The notes below the pieces were generated by a model. The model saw nothing but the letters and a program-made list of their open reading frames with translations. It did no database searches and had not been told where the DNA came from. From Epinephelus fuscoguttatus (Eukaryota; Chordata; Actinopteri; Perciformes; Serranidae), in assembly GCF_011397635.1 (NCBI RefSeq), contig NC_064764.1, positions 43,645,455 through 43,709,454 on the forward strand: 64,000 nucleotides of DNA, given 5' to 3'. Positions 1-64,000 of the stretch are shown here, piece after piece (position 1 is the first letter of the stretch; each line of letters opens with the position of its first letter). The position numbers and the translations under genes were made by a program.

Positions 1-60
1 TGTACACATATATACATGCACATATATATATATATATATATACATACAGACATTATATAC
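1..60. repeat. TA/CA-rich microsatellite
   Basis: Alternating TA and CA dinucleotides at the window edge. Simple sequence, no coding potential. Confidence 0.8.
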
Positions 61-520
61 CTACACACCATCTTTAGAAGAAAAGGTTGTTTTTAATTGT
101 TTTCATTATATTAATTAATTTTTATTTTTAGGATATAATTTATGCTATAAATTTATTTAATTGTTATATATGCAATTATTATTATTTTTTTAAATTACTA
201 GTGGCATCAGGGTTAGGATGAAAGGAGTTAGGGGGATAGGGTTTTCACATACACAATGAATGGCGAGACCCCACTTTCCATGTTTCCAACTCAGATTCTC
301 ATCTACTAAACAAAAATCCGGAATTCCAAATTCCAAATTCCAACTTTGAAAAATTAACCAATTCCAAATTCCAAATTTGACCATAGGGGGCAGCATCGCC
401 TAACAAATGTCAAATTCCAAATTTTAATGCTGGATTCCCTAAATGCAACTTTTCATCTGTTTTAATGTAAAAAGTCCAATTTTGACCAGATTTTTCAAAT
501 AAGTGTTTTTTGACTTCCTT
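61..520. other. AT-rich non-coding stretch with TTCCAAA repeats
   Basis: Between about 320 and 425 the heptamer-like word ATTCCAA recurs in short irregular tandem runs. The same word reappears near 2,085, 2,120 and 4,755, so it is a dispersed local simple repeat. A short GGTTAGGATGAAAGGAGTTAG string near 211-231 resembles the first bases of the 7.3-kb array unit, but the match is too short to interpret. No gene seen. Confidence 0.6.
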
Positions 521-529
521 TGGGGTCAG

Positions 530-1011
530 GGGTACCAAAAATTACACCCTGTATCGGCGGGATGGCAGGTTTCAGCCAGAAGTGGTTCCAAGTCTCCATC
601 TTGTTGTATGGCCAAATAGGCCCAAAAAAGACTGCGTGGGGTGACCTGCTGACCCCTGAACTTTGGGAGGCCGTAACTCGAAAACGCAAGCGGCTAGGGA
701 CGTGGGGCCGGCTGTTCCCGGAAACTCTCAAAGAGCTCCATAACATAAGTGAAGATCGGACCCCTAGCTGGAAGTCTATTTTTCCACCCCGGATTGAGTT
801 TTTCTGCAGCGAGGCCTTCTTGGATGGAGAGCCTTGCAGGCCTTTCTGCTTGATCAAATGAAAGAAGCCAACTCAGGCAGACTCGGTCGTAGAGCCGCAA
901 GCAAGGCATCGACGGAAAGGGCCCGATGAGCTGATCCGGGGCGTCTTCGATCCACAGCTCCAGCCCCTTCCTGTCCAGAGCTAGGGGGCGCCAAATGTTG
1001 GGATTTTTCAC
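530..1011 (-). other. possible LTR-retroelement leader/gag remnant
   Basis: A GC-richer block in AT-rich surroundings. On the minus strand the words TCCCAACA and then TTTGGCGCCCCC occur around 984-1003. This resembles the end of an LTR (ending in CA) followed by a primer-binding site starting TGGCGCC. Downstream on the same strand an open frame of about 105 codons (1011-694) could be an eroded gag start, but I recognise no motif in it. No second LTR or pol sequence is visible. An ordinary dispersed repeat is an equally good explanation. Confidence 0.25.
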
Positions 1012-1825
1012 CAGGTTAAGTGCAATATCTATTTAAGGGAAGCAGCCAGGGATGTGGGACAAGCACTGTTGGAAAGGTCTCAGAGAAATTTCTTCTCACT
1101 CCCTGCATTGAATGTTGTGTGTGAAAAACATTTTCGGGACAGCAAGAAGTGATGCTGGTGACCAGAATGATGTCTGGAGTGTCAGTTAGAGTGTCAAATG
1201 TGAATAACATAACCTTACTTAGGAAAATGATTTTAAATGTGCTTATTTACCACTTTTAATCTAAACATGCTTTTGCACGTAACAAATGAAGGAATAGCTG
1301 GACAGGCAATTCATAAACATTGCTTTCATTTTGTGATACTCGGATGAGGTTACTGATTACATTTTTTAACAGGGAATTTCTATTTGTATCAGAATACATT
1401 TTAACGTAACCCTCCCAAGACTGACTGCGTCGTATCTTGGATTATAGACCACAACCCTAACAACCCATATATGGATGTAAAGCAGATGTTCTCTGCCTTC
1501 AGAAACTGTTGAATTTTTTGGATAGCCTCTTGGAATCATGTTAAAATGAAAACGGCTTGTTTTTCTGTTGCAGGCTTAAACATCTGCACGTATATTGATT
1601 AGAAACATTGATTGAGAGTGGGGGTTGGGGGATACTAATGATTTCATAGTCATCAAGTTGTGGCATAAAAACATAATTTCCACATTTCATATTGCTGTAA
1701 ATAGATTAATTGTTGGAGTAGAAAAAACATATATTCTAAGTTTAGTATTTTATATTCCACATATCCATATTGTACTTCCACATTTCAATATATTGTATAA
1801 TGCATGCACATAGATTAAAAGTTGG
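1012..1825. other. AT-rich non-coding stretch, no gene seen
   Basis: Low-complexity AT-rich DNA with only short chance ORFs and no recognisable repeat family. It is probably upstream flank of the KMT5-like gene that follows. Confidence 0.5.
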
Positions 1826-1847
1826 ACTTCCTGTGTCAACAGGAAGT
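1826..1847 (+). promoter_or_regulatory. palindromic paired ETS-type site, candidate promoter element
   Basis: ACTTCCTG (1826-1833) and CAGGAAGT (1840-1847) form a perfect 8-bp inverted repeat around a 6-nt spacer. Each arm has the GGAA core of ETS-family (for example GABP) sites. It lies just upstream of a possible non-coding first exon ending at 1877 (ATG followed by the donor GTAAGC), so it may be the core promoter of the KMT5-like gene. Promoter function is inferred from position and motif only. Confidence 0.4.
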
Positions 1848-1877
1848 AGGAAGATCAGCAGCAGCATTGACTGCATG
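1848..1877 (+). other. possible 5' UTR exon 1 of the KMT5-like gene
   Basis: A short stretch after the ETS palindrome ends ATG|GTAAGC, a good splice donor at 1878. The next good acceptor is the pyrimidine-rich TTTGCCTTAG ending at 2210. If the exon is real, the main exon starts at 2211. Prediction from splice signals only. Confidence 0.3.
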
Positions 1878-2080
1878 GTAAGCATTAGGTCTGTTGTTTA
1901 TTGATTTTTCTTGTACAAAATGTGTTGTAAATTGTTTGTGTTTGCCTTATTTCACTGTCTAACATCACAATATCATGTTTATCAGTGTTTTTATGCACTT
2001 CTGAACTTTTAAAAAACATGTTTTATTGCATTTTGGGCAGCACATGAAAATGTTATCATATAGATGTAAATGCGGAATAT

Positions 2081-2126
2081 TTCCAAATTTCAATCTGTTA
2101 CTTAATATAGAGATTGAAATTTGGAA
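2081..2126. repeat. perfect 16-bp inverted repeat (hairpin)
   Basis: The arms at 2081-2096 and 2111-2126 are exact reverse complements, 16 of 16 bases, with a 14-nt AT-rich loop. The hairpin lies in the putative first intron of the KMT5-like gene. The arms contain the local TTCCAAATTT word. It could be a small folded transposon relic or a fortuitous palindrome of that simple repeat. Confidence 0.75.
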
Positions 2127-2210
2127 CATGAAGTTAGTTAACTATCTAGCTACATAATACATACATTTTAAAGCTAATTTGTCATTGTATCTTGTACATT
2201 TTTGCCTTAG

Positions 2211-3790
2211 CCACTCAATGCAGTCTGGAATTTGCAGTCAATAGCAGCCCAACAAATTCCAGAAGTGATGTTTATTTAAACAGCTGGGCTTCACGGAAGA
2301 CAGAGAAAAGTGAGCAAAAGTGAACAGGTTGTTATAAACCGTCGATCGGACGATACTTTTCACTGACTCCAAAAGACTCTCAGCATGCTGATGGTTTGAG
2401 GCAATGGACGGAGGGACCAGAATGAGTGTTATGGAGCTGTGTGAGATTGATGACCTGGCCACGGGTTTGGTGCTGGACCCTCTGTTGGGTTTCAGGACCC
2501 ATAAAATGAACATCACTCCTTCACCAGAGATACAGTGTTGTGGTATTCTCAAAGAGACCCTGCTGAGCTTTCAGCATACACATGATTTCAGCGCAACATT
2601 CGATGCACTGCTGATGATAGTGGGCAAACTGGCTGGTGACTATTTTAATTCTCTGGGAAGCCGTCATCAGGAACTACTGAGGCAACATGTGTATTGCTAC
2701 TTCAGGGCCTTCCTGTTGGACAGTGGTGTCAAGATAGAGTCCAGTGACAGATACTCTTCTGAGACCAATGGAGCAAAGATAACCTCAACAAGGCACTGGT
2801 TTCCAGGACAGCGTGCTGAGGTCCTGCTGGGCTGCATAGCAGAGTTTAGTCCCGCTGATAGTGCTGTGCTGCAGGCTGGAGTCAATGACTTCAGCGTGAT
2901 GTATTCCTTACGCAAACGCTGCGATCAGCTCTGGCTTGGGCCTGCAAGTTTTGTTAACCATGACTGCAATCCAAACAGCAAGCATGTCGCTTGCAGGTTC
3001 TTTGCTTATGTTGAAGTCATTAGACCCATCTCACCTGGCGAGGAGATCACATGTTACTATGGTGCCAACTTTTTTGGGGAGGGAAATGAAATGTGTGAGT
3101 GCTGCACCTGTGAGAGGAATGGAAAGGGTCGCTTTAAACAAAGAGGAAGCAGTCTCATTGTGAAGAAACAAGGGACCCTGTGGCTCCAAAGTACCGACTG
3201 AGGGAGAGATATCTTTGTCATCACAGAGAGAAGACCAGTGCCTGTATCAATGACAAGTTGTTTAAAGAGGTGGAAAGATGGACAGTGCACAAGAGGACCT
3301 CTTCGAGACCAAGAAGTGCAGCTCTCACTGCGCTCACACATCAAACAAAACCCACTTAACACAGCCGACACAGAACCTGTGTCTCACCCTGTCGAAATGG
3401 ACAAAACCTGCAACACAGAAACAAACGAGAAGACTGAGAAAGCAATTACACAAATTCAAAGCAACAAGTGCAACAGCACTGAATTCTGCTCCATGGACAT
3501 GGCTGAAAATCCAGCTTCCAAGCCAGTGAAGGACGAGCCAAGGAGAGCTTCATCCCTCTTAGAAGTTTGTCAGAGTGTCACAGATAGATCAAAGAAAGCT
3601 GGAGACAGTCCACTGATATCAACACAAAGTGTGGGAGCAGAGAAGACTTCTGAAGATGGGAAAGGAAATGAGGTTGTAAGAAGAAGGAGCAAGCAGAGTT
3701 CTAGAGAAGCTCTGACAGCACAGTCAGAAAGAAGAGTGTCCAGAGCCCCAAAGGGGCAGCAAGGAGTTACAGAGATATACACAGCTGAGG
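2211..3790 (+). CDS. KMT5B/KMT5C-like SET-domain histone methyltransferase, main exon (frame-disrupted)
   Basis: The open frame from ATG 2404 to TGA 3201 (265 codons) has the features of the Suv4-20 family, which di- and trimethylates histone H4 lysine 20 in the nucleus. It contains RYSSETNGAKI, then LLGCIAEFS, DFSVMYSLRK and QLWLGPASFVNHDCNPN (the NHxC SET signature). These are followed by GEEITCYYGANFFGE and the post-SET cysteines CECCTCER. After about 3,135 the homology moves to another frame (APKYRLRERYL, like the family's post-SET tail), then returns to the first frame before about 3,360. That frame stays open to a donor at 3791 (ends phase 1). So two opposite frame changes lie in 3,135-3,360, either mutations or consensus errors. 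The C-terminal half is Ser/Lys/Glu-rich. Upstream small ORFs precede ATG 2404. Confidence 0.85.
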
Positions 3791-3895
3791 GTAACAGAGG
3801 GATGGGTTATTTATTGTTTGAATATGCTCAGTTTTCCAATTTTTGACAATAACATTGTGACCACATGTCCTTCTTAAACCCCTCTAAATGCACAG

Positions 3896-3930
3896 GTTTC
3901 AGTGTTCTGAATGTCCTCTTTGGCAAGATG
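3896..3930 (+). CDS. KMT5-like gene, small coding exon
   Basis: A 35-nt exon flanked by acceptor TGCACAG and donor GTAAGTAG. It takes phase 1 from the preceding exon and leaves phase 0, giving 12 codons with no stop. A different frame would read FQCSECPLW, tempting as half a zinc finger, but that phase does not fit its neighbours. Confidence 0.5.
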
Positions 3931-4018
3931 GTAAGTAGAAAATAACAGAGAGTGTACTTTGTGATAGTTTGCTGAGGAGGCAGTCTTAATTTGGTGTATT
4001 ATTTTTAATTATCTGCAG

Positions 4019-4140
4019 AGCGGAAAAGTATGCGGATTGTGTTTTGCCAGCTACAGCAACTTAAAGCAACACCTTACAGTGTCCCATACCATTCCAAATA
4101 AAGAGGAGTTCAAGCTTCTTGTGAAATATGGGAATGGACG
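4019..4140 (+). CDS. KMT5-like gene, zinc-finger exon
   Basis: 122-nt exon between acceptor ATCTGCAG and donor GTAAGATT. It encodes a C2H2-like finger, CGLCFASYSNLKQHLTVSH (C-x2-C and H-x4-H), followed by a charged helical tail. Phase 0 in and phase 2 out match the flanking exons. A finger next to a SET methyltransferase suggests a chromatin- or DNA-targeting module (inference). Confidence 0.65.
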
Positions 4141-4243
4141 GTAAGATTAAATAAAATGTGTTTCTCATATTTATGCATAGATACCCTGTTATGTTATCAG
4201 CTTGGATTTCCTGGACTCATTTATTTTTCATTTCCTACCACAG

Positions 4244-4339
4244 AACTTCAGACAGCTTGGACTGCGACTTATGTGGGAAGAAAAAGCTTGCCGCCTCGAT
4301 AAGCACTTACAAGATACACATACAATTATTTCAGCAGAG
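4244..4339 (+). CDS. KMT5-like gene, second finger exon with frameshift
   Basis: 96-nt exon between CTACCACAG and GTAAGTAC. The incoming phase gives LDCDLCGKKK. After the A5 run at 4281-4285 the plausible protein continues one frame over as ACRLDKHLQDTH and joins the next exon in phase 0. The two pieces together look like a C-x2-C / H-x4-H finger. A 1-nt indel in the A-run therefore breaks the frame, a typical site for either decay or sequencing error. Confidence 0.55.
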
Positions 4340-4456
4340 GTAAGTACAATCATTTTGTTTTAATTTGATGAAAAACTCATTTAAGATCTGTTGTAAATGT
4401 AATGTTTTGTCCCTCTTAAGTTTGTCTAATAGTAGATTATTTTCTTATGTTAATAG

Positions 4457-4583
4457 GAACGAGAACCTATCATGAAGCAGGCCAAGAGAGCAGCCATAGT
4501 GAAAGAGCTCGGTGAACTGCGTAGGTCCCAGCCCGATAAGCCCATGGTATCAACGTTGGACATGGGGATTACCGATGAATATG
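4457..4583 (+). CDS. KMT5-like gene, charged helical exon
   Basis: 127-nt exon after acceptor TTAATAG. It encodes a Lys/Glu/Arg-rich helical segment (EREPIMKQAKRAAIVKELGE) and then PMVSTLDMGITDEY, ending in phase 1 before GTACTC. My impression is that this segment recurs in a multi-copy fish gene family, but I cannot verify that. Function unknown. Confidence 0.6.
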
Positions 4584-4819
4584 GTACTCTTAAGTTGTGT
4601 TAATATTATTTGTGATTCCCTGGTATCAAGGGGACTGAAAAGAAGGCTTTCATTATCATATCCCTTTAAATTTTCTATCCAACTATACACAAATTAAATT
4701 TGAGCTTTCTATTGTGTAGTTTTTTGTATGGCTTTTGTGTAGCAACCAAAAACAGAAATTTGGAATTTGGAACGACAGGGTTTTAATTTCCAATTTAAAT
4801 CAAATAAATTTCATTACAG

Positions 4820-5341
4820 AGGATGATTGTCTGCCTATTGATTTGGAACCGTCTGAGGATTCCGTTGATAAGGAACATAGGCAGGAGCAAGAGGGATCCC
4901 AGGACGAAGACACAGACATGGACCTGGATATTTCAAAGCACAACATTTCACCCCCCAATGCTCATCCTCCCACTGGAGTCATTTCCAGCCACAGATGTTC
5001 CACCCTCATGCCTGGCGGTAGTCATATGAGAAGTGATCAAAATGTGTCCTCCACTGACCCTAATGCCAGTAAGCCACTTCCTTCCACCCCTGTTTATGGG
5101 TCCCACAACTCCTCCTCCACTGACCCTAATGCCAGTCAGCCACTTGCTTCCACCCCTTTGTCAAAGGCATGCAAGTGCACCTGCCAGCAGTTTTTTTCCA
5201 GGTTGCAGCAGCTGGAACAAAAAGTGGATTTTTTGATGACAGCACAGCACCAGACACCCACCCGTATACCTTGTAAACCACCTCTATCAGCTCAAAAATG
5301 GGAACATGCCAACAAGGGGAAGATGGGCGATCATTTATTTG
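4820..5341 (+). CDS. KMT5-like gene, acidic Ser/Pro-rich and coiled-coil exon
   Basis: 522-nt exon between TTCATTACAG and GTAAGTTT, entering in phase 1 exactly as the previous exon leaves. It begins with an acidic block (DDCLPIDLEPSED, DEDTDMDLD). Next come two copies of a Ser/Thr-Pro segment containing SSTDPNAS (about 5,046 and 5,115). It ends with a Cys-containing leucine-heptad stretch, CKCTCQQFFSRLQQLEQKV, probably a short coiled coil for dimerisation. No frame break inside. Confidence 0.65.
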
Positions 5342-5482
5342 GTAAGTTTTCCTTTCCTTTCCAGTTACAATTTGGGGGAGACAGAGAGATTTACAGTTAG
5401 TTCATTCTTTCCCTTTTCACCTTTGTTGTTTTTGGGTTAGGGTTAGGGATATGAGTTATTGTTGTTTGTTTGATCTGTTTAG

Positions 5483-5549
5483 GGTTTTGGTGCACTGGCC
5501 TGGGGATGTATTATCCACCGTCTCTCCTCACGTCTCCCCAAAATGAGAG
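5483..5549 (+). CDS. KMT5-like gene, penultimate exon
   Basis: 67-nt exon bounded by CTGTTTAG and GTAGGATT. It takes phase 1 and leaves phase 2. It encodes a short aromatic/proline stretch (FWCTGLGMYYPPSLL). Supported only by phase and splice signals. Confidence 0.45.
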
Positions 5550-5954
5550 GTAGGATTGACTGTCCATCTGTTCTCCTAATTTAATATTTTTGAAAAATGA
5601 AAGAGTTAATATTAATTATTGTAGATTTTGTATTATCTGTTTTTATGTTGTTTATTTTATGTTATGTATACTGAAAGAAGGATTGTTTTTAAGTTGTTTA
5701 TAATTATATAGAGTTCTGGTAATTTGTTTTTTTAAAAAAAAAAAAAAAAAAAAATTCTGAAGAGTACAAAGAAAAAAATATAAAAATATAAAATGCATCC
5801 CAGCATATCTCCAGGTAAACCTATGTAACTCAAAACATACCCATATATATGTATATATGTATGTAACTATACTCATAACATAGATACATTTAAACATACA
5901 CATACATATTTTTCCGTCCACTCACCATTGTAAGGAAAAGTTATTTTTAAGAAT

Positions 5955-5996
<42 letters not shown>

Positions 5997-6171
5997 TTTT
6001 TTTTTCCCTTCCGATTTAGATAGTGGAAGTTGAAGGTACCTGTATTGCCCCATAGAAGTTAATCTTATCAGACTCTGAATAAAAAACATGCATACCCAGA
6101 TACCTATCAACATCATCTTAAAAGGTCTGGTGTAGAAAAAATTGAACTAATTTGGTTTTGAAATATTACAG
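5550..6171. repeat. intron with poly-A, AT-rich and (ATTT)n tracts
   Basis: Contains an A21 run near 5,734-5,754, a TA-rich ATGTATATATGTATG stretch near 5,845, and (ATTT)n followed by poly-T at about 5,950-6,006. No gene seen. Confidence 0.7.
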
Positions 6172-6229
6172 AATGAGAACGATAACAGTGACCGACAAGG
6201 ATTGGGTGCAGCTCAGGATTAGTTTTTAA
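6172..6229 (+). CDS. KMT5-like gene, terminal exon
   Basis: After acceptor AAATATTACAG the phase-2 join gives about 19 codons (containing TVTDKDWVQLRISF) and a TAA at 6227-6229. The phases fit all the way from 3,790, which supports a real gene model. No AATAAA signal is obvious within the next 100 bases, and the retroelement begins shortly after. Confidence 0.4.
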
Positions 6230-6516
6230 GTTGTACAGGTAGGTAACCAAGTCTATGTATAAAGGGTCTCACACATAACGAAAGAACAAAAAACAGAAAA
6301 CAAAAATCAAGAGAGTGGAATGTTCATATAATGAATCTTTATTGCTATGTTTCTGTCTAGAGGTTTGCTGTGGGAGAAGAAGAGGAAGAAGAAGGAAGAA
6401 AAACTGGTTAGTTGTGAGTGAAGAGTCTTTCATTGAGACCCAAAGGTTGTCTGCTATTTATTTTTCTAATCCAGGCCCCCTCTGCTCTCCTCCTCTGACC
6501 AGCAGACCAGTTGGGG

Positions 6517-8781
6517 TTACTTTCCACACCTGAAATGGCGAGATATGAGATGGAGTGAGTTTGAAAGTGTTGAACAAGGGGGTCTCGATTCGCCTTTCCT
6601 AATGCTGTACAGATGTTGGTGGAGTCTGGTTCGGATGCTGTTACCTGTTTCTCCTATATAGATTTTATGGCATAATGTGCATTGAATAAAGTATATTGTG
6701 TTGGATGTGTTTAGAGTGAAGCGTCCTTTGATCGGGTAAGTGGCTGCGGAAAAGATGTTAGTGATGAGAATGGATGGACGGAAGTGGTCCCGCTGCATTT
6801 GGTCCCGTTCTCCTCCTCCTGCTGGAAAAAGTGGATTAGTAGATCTTTGAGATTTTTGTTTTTCCTGTATGCTGTTATGGTCCTGTGGTTGGCAAACGGG
6901 GTGTGTGATTGTTGTGTTTTAAGAAAATTGTTTTTCCAACTGTATTGCAGGGAACTGAATTTCTGGGAGAAGGTGGTCACCAGTGGTAAGAGGCGGGGGG
7001 TGCCGTGTGATGCTGCGGGGTCTCCTCCGGATCCTGCGGCGGGGCTGCTCCCCCCCTGGCGCGCACCTGCTAGCAATGGGTTATTGATTGGGTCCAGGGG
7101 GACGGCCACATTGGAGCGAGTGGGAGCGAGGGCAGCCAGCGTGGAGTTCTTGATGGACCTGAGAAACCGGGTACTATATCCTCTTTGTTTTAAACTTTGG
7201 AAAAGTGTCGTTATGGCCTGTTGTAGATGATGATTATCTGTACAAATTCTGTGAAAACGTATGATTTGTGGATGATGCCCTGTATGTATGTTTGGATGGT
7301 AACTGGTTTTGTGTAAGAGAGCGTGTGTGTCCGTCGGTTTGAAATAGACTTTGGAAAGTAATTGTGTGGTTGTGCTGTCGGTGTGTTTGAAATATATTGT
7401 TGTGTCCAAAAAGTTTATGTGTGTTGTGCTTGTTTCATGTTTAACTTTAATTGACGGGTGGTGGCTGTTAAGTGTATTAATGAAATCCTGAAATGTGTCC
7501 AAACCGTGTGGCCATGCGCCGATAATGTCGTCTAGGAAGCGTAGGTAAAAGGTGGGTTTTAAGGGACATTTTGCCAGCGCCTCTCGCTCCCACTCGCTCA
7601 TATAGATGTTGGCGTACGCTGGGGCGTACCGGTGTCCCATCGCCGTCCCCTGGACCTGCAAATACCTCTTATCATCGAAAACAAAATCATTATTATTAAG
7701 GCAAATGGTGAGTAGTTGGATTATTTCACTGTCGGGTCTCGAGCCATCCGGGTATCTGTTCATGACACTTTGTACCGCTCTCAGGCCCATCTCCGTATTG
7801 ATGTTAGTATAAAGACTGTCTATATCGATTGTAAAGAGATGGGCCTGAGAGGGCATCTGTATCTGTCTGATTTTATGTAGAAAATCATATGTATCCTTCA
7901 AATAGCTAGGGTGCCTGTTGGAGAGGTCCCAGATGGGTGTCGATGTATTTTGAAATATTGTATGTACAACTGTGGCAGTCGGAGACAATTGGCCTCCCCG
8001 GAGGGACCTGATGGGGGACCGTCCAGGCGCCGGGCTCCTTGTGGATTTTGGGGAGGAGATAGAACTGTCTATCCCGGGGATCTGTGGGACCGCACAGGTA
8101 ATCCCTCTGTTTGGATTTAATATAACCATTGATGTATAATGATTGTACTATTTTTTTGATTTGTAATTGAGATTGTTGTGTTAAACTGTTTTGAATGGGT
8201 CTGTAATATTTGGGATTGTTAAGTTGCCTGTTAGCTTCCAATTTGTACTGTTGGGTATCCATGATGACAATTTTGGATCCCTTGTCTGCTGGTTTTATGA
8301 TTATCTGTGTATTAGTTTTGAATTCCAGGATAGCGTGTTTTTCAGAGATCGAGAGATTATCTGTGCGGTCCCTCCCCCCCGTCCACTGGGCCAGCGCCCG
8401 GTGGTCCCGCCGGATCAGGCCCCGGGTTGCCGGGGCGAGGCTGTCCCAAGTCGGCTCCCATGTGGATGCGTCTGTGAAAGGTAAGTGTTCCATATCTTTT
8501 TGGTGAAAGTGATCCATTAATTTGATTCGTCTATGATAAGAGTGGAGGTCTATTTTAAGTTGTTCCAAATTTGGGTGTGTGGGTTTAGGGATGAATGTGA
8601 GGCCTCTCTCCAACAGGCTCACCTGTGTTGCGGTGGGTGTGAACAGTGTGGATAGATTCAACACGTTGGCTCGAGACCCCCAGGACAAGTCCGCTGCTGC
8701 GTCAGGATGGTGAGTGATGGTTGCCAGATTCTGTGGATGCTGTGGATGATAAAAAGTTGTTATAAGTTTAACTGTTTGCAC
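6517..8781 (-). pseudogene. family A ORF2: Penelope-type reverse transcriptase plus GIY-YIG endonuclease, frameshifted
   Basis: Reads from 8,781 leftward. The N-terminal part has LLERGLTFIPKP, IIKPADKGSKIVIMD and PKIHKEPGAW, then PPGRPIVSDCHS. A frameshift near 7,905-7,930 moves the RT core into the frame 8,129-6,711: TIDIDSLYTNI (motif A Asp), GTAMGHRYAPAYANIYMSEW (motif B), LRFLDDIIGAW (catalytic Asp pair), and the SYHPNIHTGHH and QRGYS thumb signatures. A second shift near 6,790 leads to the GIY-YIG domain (YFIQCTLCHKIYIGETGNS then IRTRLHQH). A third near 6,590 loses the C-terminus (stop 6,517). The frame is -1 relative to ORF1 and has no ATG at the junction. The element cannot encode a full protein as read. 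Confidence 0.9.
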
Positions 8782-11093
8782 CAGTGGGAGAACAGCCCGC
8801 CCGCAGTCTCCGGGGTCCAGTGAATGTTGTCCTGCGTGGTCCTGAACAGATGCTGGGGAAGTGGCTGAAGGTGTGGTAAGTGTGAGCGAATGTAATCATT
8901 AATGGTTGTGAGGTTCTGCCGCTGTTCTAAGGGGAGGTGTGTAGAGAAGTTGATAATGGGAAATTTAATGTCAGCATTAGGAAAGGCGAATTTGGCCTTT
9001 CTATATACTGCTCTGAGTTGTTTGATGGAGGTGTTGTGTGGATCCTGGTCTCTGTTATTTATGCCCACGGAGAGGATCAGGATCTTGGTGTGTGGGTGGG
9101 GTGTAGTTTTCTCCATTACTTTCTGGAAATGATAAAAGCAGGCCCCCGGGTAGCTGTCAGCCTGGATCTGGTTATTATGAAACGGGGGGATTTTGTTGAT
9201 GTTAGAATCCCCTAGAATTAGGACTGGCTTGTCTGTTTTGAAAGTCCAGTCCTGTAATTTTCTGTTCGAACTAACGCGGTGGCAAATGGGGTTGAGGGCC
9301 GCAGCCTCACCATCTTCCTCCTCCTCCTCCCCTCCGGAGTCGGGGGCTCCAGCTCCGCTCCGCTCTCTGGTCGGCGTGTGGTACAAGTTTTGAAGGGGGG
9401 GATCAGTTACCGACCTGGGCCCTGTCATGTTGACACTCTGGCCGTGGTGGTTCATCATGTTTTCACCCCGGTTTTTGTTCCCACTCTGTGATTGATGTAG
9501 TCCCGGAGCGGAGTCAGAGCCGGAGAGTGCTCCCGCGGCACTCAGAGAGGACGGAGGCAGGAGCGTGTGTGTGGTGGTTCCGGCTACGGCCCTACAATTA
9601 GCGTCAGAACAAATTTTGTCCGTTGTATTTTTATCTGATTGAGTACCTTGGTGTCTTGTATTTGTTGTAAGTCTTTTATGTGTGATTATTCCAGGCTGAC
9701 AGGTATCCCCGGGGCCCGCTGAGTCTGCCGCCCTCCGGTGGAGATACCTGCGGGGAGAGGTGGGCAAAGAGAGTCCAGTTGGAGTGGTTAGTGAAGTGGC
9801 TGAACCTGGAGGAGGGGGAGAGAGGCCACGAGGACCCAGGGGAGGGGGGACGGAGGATGAGAGCCTGCGTAATCTGTTCCTTCGATCTCCGTCCCGGGGT
9901 GGGAGAGGCTCCACTCCCCGCTCCGTCCCGGTGAGCACCCGTTCTGCTGAATTTGTATTGTGTGTGTTGTTATTTACATTTCTGGTTGGGTTATTCTCGT
10001 GTTCTTTGATTTGTAATTTGGTTCGCTCCGAATTGGGAGCTGATGTGTGTGCATGGTGGTCCGGATTGGAATTATGTTGCTGTGTTTTATTATGTGTACG
10101 TTGTGTGTTCCGGTGTTTTTCAGATCTGTTGTTGGCAGAGAGTGGTCGGGGGTGCTCTTGGTCGGACGGGGCGGGAGAGTGCGCATGGTTCCCCTGGGTC
10201 GGCCTCCCTCCCCCTGAGGGGCCCCGGAGGCGGCTGCTGAGTACCTCGGGGTCCACCGGCTGTGAAAGAGAACGTGAAGGTGAGTACTGAGAGTGATCCG
10301 AAGAGGGGGAGGGGGAGCGAGAGTGGGGTGGTGATGATATGGGAGAAGAGGATGATGATGATGATGATGAGTGAGTAGATGTATGAAATAGTAATGAGCG
10401 GGTTCTGTTAACGGTTTCCGGGTCCAGTCTAGAGCCGTAGCGTTTATGTGCCCAGTTGGCCGCTACGTTGAGGGCCAATTCGTTGCCCTGTGTTGTGCTG
10501 AGTGTGGTAATGATGGCTGTATAATGATCCTGAAGTATCTCCATGTTTTTCTGCATCCACGTGTCTGTGTTCTGTTTAACTAAATTGTAGGTTCTCTCAT
10601 TAGGTGATGATGGTTTGATGAATTGTGTCAGTTTGTTGACCTGTCTGGCCATGCCTGTGGGGGGGTGACCTGAGTGGATGGCTGTCTGGATGGTGTGTAA
10701 ATGGTGGACTGCTTGTATAAGTTTAAAATGACTTTTGGCCGCTGTTCTGGTGTGTGAGTCAAGAGCCTGTCTAAGTGGTGAGTGTGTGCGTGTGTGTGTG
10801 TGTGTCTGTGTGCGTGTGTGTGTGTTGTCATTCCTAGTGTGTCTGTGTGTAAACCTGTCCCTGCTTCTGCCCCTTCTAGGAGAATCATGGGGGGGTCCGC
10901 GGTGCTCGGCCGCGGGCCTACTCCACTCCCCACGGCCTCGCCCGCGTCGGTGCCCGACACCCTCCACCACAATTTCACCCGTGCGTGTGTGACCAACCTG
11001 AGACCAACTGAAGGTGCTGTTGGGTCGCTGTTCCGGCCTCCGGTTGGATCCGGTCTGTCCGGTCCTGTTGTTGCGGAGGGTCCTGGAAAACAT
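8760..11093 (-). CDS. family A ORF1: RG-rich / helical / SGNH-hydrolase-like protein
   Basis: Intact 777-codon ORF with a true ATG at 11,093. Residues about 1-115 are Arg/Gly/His-rich and include a THTRTQTHTHTRTH tract from a (TG)n microsatellite, suggesting nucleic-acid binding. Residues about 117-235 form a helical domain (LIQAVHHLH, IKPSSPNERT, MEILQDHY, AANWAHKRYGSRLD, TVNRTRSLL) that reappears in ORF1 of the array elements. A Ser/Pro/Asn-rich linker with S-runs and an EEEEED acidic patch follows. Residues about 625-777 are SGNH-like: VLILGDSNINKIPPF (catalytic Ser in GDSN), LSVGINNR (Asn block), INFSTHLP and DNIHWTPETA (D-x2-H block). SGNH-type esterase domains are known in ORF1 of CR1-like LINEs; here one sits beside a Penelope RT. 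The stop overlaps the region where the ORF2 frame is already open. Confidence 0.9.
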   Translation of the reverse strand: MFSRTLRNNRTGQTGSNRRPEQRPNSTFSWSQVGHTRTGEIVVEGVGHRRGRGRGEWSRPAAEHRGPPHDSPRRGRSRDRFTHRHTRNDNTHTRTQTHTHTRTHSPLRQALDSHTRTAAKSHFKLIQAVHHLHTIQTAIHSGHPPTGMARQVNKLTQFIKPSSPNERTYNLVKQNTDTWMQKNMEILQDHYTAIITTLSTTQGNELALNVAANWAHKRYGSRLDPETVNRTRSLLFHTSTHSSSSSSSSSPISSPPHSRSPSPSSDHSQYSPSRSLSQPVDPEVLSSRLRGPSGGGRPTQGNHAHSPAPSDQEHPRPLSANNRSEKHRNTQRTHNKTQQHNSNPDHHAHTSAPNSERTKLQIKEHENNPTRNVNNNTHNTNSAERVLTGTERGVEPLPPRDGDRRNRLRRLSSSVPPPLGPRGLSPPPPGSATSLTTPTGLSLPTSPRRYLHRRAADSAGPGDTCQPGIITHKRLTTNTRHQGTQSDKNTTDKICSDANCRAVAGTTTHTLLPPSSLSAAGALSGSDSAPGLHQSQSGNKNRGENMMNHHGQSVNMTGPRSVTDPPLQNLYHTPTRERSGAGAPDSGGEEEEEDGEAAALNPICHRVSSNRKLQDWTFKTDKPVLILGDSNINKIPPFHNNQIQADSYPGACFYHFQKVMEKTTPHPHTKILILSVGINNRDQDPHNTSIKQLRAVYRKAKFAFPNADIKFPIINFSTHLPLEQRQNLTTINDYIRSHLPHLQPLPQHLFRTTQDNIHWTPETAGGLFSHWCKQLNL

Positions 11094-11380
11094 TCCTTAG
11101 AGAATCGCAGGTAATGTCCAAGTCCAACAGAGATGTAATAAAGTAGTCCCTTGTAGCGTGTGTGTCTCTCTTTCTGCCCGAGGTGTTCTCACCCCCCCCC
11201 CCCCGGGGAAAATCGGGGGGTGACGGGAGGTGTAGGGTCTGACAGGTGGTGCTCCGGGTGTATTTAAAACTTAACTTTTATTATTTAAATTTAAAACCAA
11301 CTGTGGGTAAAATCTTATGTCAATTAGAGTAAAAAGAAGAAAAAAAGGGGGTATCAAAGGCGATCCGACAGGGGCCAGGC

Positions 11381-11419
11381 TCCCTAACGTTTCGCACCGG
11401 TGGTGCTTCCTCAGAGGGA
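11381..11419 (-). ncRNA. hammerhead-ribozyme-like core in family A leader (candidate)
   Basis: On the minus strand: TCCCT, CTGAGGA, A, GCACC-ACC-GGTGC, GAAAC, GTT, AGGGA. CTGANGA and GAAA are the two conserved hammerhead boxes. GCACC/GGTGC is a perfect 5-bp stem II, and TCCCT/AGGGA a perfect 5-bp stem I. Stem III would be only the self-complementary ACGT, as in minimal type I ribozymes proposed to act as dimers. One extra A follows CTGAGGA, so activity is uncertain. Hammerhead motifs are known from Penelope-like elements. Confidence 0.45.
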
Positions 11420-11420
11420 A

Positions 11421-12443
11421 AAATGGGGAAATGGAGTCGGGGGGGAGGAAGGAGAAGGTATTATTAACTGGGATTTCAAATTTCCCTCCAAATTGTCTTT
11501 CCTCCCCTCCGATTGGCCCCCGGCCGAGCACACGCCTATATATTCAAATGGGCCTCTGTGGTACAGGTGGAAAGGGGGGGTGTGTGTGTGGGGGAGGAGT
11601 GATTGTATGTGAAGGGGAAGGTGAGGTGGGGGGAAGTGGGTGTGGTCTATGATCTCCAGAGGGCGTGGTTAATGGATACAGGAAGTGGAGGATGTATGAA
11701 GGATAGTGAGATGTATTTAATAATGATGATGTTTAGAGTGTTGGATGTAGTTCTTACCACCGGAGGGTCAGCAGGTTATTCCTGATCCTCTCCATGGGCT
11801 GCAAGAATGTACTTGTTAGATGGTTTACTTGAATAAAAAAATGGAGGGAGAGCAGGAGGGGCCCGGAAGTCCCGAGCTGCACCCGTATGGCACTGTGGGT
11901 TGTGAAGGTAAGTGGTTATGTATGGTATTATAGATTGAGACAAAGATTGGTGTGCATTAATTATGACAGAAAAATGGGGAGGTTTATGTCATGGTGTGTA
12001 CATGTGTCTAGAAATGTGTCTTTATTCTATTAAGAAGGTTACTGATTGTACGCCTATACACTTACATATAACCGCATGTATATAGACATGCACGAATGTA
12101 GACAATATATATACCTGTATATGTACATACACATATACACACCCATCTATATATACACATATATGTACACACATGCACACACCCACATACATATAGCATG
12201 CACATATATCCAGATATCTCCAATGCATGCATAGATGTATATGTACACACACCTATATGTATGTTTAACATGCAAACACACTCATGTATATGATCTGTGT
12301 CTTTATATAGGTACCTGTGAGATCCCCATATATATGTATCTAATGGGATAATGATAATGATAATTATGTAATATAATCTCAATGGTGAGTGACCTTAAAT
12401 GATGTTTTAATTTAATTTTTAAAGTAAAAGTAGTTAGTGTTAA
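11421..12443. other. spacer between the two retroelement families
   Basis: Holds G-rich sequence (about 11,420-11,680) that may be more of the family A 5' leader, and then unassigned DNA. It ends in an ACATAT/TACACA microsatellite at about 12,040-12,300. No convincing coding sequence. At 12,444 sequence identical to the array unit begins abruptly. Confidence 0.6.
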
Positions 12444-13990
12444 GTTAGGGTGAAGGGAGTTGAGTCTCATCGTCGAAGACGATGAGACTAAAAGGCACAG
12501 TCCATCATCCCTCCTCAGAGTCCCATCCCATAGACTAAGGTAGTTTGAGGTCAAAGGTCAAGTCCAAGTGGCCGTAGCGTAGAGTCAATTTGGGGTCAAA
12601 TTAAAAGCTAGAGTCCACATTGTTCTGGTGGGGGTTGGGGTCCGTCAGGGGTGTATTTAGAGTCAGAGGTCACATCCAAGTTGTGGTAGACTGGGGCCAG
12701 TTTGGGTTCAAATTAAGTACTAAAATAAACCTGAGTTTGGTTAGTGTGTGTGTGTGTGCGTGCGCGTGCGTGCACGCGTGTGCGTGTTTTTAGGAGGGTC
12801 AGAGGTCCCTTCCTGGTTGTGGTGGCCTGTAGACAATTAGGGTTCAGATTAAAAAGTCGAGTCCCGTTAGATTTGGTTAGGATTAGGGCCCGTCAGGGGT
12901 GTGGTTAGGGTCAGAGGTGACGTCCAGGTCGTGGTGGAATAGAGTCAAATTGGGTTCCAGTTGAATGCCAGGGTCCTCCTTGGGTTAGGTTTAGGGCTCA
13001 TGACCAGGTCAGGGTTAGAATAGAAATGATAAGGCAGGTCGTGAACAGGTGAGTGGTTAGGATGAGGGCTGAAATGGCACAGTCACCTAGTAAACAATAA
13101 ACATTAGTAAACATCAATAAACAGTAAACATTAATGGTAGAGGGACTGCCATATTGTTTGGTTGGTTCCCTTCCTGATTAGGTCACTGGGTTCCAAAAGT
13201 GTCCAGGAGGTGGCTCCATTCCCTCTCTGTGATTGAGGTCTGGAGGCAGACCAAGGTGAAGGGACAAGGGTCCTGACCGGGTCCTTGGTTAGGTGAAGGC
13301 TGAAATAGTACAGTCACATCAGAAATCATAATAATAAAAAATATGAATATAGCGATCCCAGGAAACCGCATCATTGTTTGGTTTCATATTGTATCCCGAA
13401 GGTGTGGTTGGAGGGTGTGGAGGAGGCGGATGCATGTTGCCTGTGAAATTAAAGGCTGGAGGCAAGCCTAGGTGACGGGACAAGGGTCATGACCCGTAAG
13501 TGTGGTTAGGGTGAGGGCTGAAATCATGCAGTCACATCACAAATCATAATCAAACATAATAAGTGGGAAACCGCATCGTTGTTCGGTTTCCTTTTTGTAT
13601 CCGGGAAGTGTGGTTGGAGAGTGTGGAGGAGGCGGATGCATGTTCCCCGTAAGCTTAAAGGCTGGAGGCAAGCCCAGGTGAAGGGGCAAGGGTCATGGCC
13701 TATGGTTGTGGTTAGGGTGAGGGTCGAAGTTGTCCAGTCTCGTGCTAAATAATAAAACATAAATAATAGAGAGACAACATCATTGTGTGGTTTCATGTTG
13801 TATCTCGGTCATGTGGTGGGAGGGTGTGCAGGAGGCGAATCCATGTCCTCTGTAAAGTCATTGGCTTGGAGGCAGGCCCAGGTGAAGGGGCAAGGATCAT
13901 GAGTAGGCCTCGTGGTTGGGCTCCAGTCTGAAATAATAAGGTGACACAGTAAAACAAGAGAGAATAAACATCATTGTTCGGTTCCATTGT
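12444..13990 (-). repeat. unit 1 3' tail: two families of internal degenerate repeats
   Basis: Part 1 (about 12,540-13,020) consists of roughly 120-bp degenerate repeats. They share words like GTCAGAGGTCA, GTTCAAATTAA and GGTTAGG, and are interrupted by a (GT)n/GCGTGC microsatellite near 12,745-12,787. Part 2 (about 13,157-13,990) has repeats starting at 13157, 13376, 13581, 13785 and 13977, about 190-220 bp apart. Each carries GTTTGGTT or a variant, then GGAGGCGGATSCAT, GGCTTGGAGGCA or a variant, and GGTTAGGGTGAGGG. The last copy runs into the GIY-YIG stop region, so the tail repeats derive from the end of ORF2. Confidence 0.85.
12463..12489. repeat. 12-bp perfect hairpin near the element 3' end
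   Basis: AGTCTCATCGTC (12463-12474), loop GAA, GACGATGAGACT (12478-12489). It lies about 20 nt inside the 3' terminus of the element. Equivalent hairpins sit at the start of the other units; unit 4 has the loop as TTC and unit 3 has lost the left arm. It could be a 3' RNA structure recognised by the element's own RT (inference). Confidence 0.8.
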
Positions 13991-16164
13991 TCATTGTTCA
14001 TTTTCATTAAGGCCGTGTGGTTGGAGTGTGTCCAGGAGGCGGATCCATTTTCTTTCCGCCCTTCTACTACGGTGCGCCGTGGACCAGCGTGGGTTGGTCT
14101 CCAGGACCGTGGTCCTCAAGGCAGTCCAGCCATGTTGTATGAAATGCTGTATGACTGGTATTTGTGTGTTGTGTTGTTTACAAATGTTGTATTTATATTG
14201 GTAAAATCTCACTCTGATTGTGTTACCTGTCTCCAACATACTGCATGTGACAATTGGTGCAAAAATTAAATATACACAGTTTCTGGAACCAATGGTGGTT
14301 CCCCTTGTGTTTTAAAAACATTATTATTAATTGTGTTGCATACCCAGAGGCGGTGCTGAAAAATTCCCGTGTCTTGTGGACTTAGGGTCCCCAGTGGTTT
14401 TAATTTGGCTCTCACTAAATAATCTTGTAAATTTCTGTTCCTTCTGTATGCAGAAATAAGTCTGTGATCCTGGAGCAGCCGAGAATCCCCAATCCCTGGT
14501 AAAAATTGTTCTTCACCTTCCTGATTAGTCTGACTGCAGATGTGGAATAATTGGTAATAATTGGGAGAGGAGAAGAGGCCCAAATAGGTCTGGTCTGGTT
14601 GAAAGTCCTGAATGATTTTCTTAAGAAGGAGCGAGAGTACCCTCTAGTGGCCAAAGTGGAGAATAACACTTTAGTGGCTGATCTGAAATCCTCCTCTCTA
14701 GTGCAGACCCTGTAAAATCTGAGGAGCTGGGATTTAACAATGCCTGAGTAAGTGTGTTTTGGATGATAACTGGCCTTGTGAAGTAGGGAGTGTGTGTCTG
14801 TGTTTTTAAAAAATATTTTGATGTCCAATTTGTGTGTTTGTGAAAAGTTAGGACCGTTGTACGTGGTGGTGTCCAGGAAATCAACAGAGGTGAAATTAAT
14901 AGTGGCTTTTAATTTTATGGAGGGATTATGGTCATTGAGCAGAGTTAAAAATGTATCAAAATCCTCCTGTGGTGGTTCCAGATTCCCCAGATATCATCTA
15001 GATATCTGTAATAATAGAGGGTTTTTGGGAAGCTTGCAGTGCTGTCTGTTCCCATTCAGCCATAAAAATATTAGCATAGGCCGGTGCAAATTTCTTGCCC
15101 ATCGCGTGCCTTTAATCTGCAGGAAAAATTTACCGTTAAACTCAAAGTCATTCCGGGTTAGGTTTATTTGTAACAATTCTAATAATTCCTTGTCCGGTCT
15201 TTTAGAGTCAGGATATTTAAAGAAAATGTTCTTTATGGCTTGAATGCCCTGTGGGATATCAATATTTGTATATAGACTGTCAATGTCCATGGTAAAAGAA
15301 ATGAGTCTGGAGGAACAGAAATTTGTTTTATTTTTTCAATAAAATCATAGGTGTCTTTGATGTAACTTGGGTGTTTGACAGAGAGGGGATTGAGGTAAAA
15401 ATCGAGATACTCTGCTGTAAAATAGGTTTCACTGTTGCAATCTGATACAATGGGTCTGCCAGGAGGGATTTCATGGGGTTTGCTCCATTTGTCAGGCTCC
15501 TTATGGATTTTGGGCAGCATGTAAAAGCGTCTGGGTCTTGGTTCTCCATTGCCAATTAAATATGTTTTTGTTTAGCATTAATAAATTTTTTGTCATACAA
15601 TTTTTGTATGGTATTTTCTACCATGGGGATAGTTTGTAGATAAATAGGTGTTTTGATTTGAGTGTAATAATTTTTATCTGCCAATTGTCTGTGTCCCTCC
15701 CACACATACTGGTCCCGGTCCATTACAACCACTGCGCTACCCTTGTCGGCTGGTTTAATGACTAGAAATTCGTTATTTTGTAAGGACTTTAAAGCATCTG
15801 TTTCAGGTTTAGTAAGATTGGGTTTATTTCTGATTATTTTAAATTTGGTGTCAAAATGTTGTGTATCTTGCTGAATAATTTTCCTGATGTTATCTGGCAG
15901 TTTCGCTAATGGAGGGTCCAGTCAGATTTTGGAGTAAATGGTGGGGGTCGAGTCTCCTCTCCCATCAAAGTAAGCTGCGATCTTTAATTTCCTATGGTAC
16001 TGTTGGAGGTCAAATCTGGTGCTCTGTACCAGATTTTTGTTGCTGCCCCTGGTGGGGATAAACGTGAGACCTTTGCTCAATAAAGAGAACTGTGCTGGGG
16101 ACAGTATACATTTTTTACTCAGGTTGATAACAGTTTTATTCCCCTCCTGAGGTGGCAGGTTCAT
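13991..16164 (-). pseudogene. unit 1 ORF2: Penelope RT plus GIY-YIG, multiply frameshifted
   Basis: ATG at 16164, 8 nt after the ORF1 stop. Order: LLSKGLTFIPTRG, KPADKGSAVVVMDRD, PKIHKEPDKW, PPGRPIVSDCNS, MDIDSLYTNIDIP (motif A), motif B, YRYLDDIWG-type motif C, SYHPKHTYSGI, AYRRNRNLQDYLVRAKL, then the nuclease with QYVGETGNT, IRVR and a C-terminal WIRLLDTLQPHGLNE. In this copy the frame breaks near 15,950, 15,560, 15,340, 15,105 (a missing base in motif B), 14,965, 14,500 and in the linker. The stop is displaced a few codons to 13991. The protein would copy the element RNA into DNA at a nick made by the GIY-YIG domain. Confidence 0.92.
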
Positions 16165-16172
16165 GGGGATTC

Positions 16173-18546
16173 TCAGTTTACCTGCTGGGACCAGTGCTGG
16201 AGTAGCCTAGTCGCTGTGGCATGGGTCCAGTGGATCCGTCCCTCTCCGTGGAGAATTGGCTCCTGAGGAGTTCAGGGATAAACAAATGGTTAGACCTTAT
16301 GTATTTGTTGAGTGCATGTAGGTGCATTTGTTCCCGCTGGGGTAGGCCTCTAGAGAAATTAATGAGAGGTAGCCAGATCTCAGCCCGTGGGAATTTGGTT
16401 TTGGCCACTTTGATGAGCCTCTGCAGGTCTTTTATAGATGTCTGTGTGCTTTGGGTTCTACTGTTTAGGCCCAGAGACAGGATCAGTGTCTCTACCATAG
16501 GGACTGGGTCCATTTTGGAAAGGACGCCCTGTATGTGTCTGAAGGAGGCTCCCGGGAAGCTATCTATCTGCAGGTCCGTTACTTTAAAGGGTGGGAATCT
16601 AGCGACGTTAGAATCACCCAGAATGAGCCATTTTCCCTCACTGCTAGGCTCCAGTTTTTGATTTTGTAGGTGGTGTTAATGTGTCTGGTGGGCCTGCGTG
16701 TGGGTGTGGCTGGTGTTATTGTAGGTTCAAGTGTGGTGTGTGTTGCACCTGTACTGGGTCTGCCAAAGTCAATCTGAGACTGGAAAATGTTTCTGCGAAG
16801 AGGAGTCATGGAAGTACGTGGCAGAAGGTTGATCTCTTCAGGAGAATCTCCCAGGAGCTGGTCGATTTCCTCGGCGGTCAGGTCCATGAGTGCAACCGCG
16901 TCTGAGGGGGAGGGGGGGCGGGCGGCGGCCGTGGGCGGCTGCGACGCCCCAGAGGTTGACCGCGGGAGAGTGGATCTGGGGAGCGCTGGTCCCCGAGGTG
17001 TGGATGCAGGTGGCTGAGGAAGTGAGGTCGTCTGGAGAGCAGGTGAGGAAACCACCTTAGCTGGTCTGGCGCGGAAGGTGCGCCTAGGTCTCTGCTCCTT
17101 GGGAGTGGCAGGAGGATCCAAGGTGAGGACCGGTGATGGGGGAGGGGGAGGAGGAGGAGGAGATGGTGTGGGGGGCATTACCTGGGGGTCCCCAGGCTGT
17201 GGGGGCGGTGAGTGGTCCGGTGTGGCGCCGGCCCGTGCCGTCACGGTGGGTCGTATGGTCTGGGAAAGAGGTAGAGGAGGTGAGGGTGGTGGTGGTGGAG
17301 GCGGGGGCACTGATTGGTGTGCCTGTAGGTGCCGCGGCACCTGTGTGATCACCCGGGACATGTACTAGGGCTGATACCCCCCTGTCAGCCTGTCTGGCTA
17401 TGAGTAGGGCCTCTGTGCGCTCTACTGTGTCAGAAAGGAGCCGTCTACCCAGGTTGCGTCTAGCCCAGTTAGCTGCTATGTCAAACGGCTGTTGCCAGTC
17501 TGGGCTAGGAGGAACAGCTCGTCAATCTGCTGTTCGATAAGCTCTGAGTAATGGTCTCTCAAAATTAGCATGGTGGTCAGCGCCCAATTTTTGGCATTAC
17601 CACAAATCAAGTCAATTGTTTTATCGGTGGGTGTTGCTGGCTTAATAAGTGTGGACAAGGTATGTGTCATCTTATTAATAGTGACAGGGGGGTGGTCTTG
17701 GGACGCATTTTGCAAGTGGTGCATTCCTTTAATGAGTCTGTGGATAATGCGTCCCTTAGTGGTAAAATCTGGGTCGGTGGAGTGTGGAGCCGCCGGTCCC
17801 GGCTGGGTAGCGGCAAGAGTAGGGTCCCTACCCTGTAGTGCGGCGGCTGCGCGCTGGTCCGTGGTGGCGGAGGATCGCCACCAGCGGCCGCTGGGGGCTC
17901 CTCTCCCCCGGGTTCGGGAGTCAAGCTGAGGGCGCTGGTTCTGCTGGAAGGTGGGTTGAGAGCGCCGGTTCTGCTGGAAGGTGGGTTGAGAGCGCTGGTG
18001 CTGCTGGAAGGTGAGTTGAGAGCGCTGGTTCTGCTGGAAGGTGGATTGAGAGCGCTGGTTCCGCTGGAAGGTGGGTTGAGAGCGCTGGTGCTGCTGGAAG
18101 GTGAGTTGAGAGCGCTGATTCCGCTGGAAGGTGGGTTGAGAGCGCCGGTTCTGCTGGAAGGTGGATTGAGAGCGCCGGTTCTGCTGGAAGGTGGGTTGAG
18201 AGCGCTGGTCCTGCTGGAAGGTGGGTTGAGAGCGCCGGTTCTGCTGGAAGGTGGGTTGAGAGCGCTGGTACTGTTGGAAGCGCTGGATCTGGTGGTAAGA
18301 GGGTCCGGGAGGCCCGTACTGCTGCGCGGTCGCCCGAGGCCTGGAACGGGAGGTGGAAGGGAGGCGCATCGCGCCCAGTGGTCTGCGGGTCACTGAAGCA
18401 TATGAGGGTCTGTAGCTGCTGGGCCTGATGTCAAGACGGGTGTCGGTGTCATACCTGCTGGAGGGCCGCGGCTCTGGATACCTGCCCTCTCCGTCGGGCG
18501 CCATAACGCACAGTGGTCCAGCCCTCGTCATCATGCTCGGCCCCAT
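16173..18546 (-). pseudogene. unit 1 ORF1: Q/R/S-repeat, helical and SGNH-hydrolase-like protein, frameshifted
   Basis: From a candidate ATG at 18546 (MGPSMM) the ORF runs through an Arg/Tyr/Ser-rich start (SSRYDTDTRLDIRPSSYRP), about 11 ten-residue repeats like RSQPTFQQNR, and then the helical domain (IIHRLIKGMHHLQ, IKPATPTDKTIDL, LILRDHYSELIE). It is interrupted near 17,500. The next open segments give a poly-Pro linker, MDLTAEEIDQLLGDSPEEIN and the start of the SGNH domain. There a T-run (4 instead of 5 T, about 16,633) shifts the frame. The SGNH remainder (LSLGLNSRTQ, LINFSRGLP) continues to 16,178. The true start codon is uncertain because the 5' frame differs between copies. Confidence 0.88.
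17933..18280 (-). repeat. unit 1 30-bp coding minisatellite
   Basis: About 11-12 tandem copies of a 30-bp unit, encoding on the minus strand ten residues of the type RSQPTFQQNR. Variation between copies is mostly at codons for N/H/D and P/L/S. All six frames are open through it, which generates long spurious plus-strand ORFs. Confidence 0.95.
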
Positions 18547-18648
18547 GGTCGAGATCGGGTTTGTGAGGCAACAAAAATCAACAAAGACTCGGAGCAGAGC
18601 TCTGATTCACTGAATTTTATTGCTCCCACTTTGAAGCACAAAAAAACT

Positions 18649-18682
18649 GCTACGTTTGGTATGGTTGAACCTTCTTCAGGCG
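18649..18682 (-). ncRNA. hammerhead-like motif, unit 1 (core box damaged)
   Basis: Minus strand: GC, CTGAAGA, A, GGT-loop-ACC, then CAAACGTAGC instead of GAAACGTAGC. The missing G12 would abolish hammerhead catalysis if the base is truly absent. The same defect occurs in units 2, 4 and 5. Confidence 0.35.
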
Positions 18683-18746
18683 AATGTTGCTAACGCTAAC
18701 GAGCTATGCTAATGCTAACGAGCTATGCTACAGCGTGCGTGTCGAG

Positions 18747-18803
18747 ATGGCGTCCAAGGCCAAAAGAAGGAAATGGAGTGGAGCGGAGGAGGAAGTAGTG
18801 TGA
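18747..18803 (+). CDS. 18-codon plus-strand micro-ORF in the leader, antisense to the element
   Basis: GAGATGG-context ATG encoding MASKAKRRKWSGAEEEVV and a TGA. Basic patch followed by a W-x3-EEE motif. In unit 2 the corresponding sequence has lost exactly three bases and stays in frame; in unit 4 indels destroy it. It might be a relic of a captured first exon (the start of Myb/SANT-like domains often looks similar). Could be chance. Confidence 0.25.
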   Translation: MASKAKRRKWSGAEEEVV

Positions 18804-19429
18804 CAGGTCATGGGTCACCGTCTTAAAGGGAAACTCCACTGCCGCTGTATGATATTGTTATTTTTAAAGACATAAATATTAAATGAATTTATTACTCGTA
18901 TCTTTCTGTGGTAGTGTCTTTTTGGATTAATTTTTAAAAAATTATATATATTTTTATATTTAATGAATTTGTATTTTAAGATTGTCCAATTGTGGTTATG
19001 AATTTAATTCTGTGGTTGTCTCTTTGTTAGATTAATTTTTGAATTTTTCAGTTGTATTTTAGTATTGTCCAATTGTAATTAATTAATTAGATTAATTTTT
19101 GAATTTTTAAATTGTATTTTAGTATTGTCCAATTGTAATTAATTAATTAATTAGATTAATTTTTGAATTTTTAAATTGTATTTTAGTGTTGTCACATTGT
19201 AATCCATTATAAAATTGTACATTAAATTCTGTGGTTGTGTGTTTATTGGGTTAATTTTAAATTTTTAAATTGTATTTTAAGTGTTGTCCAATTGTAATTA
19301 GTGTTGGAATTATGAATTGAATTTCCTGGTGTCATGAATTGTTAATATAAACCACTCCTTCTCTGGGCGTGGACAGTAGGTCCCACAGCAGTACAGGCAT
19401 AAATTCAATCATAAACAAGAACATTGAAC

Positions 19430-19690
19430 ATGACATCCTATCATGGGCTGATGCCAACATTATCCTATCATATGCAAATGCAAAATCATCCTAACCTGGG
19501 TGAATGCAAACATCCTCATGTAATGTGTAAGTGTAAACATAAACATCATCCAATCATGGACGAGTGCCAACATCATCATAAAACCAGATCAATAAAATCT
19601 GGGAGGGTCTGTGCAAGCATTATCACATACACTCATAAACCATTATACCCCAATAGCATCCTGTTATGTGTTAGGGTGTGGCCCAAATAG
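19430..19690 (+). CDS. 86-codon His/Cys-rich ORF in the leader (probably minisatellite-derived)
   Basis: ATG at 19430 to a stop at 19690. It encodes tracts such as CKHPHVMCKCKHKHHP and CQHHHK, arising from a degenerate minisatellite of about 28 bp (AACATCATCCTATCATGGG-like). The same ORF is present in all seven units with only a few changes (unit 6 loses the last codons by one indel). Conservation may simply reflect the youth of the array. No homology recognised. Confidence 0.3.
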   Translation: MTSYHGLMPTLSYHMQMQNHPNLGECKHPHVMCKCKHKHHPIMDECQHHHKTRSIKSGRVCASIITYTHKPLYPNSILLCVRVWPK

Positions 19691-19770
19691 GTTCTTTATA
19701 AATAAACACACAATATCCAAATTAAGAGGAAGGGAAGGGAAACCGAGAGGCGAGGAGAGGCACGGGCTTG

Positions 19771-21308
19771 GTTAGGGTGAAGGGAGTTGAGTCTCATCGT
19801 CGAAGACGATGAGACTAAAAGGCACAGTCCATCATCCCTCCTCAGAGTCCCATCCCATAGACTAAGGTAGTTTGAGGTCAAAGGTCAAGTCCAAGTGGCC
19901 GTAGCGTAGAGTCAATTTGGGGTCAAATTAAAAGCTAGAGTCCACATTGTTCTGGTGGGGGTTGGGGTCCGTCAGGGTGTATTTAGAGTCAGAGGTCACA
20001 TCCAAGTTGTGGTAGACTGGGGCCAGTTTGGGTTCAAATTAAGTACTAAAATAAACCTGAGTTTGGTTAGTGTGTGGGTGTGTGCGTGCGGCGTGCGTGC
20101 AGCTTTTAGGAGGGTCAGAGGTCCCTTCCTGGTTGTGGTGGCCTGTAGACAATTAGGGTTCAGATTAAAAAGTCGAGTCCGTTAGATTTGGTTAGGATTA
20201 GGGCCCGTCAGGTGTGGTTAGGGTCAGAGGTGACGTCCAGGTCGTGGTGGAATAGAGTCAAATTGGGTTCCAGTTGAATGCCAGGGTCCTCCTTGGGTTA
20301 GGTTTAGGGCTCATGACCAGGTCAGGGTTAGAATAGAAATGATAAGGCAGGTCGTGAACAGGTGAGTGGTTAGGATGAGGGCTGAAATGGCACAGTCACC
20401 TAGTAAACAATAAACATTAGTAAACATCAATAAACAGTAAACATTAATGGTAGAGGGACTGCCATATTGTTTGGTTGGTTCCCTTCCTGATTAGGTCACT
20501 GGGTTCCAAAAGTGTCCAGGAGGTGGCTCCATTCCCTCTCTGTGATTGAGGTCTGGAGGCAGACCAAGGTGAAGGGACAAGGGTCCTGACCGGGTCCTTG
20601 GTTAGGGTGAAGGCTGAAATAGTACAGTCACATCAGAAATCATAATAAGAAAAATATGAATATATAGCGATCCCAGGAAACCGCATCATTGTTTGGTTTC
20701 ATATTGTATCCCGAAGGTGTGGTTGGAGGGTGTGGAGGAGGCGGATGCATGTTGCCTGTGAAATTAAAGGCTGGAGGCAAGCCCAGGTGGGACAAGGGTC
20801 ATGACCCGTAAGTGTGGTTAGGGTGAGGCTGAAATCATGCAGTCACATCACAAATCATAATCAAACATAATAAGTGGGAAACCGCATCGTTGTTCGGTTT
20901 CCTTTTTGTATCCGGGAAGTGTGGTTGGAGAGTGTGGAGGAGGCGGATGCATGTTCCCCGTAAGCTTAAAGGCTGGAGGCAAGCCCAGGTGAAGGGGCAA
21001 GGGTCATGGCCTATGGTTGTGGTTAGGGTGAGGGTCGAAGTTGTCCAGTCTCGTGCTAAATAATAAAACATAAATAATAGAGAGACAACATCATTGTGTG
21101 GTTTCATGTTGTATCTCGGTCATGTGGTGGGAGGGTGTGCAGGAGGCGAATCCATGTCCTCTGTAAAGTCATTGGCTTGGAGGCAGGCCCAGGTGAAGGG
21201 GCAAGGATCATGAGTAGGCCTCGTGGTTGGGCTCCAGTCTGAAATAATAAGGTGACACAGTAAAACAAGAGAGAATAAACATCATTGTTCGGTTCCATTG
21301 TTCATTGT
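19771..21308 (-). repeat. unit 2 3' tail repeats
   Basis: Same layout as unit 1. The (GT)n/GCGTGC tract near 20,070-20,102 is clearly shorter than in other units. Confidence 0.85.
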
Positions 21309-23482
21309 TCATTTTTCATTAAGGCCGTGTGGTTGGAGTGTGTCCAGGAGGCGGATCCATTTTCTTTCCGCCCTTCTACGTTGCGCCGTGGACCAGCGTG
21401 GGTTGGTCTCCAGGACCGTGGTCCTCAAGGCAGTCCAGCCATGTTGTATGAAATGCTGTATGACTGGTATTTGTGTGTTGTGTTGTTTACAAATGTTGTA
21501 TTTATATTGGTAAAATCTCACTCTGATTGTGTTACCTGTCTCTCCAACATACTGCATGTGACAATTGGTGCAAAAAATTAAATATACACAGTTTCTGGAA
21601 CCAATGGTGGTTCCCCTTGTGTTTAAAAACATTATTATTAATTGTGTTGCATACCCAGAGGCGGTGCTGAAAAAATTCCCCGTGTCTTGTGGACTTAGGG
21701 TCCCCCAGTGGTTTTAATTTGGCTCTCACTAAATAATCTTGTAAATTTCTGTTCCTTCTGTATGCAGAAATAAGTCTGTGATCCTGGAGCAGCCGAGAAT
21801 CCCCAATCCTGGTAAAAATTGTTCTTCACCTTCCTGATTAGTCTGACTGCAGATGTGGAATAATTGGTAATAATTGGGAGAGGAGAAGAGGCCCAAATAG
21901 GTCTGGTCTGGTTGAAAGTCCTGAATGATTTTCTTAAGAAGGAGCGAGAGTACCCTCTAGTGGCCAAAGTGGAGAATAACACTTTAGTGGCTGATCTGAA
22001 ATCCTCCTCTCTAGTGCAGACCCTGTAAAATCTGAGGAGCTGGGATTTAACAATGCCTGAGTAAGTGTGTTTTGGATGATAACTGGCCTTGTGAAGTAGG
22101 GAGTGTGTGTCTGTGTTTTTAAAAAATATTTTGATGTCCAATTTGTGTGTTTGTGAAAAGTTAGGACCTTTGTACGTGGTGGTGTCCAGGAAATCAACAG
22201 AGGTGAAATTAATAGTGGCTTTTAATTTTATGGAGGGATTATGGTCATTGAGCAGAGTTAAAAATGTATCAAAATCCTCCCTGTGGTGGTTCCAGATTCC
22301 CCAGATATCATCTAGATATCTGTAATAATAGAGGGGTTTTTTGGGGGAAGCTTGCAGTGCTGTCTGTTCCCATTCAGCCATAAAAATATTAGCATAGGCC
22401 GGTGCAAATTTCTTGCCCATCGCGTGCCTTTAATCTGCAGGAAAAATTTACCGTTAAACTCAAAGTCATTCCGGGTTAGGTTTATTTGTAACAATTCTAA
22501 TAATTCCTTGTCCGGTCTTTTAGAGTCAGGATATTTAAAGAAAATGTTCTTTATGGCTTGAATGCCCTGTGGGATATCAATATTTGTATATAGACTGTCA
22601 ATGTCCATGGTAAAAGAAATGAGTCTGGAGGAACAGAAATTTGTTTTATTTTTCAATAAAATCATAGGTGTCTTTGATGTAACTTGGGTGTTTGACAGAG
22701 AGGGGATTGAGGTAAAAATCGAGATACTCTGCTGTAAAATAGGTTTCACTGTTGCAATCTGATACAATGGGTCTGCCAGGAGGGATTTCATGGGGTTTGC
22801 TCCATTTGTCAGGCTCCTTATGGATTTTGGGCAGCATGTAAAAGCGTCTGGGTCTTGGTTCTCCATTGCCAATTAAATATGTTTTTGTTTAGCATTAATA
22901 AATTTTTGTCATACAATTTTTGTATGGTATTTTCTACCATGGGGATAGTTTGTAGATAAATAGGTGTTTTGATTTGAGTGTAATAATTTTTATCTGCCAA
23001 TTGTCTGTGTCCTCCCACACATACTGGTCCCGGTCCATTACAACCACTGCGCTACCCTTGTCGGCTGGTTTAATGACTAGAAATTCGTTATTTTGTAAGG
23101 ACTTTAAAGCATCTGTTTCAGGTTTAGTAAGATTGGGTTTATTTCTGATTATTTTAAATTTGGTGTCAAAATGTTGTGTATCTTGCTGAATAATTTTCCT
23201 GATGTTATCTGGCAGTTTCGCTAATGGAGGGGTCCAGTCAGATTTTGGAGTAAATGGTGGGGGGTCGGAGTCTCCTCTCCCATCAAAGTAAGCTGCGATC
23301 TTTAATTTCCTATGGTACTGTTGGAGGTCAAATCTGGTGCTCTGTACCAGATTTTTGTTGCTGCCCCTGGTGGGGATAAACGTGAGACCTTTGCTCAATA
23401 AAGAGAACTGTGCTGGGGACAGTATACATTTTTTACTCAGGTTGATAACAGTTTTATTCCCCTCCTGAGGTGGCAGGTTCAT
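21309..23482 (-). pseudogene. unit 2 ORF2: Penelope RT plus GIY-YIG, frameshifted
   Basis: Open from 23482 through KPADKGSAVVVMDRDQYVW to about 23,010, where one C is missing. A 241-codon segment, 22,420-21,695, covers motif B end, YRYLDDIWGIW, SYHPKHTYSGI and the linker. The nuclease segment 21,632-21,309 is complete to GLNEK and the stop. Breaks: about 23,010, 22,890 (shared A-run deletion), 22,640, 22,420, 21,800 and 21,625. Confidence 0.92.
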
Positions 23483-23490
23483 GGGGATTC

Positions 23491-25824
23491 TCAGTTTACC
23501 TGCTGGGACCAGTGCTGGAGTAGCCTAGTCGCTGTGGCATGGGTCAGTGGATCCGTCTCTCCGTGGAGAATTGGCTCCTGAGGAGTTCAGGGATAAACAA
23601 ATGGTTAGACCTTATGTATTTGTTGAGTGCATGTAGGTGCATTTGTTCCCGCTGGGGTAGGCCTCTAGAGAAATTAATGAGAGGTAGCCAGATCTCAGCC
23701 CGTGGGAATTTGGTTTTGGCCACTTTGATGAGCCTCTGCAGGTCTTTTATAGATGTCTGTGTGCTTTGGGTTCTACTGTTTAGGCCCAGAGACAGGATCA
23801 GTGTCTCTACCATAGGGACTGGGTCCATTTTGGAAAGGACGCCCTGTATGTGTCTGAAGGAGGCTCCCGGGAAGCTATCTATCTGCAGGTCCGTTACTTT
23901 AAAGGGTGGGAATCTAGCGACGTTAGAATCACCCAGAATGAGCCATTTTTCCCTCACTGCTAGGCTCCAGTTTTTGATTTTGTAGGTGGTGTTAATGTGT
24001 CTGGTGGGCCTGCGTGTGGGTGTGGCTGGTGTTATTGTAGGTCTGGCGGTGTGGGTCTGCCAAAGTCAATCTGAGACTGGAAAATGTTTCTGCGAAGAGG
24101 AGTCATGGAAGTACGTGGCAGAAGGTTGATCTCTTCAGGAGAATCTCCCAGGAGCTGGTCGATTTCCTCGGCGGTCAGGTCCATGAGTGCAACCGCGTCT
24201 GAGGGGAGGGGCGGGCGGCGGCCGTGGGCGGCTGCTGCGACGCCCCAGAGGTTGACCGCGGGAGAGTGGATCTGGGGAGCGCTGGTCCCGAGGTGTGGAT
24301 GCAGGTGGCTGAGGAAGTGAGGTCGTCTGGAGAGCAGGTGAGGAAACCACCTTAGCTGGTCTGGCGCGGAAGGTGCGCCTAGGTCTCTGCTCCTTGGGAG
24401 TGGCAGGAGGATCCAAGGTGAGGACCGGTGATGGGGGAGGGGGAGGAGGAGGAGATGGTGTGGGGCATTACCTGGGGTCCCCAGGCTGTGGGGCGGTGAG
24501 TGGTCCGGTGTGGCGCCCGTGCCGTCACGGTGGGTCGTATGGTCTGGGAAAGAGGTAGAGGAGGTGAGGGTGGTGGTGGTGGAGGCGGGGCACTGATTGG
24601 TGTGCCCCTGTAGGTGCCGCGGCACCTGTGTGATCACCGGGACATGTACTAGGGCTGATACCCCCTGTCAGCCTGTCTGGCTATGAGTAGGGCCTCTGTG
24701 CGCTCTACTGTGTCAGAAAGGAGCCGTCTACCCAGGTTGCGTCTAGCCCAGTTAGCTGCTATGTCAACGGCTGTTGCCAGTCTGGGCTAGGGAGGCGAAC
24801 AGCTCGTCAATCTGCTGTTCGATAAGCTCTGAGTAATGGTCTCTCAAAATTAGCATGGTGGTCAGCGCCCAATTTTTGGCATTACCACAAATCAAGTCAA
24901 TTGTTTTATCGGTGGGTGTTGCTGGCTTAATAAGTGTGGACAAGGTATGTGTCATCTTATTAATAGTGACAGGGGGGTGGTCGTGGACGCATTTTGCAAG
25001 TGGTGCATTCCTTTAATGAGTCTGTGGATAATGCGTGCCTTAGTGGTAAAATCTGGGTCGGTGGAGTGTGGAGCCGCCGGTCCCGGCTGGGTAGCGGCAG
25101 AGTAGGGTCCCTACCCTGTAGTGCGCGGCTGCGCTGGTCCGTGGTGGCGGAGGATCGCCACCAGCGGCCGCTGGGGCTCCTCTCCCGGGTTCGGGAGTCA
25201 AGCTGAGGCGCTGGTTCTGCTGGAAGGTGGGTTGAGAGCGCCGGTTCTGCTGGAAGGTGGGTGGTGCGCGCTGGGGCTGCTGGAAGGTGAGTTGAGAGCG
25301 CTGGTTCTGCTGGAAGGTGGATTGAGAGCGCTGGTTCCGCTGGAAGGTGGGTTGAGAGCGCTGGTGCTGCTGGAAGGTGAGTTGAGAGCGCTGATTCCGC
25401 TGGAAGGTGGGTTGAGAGCGCCGGTTCTGCTGGAAGGTGGATTGAGAGCGCCGGTTCTGCTGGAAGGTGGGTTGAGAGCGCTGGTCCTGCTGGAAGGTGG
25501 GTTGAGAGCGCCGGTTCTGCTGGAAGGTGGGTTGAGAGCGCTGGTACTGTTGGCACCGCTGGATCTGGTGGTAGAGGGTGCGGGAGGCCCCACTGCTGCG
25601 GCGGTCGCCCGAGGCCTGGAACGGGAGGTGGAAGGAGGGCGCATCGCGCCCAGTGGTCTGCGGGTCACTGAAGCATATGAGGGTCTGTAGCTGCTGGGCC
25701 TGATGTCAAGACGGGTGTCGGTGTCATACCTGCTGGAGGGCCGCGGCTCTGGATACCTGCCCTCTCTCCGTCGGCGGCCATAACGCACAGTGGTCCAGCC
25801 CTCGTCATCATGCTCGGCCCCAAT
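23491..25824 (-). pseudogene. unit 2 ORF1, frameshifted
   Basis: The SGNH start is in frame here: the T-run has five T and reads KWLILGDSNVARFPPF (23,957-23,544). Further upstream, indels interrupt the proline-rich linker, the helical domain and the repeat region. The CAT that would give the candidate start ATG in unit 1 is AAT in this copy. Confidence 0.88.
25208..25555 (-). repeat. unit 2 30-bp coding minisatellite
   Basis: As in unit 1, but one repeat (about 25,260-25,280) is diverged in sequence. Confidence 0.93.
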
Positions 25825-27046
25825 GGTCGAGATCGGGTTTTGTTAGGAAACAAAAATCAACAAAAAGACTCGGAGCAGAGCTCTGATTCACTGAATTTTG
25901 CTCCACTTTGAAGCACAAAAACTGCTACGTTTGGTATGGTTGAACCTTCTTCAGGCGAATGTTGCTAACGCTAACGAGCTATGCTAATGCTAACGAGCTA
26001 TGCTACAGCGTGCGTGTCGAGATGGCGTCCAAGGCCAAAAAGAAATGGAGTGGAGCGGAGGAGGAAGTAGTGTGACAGGTCATGGGTCACCGTCTTAAAG
26101 GGAAACTCCCACTGCCGCTGTATGATATTGTTATTTTTAAAGACATAAATATTAAATGAATTTATTACTCGTATCTTTCTGTGGTAGTGTCTTTTTTGGA
26201 TTAATTTTTAAAAAATTATATATATTTTTTATTTAATGAATTTGTATTTTAAGATTGTCCAATTGTGGTTATGAATTTAATTCTGTGGTTGTCTCTTTGT
26301 TAGATTAATTTTTGAATTTTTCAGTTGTATTTTAGTATTGTCAATTGTAATTAATTAATTAGATTAATTTTTGAATTTTTAAATTGTATTTTAGTATTGT
26401 CCAATTGTAATTAATTAATTAATTAGATTAATTTTTGAATTTTTAAATTGTATTTTAGTGTTGTCACATTGTAATCCATTATAAAATTGTACATTAAATT
26501 CTGTGGTTGTGTGTTTATTGGGTTAATTTTAAATTTTTAAATTGTATTTTAAGTGTTGTCCAATTGTAATTAGTGTTGGAATTATGAATTGAATTTCCTG
26601 GTGTCATGAATTGTTAATATAAACCACTCCTTCTCTGGGCGTGGACAGTAGGTCCCACAGCAGTACAGGCATAAATTCAATCATAAACAAGAACATTGAA
26701 CATGACATCCTATCATGGGCTGATGCCAACATTATCCTATCATATGCAAATGCAAAATCATCCTAACCTGGGTGAATGCAAACATCCTCATGTAATGTGT
26801 AAGTGTAAACATAAACATCATCCAATCATGGACGAGTGCCAACATCATCATAAAACCAGATCAATAAAATCTGGGAGGGTCTGTGCAAGCATTATCACAT
26901 ACACTCATAAACCATTATACCCCAATAGCATCCTGTTATGTGTTAGGGTGTGGCCCAAATAGGTTCTTTATAAATAAACACACAATATCCAAATTAAGAG
27001 GGGAAGGGGAAGGGAAACCGAGAGACGAGGGAGAGGCACGGGCTTG
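25825..27046 (-). other. unit 2 5' leader
   Basis: Same elements as unit 1: damaged hammerhead-like motif at 25,924-25,957, micro-ORF near 26,022 with a 3-bp in-frame loss, AT-rich repeats, and the His/Cys ORF (26702-26962). Confidence 0.7.
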
Positions 27047-28598
27047 GTTAGGGTGAAGGGAGTTGAGTCAAAACGACGAATACGATGAGACTAAAAGGCA
27101 CAGTCCATCATCCCTCCTCAGAGTCCCATCCCATAGACTAAGGTAGTTTGAGGTCAAAGGTCAAGTCCAAGTGGCCGTAGCGTAGAGTCAATTTGGGGTC
27201 AAATTAAAAGCTAGAGTCCACATTGTTCTGGTGGGGGTTGGGGTCCGTCAGGGGTGTATTTAGAGTCAGAGGTCACATCCAAGTTGTGGTAGACTGGGGC
27301 CAGTTTGGGTTCAAATTAAGTACTAAAATAAACCTGAGTTTGGTTAGTGTGTGTGTGTGTGCGTGCGCGTGCGTGCACGCGTGTGCGTGTTTTTAGGAGG
27401 TCAGAGGTCCCTTCCTGGTTGTGGTGGCCTGTAGACAATTAGGTTCAGATTAAAAAGTCGAGTCCCGTTAGATTTGGTTAGGATTAGGGCCCGTCAGGGG
27501 TGTGGTTAGGGTCAGAGGTGACGTCCAGGTCGTGGTGGAATAGAGTCAAATTGGGTTCCAGTTGAATGCCAGGGTCCTCCTTGGGTTAGGTTTAGGGCTC
27601 ATGACCAGGTCAGGGTTAGAATAGAAATGATAAGGCAGGTCGTGAACAGGTGAGTGGTTAGGATGAGGGCTGAAATGGCACAGTCACCTAGTAAACAATA
27701 AACATTAGTAAACATCAATAAACAGTAAACATTAATGGTAGAGGGACTGCCATATTGTTTGGTTGGTTCCCTTCCTGATTAGGTCACTGGGTTCCAAAAG
27801 TGTCCAGGAGGTGGCTCCATTCCCTCTCTGTGATTGAGGTCTGGAGGCAGACCAAGGTGAAGGGACAAGGGTCCTGACCGGGTCCTTGGTTAAGGTGAAG
27901 GCTGAAATAGTACAGTCACATCAGAAATCATAATAATAAAAATATGAATATAGCGATCCGACGGAAACCGCATCATTGTTTGGTTTCATATTGTATCCCG
28001 AAGGTGTGGTTGGAGGGTGTGGAGGAGGCGGATGCATGTTGCCTGTGAAATTAAAGGCTGGAGGCAAGCCTAGGTGACGGGACAAGGGTCATGACCCGTA
28101 AGTGTGGTTAGGGTGAGGGCTGAAATCATGCAGTCACATCACAAATCATAATCAAACATAATAAGTGGGAAACCGCATCGTTGTTCGGTTTCCTTTTTGT
28201 ATCCGGGAAGTGTGGTTGGAGAGTGTGGAGGAGGCGGATGCATGTTCCCCGTAAGCTTAAAGGCTGGAGGCAAGCCCAGGTGAAGGGGCAAGGGTCATGG
28301 CCTATGGTTGTGGTTAGGGTGAGGGTCGAAGTTGTCCAGTCTCGTGCTAAATAATAAAACATAAATAATAGAGAGACAACATCATTGTGTGGTTTCATGT
28401 TGTATCTCGGTCATGTGGTGGGAGGGTGTGCAGGAGGCGAATCCATGTCCTCTGTAAAGTCATTGGCTTGGAGGCAGGCCCAGGTGAAGGGCAAGGATCA
28501 TGAGTAGGCCTCGTGGTTGGGCTCCAGTCTGAAATAATAAGGTGACACAGTAAAACAAGAGAGAATAAACATCATTGTTCGGTTCCATTGTTCATTGT
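27047..28598 (-). repeat. unit 3 3' tail repeats
   Basis: Same layout as unit 1. Differs by the altered terminal hairpin (27065-27092) and scattered single-base changes. Confidence 0.85.
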
Positions 28599-30769
28599 TC
28601 ATTTTTCATTAAGGCCGTGTGGTTGGAGTGTGTCCAGGAGGCGGATCCATTTTCTTTCCGCCCTTCTACGTTGCGCCGTGGACCAGCGTGGGTTGGTCTC
28701 CAGGACCGTGGTCCTCAAGGCAGTCCAGCCATGTTGTATGAAATGCTGTATGACTGGTATTTGTGTGTTGTGTTGTTTACAAATGTTGTATTTATATTGG
28801 TAAAATCTCACTCTGATTGTGTTACCTGTCTCTCCAACATACTGCATGTGACAATTGGTGCAAAAAATTAAATATACACAGTTTCTGGAACCAATGGTGG
28901 TTCCCCCTTGTGTTTTAAAATCATTATTATTAATTGTGTTGCATACCCAGAGGCGGTGCTGAAAAAATTCCCCGTGTCTTGTGGACTTAGGGTCCCCCAG
29001 TGGTTTTAATTTGGCTCTCACTAAATAATCTTGTAAATTTCTGTTCCTTCTGTATGCAGAAATAAGTCTGTGATCCTGGAGCAGCCGAGAATCCCCAATC
29101 CTGGTAAAAATTGTTCTTCACCTTCCTGATTAGTCTGACTGCAGATGTGGAATAATTGGTAATAATTGGGAGAGGAGAAGAGGCCCAAATAGGTCTGGTC
29201 TGGTTGAAAGTCCTGAATGATTTTCTTAAGAAGGAGCGAGAGTACCCTCTAGTGGCCAAAGTGGAGAATAACACTTTAGTGGCTGATCTGAAATCCTCCT
29301 CTCTAGTGCAGACCCTGTAAAATCTGAGGAGCTGGGATTTAACAATGCCTGAGTAAGTGTGTTTTGGATGATAACTGGCCTTGTGAAGTAGGGAGTGTGT
29401 GTCTGTGTTTTTAAAAAATATTTTGATGTCCAATTTGTGTGTTTGTGAAAAGTTAGGACCTTTGTACGTGGTGGTGTCAGGAAATCAACAGAGGTGAAAT
29501 TAATAGTGGCTTTTAATTTTATGGAGGGATTATGGTCATTGAGCAGAGTTAAAAATGTATCAAAATCCTCCCTGTGGTGGTTCCAGATTCCCCAGATATC
29601 ATCTAGATATCTGTAATAATAGAGGGGTTTTTTGGGGGAAGCTTGCAGTGCTGTCTGTTCCCATTCAGCCATAAAAATATTAGCATAGGTGCAAATTTCT
29701 TGCCCATCGCCGTGCCTTTAATCTGCAGGAAAAATTTACCGTTAAACTCAAAGTCATTCCGGGTTAGGTTTATTTGTAACAATTCTAATAATTCCTTGTC
29801 CGGTCTTTTAGAGTCAGGATATTTAAAGAAAATGTTCTTTATGGCTTGAATGCCCTGTGGGATATCAATATTTGTATATAGACTGTCAATGTCCATGGTA
29901 AAAAGAAATGAGTCTGGAGGAACAGAAATTTGTTTTATTTTTCAATAAAATCATAGGTGTCTTTGATGTAACTTGGGTGTTTGACAGAGAGGATTGAGGT
30001 AAAAATCGAGATACTCTGCTGTAAAATAGGTTTCACTGTTGCAATCTGATACAATGGGTCTGCCAGGAGGGATTTCATGGGGTTTGCTCCATTTGTCAGG
30101 CTCCTTATGGATTTTGGGCAGCATGTAAAAGCGTCTGGGTCTTGGTTCTCCATTGCCAATTAAATATGTTTTTGTTTAGCATTAATAAATTTTTTGTCAT
30201 ACAATTTTTGTATGGTATTTTCTACCATGGGGATAGTTTGTAGATAAATAGGTGTTTTGATTTGAGTGTAATAATTTTTATCTGCCAATTGTCTGTGTCC
30301 CTCCCACACATACTGGTCGGTCCATTACAACCACTGCGCTACCCTTGTCGGCTGGTTTAATGACTAGAAATTCGTTATTTTGTAAGGACTTTAAAGCATC
30401 TGTTTCAGGTTTAGTAAGATTGGGTTTATTTCTGATTATTTTAAATTTGGTGTCAAAATGTTGTGTATCTTGCTGAATAATTTTCCTGATGTTATCTGGC
30501 AGTTTCGCTAATGGAGGGGTCCAGTCAGATTTTGGAGTAAATGGTGGGGGGTCGGAGTCTCCTCTCCCATCAAAGTAAGCTGCGATCTTTAATTTCCTAT
30601 GGTACTGTTGGAGGTCAAATCTGGTGCTCTGTACCAGATTTTTGTTGCTGCCCCTGGTGGGGATAAACGTGAGACCTTTGCTCAATAAAGAGAACTGTGC
30701 TGGGGACAGTATACATTTTTTACTCAGGTTGATAACAGTTTTATTCTCCTGAGGAGGTGGCAGGTTCAT
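28599..30769 (-). pseudogene. unit 3 ORF2: Penelope RT plus GIY-YIG, frameshifted
   Basis: Open from 30769 through KPADKGSAVVVMDR to about 30,315, where two bases are missing. Motifs A and B (MDIDSLYTNI, GTAMGKKFAP) are together in frame at 29,896-29,700. The last 140 codons (29,021-28,599), from AKLKPLGDPK through YVGETGNT to GLNEK, are uninterrupted. Breaks near 30,315, 30,170, 29,990, 29,905, 29,690, 29,480 and 29,095. Confidence 0.92.
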
Positions 30770-30777
30770 GGGGATTC

Positions 30778-33134
30778 TCAGTTTACCTGCTGGGACCAGT
30801 GCTGGAGTAGCCTAGTCGCTGTGGCATGGGTCCAGTGGATCCCGTCCTCTCCGTGGAGAATTGGCTCCTGAGGAGTTCAGGGATAAACAAATGGTTAGAC
30901 CTTATGTATTTGTTGAGTGCATGTAGGTGCATTTGTTCCCGCTGGGGTAGGCCTCTAGAGAAATTAATGAGAGGTAGCCAGATCTCAGCCCGTGGAATTT
31001 GGTTTTGGCCACTTTGATGAGCCTCTGCAGGTCTTTTATAGATGTCTGTGTGCTTTGGGTTCTACTGTTTAGGCCCAGAGACAGGATCAGTGTCTCTACC
31101 ATAGGGACTGGGTCCATTTTGGAAAGGACGCCCTGTATGTGTCTGAAGGAGGCTCCCGGGAAGCTATCTATCTGCAGGTCCGTTACTTTAAAGGGTGGGA
31201 ATCTAGCGACGTTAGAATCACCCAGAATGAGCCATTTTCCCTCACTGCTAGGCTCCAGTTTTTGATTTTGTAGGTGGTGTTAATGTGTCTGGTGGGCCTG
31301 CGTGTGGGTGTGGCTGGTGTTATTGTAGGTTCAAGTGTGGTGTGTGTTGCACCTGTACTGGGTCTGCCAAAGTCAATCTGAGACTGGAAAATGTTTCTGC
31401 GAAGAGGAGTCATGGAAGTACGTGGCAGAAGGTTGATCTCTTCAGGAGAATCTCCCAGGAGCTGGTCGATTTCCTCGGCGGTCAGGTCCATGAGTGCACC
31501 CGCGTCTGAGGGGAGGGGGCGGCGGCGGTGGTGGGCGGCTGCGACGCCCCAGAGGTTGACCGCGGGAGAGTGGATCTGGGAGCGCTGGTCCCGAGGTGTG
31601 GATGCAGGTGGCTGAGGAAGTGAGGTCGTCTGGAGAGCAGGTGAGGAAACCACCTTAGCTGGTCTGGCGCGGAAGGTGCGCCTAGGTCTCTGCTCCTTGG
31701 GAGTGGCAGGAGGATCCAAGGTGAGGACCGGTGATGGGGGAGGGGGAGGAGGAGGAGATGGTGTGGGGGCATTACCTGGGGTCCCCAGGCTGTGGGGCGG
31801 TGAGTGGTCGGTGTGGCGCCGGCCCGTGCCGTCCACGGTGGGTCGTATGGTCTGGGAAAGAGGTAGAGGAGGGGAGGGTGGTGGTGGTGGAGGCGGGGGC
31901 CCTGCTGGGTGGGCCCCTGGAGGGGCCGCGGCACCTGTGGGATCACCCGGGACAGGTACGAGGGCAGATACCCCCCGGTCAGCCTGTCTGGCTATGAGTA
32001 GGGCCTCTGTGCGCTCTACTGGGTCTGAAAGGAGCCGTCTACCCAGGTTGCGTCTAGCCCAGTTAGCTGCTATGTCAAAGCGGCTGTTGCCAGTCTGGGC
32101 TAGGGAGGCGAACAGCTCGTCAATCTGCTGTTCGATAAGCTCTGAGTAATGGTCTCTCAAAAGGAGCATGGTGGTCAGCGCCCAATGTTTGGCATTACCA
32201 CAAATCAAGTCAATTGTTTTATCGGTGGGTGTTGCTGGCTTAATAAGTGTGGACAAGGTATGTGTCATCTTATTAATAGTGACAGGGGGGTGGTCTTGGG
32301 ACGCATTTTGCAAGTGGTGCATTCCTTTAATGAGTCTGTGGATAATGCGTGCCGTAGTGGTAAAATCTGGGTCGGTGGAGTGTGGAGCCGCGGTCCCGGC
32401 TGCAAGAGTCGGGTCCCTACCCTGTAGTGCGGCGGCTGCGCGCTGGTCCGTGGTGGCGGAGGATCGCCACCAGCGGCCGCTGGGGGCTCCTCTCCCCCGG
32501 GTTCGGGAGTCAAGCTGAGGGCGCTGGTTCTGCTGGAAGGTGGGTTGAGAGCGCCGGTTCTGCTGGAAGGTGGGTTGAGAGCGGGGGTGCTGCTGGACGG
32601 TGCGTTGTGAGCGCTGGTTCTGCGGGCAGGGGGCGTGAGAGCGCTGGTGCCGCTGGTAGGTGGGTTGAGAGCGCTGGTGCTGCTGGAAGGTGAGTTGAGA
32701 GCGCCGGTTCTGCTGGAAGGTGGGTTGAGAGCGCCGGTTCTGCTGGAAGGTGTGTTGAGAGCGCCGGTTCTGCTGGAAGGTGGGTTGATAGCGCTGGTGG
32801 TGCTGGAAGGTGGGTTGAGAGCGCCGGTTCTGCTGGAAGGTGGATTGAGAGCGCTGGTACTGTTGGAAGCGCTGGATCTGGTGGTAAGAGAGTGCGGAGG
32901 CCCGTGCTGCTGCGAGGTCGCCCGAGGCCTGGAAGCGGGAGGTGGAAGGAGGCGCATCGCGCCCCAGTGGTCTGCGGGTCACTGAAGCATATGAGGGTCT
33001 GTAGCTGCTGGGCCTGATGTCAAGACGGGTGTCGGTGTCATACCTGCTGGAGGGCCGCGGCTCTGGATACCTGCCCTCTCTCCGTCGGCCATAACGCACA
33101 GTGGTCCAGCCCTCGTCATCATGCTCGGCCCCAT
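30778..33134 (-). pseudogene. unit 3 ORF1: longest open ORF1 in the array, broken in the SGNH domain
   Basis: One frame is open for 672 codons (33,201-31,183): start region DDEGWTTVRYGRR, RSQPTFQQ-type repeats, helical domain (MHHLQNASQDHPP, IKPATPTDKTIDL, DHYSELIEQQIDELF, AANWARRNLGRRLL), PPPPPPPPSPPLP linker, MDLTAEEIDQLLGDSPEEIN, and the lead-in to the SGNH domain. The frame is lost at a 4-T run near 31,232. The rest of the SGNH domain is in another frame (LSLGLNSRTQ). No ATG opens this long frame at its 5' end, so the start is unclear. This copy also carries a diverged patch at about 31,880-32,170. Confidence 0.9.
32520..32870 (-). repeat. unit 3 30-bp coding minisatellite, diverged middle
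   Basis: About 11-12 copies. The two or three repeats at about 32,580-32,660 differ from every other unit (encode HQRSHAPCPQNQ-like residues). Confidence 0.93.
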
Positions 33135-34357
33135 GGTCGAGATCGGGGTTTGTGAGGCAACAAAAATCAACAAAAAGACTCGGAGCAGAGCTCTGATTCA
33201 CTGAATTTTATTGCTCCCACTTTGAAGCACAAAAACTGCTACGTTTCGTATTGTTGAACCTTCTTCAGGCGAATGTTGCTAACGCTAACGAGCTATGCTA
33301 ATGCTAACGAGCTATGCTACAGCGTGCGTGTCGAGATGGCGTCCAAGGCCAAAAGAAGGAAATGGAGTGGAGCGGAGGAGGAAGTAGTGTGACAGGTCAT
33401 GGGTCACCGTCTTAAAGAAACTCCACTGCCGCTGTATGATATTGTTATTTTTAAAGACATAAATATTAAATGAATTTATTACTCGTATCTTTCTGTGGTA
33501 GTGTCTTTTTGGATTAATTTTTAAAAAAATTATATATATTTTATATTTAATGAATTTGTATTTTAAGATTGTCCAATTGTGGTTATGAATTTAATTCTGT
33601 GGTTGTCTCTTTGTTAGATTAATTTTTGAATTTTCAGTTGTATTTTAGTATTGTCCAATTGTAATTAATTAATTAGATTAATTTTTGAATTTTTAAATTG
33701 TATTTTAGTATTGTCCAATTGTAATTAATTAATTAATTAGATTAATTTTTGAATTTTTAAATTGTATTTTAGTGTTGTCACATTGTAATCCATTATAAAA
33801 TTGTACATTAAATTCTGTGGTTGTGTGTTTATTGGGTTAATTTTAAATTTTTAAATTGTATTTTAAGTGTTGTCCAATTGTAATTAGTGTTGGAATTATG
33901 AATTGAATTTCCTGGTGTCATGAATTGTTAATATAAACCACTCCTTCTCTGGGCGTGGACAGTAGGTCCCACAGCAGTACAGGCATAAATTCAATCATAA
34001 ACAAGAACATTGAACATGACATCCTATCATGGGCTGATGCCAACATTATCCTATCATATGCAAATGCAAAATCATCCTAACCTGGGTGAATGCAAACATC
34101 CTCATGTAATGTGTAAGTGTAAACATAAACATCATCCAATCATGGGCCAGTGCCAACATCATCATAAAACCAGATCAATAAAATCTGGGAGGGTCTGTGC
34201 AAGCATTATCACATACACTCATAAACCATTATACCCCAATAGCATCCTGTTATGTGTTAGGGTGTGGCCCAAATAGGTTCTTTATAAATAAACACACAAT
34301 ATCCAAATTAAGAGGAAGGGGAAGGGAAACCGAGAGACGAGGAGAGGCACGGGCTTG
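33135..34357 (-). other. unit 3 5' leader
   Basis: Hammerhead-like motif at about 33,238-33,271 keeps the GAAAC box but has one base missing in stem II. The His/Cys ORF (34016-34276) carries two clustered changes. Otherwise as unit 1. Confidence 0.7.
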
Positions 34358-35902
34358 GTTAGGGTGAAGGGAGTTGAGTCTCATCGTCTTCGACGATGAG
34401 ACTAAAAGGCACAGTCCATCATCCCTCCTCAGAGTCCCATCCCATAGACTAAGGTAGTTTGAGGTCAAAGGTCAAGTCCAAGTGGCCGTAGCGTAGAGTC
34501 AATTTGGGGTCAAATTAAAAGCTAGAGTCCACATTGTTCTGGTGGGGTTGGGGTCCGTCAGGGGTGTATTTAGAGTCAGAGGTCACATCCAAGTTGTGGT
34601 AGACTGGGGCCAGTTTGGGTTCAAATTAAGTACTAAAATAAACCTGAGTTTGGTTAGTGTGTGTGTGTGTGCGTGCGCGTGCGTGCACGCGTGTGCGTGT
34701 TTTTAGGAGGGTCAGAGGTCCCTTCCTGGTTGTGGTGGCCTGTAGACAATTAGGGTTCAGATTAAAAAGTCGAGTCCCGTTAGATTTGGTTAGGATTAGG
34801 GCCCGTCAGGGGTGTGGTTAGGGTCAGAGGTGACGTCCAGGTCGTGGTGGAATAGAGTCAAATTGGGTTCCAGTTGAATGCCAGGGTCCTCCTTGGGTTA
34901 GGTTTAGGGCTCATGACCAGGTCAGGGTTAGAATAGAAATGATAAGGCAGGTCGTGAACAGGTGAGTGGTTAGGATGAGGGCTGAAATGGCACAGTCACC
35001 TAGTAAACAATAAACATTAGTAAACATCAATAAACAGTAAACATTAATGGTAGAGGGACTGCCATATTGTTTGGTTGGTTCCCTTCCTGATTAGGTCACT
35101 GGGTTCCAAAAGTGTCCAGGAGGTGGCTCCATTCCCTCTCTGTGATTGAGGTCTGGAGGCAGACCAAGGTGAAGGGACAAGGGTCCTGACCGGGTCCTTG
35201 GTTAGGTGAAGGCTGAAATAGTACAGTCACATCAGAAATCATAATAATAAAAAATATGAATATAGCGATCCCAGGAAACCGCATCATTGTTTGGTTTCAT
35301 ATTGTATCCCGAAGGTGTGGTTGGAGGGTGTGGAGGAGGCGGATGCATGTTGCCTGTGAAATTAAAGGCTGGAGGCAAGCCTAGGTGACGGGACAAGGGT
35401 CATGACCCGTAAGTGTGGTTATGGTGAGGGCTGAAATCATGCAGTCTCTTCACATATCATAATCAAACATTATACGTGGGATACCGCATCGTTGTTCGGT
35501 TTCCTTTTGTATCCGGGAAGTGTGGTTGGAGAGTGTGGAGGAGGCGGATGCATGTTCCCCGTGAACTTAAAGGCTGGAGGCAAGCCGAGGTGACGGGGCA
35601 AGGGTCATGACCGGTAAGTGTGGTTCGGGTGAGGGAAGAAGTAGTCCAGTCTCGTGCTAAATAATAAAACATAAATAATAGAGAGACAACATCATTGTGT
35701 GGTTTCATGTTGTATCTCGGTCATGTGGTGGGAGGGTGTGCAGGAGGCGAATCCATGTCCTCTGTAAAGTCATTGGCTTGGAGGCAGGCCCAGGTGAAGG
35801 GGCAAGGATCATGAGTAGGCCTCGTGGTTGGGCTCCAGTCTGAAATAATAAGGTGACACAGTAAAACAAGAGAGAATAAACATCATTGTTCGGTTCCATT
35901 GT
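34358..35902 (-). repeat. unit 4 3' tail repeats with diverged third repeat
   Basis: As in unit 1, but about 35,420-35,650 differs at many positions from the otherwise near-identical other units. Confidence 0.85.
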
Positions 35903-38073
35903 TCATTGTTCATTTTTCATTAAGGCCGTGTGGTTGGAGTGTGTCCAGGAGGCGGATCCATTTTCTTTCCGCCCTTCGTTGCGTGGACCAGCGTGGGTTG
36001 GTCTCAGGACCGTGGTCCTCAAGGCAGTCCAGCCATGTTGTATGAAATGCTGTATGACTGGTATTTGTGTGTTGTGTTGTTTACAAATGTTGTATTTATA
36101 TTGGTAAAATCTCACTCTGATTGTGTTACCTGTCTCTCCAACATACTGCATGTGACAATTGGTGCAAAAAATTAAATATACACAGTTTCTGGAACCAATG
36201 GTGGTTCCCCTTGTGTTTTAAAAACATTATTATTAATTGTGTTGCATACCCAGAGGCGGTGCTGAAAAAATTCCCCGTGTCTTGTGGACTTAGGGTCCCC
36301 CAGTGGTTTTAATTTGGCTCTCACTAAATAATCTTGTAAATTTCTGTTCCTTCTGTATGCAGAAATAAGTCTGTGATCCTGGAGCAGCCGAGAATCCCCA
36401 ATCCCTGGTAAAAATTGTTCTTCACCTTCCTGATTAGTCTGACTGCAGATGTGGAATAATTGGTAATAATTGGGAGAGGAGAAGAGGCCCAAATAGGTCT
36501 GGTCTGGTTGAAAGTCCTGAATGATTTTCTTAAGAAGGAGCGAGAGTACCCTCTAGTGGCCAAAGTGGAGAATAACACTTTAGTGGCTGATCTGAAATCC
36601 TCCTCTCTAGTGCAGACCCTGTAAAATCTGAGGAGCTGGGATTTAACAATGCCTGAGTAAGTGTGTTTTGGATGATAACTGGCCTTGTGAAGTAGGGAGT
36701 GTGTGTCTGTGTTTTTAAAAAATATTTTGATGTCCAATTTGTGTGTTTGTGAAAAGTTAGGACCTTTGTACGTGGTGGTGTCCAGGAAATCAACAGAGGT
36801 GAAATTAATAGTGGCTTTTAATTTTATGGAGGGATTATGGTCATTGAGCAGAGTTCAAAATGTATCAAAATCCTCCCTGTGGTGGTTCCAGATTCCCAGA
36901 TATCATCTAGATATCTGTAATAATAGAGGGTTTTTGGGGAAGCTTGCAGTGCTGTCTGTTCCCATTCAGCCATAAAAATATTAGCATAGGCGGTGCAAAT
37001 TTCTTGCCCATCGCGTGCCTTTAATCTGCAGGAAAAATTTACCGTTAAACTCAAAGTCATTCCGGGTTAGGTTTATTTGTAACAATTCTAATAATTCCTT
37101 GTCCGGTCTTTTAGAGTCAGGATATTTAAAGAAAATGTTCTTTATGGCTTGAATGCCCTGTGGGATATCAATATTTGTATATAGACTGTCAATGTCCATG
37201 GTAAAAGAAATGAGTCTGGAGGAACAGAAATTTGTTTTATTTTTCAATAAAATCATAGGTGTCTTTGATGTAACTTGGGTGTTTGACAGAGAGGGGATTG
37301 AGGTAAAAATCGAGATACTCTGCTGTAAAATAGGTTTCACTGTTGCAATCTGATACAATGGGTCTGCCAGGAGGGATTTCATGGGGTTTGCTCCATTTGT
37401 CAGGCTCCTTATGGATTTTGGGCAGCATGTAAAAGCGTCTGGGTCTTGGTTCTCCATTGCCAATTAAATATGTTTTTGTTTAGCATTAATAAATTTTTTG
37501 TCATACAATTTTTGTATGGTATTTTCTACCATGGGGATAGTTTGTAGATAAATAGGTGTTTTGATTTGAGTGTAATAATTTTTATCTGCCAATTGTCTGT
37601 GTCCCTCCCACACATACTGGTCCCGGTCCATTACAACCACTGCGCTACCCTTGTCGGCTGGTTTAATGACTAGAAATTCGTTATTTTGTAAGGACTTTAA
37701 AGCATCTGTTTCAGGTTTAGTAAGATTGGGTTTATTTCTGATTATTTTAAATTTGGTGTCAAAATGTTGTGTATCTTGCTGAATAATTTTCCTGATGTTA
37801 TCTGGCAGTTTCGCTAATGGATGGGTCCAGTCAGATTTTGGAGTAAATGGTGGGGTCGGAGTCTCCTCTCCCATCAAAGTAAGCTGCGATCTTTAATTTC
37901 CTATGGTACTGTTGGAGGTCAAATCTGGTGCTCTGTACCAGATTTTTGTTGCTGCCCCTGGTGGGGATAAACGTGAGACCTTTGCTCAATAAAGAGAACT
38001 GTGCTGGGGACAGTATACATTTTTTACTCAGGTTGATAACAGTTTTATTCCCCTCCTGAGGTGGCAGGTTCAT
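35903..38073 (-). pseudogene. unit 4 ORF2: Penelope RT plus GIY-YIG, frameshifted
   Basis: Short open segments only. 38,073-37,831 holds the start and LLSKGLTFIPTRG. 37,877-37,464 holds the palm approach with KPADKGSAVVVMDRDQYVWE. 37,463-36,981 holds motif A (via a frame change). 36,737-36,324 holds SYHPKHTYSGI and the thumb. 36,151-35,903 is the nuclease C-terminus with several bases missing near 35,980-36,005. The most interrupted ORF2 in the array. Confidence 0.9.
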
Positions 38074-38081
38074 GGGGATTC

Positions 38082-40442
38082 TCAGTTTACCTGCTGGGAC
38101 CAGTGCTGGAGTAGCCTAGTCGCTGTGGCATGGGTCCAGTGGATCCCGTCCCTCTCCGTGGAGAATTGGCTCCTGAGGAGTTCAGGGATAAACAAATGGT
38201 TAGACCTTATGTATTTGTTGAGTGCATGTAGGTGCATTTGTTCCCGCTGGGGTAGGCCTCTAGAGAAATTAATGAGAGGTAGCCAGATCTCAGCCCGTGG
38301 GAATTTGGTTTTGGCCACTTTGATGAGCCTCTGCAGGTCTTTTATAGATGTCTGTGTGCTTTGGGTTCTACTGTTTAGGCCCAGAGACAGGATCAGTGTC
38401 TCTACCATAGGGACTGGGTCCATTTTGGAAAGGGACGCCCTGTATGTGTCTGAAGGAGGCTCCCGGGAAGCTATCTATCTGCAGGTCCGTTACTTTAAAG
38501 GGTGGGAATCTAGCGACGTTAGAATCACCCAGAATGAGCCATTTTTCCCTCACTGCTAGGCTCCAGTTTTTGATTTTGTAGGTGGTGTTAATGTGTCTGG
38601 TGGGCCTGCGTGTGGGTGTGGCTGGTGTTATTGTAGGTTCAAGTGTGGTGTGTGTTGCACCTGTACTGGGTCTGCCAAAGTCAATCTGAGACTGGAAAAT
38701 GTTTCTGCGAAGAGGAGTCATGGAAGTACGTGGCAGAAGGTTGATCTCTTCAGGAGAATCTCCCAGGAGCTGGTCGATTTCCTCGGCGGTCAGGTCCATG
38801 AGTGCAACCGCGTCTGAGGGGGAGGGGGGGCGGGCGGCGGCCGTGGGCGGCTGCGACGCCCCAGAGGTTGACCGCGGGAGAGTGGATCTGGGAGCGCTGG
38901 TCCCGAGGTGTGGATGCAGGTGGCTGAGGAAGTGAGGTGGTCTGGAGAGCTGGTGAGGAAACCACGTTTGGTGGTGTGGGGGGTAAGGTGCGCCTTGGTC
39001 TGTGGTGCTTGGGTGTGGCTGGAGGATCCATGGTGAGGACGGGTGTTGGGGGTGGGGGAGGAGGAGGAGGAGATGGTGTGGGGGGCATTACCTGGGGGTC
39101 CCCAGGCTGTGGGGGCGGTGAGTGGTCCGGTGTGGCGCCGGCCCGTGCCGTCACGGTGGGTCGTATGGTCTGGGAAAGAGGTAGAGGAGGTGAGGGTGGT
39201 GGTGGTGGAGGCGGGGGCACTGATTGGTGTGCCTGTAGGTGCCGCGCACCTGTGTGATCACCCGGGACATGTACTAGGGCTGATACCCCTGTCAGCCTGT
39301 CTGGCTATGAGTAGGGCCTCTGTGCGCTCTACTGTGTCAGAAAGGAGCCGTCTACCCAGGTTGCGTCTGGCCCAGTTAGCTGCTATGTCAAGCGGCTGTT
39401 GCCAGTCTGGGCTAGGGATGGCGAACAGCTCGTCAATCTGCTGTTCGATAAGCTCTGAGTAATGGTCTCTCAAAATTAGCATGGTGGTCAGCGCCCAATT
39501 TTTGGCATTACCACAAATCAAGTCAATTGTTTTATCGGTGGGTGTTGCTGGCTTAATAAGTGTGGACAAGGTATGTGTCATCTTATTAATAGTGACAGGG
39601 GGGTGGTCTTGGGACGCATTTTGCAAGTGGTGCATTCCTTTAATGAGTCTGTGGATAATGCGTACCTTAGTGGTAAAATCTGGGTCGGTGGAGTGTGGAG
39701 CCGCCGGTCCCGGCTGGGTAGCGGCAAGAGTAGGGTCCCTACCCTGTAGTGCGGCTGCTGCGCTGGTCCGTGGTGGCGGAGGATCGCCACCAGCGGCCGC
39801 TGAGCTCCTCTCCCGGGTTCGGGAGTCAAGCTGAGGCGCTGGTTCTGCTGGCAGGTGGGTTGAGCGCCGGTTCTGCTGGAAGGTGGGTTGAGAGCGCTGG
39901 TGCTGCTGGAAGGTGAGTTGAGAGCGCTGGTTCTGCTGGAAGGTGGATTGAGAGCGCTGGTTCCGCTGGAAGGTGGGTTGAGAGCGCTGGTGCTGCTGGA
40001 AGGTGAGTTGAGAGCGCTGATTCCGCTGGAAGGTGGGTTGAGAGCGCCGGTTCTGCTGGAAGGTGGATTGAGAGCGCCGGTTCTGCTGGAAGGTGGGTTG
40101 AGAGCGCTGGTCCTGCTGGAAGGTGGGTTGAGAGCGCCGGTTCTGCTGGAAGGTGGGTTGAGAGCGCTGGTACTGTTGGAAGCGCTGGATCTGGTGGGAA
40201 GAGGGTACGGGAGGCCCGTACTGCTGCGGGCGGTCGCCCCGAGGCGTGGACCGGGAGGTGGAAGGAGGCGCATCGCGCCCCAGTGGTCTGCGGGTCACTG
40301 AAGCATATGAGGGTCTGTAGCTGCTGGGCCTGATGTCAAGGCAGGTGTCGGTGTCATACCTGCTGGAGGGCGCGGCTCTGGATACCTGCCCTCTCTCCGT
40401 CGGCGCACAGTGGTCAGCCCTCGTCATCATGCTCGGCCCCAT
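38082..40442 (-). pseudogene. unit 4 ORF1, frameshifted
   Basis: The SGNH domain is nearly complete: KWLILGDSNVARFPPF in the segment ending near 38,430 and LSLGLNSRTQ to HWSQQVN (stop 38082), separated by one extra G near 38,433. The N-terminal 407-codon frame (40,481-39,258) contains the repeats and the whole helical domain. The linker is interrupted and contains the diverged patch 38,938-39,060. Confidence 0.9.
39836..40180 (-). repeat. unit 4 30-bp coding minisatellite
   Basis: About 11-12 copies as in unit 1, with two bases lost in the first repeat. Confidence 0.93.
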
Positions 40443-41644
40443 GGTCGAGATCGGGGTTTGTGAGGCAACAAAAATCAACAAAAAGACTCGGAGCAGAGCT
40501 CTGATTCACTGAATTTTATTGCTCCCACTTTGAAGCACAAAAAACTGCTACGTTTGGTATGGTTGAACCTTCTTCAGGCGAATGTTGCTAACGCTAACGA
40601 GCTATGCTAATGCTAACGAGCTATGCTACAGCGTGCGTGTCGAGATGGCGTCAAGGCCAAAGAAGGAAATGGAGTGGAGCGGAGGAGGAAGTAGTGTGAC
40701 AGGTCATGGGTCACCGTCTTAAGGGAAACTCCACTGCGCTGTATGATATTGTTATTTTTAAAGACATAAATATTAAATGAATTTATTACTCGTATCTTTC
40801 TGTGGTAGTGTCTTTTTTGGATAAATTTTTTTTAAAAAAATTTATATATATTTTTTATATTTAATGAATTTGTATTTTAAGATTGTTCAATTGTGGTTAT
40901 GAATTTAATTCTGTGGTTGTCTCTTTGTTAGATTAATTTTTGAATTTTTTAATTGTAGTTTAGTATTGTCCAATTGTAATTAATTAATTAATTATTGTCC
41001 AATTGTAATTAATTAATTAATTAGATTAATTTTTGAATTTTTAAATTGTATTTTAGTGTTGTCACATTGTAATCCATTATAAAATTGTACATTAAATTCT
41101 GTGGTTGTGTGTTTATTGGGTTAATTTTAAATTTTTAAATTGTATTTTAAGTGTTGTCCAATTGTAATTAGTGTTGGAATTATGAATTGAATTTCCTGGT
41201 GTCATGAATTGTTAATATAAACCACTCCTTCTCTGGGCGTGGACAGTAGGTCCCACAGCAGTACAGGCATAAATTCAATCATAAACAAGAACATTGAACA
41301 TGACATCCTATCATGGGCTGATGCCAACATTATCCTATCATATGCAAATGCAAAATCATCCTAACCTGGGTGAATGCAAACATCCTCATGTAATGTGTAA
41401 GTGTAAACATAAACATCATCCAATCATGGACGAGTGCCAACATCATCATAAAACCAGATCAATAAAATCTGGGAGGGTCTGTGCAAGCATTATCACATAC
41501 ACTCATAAACCATTATACCCCAATAGCATCCTGTTATGTGTTAGGGTGTGGCCCAAATAGGTTCTTTATAAATAAACACACAATATCCAAATTAAGAGGT
41601 GAAGTGGAAGGGAAACAGAGAGACGAGGGAGAGGCACGGGCTTG
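40443..41644 (-). other. unit 4 5' leader, AT-rich repeat contracted
   Basis: As unit 1, except that one AT-rich repeat is deleted at about 40,980-41,020 (TAATTAATTAATTATTGTCC junction). Damaged hammerhead-like motif at 40,547-40,580. His/Cys ORF at 41300-41560. Confidence 0.7.
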
Positions 41645-43178
41645 GTTAGGGTGAAGGAGTTGAGTCTCATCGTCGAAGCGATGAGACTAAAAGGCACAGT
41701 CCATCATCCCTCCTCAGAGTCCCATCCCATAGACTAAGGTAGTTTGAGGTCAAAGGTCAAGTCCAAGTGGCCGTGGCGTAGAAGTCAATTTGGGGTCAAA
41801 TTAAAAGCTAGAGTCCACATTGTTCTGGTGGGGTTGGGGTCCGTCAGGGGTGTATTTAGAGTCAGAGGTCACATCCAAGTTGTGGTAGACTGGGGCCAGT
41901 TTGGGTTCAAATTAAGTACTAAAATAAACCTGAGTTTGGTTAGTGTGTGTGTGTGTGCGTGCGCGTGCGTGCACGCGTGTGCGTGTTTTTAGGAGGGTCA
42001 GAGGTCCTTCCTGGTTGTGGTGGCCTGTAGACAATTAGGGTTCAGATTAAAAAGTCGAGTCCCGTTAGATTTGGTTAGGATTAGGGCCGTCAGTGGTTAG
42101 GGTCAGAGGTGACGTCCAGGTCGTGGTGGAATAGAGTCAAATTGGGTTCCAGTTGAATGCCAGGGTCCTCCTTGGGTTAGGTTTAGGGCTCATGACCAGG
42201 TCAGGGTTAGAATAGAAATGATAAGGCAGGTCGTGAACAGGTGAGTGGTTAGGATGAGGGCTGAAATGGCACAGTCACCTAGTAAACAATAAACATTAGT
42301 AAACATCAATAAACAGTAAACATTAATGGTAGAGGGACTGCCATATTGTTTGGTTGGTTCCCTTCCTGATTAGGTCACTGGGTTCCAAAAGTGTCCAGGA
42401 GGTGGCTCCATTCCCTCTCTGTGATTGAGGTCTGGAGGCAGACCAAGGTGAAGGGACAAGGGTCCTGACCGGGTCCTTGGTTAGGGTGAAGGCTGAAATA
42501 GTACAGTCACATCAGAAATCATAATAATAAAAAAATATGAATATAGCGATACCAGGTAACCGCATCATTGTTTGGTTTCATATTGTATCCCGAAGGTGTG
42601 GTTGGAGGGTGTGGAGGAGGCGGATGCATGTTGCCTGTGAAATTAAAGGCTGGAGGCAAGCCTAGGTGACGGGACAAGGGTCATGACCCGTAAGTGTGGT
42701 TAGGGTGAGGGCTGAAATCATGCAGTCACATCACAAATCATAATCAAACATAATAAGTGGGACACGCATCGTTGTTCGGTTTCCTTTTTGTATCCGGGAA
42801 GTGTGGTTGGAGTGTGGAGGAGGCGGATGCATGTTCCCGTAAGCTTAAAGGCTGGAGGCAAGCCCAGGTGAAGGGGCAAGGGTCATGGCCTATGGTTGTG
42901 GTTAGGGTGAGGTCGAAGTTGTCCAGTCTCGTGCTAAATAATAAAACATAAATAATAGAGAGACAACATCATTGTGTGGTTTCATGTTGTATCTCGGTCA
43001 TGTGGTGGGAGGGTGTGCAGGAGGCGAATCCATGTCCTCTGTAAAGTCATTGGCTTGGAGGCAGGCCCAGGTGAAGGGCAAGGATCATGAGTAGGCCTCG
43101 TGGTTGGGCTCCAGTCTGAAATAATAAGGTGACACAGTAAAACAAGAGAGAATAAACATCATTGTTCGGTTCCATTGT
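41645..43178 (-). repeat. unit 5 3' tail repeats
   Basis: As in unit 1. The terminal hairpin has a 2-base deletion in the right arm (GAAGCGATGAGACT). Confidence 0.85.
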
Positions 43179-45346
43179 TCATTGTTCATTTTCATTAAGG
43201 CCGTGTGGTTGGAGTGTGTCCAGGAGGCGGATCCATTTTCTTTCCGCCCTTCTACGTTGCGCCGTGGACCAGCGTGGGTTGGTCTCCAGGACCGTGGTCC
43301 TCAAGGCAGTCCAGCCATGTTGTATGAAATGCTGTATGACTGGTATTTGTGTGTTGTGTTGTTTACAAATGTTGTATTTATATTGGTAAAATCTCACTCT
43401 GATTGTGTTACCTGTCTCTCCAACATACTGCATGTGACAATTGGTGCAAAAAATTAAATATACACAGTTTCTGGAACCAATGGTGGTTCCCCTTGTGTTT
43501 AAAAACATTATTATTAATTGTGTTGCATACCCAGAGGCGGTGCTGAAAAAATTCCCCGTGTCTTGTGGACTTAGGGTCCCCCAGTGGTTTTAATTTGGCT
43601 CTCACTAAATAATCTTGTAAATTTCTGTTCCTTCTGTATGCAGAAATAAGTCTGTGATCCTGGAGCAGCCGAGAATCCCCAATCCCCTGGTAAAAATTGT
43701 TCTTCACCTTCCTGATTAGTCTGACTGCAGATGTGGAATAATTGGTAATAATTGGGAGAGGAGAAGAGGCCCAAATAGGTCTGGTCTGGTTGAAAGTCCT
43801 GAATGATTTTCTTAAGAAGGAGCGAGAGTACCCTCTAGTGGCCAAAGTGGAGAATAACACTTTAGTGGCTGATCTGAAATCCTCCTCTCTAGTGCAGACC
43901 CTGTAAAATCTGAGGATTTAACAATGCCTGAGTAAGTGTGTTTTGGATGATAACTGGCCTGGTGAAGTAGGGAGTGTGTCTGTGTTTTTAAAAATATTTT
44001 GATGTCCAATTTGTGTGTTTGTGAAAAGTTAGGACCTTTGTACGTGGTGGTGTCAGGAAATCAACAGAGGTGAAATTAATAGTGGCTTTTAATTTTATGG
44101 AGGATTATGGTCATTGAGCAGAGTTAAAAATGTATCAAATCCTCCTGGTGGTTCCAAATTCCCCAGAAGATATCATCTAGATATCTGTAATAATAGAGGG
44201 TTTTTGGGGAAGCTTGCAGTGCTGTCTGTTCCCATTCAGCCATAAAATATTAGCATAGGCCGGTGCAAATTTCTTGCCCATCGCCGTGCCTTTAATCTGC
44301 AGGAAAAATTTACCGTTAAACTCAAAGTCATTCCGGGTTAGGTTTATTTGTAACAATTCTAATAATTCCTTGTCCGGTCTTTTAGAGTCAGGATATTTAA
44401 AGAAAATGTTCTTTATGGCTTGAATGCCCTGTGGGATATCAATATTTGTATATAGACTGTCAATGTCCATGGTAAAAGAAATGAGTCTGGAGGAACAGAA
44501 ATTTGTTTTATTTTTCAATAAAATCATAGGTGTCTTTGATGTAACTTGGGTGTTTGACAGAGAGGGGATTGAGGTAAAAATCGAGATACTCTGCTGTAAA
44601 ATAGGTTTCACTGTTGCAATCTGATACAATGGGTCTGCCAGGAGGGATTTCATGGGGTTTGCTCCATTTGTCAGGCTCCTTATGGATTTTGGGCAGCATG
44701 TAAAAGCGTCTGGGTCTTGGTTCTCCATTGCCAATTAAATATGTTTTTGTTTAGCATTAATAAATTTTTTGTCATACAATTTTTGTATGGTATTTTCTAC
44801 CATGGGGATAGTTTGTAGATAAATAGGTGTTTTGATTTGAGTGTAATAATTTTTATCTGCCAATTGTCTGTGTCCCTCCCACACATACTGGTCCCGGTCC
44901 ATTACAACCACTGCGCTACCCTTGTCGGCTGGTTTAATGACTAGAAATTCGTTATTTTGTAAGGACTTTAAAGCATCTGTTTCAGGTTTAGTAAGATTGG
45001 GTTTATTTCTGATTATTTTAAATTTGGTGTCAAAATGTTGTGTATCTTGCTGAATAATTTTCCTGATGTTATCTGGCAGTTTCGCTAATGGAGGGGTCCA
45101 GTCAGATTTTGGAGTAAATGGTGGGGGGTCGGAGTCTCCTCTCCCATCAAAGTAAGCTGCGATCTTTAATTTCCTATGGTACTGTTGGAGGTCAAATCTG
45201 GTGCTCTGTACCAGATTTTTGTTGCTGCCCCTGGTGGGGATAAACGTGAGACCTTTGCTCAATAAAGAGAACTGTGCTGGGGACAGTATACATTTTTTAC
45301 TCAGGTTGATAACAGTTTTATTCCCCTCCTGAGGTGGCAGGTTCAT
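43179..45346 (-). pseudogene. unit 5 ORF2: Penelope RT plus GIY-YIG, frameshifted
   Basis: Open from 45346 to 44735 (203 codons, start to FINAKQKHI), where the shared A-run deletion ends it. The next segment, 44,734-44,177, holds motif A and motif B (GTAMGKKFAPAYANI) after a frame change near 44,510. Motif C is lost around 44,100-44,170, where several bases are missing. The thumb is shortened near 43,915. Nuclease segment 43,508-43,179 with YVGETGNT; the stop is displaced as in unit 1. Confidence 0.92.
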
Positions 45347-45354
45347 GGGGATTC

Positions 45355-47721
45355 TCAGTTTACCTGCTGGGACCAGTGCTGGAGTAGCCTAGTCGCTGTG
45401 GCATGGGTCCAGTGGATCCCGTCCCTCTCCGTGGAGAATTGGCTCCTGAGGAGTTCAGGGATAAACAAATGGTTAGACCTTATGTATTTGTTGAGTGCAT
45501 GTAGGTGCATTTGTTCCCGCTGGGGTAGGCCTCTAGAGAAATTAATGAGAGGTAGCCAGATCTCAGCCCGTGGGAATTTGGTTTTGGCCACTTTGATGAG
45601 CCTCTGCAGGTCTTTTATAGATGTCTGTGTGCTTTGGGTTCTACTGTTTAGGCCCAGAGACAGGATCAGTGTCTCTACCATAGGGACTGGGTCCATTTTG
45701 GAAAGGACGCCCTGTATGTGTCTGAAGGAGGCTCCCGGGAAGCTATCTATCTGCAGGTCCGTTACTTTAAAGGGTGGGAATCTAGCGACGTTAGAATCAC
45801 CCAGAATGAGCCATTTTTCCCTCACTGCTAGGCTCCAGTTTTTGATTTTGTAGGTGGTGTTAATGTGTCTGGTGGGCCTGCGTGTGGGTGTGGCTGGTGT
45901 TATTGTAGGTTCAAGTGTGGTGTGTGTTGCACCTGTACTGGGTCTGCCAAAGTCAATCTGAGACTGGAAAATGTTTCTGCGAAGAGGAGTCATGGAAGTA
46001 CGTGGCAGAAGGTTGATCTCTTCAGGAGAATCTCCCAGGAGCTGGTCGATTTCCTCGGCGGTCAGGTCCATGAGTGCAACCGCGTCTGAGGGGGAGGGGG
46101 GGCGGCCGTGGGCGGCTGCGACGCCCCAGAGGTTGACCGCGGGAGAGTGGATCTGGGGAGCGCTGGTCCCGAGGTGTGGATGCAGGTGGCTGAGGAAGTG
46201 AGGTCGTCTGGAGAGCAGGTGAGGAAACCACCTTAGCTGGTCTGGCGCGGAAGGTGCGCCTGGTCTCTGCTCCTTGGGAGTGGCAGGAGGATCCAAGGTG
46301 AGGACCGGTGATGGGGAGGGGAGGAGGAGGAGGAGATGGTGTGGGGCATTACCTGGGGTCCCCAGGCTGTGGGGCGGTGCGGGGGCCGGGGGGGCGCCGG
46401 CCCGTGCCGTCACGGTGGGTCGTATGGTCTGGGAAAGAGGTAGAGGAGGTGAGGGTGGTGGTGGTGGAGGCGGGGGCACTGATTGGTGTGCCCCTGTAGG
46501 TGCCGCGGCACCTGTGTGATCACCCGGGACATGTACTAGGGCTGATACCCCCCTGTCAGCCTGTCTGGCTATGAGTAGGGCCTCTGTGCGCTCTACTGTG
46601 TCAGAAAGGAGCCGTCTACCCAGGTTGCGTCTAGCCCAGTTAGCTGCTATGTCAACGGCTGTTGCCAGTCTGGGCTAGGGAGGCGAACAGCTCGTCAATC
46701 TGCTGTTCGATAAGCTCTGAGTAATGGTCTCTCAAAATTAGCATGGTGGTCAGCGCCCAATTTTTGGCATTACCACAAATCAAGTCAATTGTTTTATCGG
46801 TGGGTGTTGCTGGCTTAATAAGTGTGGACAAGGTATGTGTCATCTTATTAATAGTGACAGGGGGGTGGTCTTGGGACGCATTTTGCAAGTGGTGCATTCC
46901 TTTAATGAGTCTGTGGATAATGCGTACCTTAGTGGTAAAATCTGGGTCGGTGGAGTGTGGAGCCGCCGGTCCCGGCTGGGTAGCGGCAAGAGTAGGGTCC
47001 CTACCCTGTAGTGCGGCGGCTGCGCGCTGGTCCGTGGTGGCGGAGGATCGCCACCAGCGGCCGCTGGGGGCTCCTCTCCCCCGGGTTCGGGAGTCAAGCT
47101 GAGGGCGCTGGTTCTGCTGGAAGGTGGGTTGAGAGCGCCGGTTCTGCTGGAAGGTGGGTTGAGAGCGCTGGTGCTGCTGGAAGGTGAGTTGAGAGCGCTG
47201 GTTCTGCTGGAAGGTGGATTGAGAGCGCTGGTTCCGCTGGAAGGTGGGTTGAGAGCGCTGGTGCTGCTGGAAGGTGAGTTGAGAGCGCTGATTCCGCTGG
47301 AAGGTGGGTTGAGAGCGCCGGTTCTGCTGGAAGGTGGATTGAGAGCGCCGGTTCTGCTGGAAGGTGGGTTGAGAGCGCTGGTCCTGCTGGAAGGTGGGTT
47401 GAGAGCGCCGGTTCTGCTGGAAGGTGGGTTGAGAGCGCTGGTACTGTTGGAAGCGCTGGATCTGGTGGTAAGAGTGCGGGAGGCCCGTGCTGCTGCGAGG
47501 TCGCCCGAGGCCTGGAACGGGAGGTGGAAGGGGAGGCGCATCGCGCCCCAGTGGTCTGGCGGGTCACTGAAGCATATGAGGGTCTGTAGCTGCTGGGCCT
47601 GATGTCAAGACGGTGTCGGTGTCATACCTGCTGGAGGGCGCGGCTCTGGATACCTGCCCTCTCTCCGTCGGCGGCCATAACGCACAGTGGTCCAGCCCTC
47701 GTCATCATGCTCGGCCCCCAT
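45355..47721 (-). pseudogene. unit 5 ORF1 with uninterrupted linker and SGNH-hydrolase-like domain
   Basis: 374 codons are open from 46,479 to the TGA at 45355: PPPPPPPPSPPLP linker, MDLTAEEIDQLLGDSPEEIN, FGRPSTG, then the complete SGNH-like domain. Its landmarks are KWLILGDSNVARFPPF (Ser in GDSN), DLQIDSFPGASF, LILSLGLNSRTQST (Asn block), AEIWLPLINFSRGLP and DGIHWTHATATRLLQHW (D-x2-H block). The N-terminal half is in other frames because of indels near 46,480-46,660. The stop is 8 nt before the ORF2 ATG, suggesting termination-reinitiation. The domain may act as an esterase or as a structural RNA-chaperone partner (inference). Confidence 0.92.
47104..47451 (-). repeat. unit 5 30-bp coding minisatellite
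   Basis: About 11-12 copies, essentially identical in order to unit 1. Confidence 0.95.
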
Positions 47722-48948
47722 GGTCGAGATCGGGTTTGTGAGGCAACAAAAATCAACAAAAAGACTCGAGCAGAGCTCTGATTCACTGAATTTTATTGCT
47801 CCCACTTTGAAGCACAAAAAACTGCTACGTTTGGTATGGTTGAACCTTCTTCAGGCGAATGTTGCTAACGCTAACGAGCTATGCTAATGCTAACGAGCTA
47901 TGCTACAGCGTGCGTGTCGAGATGGCGTCCAAGGCCAAAAGAAGGAAATGGAGTGGAGCGGAGGAGGAAGTAGTGTGACAGGTCATGGGTCACCGTCTTA
48001 AAGGGAAACTCCACTGCCGCTGTATGATATTGTTATTTTTAAAGACATAAATATTAAATGAATTTATTACTCGTATCTTTCTGTGGTAGTGTCTTTTTGG
48101 ATTAATTTTTAAAAAATTATATATATTGATTCTATTTAAGGAATTTGTACTTGAAGATTGGCCACTTGTGGTTATGAATTTAATTCTGTGGTTGTCTCTT
48201 TGTTAGATGAATTTTTGAATTTTTCAGTTGTATTTTAGTACTGTCCAATTGTAATTAATTAATTAGATTAATTTTGAATTTTTAAATTGTATTTTAGTAT
48301 TGTCCAATTGTAATTAATTAATTAATTAGATTAATTTTTGAATTTTTAAATTGTATTTTAGTGTTGTCACATTGTAATCCATTATAAAATTGTACATTAA
48401 ATTCTGTGGTTGTGTGTTTATTGGGTTAATTTTAAATTTTTAAATTGTATTTTAAGTGTTGTCCAATTGTAATTAGTGTTGGAATTATGAATTGAATTTC
48501 CTGGTGTCATGAATTGTTAATATAAACCACTCCTTCTCTGGGCGTGGACAGTAGGTCCCACAGCAGTACAGGCATAAATTCAATCATAAACAAGAACATT
48601 GAACATGACATCCTATCATGGGCTGATGCCAACATTATCCTATCATATGCAAATGCAAAATCATCCTAACCTGGGTGAATGCAAACATCCTCATGTAATG
48701 TGTAAGTGTAAACATAAACATCATCCAATCATGGACGAGTGCCAACATCATCATAAAACCAGATCAATAAAATCTGGGAGGGTCTGTGCAAGCATTATCA
48801 CATACACTCATAAACCATTATACCCCAATAGCATCCTGTTATGTGTTAGGGTGTGGCCCAAATAGGTTCTTTATAAATAAACACACAATATCCAAATTAA
48901 GAGGGGAAGTGGAATGGAAACCGAGAGCGAGGGAGAGGCACGGGCTTA
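47722..48948 (-). other. unit 5 5' leader
   Basis: As unit 1, with a diverged patch at about 48,120-48,250 in the AT-rich repeats. Damaged hammerhead-like motif at 47,824-47,857. His/Cys ORF at 48605-48865. Confidence 0.7.
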
Positions 48949-50498
48949 GTTAGGGTGAAAGGAGTTGAGTCTCATCGTCGAAGATGATGAGACTAAAAGG
49001 CACAGTCCATCATCCCTCCTCAGAGTCCCATCCCATAGACTAAGGTAGTTTGAGGTCAAAGGTCAAGTCCAAGTGGCCGTGCGTAGAGTCAATTTGGGGT
49101 CAAATTAAAAGCTAGAGTCCACATTGTTCTGGTGGGGTTGGGGTCCGTCAGGGTGTATTTAGAGTCAGAGGTCACATCCAAGTTGTGGTAGACTGGGGCC
49201 AGTTTGGGTTCAAATTAAGTACTAAAATAAACCTGAGTTTGGTTAGTGTGTGTGTGTGTGCGTCATGCGTGCGTGCGTGCAGCGTGTGCGTGTTTTTAGG
49301 AGGGTCAGAGGTCCCTTCCTGGTTGTGGTGGCCTGTAGACAATTAGGTTCAGATTAAAAGTCGAGTCCGTTAGATTTGGTTAGGATTAGGGCCCGTCAGG
49401 GTGTGGTTAGGGTCAGAGGTGACGTCCAGGTCGTGGTGGAATAGAGTCAAATTGGGTTCCAGTTGAATGCCAGGGTCCTCCTTGGGTTAGGTTTAGGCTC
49501 ATGACCAGGTCAGGGTTAGAATAGAAATGATAAGGCAGGTCGTGAACAGGTGAGTGGTTAGGATGAGGGCTGAAATGGCACAGTCACCTAGTAAACAATA
49601 AACATTAGTAAACATCAATAAACAGTAAACATTAATGGTAGAGGGACTGCCATATTGTTTGGTTGGTTCCCTTCCTGATTAGGTCACTGGGTTCCAAAAG
49701 TGTCCAGGAGGTGGCTCCATTCCTCTCTGTGATTGAGGTCTGGAGGCAGACCAAGGTGAAGGGACAAGGGACCTGACCGGGTGCTTGGTTAGGGTGAAGG
49801 CTCAAATAGTACACTCACATCAGAAATCATAATAATAAAAAAAGATGAATATAGCGTTCACAAGGAAACCGCAGCATTGTTTGGTTTCAGATTGTAACCC
49901 GAAGGTGTGGTTGGAGAGTGTGGAGGAGGCGGATGCATGTTGCCTGTGAAATTAAAGGCTGGAGGCAAGCCTAGGTGACGGGACAAGGGTCATGACCCGT
50001 AAGTGTGGTTAGGGTGAGGGCTGAAATCATGCAGTCACATCACAAATCATAATCAAACATAATAAGTGGGAAACCGCATCGTTGTTCGGTTTCCTTTTTG
50101 TATCCGGGAAGTGTGGTTGGAGAGTGTGGAGGAGGCGGATGCATGTTCCCCGTAAGCTTAAAGGCTGGAGGCAAGCCCAGGTGAAGGGGCAAGGGTCATG
50201 GCCTATGGTTGTGGTTAGGGTGAGGGTCAGTTGTCCAGTCTCGTGCTAAATAATAAAACATAAATAAATGATCGACAACATCATTGTGTGGTTTCATGTT
50301 GTATCTCGGTCATGTGGTGGGAGGGTGTGCAGGAGGCGAATCCATGTCCTCTGTAAAGTCATTGGCTTGGAGGCAGGCCCAGGTGAAGGGGCAAGGATCA
50401 TGAGTAGGCCTCGTGGTTGGGCTCCAGTCTGAAATAATAAGGTGACACAGTAAAACAAGAGAGAATAAACATCATTGTTCGGTTCCATTGTTCATTGT
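48949..50498 (-). repeat. unit 6 3' tail repeats with diverged first/second repeat
   Basis: As in unit 1. The stretch about 49,770-49,915 has a cluster of substitutions. The terminal hairpin has one mismatch (GATGATGAGACT). Confidence 0.85.
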
Positions 50499-52669
50499 TC
50501 ATGTTTCATTAAGGCCGTGTGGTTGGAGTGTGTCCAGGAGGCGGATCCATTTTCTTTCCGCCCTTCTACGTTGCGCCGTGGACCAGCGTGGGTTGGTCTC
50601 CAGGACCGTGGTCCTCAAGGCAGTCCAGCCATGTTGTATGAAATGCTGTATGACTGGTATTTGTGTGTTGTGTTGTTTACAAATGTTGTATTTATATTGG
50701 TAAAATCTCACTCTGATTGTGTTACCTGTCTCTCCAACATACTGCATGTGACAATTGGTGCAAAAAATTAAATATACACAGTTTCTGGAACCAATGGTGG
50801 TTCCCCTTGTGTTTAAAAACATTATTATTAATTGTGTTGCATACCCAGAGGCGGTGCTGAAAAAATTCCCCGTGTCTTGTGGACTTAGGGTCCCCCAGTG
50901 GTTTTAATTTGGCTCTCACTAAATAATCTTGTAAATTTCTGTTCCTTCTGTATGCAGAAATAAGTCTGTGATCCTGGAGCAGCCGAGAATCCCCAATCCC
51001 CTGGTAAAAATTGTTCTTCACCTTCCTGATTAGTCTGACTGCAGATGTGGAATAATTGGTAATAATTGGGAGAGGAGAAGAGGCCCAAATAGGTCTGGTC
51101 TGGTTGAAAGTCCTGAATGATTTTCTTAAGAAGGAGCGAGAGTACCCTCTAGTGGCCAAAGTGGAGAATAACACTTTAGTGGCTGATCTGAAATCCTCCT
51201 CTCTAGTGCAGACCCTGTAAAATCTGAGGAGCTGGGATTTAACAATGCCTGAGTAAGTGTGTTTTGGATGATAACTGGCCTTGTGAAGTAGGGAGTGTGT
51301 GTCTGTGTTTTTAAAAAATATTTTGATGTCCAATTTGTGTGTTTGTGAAAAGTTAGGACCTTTGTACGTGGTGGTGTCCAGGAAATCAACAGAGGTGAAA
51401 TTAATAGTGGCTTTTAATTTTATGGAGGATTATGGTCATTGAGCAGAGTTAAAAATGTATCAAAATCCTCCTGTGGTGGTTCCAGATTCCCCAGATATCA
51501 TCTAGATATCTGTAATAATAGAGGGTTTTTGGGAAGCTTGCAGTGCTGTCTGTTCCCATTCAGCCATAAAAATATTAGCATAGGCCGGTGCAAATTTCTT
51601 GCCCATCGCCGTGCCTTTAATCTGCAGGAAAAATTTACCGTTAAACTCAAAGTCATTCCGGGTTAGGTTTATTTGTAACAATTCTAATAATTCCTTGTCC
51701 GGTCTTTTAGAGTCAGGATATTTAAAGAAAATGTTCTTTATGGCTTGAATGCCCTGTGGGATATCAATATTTGTATATAGACTGTCAATGTCCATGGTAA
51801 AATGAAATGAGTCTGGAGGAACAGAAATTTGTTTTATTTTTTCAATAAAATCATAGGTGTCTTTGATGTAACTTGGGTGTTTGACAGAGAGGGGATTGAG
51901 GTAAAAATCGAGATACTCTGCTGTAAAATAGGTTTCACTGTTGCAATCTGATACAATGGGTCTGCCAGGAGGGATTTCATGGGGTTTGCTCCATTTGTCA
52001 GGCTCCTTATGGATTTTGGGCAGCATGTAAAAGCGTCTGGGTCTTGGTTCTCCATTGCCAATTAAATATGTTGTTTGTTTAGCATTAATAAATTTTTTGT
52101 CATAGAAGTTTTGTATGGTATTTTCTACCATGTGGATATTTTGTAGATAAATAGTAGTTTTGAATTGAGTGTAATAATGTATATCTGCCAATTGTCTGTG
52201 TCCTCCCACACATACTGGTCCCGGTCCATTACAACCACTGCGCTACCCTTGTCGGCTGGTTTAATGACTAGAAATTCGTTATTTTGTAAGGACTTTAAAG
52301 CATCTGTTTCAGGTTTAGTAAGATTGGGTTTATTTCTGATTATTTTAAATTTGGTGTCAAAATGTTGTGTATCTTGCTGAATAATTTTCCTGATGTTATC
52401 TGGCAGTTTCGCTAATGGAGGTCCAGTCAGATTTTGGAGTAAATGGTGGGGTCGGAGTCTCCTCTCCCATCAAAGTAAGCTTCGATCTTTAATTTCCTAT
52501 GGTACTGTTGGAGGTCAAATCTGGTGCTCTGTACCAGATTTTTGTTGCTGCCCCTGGTGGGGATAAACGTGAGACCTTTGCTCAATAAAGAGAACTGTGC
52601 TGGGGACAGTATACATTTTTTACTCAGGTTGATAACAGTTTTATTCCCCTCCTGAGGTGGCAGGTTCAT
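50499..52669 (-). pseudogene. unit 6 ORF2: Penelope RT plus GIY-YIG, best RT core frame
   Basis: One 235-codon frame (52,209-51,502) runs through HRQLADIHYYTQF, NAKQTTYLIGNGEPRPRRFY, PKIHKEPDKW, PPGRPIVSDCNS, MDIDSLYTNIDIP, GTAMGKKFAPAYANIFMAEW and on to the motif C border. It passes the site near 52,070 where all other copies are broken. The downstream segments 51,333-50,722 (thumb to GIY-YIG start) and 50,822-50,499 (nuclease) are each open. Remaining breaks: about 52,440, 52,205, 51,520-51,480, 51,430, 51,000 and 50,815. Confidence 0.93.
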
Positions 52670-52677
52670 GGGGATTC

Positions 52678-55040
52678 TCAGTTTACCTGCTGGGACCAGT
52701 GCTGGAGTAGCCTAGTCGCTGTGGCATGGGTCCAGTGGATACCGTCCTCTCCGTGGAGAATTGGCTCCTGAGGAGTTCAGGGATAAACAAATGGTTAGAC
52801 CTTATGTATTTGTTGAGTGCATGTAGGTGCATTTGTTCCGCTGGGGTAGGCCTCTAGAGAAATTAATGAGAGGTAGCCAGATCTCAGCCCGTGGGAATTT
52901 GGTTTTGGCCACTTTGATGAGCCTCTGCAGGTCTTTTATAGATGTCTGTGTGCTTTGGGTTCTACTGTTTAGGCCCAGAGACAGGATCAGTGTCTCTACC
53001 ATAGGGACTGGGTCCATTTTGGAAAGGACGCCCTGTATGTGTCTGAAGGAGGCTCCCGGGAAGCTATCTATCTGCAGGTCCGTTACTTTAAAGGGTGGGA
53101 ATCTAGCGCGTTAGAATCACCCAGAATGAGCCATTTTCCCTCACTGCTAGGCTCCAGTTTTTGATTTTGTAGGTGGTGTTAATGTGTCTGGTGGGCCTGC
53201 GTGTGGGTGTGGCTGGTGTTATTGTAGGTTCAAGTGTGGTGTGTGTTGCACCTGTACTGGGTCTGCCAAAGTCAATCTGAGACTGGAAAATGTTTCTGCG
53301 AAGAGGAGTCATGGAAGTACGTGGCAGAAGGTTGATCTCTTCAGGAGAATCTCCCAGGAGCTGGTCGATTTCCTCGGCGGTCAGGTCCATGAGTGCAACC
53401 GCGTCTGAGGGGGAGGGGGCGGCGCGGCCGTGGGCGGCGGCGACGCCCCAGAGGTTGACCGCGGGAGAGTGGATCTGGGGAGCGCTGGTCCCCGAGGTGT
53501 GGATGCAGGTGGCTGAGGAAGTGAGGTCGTCTGGAGAGCAGGTGAGGAAACCACCTTAGCTGGTCTGGCGCGGAAGGTGCGCCTAGGTCTCTGCTCCTTG
53601 GGAGTGGCAGGAGGATCCAAGGTGAGGACCGGTGATGGGGGAGGGGGAGGAGGAGGAGATGGTGTGGGGGCATTACCTGGGGTCCCCAGGCTGTGGGGCG
53701 GTGAGTGGTCCGGTGTGGCGCCCGGCCGTGCCACGGTGGGTCGATGGTCTGGGAAAGAGGTAGAGGAGGTGAGGGTGGTGGTGGTGGAGGCGGGGCACTG
53801 ATTGGTGTGTGCCCCTGTAGGTGCCGCGCACCTGTGTGATCACCCGGGACATGTACTAGGGCTGATACCCCCCTGTCAGCCTGTCTGGCTATGAGTAGGG
53901 CCTCTGTGCGCTCTACTGTGTCAGAAAGGAGCCGTCTACCCAGGTTGCGTCTAGCCCAGTTAGCTGCTATGTCAAACGGCTGTTGCCAGTCTGGGCTAGG
54001 GAGGGCGAACAGCTCGTCAATCTGCTGTTCGATAAGCTCTGAGTAATGGTCTCTCAAAATTAGCATGGTGGTCAGCGCCCAATTTTTGGCATTACCACAA
54101 ATCAAGTCAATTGTTTTATCGGTGGGTGTTGCTGGCTTAATAAGTGTGGACAAGGTATGTGTCATCTTATTAATAGTGACAGGAGGGTGGTCTTGGGACG
54201 CATTTTGCAAGTGGTGCATTCCTTTAATGAGTCTGTGGATAATGCGTACCTTAGTGGTAAAATCTGGGTCGGTGGAGTGTGGAGCCGCCGGTCCCGGCTG
54301 GGTAGCGGCAAGAGTAGGGTCCCTACCCTGTCGTGCGGCGGCTGCGCGCTGGTCCGTGGTGGCGGAGGATCGCCACCAGCGGCCGCTGGGGGCTCCTCTC
54401 CCGGGTTCGGGAGTCAAGCTGAGGGCGCTGGTTCTGCTGGAAGGTGGGTTGAGAGCGCCGGTTCTGCTGGAAGGTGGGTTGAGAGCGCTGGTACTGGTGG
54501 AAGGTGAGGTGAGGGCTGGTTCTGCTGGAAGGTGGATTGAGAGCGCTGGTTCCGCTGGAAGGTGGGTTGAGAGCGCTGGTGCTGCTGGAAGGTGAGTTGA
54601 GAGCGCTGATTCCGCTGGAAGGTGGGTTGAGAGCGCCGGTTCTGCTGGAAGGTGGATTGAGAGCGCCGGTTCTGCTGGAAGGTGGGTTGAGAGCGCTGGT
54701 CCTGCTGGAAGGTGGGTTGAGAGCGCCGGTTCTGCTGGAAGGTGGGTTGAGAGCGCTGGTACTGTTGGAAGCGCTGGATCTGGTGGTAAGAGAGTGCACG
54801 GGAGGCCCGTGATTGCCTGCGGCGTCGCCCCGAGGCCTGGAACGGAGGTGGAAGGAGGGCGCATCGCGCCCCAGTGGTCTGCGGTCACTGAAGCATATGA
54901 GGGTCTGTAGCTGCTGGGCCTGATGTCAAGACGGGTGTCGGTGTCATACCTGCTGGAGGGCGCGGCTCTGGATACCTGCCCTCTCTCCGTCGGGCGCCAT
55001 AACGCACAGTGGTCCAGCCCTCATCATGCTCGGCCCCCAT
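52678..55040 (-). pseudogene. unit 6 ORF1, frameshifted
   Basis: One frame of 515 codons (54,888-53,341) mixes genuine and shifted segments. It contains the repeats, then IIHRLIKGMHHLQ and the helical domain to NWARRNLGRRLL, but the linker is out of frame. The acidic motif MDLTAEEIDQLLGDSPEEIN is at 53,390-53,331. The SGNH start is lost at the 4-T run and at a missing base near 53,108. Confidence 0.88.
54424..54769 (-). repeat. unit 6 30-bp coding minisatellite
   Basis: About 11-12 copies. The third repeat (about 54,490-54,520) is diverged and shortened. Confidence 0.93.
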
Positions 55041-56261
55041 GGTCGAGATCGGGTTTGTGAGGCAACAAAAATCAACAAAGACTCGGAGCAGAGCTCTGAT
55101 TCACTGAATTTTATTGCTCCCACTTTGAAGCACAAAAAAACTGCTTTGGTATGGTTGAACCTTCTTCAGGCGAATGTTGCTAACGCTAACGAGCTATGCT
55201 AATGCTAACGAGCTATGCTACAGCGTGCGTGTCGAGATGGCGTCCAAGGCCAAAAGAAGGAAATGGAGTGGAGCGGAGGAGGAAGTAGTGTGACAGGTCA
55301 TGGGTCACCGTCTTAAAGGGAAACTCCACTGCCGCTGTATGATATTGTTATTTTTAAAGACATAAATATTAAATGAATTTATTACTCGTATCTTTCTGTG
55401 GTAGTGTCTTTTTGGATTAATTTTTAAAAAATTATATATATTTTTATATTTAATGAATTTGTATTTTAAGATTGTCCAATTGTGGTTATGAATTTAATTC
55501 TGTGGTTGTCTCTTTGTTAGATTAATTTTTGAATTTTTCAGTTGTATTTTAGTATTGTCCAATTGTAATTAATTAATTAGATTAATTTTTGAATTTTTAA
55601 ATTGTATTTTAGTATTGTCCAATTGTAATTAATTAATTAATTAGATTAATTTTTGAATTTTTAAATTGTATTTTAGTGTTGTCACATTGTAATCCATTAT
55701 AAAATTGTACATTAAATTCTGTGGTTGTGTGTTTATTGGGTTAATTTTAAATTTTTAAATTGTATTTTAAGTGTTGTCCAATTGTAATTAGTGTTGGAAT
55801 TATGAATTGAATTTCCTGGTGTCATGAATTGTTAATATAAACCACTCCTTCTCTGGGCGTGGACAGTAGGTCCCACAGCAGTACAGGCATAAATTCAATC
55901 ATAAACAAGAACATTGAACATGACATCCTATCATGGGCTGATGCCAACATTATCCTATCATATGCAAATGCAAAATCATCCTAACCTGGGTGAATGCAAA
56001 CATCCTCATGTAATGTGTAAGTGTAAACATAAACATCATCCAATCATGGACGAGTGCCAACATCATCATAAAACCAGATCAATAAAATCTGGGAGGGTCT
56101 GTGCAAGCATTATCACATACACTCATAAACCATTATACCCCAATAGCATCCTGTTATGTGTTAGGTGTGGCCCAAATAGGTTCTTTATAAATAAACACAC
56201 AATATCCAAATTAAGAGGAAGGGGAAGGGAAACCGAGAGACGAGGGAGAGGCACGGGCTTG
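55041..56261 (-). other. unit 6 5' leader
   Basis: As unit 1. Hammerhead-like motif at about 55,140-55,172 lacks the ACG of the GAAACGT box. The His/Cys ORF starting at 55920 loses its stop by one missing G near 56,165. Confidence 0.7.
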
Positions 56262-57805
56262 GTTAGGGTGAAGGGAGTTGAGTCTCATCGTCGAAGACGA
56301 TGAGACTAAAAGGCACAGTCCATCATCCCTCCTCAGAGTCCCATCCCATAGACTAAGGTAGTTTGAGGTCAAAGGTCAAGTCCAAGTGGCCGTAGCGTAG
56401 AGTCAATTTGGGGTCAAATTAAAAGCTAGAGTCCACATTGTTCTGGTGGGGGTTGGGGTCCGTCAGGGGTGTATTTAGAGTCAGAGGTCACATCCAAGTT
56501 GTGGTAGACTGGGGCCAGTTTGGGTTCAAATTAAGTACTAAAATAAACCTGAGTTTGGTTAGTGTGTGTGTGTGCGTGCGTGCGCGTGCGTGCACGCGTG
56601 TGCGTGTTTTTAGGGGGGTCAGAGGTCCCTTCCTGGTTGTGGTGGCCTGTAGACAATTAGGGTTCAGATTAAAAGTCGAGTCCCGTTAGATTTGGTTAGG
56701 ATTAGGGCCCGTCAGGGGTGTGGTTAGGGTCAGAGGTGACGTCCAGGTCGTGGTGGAATAGAGTCAAATTGGGTTCCAGTTGAATGCCAGGGTCCTCCTT
56801 GGGTTAGGTTTAGGGCTCATGACCAGGTCAGGGTTAGAATAGAAATGATAAGGCAGGTCGTGAACAGGTGAGTGGTTAGGATGAGGGCTGAAATGGCACA
56901 GTCACCTAGTAAACAATAAACATTAGTAAACATCAATAAACAGTAAACATTAATGGTAGAGGGACTGCCATATTGTTTGGTTGGTTCCCTTCCTGATTAG
57001 GTCACTGGGTTCCAAAAGTGTCCAGGAGGTGGCTCCATTCCTCTCTGTGATTGAGGTCTGGAGGCAGACCAAGGTGAAGGGACAAGGGTCCTGACCGGGT
57101 CCTTGGTTAGGGTGAAGGCTGAAATAGTACAGTCACATCAGAAATCATAATAATAAAAAAATATGAATATAGCGATCCCAGGGAAACCGCATCATTGTTT
57201 GGTTTCATATTGTATCCCGAAGGTGTGGTTGGAGGGTGTGGAGGAGGCGGATGCATGTTGCCTGTGAAATTAAAGGCTGGAGGCAAGCCTAGGTGACGGT
57301 ACAAGGGTCATGACCCGTAAGTGTGGTTAGGTGAGGGCTGAAATCATGCAGTCACATCACAAATCATAATCAAACATAATCAGTTGGAAACCGCATCGTT
57401 GTTCGGTTTCCTTTTTGTATCCGGGAAGTGTGGTTGGAGTGTGGAGGAGGCGGATGCATGTTCCCGCTTAAAGGCTGGAGGCAAGCCCAGGTGAAGGGCA
57501 AGGGTCATGGCCTATGGTTGTGGTTAGGGTGAGGGTCGGTTGTCCAGTCGTGCTAAATAATAAAACATAAATAATAGAGAGACAACATCATTGTGTGGTT
57601 TCATGTTGTATCTCGGTCATGTGGTGGGAGGGTGTGCAGGAGGCGAATCCATGTCCTCTGTAAAGTCATTGGCTTGGAGGCAGGCCCAGGTGAAGGGGCA
57701 AGGATCATGAGTAGGCCTCGTGGTTGGGCTCCAGTCTGAAATAATAAGGTGACACAGTAAAACAAGAGAGAATAAACATCATTGTTCGGTTCCATTGTTC
57801 ATTGT
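56262..57805 (-). repeat. unit 7 3' tail repeats
   Basis: As in unit 1, with small deletions near 57,465 and 57,540. Confidence 0.85.
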
Positions 57806-59976
57806 TCATTTTTCATTAAGGCCGTGTGGTTGGAGTGTGTCCAGGAGGCGGATCCATTTTCTTTCCGCCCTTCTACGTTGCGCCGTGGACCAGCGTGGGT
57901 TGGTCTCAGGACCGTGGTCTCAAGGCAGTCCAGCCATGTTGTATGAAATGCTGTATGACTGGTATTTGTGTGTTGTGTTGTTTACAAATGTTGTATTTAT
58001 ATTGGTAAAATCTCACTCTGATTGTGTTACCTGTCTCTCCAACATACTGCATGTGACAATTGGTGCAAAAAATTAAATATACACAGTTTCTGGAACCAAT
58101 GGTGGTTCCCCCTTGTGTTTTAAAAACATTATTATTAATTGTGTTGCATACCCAGAGGCGGTGCTGAAAAAATTCCCCGTGTCTTGTGGACTTAGGGTCC
58201 CCCAGTGGTTTTAATTTGGCTCTCACTAAATAATCTTGTAAATTTCTGTTCCTTCTGTATGCAGAAATAAGTCTGTGATCCTGGAGCAGCCGAGAATCCC
58301 AATCCTGGTAAAAATTGTTCTTCACCTTCCTGATTAGTCTGACTGCAGATGTGGAATAATTGGTAATAATTGGGAGAGGAGAAGAGGCCCAAATAGGTCT
58401 GGTCTGGTTGAAAGTCCTGAATGATTTTCTTAAGAAGGAGCGAGAGTACCCTCTAGTGGCCAAAGTGGAGAATAACACTTTAGTGGCTGATCTGAAATCC
58501 TCCTCTCTAGTGCAGACCCTGTAAAATCTGAGGAGCTGGGATTTAACAATGCCTGAGTAAGTGTGTTTTGGATGATAACTGGCCTTGTGAAGTAGGGAGT
58601 GTGTGTCTGTGTTTTTAAAAAATATTTTGATGTCCAATTTGTGTGTTTGTGAAAAGTTAGGACCTTTGTACGTGGTGGTGTCCAGGAAATCAACAGAGGT
58701 GAAATTAATAGTGGCTTTTAATTTTATGGAGGGATTATGGTCATTGAGCAGAGTTAAAAATGTATCAAAATCCTCCTGTGGTGGTTCCAGATTCCCCAGA
58801 TATCATCTAGATATCTGTAATAATAGAGGGTTTTGGGAAGCTTGCAGTGCTGTCTGTTCCCATTCAGCCATAAAAATATTAGCATAGGCCGGTGCAAATT
58901 TCTTGCCCATCGCCGTGCCTTTAATCTGCAGGAAAAATTTACCGTTAAACTCAAAGTCATTCCGGGTTAGGTTTATTTGTAACAATTCTAATAATTCCTT
59001 GTCCGGTCTTTTAGAGTCAGGATATTTAAAGAAAATGTTCTTTATGGCTTGAATGCCCTGTGGGATATCAATATTTGTATATAGACTGTCAATGTCCATG
59101 GTAAAAAGAAATGAGTCTGGAGGAACAGAAATTTGTTTTATTTTTTCAATAAAATCATAGGTGTCTTTGATGTAACTTGGGTGTTTGACAGAGAGGGGAT
59201 TGAGGTAAAAATCGAGATACTCTGCTGTAAAATAGGTTTCACTGTTGCAATCTGATACAATGGGTCTGCCAGGAGGGATTTCATGGGGTTTGCTCCATTT
59301 GTCAGGCTCCTTATGGATTTTGGGCAGCATGTAAAAGCGTCTGGGTCTTGGTTCTCCATTGCCAATTAAATATGTTTTTGTTTAGCATTAATAAATTTTT
59401 TGTCATACAATTTTTGTATGGTATTTTCTACCATGGGGATAGTTTGTAGATAAATAGGTGTTTTGATTTGAGTGTAATAATTTTTATCTGCCAATTGTCT
59501 GTGTCCCTCCCACACATACTGGTCCCGGTCCATTACAACCACTGCGCTACCCTTGTCGGCTGGTTTAATGACTAGAAATTCGTTATTTTGTAAGGACTTT
59601 AAAGCATCTGTTTCAGGTTTAGTAAGATTGGGTTTATTTCTGATTATTTTAAATTTGGTGTCAAAATGTTGTGTATCTTGCTGAATAATTTTCCTGATGT
59701 TATCTGGCAGTTTCGCTAATGGAGGGGTCCAGTCAGATTTTGGAGTAAATGGTGGGGGGTCGGAGTCTCCTCTCCCATCAAAGTAAGCTGCGATCTTTAA
59801 TTTCCTATGGTACTGTTGGAGGTCAAATCTGGTGCTCTGTACCAGATTTTTGTGCTGCCCCTGGTGGGGATAAACGTGAGACCTTTGCTCAATAAAGAGA
59901 ACTGTGCTGGGGACAGTATACATTTTTTACTCAGGTTGATAACAGTTTTATTCCCCTCCTGAGGTGGCAGGTTCAT
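57806..59976 (-). pseudogene. unit 7 ORF2: Penelope RT plus GIY-YIG, frameshifted
   Basis: A 243-codon frame (58,637-57,906) joins the thumb (SYHPKHTYSGI, ATRGYSRSF), linker (AYRRNRNLQDYLVRAKL) and the GIY-YIG domain (CVYLIFCTNCHMQYVGETGN) without interruption, losing frame only near 57,905-57,920. Motifs A and B are open together in 59,330-58,803. Other breaks: about 59,852 (missing T near the N-terminus), 59,390 (shared A-run deletion), 59,105-59,150 and 58,830. Confidence 0.92.
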
Positions 59977-59984
59977 GGGGATTC

Positions 59985-62336
59985 TCAGTTTACCTGCTGG
60001 GACCAGTGCTGGAGTAGCCTAGTCGCTGTGGCATGGGTCCAGTGGATCCCGTCCCTCTCCGTGGAGAATTGGCTCCTGAGGAGTTCAGGGATAAACAAAT
60101 GGTTAGACCTTATGTATTTGTTGAGTGCATGTAGGTGCATTTGTTCCGCTGGGGTAGGCCTCTAGAGAAATTAATGAGAGGTAGCCAGATCTCAGCCCGT
60201 GGAATTTGGTTTTGGCCACTTTGATGAGCCTCTGCAGGTCTTTTATAGATGTCTGTGTGCTTTGGGTTCTACTGTTTAGGCCCAGAGACAGGATCAGTGT
60301 CTCTACCATAGGGACTGGGTCCATTTTGGAAAGGACGCCCTGTATGTGTCTGAAGGAGGCTCCCGGGAAGCTATCTATCTGCAGGTCCGTTACTTTAAAG
60401 GGTGGGAATCTAGCGTTAGAATCACCCAGAATGAGCCATTTTCCCTCACTGCTAGGCTCCAGTTTTTGATTTTGTAGGTGGTGTTAATGTGTCTGGTGGG
60501 CCTGCGTGTGGGTGTGGCTGGTGTTATTAGGTTCAAGTGTGGTGTGTGTTGCACCTGTACTGGGTCTGCCAAAGTCAATCTGAGACTGGAAAATGTTTCT
60601 GCGAAGAGGAGTCATGGAAGTACGTGGCAGAAGGTTGATCTCTTCAGGAGAATCTCCCAGGAGCTGGTCGATTTCCTCGGGCGGTCAGGTCCATGAGTGC
60701 AACCGCGTCTGAGGGGGAGGGGCGGGCGGCGGCCGTGGGCGGCTGCGACGCCCCAGAGGTTGACCGCGGGAGAGTGGATCTGGGGAGCGCTGGTCCCCGA
60801 GGTGTGGATGCAGGTGGCTGAGGAAGTGAGGTCGTCTGGAGAGCAGGTGAGGAAACCACCTTAGCTGGTCTGGCGCGGAAGGTGCGCCTAGGTCTCTGCT
60901 CCTTGGGAGTGGCAGGAGGATCCAAGGTGAGGACCGGTGATGGGGGAGGGGGAGGAGGAGATGGTGTGGGGCATTACCTGGGGGTCCCCAGGCTGTGGGG
61001 GCGGTGAGTGGTCCGGTGTGGCGCCGGCCCGTGCCGTCACGGTGGGTCGTATGGTCTGGGAAAGAGGTAGAGGAGGTGAGGGTGGTGGTGGTGGAGGCGG
61101 GGGCACTGATTGGTGTGCCCCTGTAGGTGCCGCGGCACCTGTGTGATCACCCGGGACATGTACTAGGGCTGATACCCCCCTGTCAGCCTGTCTGGCTATG
61201 AGTAGGGCCTCTGTGCGCTCTACTGTGTCAGAAAGGAGCCGTCTACCCAGGTTGCGTCTAGCCCAGTTAGCTGCTATGTCATACGGCTGTTGCCAGTCTG
61301 GGCTAGGAGGCGAACAGCTCAATCTGCTGTTCGATAAGCTCTGAGTAATGGTCTCTCAAAATTAGCATGGTGGTCAGCGCCCAATTTTTGGCATTACCAC
61401 AAATCAAGTCAATTGTTTTATCGGTGGGTGTTGCTGGCTTAATAAGTGTGGACAAGGTATGTGTCATCTTATTAATAGTGACAGGGGGGTGGTCTTGGGA
61501 CGCATTTTGCAAGTGGTGCATTCCTTTAATGAGTCTGTGGATAATGCGCACCTTAGTGGTAAAATCTGGGTCGGTGGAGTGTGGAGCCGCCGGTCCCGGC
61601 TGGGTAGCGGCAAGAGTAGGGTCCCTACCCTGTAGTGCGGCGGCTGCGCGCTGGTCCGTGGTGGCGGAGGATCGCCACCAGCGGCCGCTGGGGGCTCCTC
61701 TCCCCCGGGTTCGGGAGTCAAGCTGAGGGCGCTGGTTCTGCTGGAAGGTGGGTTGAGAGCGCCGGTTCTGCTGGAAGGTGGGTTGAGAGCGCTGGTGCTG
61801 CTGGAAGGTGAGTTGAGAGCGCTGGTTCTGCTGGAAGGTGGATTGAGAGCGCTGGTTCCGCTGGAAGGTGGGTTGAGAGCGCTGGTGCTGCTGGAAGGTG
61901 AGTTGAGAGCGCTGATTCCGCTGGAAGGTGGGTTGAGAGCGCCGGTTCTGCTGGAAGGTGGATTGAGAGCGCCGGTTCTGCTGGAAGGTGGGTTGAGAGC
62001 GCTGGTCCTGCTGGAAGGTGGGTTGAGAGCGAGAGCGCTGGTACTGTTGGAAGCGCTGGATCTGGTGGTAAGAGGGTACGGGAGGCCCGTACTGCTGCGG
62101 GCGGTCGCCCCGAGGCCTGGAACGGGAGGTGGAAGGGGAGGGCGCATCGCGCCCCAGTGGTCTGCGGGTCACTGAAGCATATGAGGGTCTGTAGCTGCTG
62201 GGCCTGATGTCAAGGACGGGTGTCGGTGTCATACCTGCTGGAGGGCCGCGGCTCTGGATACCTGCCCTCTCCGTCCGGGCGCCATAACGCACAGTGGTCC
62301 AGCCCTCGTCATCATGCTCGCCCCATGGTCGAGATC
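59985..62336 (-). pseudogene. unit 7 ORF1, frameshifted
   Basis: A 350-codon frame (62,355-61,303) contains the repeats (one fewer) and most of the helical domain. It ends where bases are missing in the IDELF-encoding stretch near 61,318. The linker and acidic motif follow in other frames (an extra G near 60,681). The SGNH start is shifted by the 4-T run and by a loss near 60,413. Confidence 0.88.
61729..62050 (-). repeat. unit 7 30-bp coding minisatellite, contracted
   Basis: One 30-bp repeat fewer than the other units. The deletion junction reads GAGAGCGAGAGCGC near 62,025-62,040. Confidence 0.93.
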
Positions 62337-63557
62337 GGGGTTTGTGAGGCAACAAAAATCAACAAAAAAGACTCCGGAGCAGAGCTCTGATTCACTGAAT
62401 TTTATTGCTCCCACTTTGAAGCACAAAAAAAACTGCTACGTTTCGGTATGGTTGAACCTTCTTCAGGCGAATGTTGCTAACGCTAACGAGCTATGCTAAT
62501 GCTAACGAGCTATGCTACAGCGTGCGTGTCGAGATGGCGTCCAAGGCCAAAAGAAGGAAATGGAGTGGAGCGGAGGAGGAAGTAGTGTGACAGGTCATGG
62601 GTCACCGTCTTAAAGAAACTCCACTGCCGCTGTATGATATTGTTATTTTTAAAGACATAAATATTAAATGAATTTATTACTCGTATCTTTCTGTGGTAGT
62701 GTCTTTTTTGGATTAATTTTTTAAAAAAAATTATATATATTTTTTATATTTAATGAATTTGTATTTTAAGATTGTCCAATTGTGGTTATGAATTTAATTC
62801 TGTGGTTGTCTCTTTGTTAGATTAATTTTTGAATTTTTCAGTTGTATTTTAGTATTGTCCAATTGTAATTAATTAATTAGATTAATTTTTGAATTTTTAA
62901 ATTGTATTTTAGTATTGTCCAATTGTAATTAATTAATTAATTAGATTAATTTTTGAATTTTTAAATTGTATTTTAGTGTTGTCACATTGTAATCCATTAT
63001 AAAATTGTACATTAAATTCTGTGGTTGTGTGTTTATTGGGTTAATTTTAAAATTGTATTTTAAGTGTTGTCCAATTGTAATTAGTGTTGGAATTATGAAT
63101 TGAATTTCCTGGTGTCATGAATTGTTAATATAAACCACTCCTTCTCTGGGCGTGGACAGTAGGTCCCACAGCAGTACAGGCATAAATTCAATCATAAACA
63201 AGAACATTGAACATGACATCCTATCATGGGCTGATGCCAACATTATCCTATCATATGCAAATGCAAAATCATCCTAACCTGGGTGAATGCAAACATCCTC
63301 ATGTAATGTGTAAGTGTAAACATAAACATCATCCAATCATGGACGAGTGCCAACATCATCATAAAACCAGATCAATAAAATCTGGGAGGGTCTGTGCAAG
63401 CATTATCACATACACTCATAAACCATTATACCCCAATAGCATCCTGTTATGTGTTAGGGTGTGGCCCAAATAGGTTCTTTATAAATAAACACACAATATC
63501 CAAATTAAGAGGGGAAGGGGAAGGGAAACCGAGAGACGAGGGAGAGGCACGGGCTTG
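62337..63557 (-). other. unit 7 5' leader
   Basis: Same layout as unit 1, with a short deletion in the last AT-rich repeat near 63,045. His/Cys ORF at 63213-63473. Confidence 0.7.
62435..62468 (-). ncRNA. hammerhead-ribozyme-like core, unit 7 (both boxes present, candidate)
   Basis: Minus strand: GC, CTGAAGA (62466-62460), A, GGT-8-nt loop-ACC, GAAAC (62444-62440), GTA, GC. Stem II is 3 bp, stem I at least 2 bp, and stem III only the palindrome ACGT. Same position relative to ORF1 and same box order as in family A at 11,381-11,419. Weaker stems than family A, so activity is doubtful. Confidence 0.4.
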
Positions 63558-64000
63558 GTTAGGGTGAAGGGAGTTGAGTCTCATCGTCGAAGACGATGAG
63601 ACTAAAAGGCACAGTCCATCATCCCTCCTCAGAGTCCCATCCCATAGACTAAGGTAGTTTGAGGTCAAAGGTCAAGTCCAAGTGGCCGTAGCGTAGAGTC
63701 AATTTGGGGTCAAAATAAAGCTAGAGTCCACATTGTTCTGGTGGGGTTGGGGTCCGTCAGGGTGTATTTAGAGTCAGAGGTCACATCCAAGTTGTGGTAG
63801 ACTGGGGCCAGTTTGGGTTCAAATTAAGTACTAAAATAAACCTGAGTTTGGTTAGTGTGTGTGTGTGTGTGCTGCGTGCGTGCAGCGTGGCGTGTTTTTA
63901 GGAGGGTCAGAGGTCCCTTCCTGGTTGTGGTGGCCTGTAGACAATTAGGGTTCAGATTAAAAAGTCGAGTCCCGTTAGATTTGGTTAGGATTAGGGCCCG
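63558..64000 (-). mobile_element. array unit 8, partial (first 443 bp of 3' tail)
   Basis: Begins with GTTAGGGTGAAGGGAG and the intact 12-bp hairpin, then part 1 of the tail repeats. Cut by the window end, so the array continues to the right. Confidence 0.97.

Follow-up and report, generated by a model that had tools for sequence, protein, structure and literature searches.

A probable telomeric stack of Penelope-like retrotransposons in the fish Epinephelus fuscoguttatus

We interpret this locus as a telomeric stack of Penelope-like retrotransposons (PLEs) that would prime on chromosome 3′ ends, a reading to which we assign a probability of about 0.75. It is based on one assembly, in which location, orientation, a constant element 3′ end, the flanks, 5′ truncation, TTAGGG joints, and one empty site were observed. 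The window (the whole stretch of 64,000 nucleotides analyzed, on contig NC_064764.1, here C13) contains the following features:

5437–5448, plus strand: joint of proximal DNA and element B, with two TTAGGG units, then the B 3′ end (sequence, C16 comparison)
5443–12443, minus strand: element B, oriented like the array and belonging to a second Penelope-like family, with its 3′ end near 5443 (joint sequence)
6520–6918, minus strand: B GIY-YIG endonuclease segment (Pfam GIY-YIG, 24.7 bits, above the cut-off of 22.6)
6714–8895, minus strand: B reverse transcriptase (RT), two open segments in different frames, 6714–8147 and 7909–8895 (Pfam RVT_1, tblastn to A units)
8763–11096, minus strand: B ORF1, 778 aa stop to stop (ORF)
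8763–9299, minus strand: putative SGNH-like domain, C-terminal in B ORF1 (AlphaFold2 and Foldseek)
11389–11414, minus strand: B hammerhead-like core upstream of ORF1 (pattern; unrecognized by Rfam)
12444–64000, minus strand: family A macro-array, units U1–U7 and the start of U8, continuing to U9 and a telomere tract outside the window (self-BLAST, contig extension)
12445–12489, minus strand: A 3′ terminus of U1, with TTAGGG at 12445–12450 and a 12-bp hairpin at 12463–12489 (sequence, fold, 12 joints)
13198–13902, minus strand: A degenerate subrepeats of about 206 bp in the 3′ region (repeat comparison)
14269–16181, minus strand: A (U1) RT and endonuclease region, frame broken in U1, limits approximate (tblastn with B)
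16181–18606, minus strand: A (U1) ORF1 region, with a putative SGNH-like domain at about 16181–16675 and a 30-bp minisatellite at 17927–18280 (ORF, tblastn, alignment)
62440–62466, minus strand: A (U7) hammerhead-like core (pattern)

Structure of the Array

Direct repeats of family A begin at 12444, 19771, 27047, 34358, 41645, 48948, 56262, and 63558 (self-BLAST of the window), delimiting seven whole units of 7.28–7.33 kb (U1–U7: 7327, 7276, 7311, 7287, 7303, 7314, and 7296 bp) and an eighth that is cut off by the window end. Beyond the window, the same contig carries the whole of U8, a 5′-truncated U9 (900 bp), and about 3.6 kb of miscalled telomere repeat that caps the array up to the contig end; the array thus totals eight full units and a truncated ninth. 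An earlier note had described at least seven complete elements, head-to-tail and at near-constant spacing; this is borne out by self-BLAST and the unit lengths, and the assembled array is longer than was noted. Bar small noise, one and the same junction recurs at all seven joints within the window and again where U8 meets U9 outside it. The same note had named host DNA at the boundary between units as a sign of segmental duplication; a look for it found no other DNA between A units at any C13 joint examined, and the junction contains no telomere repeat between units. Directly proximal to the array lies B, another full-length PLE (about 5443–12443), the distal limit of which was set at the start of the A array.

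Pairwise substitution differences among the C13 units amount to 0.43–1.97%. Long-read consensus error seems to account for most of the visible differences, among them the private frameshifts, because 198 of the 273 private substitutions are transversions and 7 are CpG transitions, and because 46–73% of the private differences in each unit sit within 10 bp of another (3–18% expected); in contrast, a divergent family A copy on C14 differs from U1 by 325 transitions and 188 transversions. A reading of the frameshifts as the mark of long-dead elements was rejected, since the breaks vary by unit and each segment that was compared with B has an open frame in one unit or more. The units also differ from one another in their private changes and in minisatellite length; sites common to several units show no neighbor order, and the differences are star-like. 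At 22 sites, both units of a second family A array, on C2, agree against C13. With near-identical units and array-specific bases, the array has the character of a homogenized tandem repeat, as in a satellite, yet its units are complete elements.

Element Anatomy

Judged by domain order and motifs, A and B are Penelope-like elements, as had been proposed for the array units: RT is followed downstream by a GIY-YIG endonuclease, according to profiles in family B and to the C14 copy of A, in which a 663-aa open frame holds both motif sets, and tandem or partial tandem organization is present. The RVT_1 match of B (E = 1e-5, 25.8 bits) lies under the cut-off of 29.6, a comparison of the RT with PDB sequences returned one weak match (E = 0.34), and an AlphaFold2 model of the RT (pLDDT 32.1) gave no usable fold. 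In family A, RT segments are open in U2 (21698–22429) and U6 (51505–52242), and part of the RT–endonuclease region is open in U7 (57909–58802). ORF1 received no name from Pfam or NCBIfam profiles; its C-terminal domain may be SGNH-like, to judge from a model of modest confidence for B (AlphaFold2 pLDDT 60.6), for which the best Foldseek matches are PAF-acetylhydrolase.

At the 3′ end of family A, the fold of 12444–12520 has a z-score of −3.45, with none of 200 shuffles equally stable. The hammerhead-like core (CTGANGA...GAAAC) was found in B, U3 (altered), U7, and copies elsewhere in the genome; U7, U8, both C2 units, and the C14 copy have it intact, whereas in U1–U6 as assembled it is altered by a missing base or other change that may be either real or a systematic error. 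The window holds 10 occurrences of the pattern, where shuffles average 0.99, although 7 of the 10 represent a plus-strand stretch that recurs per unit inside the ORF1 region, not at the ribozyme position. Rfam searches of the full window and of two short stretches identified no hammerhead; Rfam matches to mir-297 and kin were discarded as simple repeats.

Placement at Chromosome Ends

The 3′ end of family A (TTAGGG plus hairpin) has 21 matches in the genome, all of them less than 77 kb from a contig end (nine ends) and all with the 5′ side facing the telomere; a reversed-pattern control gave 7 matches, and an indel kept the end of U5 itself from being matched. With the initial probe, C16 and C5 also gave internal matches, short and weak. 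For family B, the 3′ end of which recurs at the ends of C2, C7, C10, C12, and C18, six of seven matches lie at right ends in the same orientation, the remaining stub being internal on C6; all four family D matches are end-located in the same orientation. Among the 48 of 95 listed RT matches to B that were tabulated (89 of 542 candidates were scored), all 17 located less than 100 kb from an end face the telomere, and 31 are internal, six of these in an array on C5. The other listed matches near ends are, by reading, further pieces of copies on C7 and C22 in the same orientation. PLE sequence is present at all 15 telomere tracts found in the 40 of 50 contig ends that were read (mitochondrial contig excluded; right ends of C11, C14–C17, and C21–C25 left out).

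At 12 joints of family A to non-A DNA, the element starts at the same base against differing proximal flanks, with only four flank pairs showing any match (30–112 bp). Nine of these 12 attachments are shorter than 1.5 kb, and only three are full or nearly full (two lengths judged by eye). The genome-wide search for solitary copies and other tandem loci that the earlier note had called for yielded the C2 array, which sits on a TTAGGG tract and has one junction at all its unit joints, and solitary A copies, most of which are 5′-truncated at varying points with TTAGGG-type sequence next. Distal sides of A copies bear TTAGGG-type sequence and the 3′ ends of other families, and telomere-like tract caps the arrays of family A on C13 and family G on C5. 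Several PLE families are represented, with six or more distinct TTAGG-type 3′ ends (endonuclease was seen in A, B, and G); in A, C, D, E, and G, the RNA 3′ end comprises a hairpin and CCCTAA, and B and F have no clear 3′ hairpin. C16 matches the DNA proximal to B up to 5438 (99.2% over 1610 columns) and continues without B, representing one empty site.

Certain observations count against end attachment: several A joints, that of U1 included, have no telomere repeat beyond the element’s own TTAGGG; the clade also occurs away from ends, as in the 31 internal RT matches tabulated and the B stub on C6; a TTAGGG-like stretch is likewise present near the 3′ side of a relative located internally on C1; and 15 of 27 matches to the family G end are internal with 2–3 mismatches, exceeding the control of 1. 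These 15 were left aside, being taken for a different repeat or for remote relatives. The want of a clear 3′ hairpin in B and F and of an Rfam match for the hammerhead-like motif weighs on the same side.

Proposed Mechanism and Alternatives

The same-orientation copies at other chromosome tips suggest elements that attach to chromosome ends. The element RNA would terminate in a hairpin and, beyond it, a short telomere-repeat complement (...CCCUAAC), and RT would prime on the 3′ end of the G-rich strand, or on a broken end with slight GGG(TT) homology, so that each copy comes to lie with its 3′ end centromere-ward and its 5′ end tip-ward. Copying would often halt early, leaving 5′-truncated copies. 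Telomeric repeats, which are seen in the sequence and were presumably added to the new end, then lie on top, and the next element, whether from that family or a different one, would attach. Priming on an end should require no endonuclease, and that the elements carry one argues against this scheme. The orientation of the array, the TTAGGG at its 3′ end, and the further copies at chromosome ends lead us to regard it as a structure of telomere attachment and not as an ordinary satellite; of the earlier description as a satellite, the homogenized tandem units stand.

The macro-array itself probably grew by recombination, starting for the most part from a full-length copy or dimer already attached, at the chromosome end, through unequal sister exchange or break-induced or rolling-circle copying, by which units would stay near-identical with one junction repeated. 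The constant C13 and C2 junctions, the array-specific bases, and the mostly short A attachments favor such growth; the lack of neighbor order in shared sites does not favor simple unequal exchange. Unequal crossing-over from an initial dimer, which the earlier note had listed among possible origins, stays a likely growth step. The end location, the position directly distal to B, and the telomere cap had been missed. It is conceivable, though somewhat unlikely, that each full unit was instead copied from RNA onto the previous one, by template jumping or from multi-unit transcripts: the junction without intervening telomere repeat, the star-like differences, and the tandem PLE transcripts known in anole (accessible text of PMC11167929) are consistent with this, whereas full or nearly full attachments are so few (3/12) that eight full runs in succession would be unlikely, and the array-specific bases also argue against it.

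Other alternatives concern placement. The GIY-YIG endonuclease may nick TTAGGG arrays and let the element insert inside them, as SART/TRAS do; the presence of this domain in A, B, and the C14 copy, the C2 array on its TTAGGG tract, and nicking by the anole PLE of its own ORF-pLTR junction (accessible text of PMC11167929) accord with such homing. We consider it unlikely, given that at the one empty site the DNA continuing in C16 is replaced in C13, as for terminal attachment, that many joints have unrelated flanks with at most GG(G) ahead of TTAGGG, and that the copies show a single orientation. Spread of a few old end-located PLE insertions by segmental duplication or exchange, with no end-targeting, appears quite improbable: ends do have subtelomeric DNA in common (window 3830–5438 and 211–829 in C13 and C16, 98–99%; a SET-domain ORF at the ends of C13, C9, and C16), but the 12 A joints hold one element end against different flanks, truncation points differ, and exchange alone would not place the joint at TTAGGG in several families. 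Nanopore-type errors, miscalled telomeres, and the seeming mis-orientation of C5 raise the question of wrong assembly of copy number or placement; this is very improbable, as the units differ in private changes and minisatellite lengths and are not copies of one string, further arrays exist (family A on C2, family G on C5), and contig ends terminate in telomere-like tract.

Comparison With Known Systems

Terminal attachment by PLEs has a precedent in the Athena/Terminon elements, telomeric and endonuclease-deficient PLEs of bdelloid rotifers with relatives in fungi, protists, and plants (accessible parts of PMC6431247; PMC3846280; PMC5408684). As those sources describe them, they share with the present elements a PLE-type RT at chromosome ends with the 5′ side telomere-facing (here 21/21 for family A), a 3′ end complementary to the telomere repeat, truncated 5′ ends followed by telomere repeat, head-to-tail arrays, and accessory GDSL/SGNH ORFs. 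Athena/Terminons differ in lacking an RT-linked endonuclease, whereas GIY-YIG follows RT in A and B; in having a 3′-terminal hammerhead by the telomere complement, whereas here the hammerhead-like core lies upstream of ORF1 and another hairpin is at the 3′ end; and in occurring in rotifers rather than fish.

HeT-A, TART, and TAHRE of Drosophila lie head-to-tail, attached by the 3′ end with the 5′ side tip-ward, and the present copies are likewise head-to-tail with the 5′ side tip-ward and probably 3′-attached. Those elements are, however, non-LTR and replace telomerase, whereas the present elements are PLE-type in a genome with TERT exons (Telomerase_RBD over cut-off at C17:41.03 Mb) and telomere-like tracts. 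SART/TRAS and Tx1-1_ACar, of the Tx1 class, are non-LTR as well, in contrast to the PLEs described here. End priming is on record for the Drosophila elements (accessible text of PMC9693754), and SART/TRAS and Tx1-1_ACar are retrotransposons in telomere repeats, the last being the vertebrate case listed, from anole (accessible text of PMC10088271).

PAc (Poseidon), a tandem PLE of anole, resembles the present elements in combining RT with GIY-YIG and in its tandem copies; it also has a hammerhead motif, to which the hammerhead-like core found here may correspond. Its nicking and internal initiation have been demonstrated in vitro (PMC11167929). The accessible text of that source makes no mention of telomeric placement, and no report of vertebrate telomeric PLEs was found in the literature searched. 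On this comparison, the elements are best read as resembling the Athena/Terminons of rotifers, from which they differ in bearing an endonuclease and in having a vertebrate host.

Biological Significance

More tentatively, and with considerable doubt, a guild of PLE families may heal broken or shortened ends by priming, such that the terminal DNA of many chromosomes is built jointly with telomerase in a telomerase-positive fish. If so, vertebrates would have an equivalent of what is known from rotifers and Drosophila, and the guild might serve as a reserve means of maintaining ends. Endonuclease-bearing PLEs at the ends of a TERT-bearing vertebrate would show that endonuclease loss need not come first, and such elements would offer a vertebrate setting for retrotransposon-primed chromosome healing. 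The macro-arrays suggest a route from whole retrotransposon to telomeric satellite.

Structure of the Family A Array and the Adjacent Element

In a single-genome assembly (1.047 Gb in 26 contigs), of which the window is C13:43645455–43709454, self-comparison confirmed the head-to-tail array of Penelope-like elements (PLEs) claimed in the earlier note: seven complete direct units of 7276–7327 bp run from position 12444, followed by the first part of an eighth. The unit plan follows from repeat, open reading frame (ORF), protein and pattern comparisons, and is repeated in a second element, family B, on the proximal side of the array.

12444–64000, minus strand: family A array; units ordered, on that strand, as hammerhead-like core, ORF1, reverse transcriptase (RT), GIY-YIG endonuclease, 3′ region
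About 5443–12443, minus strand, as the array: family B element, plan as in family A

Within family A ORF1 lie a 30-bp minisatellite and, at the C terminus, an SGNH-like domain, and the 3′ region (~1.6 kb) contains degenerate 206-bp subrepeats; the hammerhead-like motif had no Rfam match in the whole window or in two short stretches. The family A copy on contig C14 has a 663-aa open frame (L016:7156–9144) carrying RT and endonuclease motifs. For family B, the Pfam score of the RT (25.8 bits) is under the cut-off of 29.6, and that of the GIY-YIG domain (24.7 bits) is over the cut-off of 22.6; the SGNH domain model (pLDDT 60.6) best matched PAF-acetylhydrolases (E 5.5e-4, probability 1.00).

The array 3′ end abuts the distal side of B directly. 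An empty site for B was found on C16, where 1.6 kb ending in ...TTTTTGGGTT is 99.2% identical to C13 (the contig of the window); past this point C16 continues without B, and C13 instead has TTAGGGTTAGGG, then B. Positions 211–829 and 3830–5438, which match the C16 left end at 98–99%, represent a subtelomeric duplication common to both contigs. An intronless open frame at 2392–3198 (plus strand) encodes a SET domain (Pfam E 1.5e-8) and resembles KMT5/SUV4-20; it has near-identical copies by the C9 right end and the C16 left end, while C19 and C2 carry exon-like pieces.

Chromosome-End Position, Distribution, and Orientation

The family A array sits at a chromosome end. C13 is 43,720,812 bp long, and beyond the window there follow the eighth unit, 900 bp of a ninth, and ~3.6 kb of a TTAGG/AAGAAG mixture up to the contig end, of which the final bases resemble an adapter remnant. 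CCCTAA is known to be miscalled as CTTCTT in Nanopore reads (PMC9414165). Tracts of the C13 kind end C3, C8, C9, C14, C16, C18, C22, and C24 on the left, and C2, C7, C13, C19, and C20 on the right, as well as C10 (by eye). Inside C5, a telomere-like tract also occurs near 449 kb, adjacent to another PLE array (by eye), which suggests that this scaffold piece is mis-oriented.

C5:392907–449000 (stretches L058, L060, L064): second macro-array, family G, with the telomere-like tract next to it inside the contig

With 40 of 50 contig ends read, PLE sequence was near all 15 telomere tracts found. Over the first 10 kb, 20 left ends were compared with the A and B proteins, and matches occurred at four of six telomere-bearing ends vs. 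none of 14 others; the two telomere-bearing ends without such a match (C8 and C16) do carry PLE 3′ ends. A repeat with GTTTCCAAGCCAGAAACATGTGG terminates C1 and C3 (right), C5 (right), C21 (left), and other contigs without a telomere tract, and is possibly centromeric in acrocentric chromosomes. TERT exons were found in the genome.

The search for further copies proposed in the earlier note, using a 24-base probe for the family A 3′ end (three mismatches at most, genome-wide), returned 21 matches on nine contigs (C13, nine; C2, four; C20, two; C4, C12, C14, C16, C19, and C24, one each), with a second array on C2. Each of the 21 is no more than 77 kb from a contig end (50 ends with 77-kb zones amount to about 0.4% of the genome), and every match is plus-strand if at a right end and minus-strand if at a left end; the reversed-pattern control gave seven matches. 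The family B 3′ end had seven matches, six of them at right ends in the orientation of family A. The seventh is an internal stub of ~75 bp (C6:29483329, stretch L061); TTAGGG repeats and other DNA come after it, as might be left by the healing of a break. All four family D matches are at right ends (C2 and C19). In the C5 array, nine family G 3′ ends recur about every 6.8 kb, and the left ends of C8, C9, and C24 have one apiece; another 15 internal matches with 2–3 mismatches were set aside. Orientation was also tabulated for 48 of at least 95 listed RT matches to B: within 100 kb of an end, 17/17 (on nine ends) have the 5′ side facing the telomere, and, of the 31 farther in, 24 (including six in the C5 array) point away from the nearer end and seven toward it.

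Joints and Element 3′ Ends

Across 13 aligned family A joints, where the element 3′ end meets proximal DNA (12 against non-A DNA, plus a unit-to-unit joint on C2), the element side begins at one common place. Four flank pairs match, over 30–112 bp, in part as family E fragments. The C2 array rests on a TTAGGG tract, and truncated copies have TTAGG-type sequence on the distal side and, for several of them, another family's 3′ end as well. Folding of the RNA 3′ ends gives a hairpin close to the terminal CCTAA for families A, C, D, E, and G, and a weak one or none for B, F, and H. From their 3′ ends and, in some, a hammerhead-like core, we infer PLE identity for C, D, E, F, and H. The 3′ hairpin sequence of a very short family A stub (L053:539–610; C13:43644039) repeats inverted just beyond it.

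Formation of the Array

Private substitutions among the C13 units are clustered and rich in transversions (198, vs. 75 transitions, seven of these at CpG), unlike the comparison with the C14 copy (325 transitions vs. 188 transversions); thus, true divergence within the array is small and poorly measurable. At 22 sites both C2 units agree with each other against C13, so that each array carries bases specific to it. Of 289 two-state sites in the eight C13 units, 26 are common to at least two units, and neighbor order is absent. Nine of 12 family A attachments are shorter than 1.5 kb, the C14 copy is nearly full (7140 bp), and two are arrays (two of the 12 lengths were judged by eye); the shortness could also come from erosion. 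Recombination of an attached copy, which we favor, seems a likelier route to the array than eight successive full runs of reverse transcription.

Relation to Known Telomeric Elements

Full-text searches of open-licence papers did not turn up PLEs reported from vertebrate telomeres, an absence that is weak evidence, and "Penelope" was not in the main text of the fish genome papers and telomere review searched by term. Tx1-1_ACar has been named as the vertebrate representative among telomere-associated retrotransposons (PMC10088271). Endonuclease-deficient PLEs are described as priming on exposed chromosome ends; complementary telomere repeats mark their 3′ end, and the truncated 5′ end likewise bears telomere repeats (PMC6431247, PMC3846280). 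These PLEs have a 3′ hammerhead and lack the endonuclease; the fish elements differ in both features, and are therefore not classed as members of that group. In mode of action, the fish elements would nevertheless resemble these telomeric PLEs.
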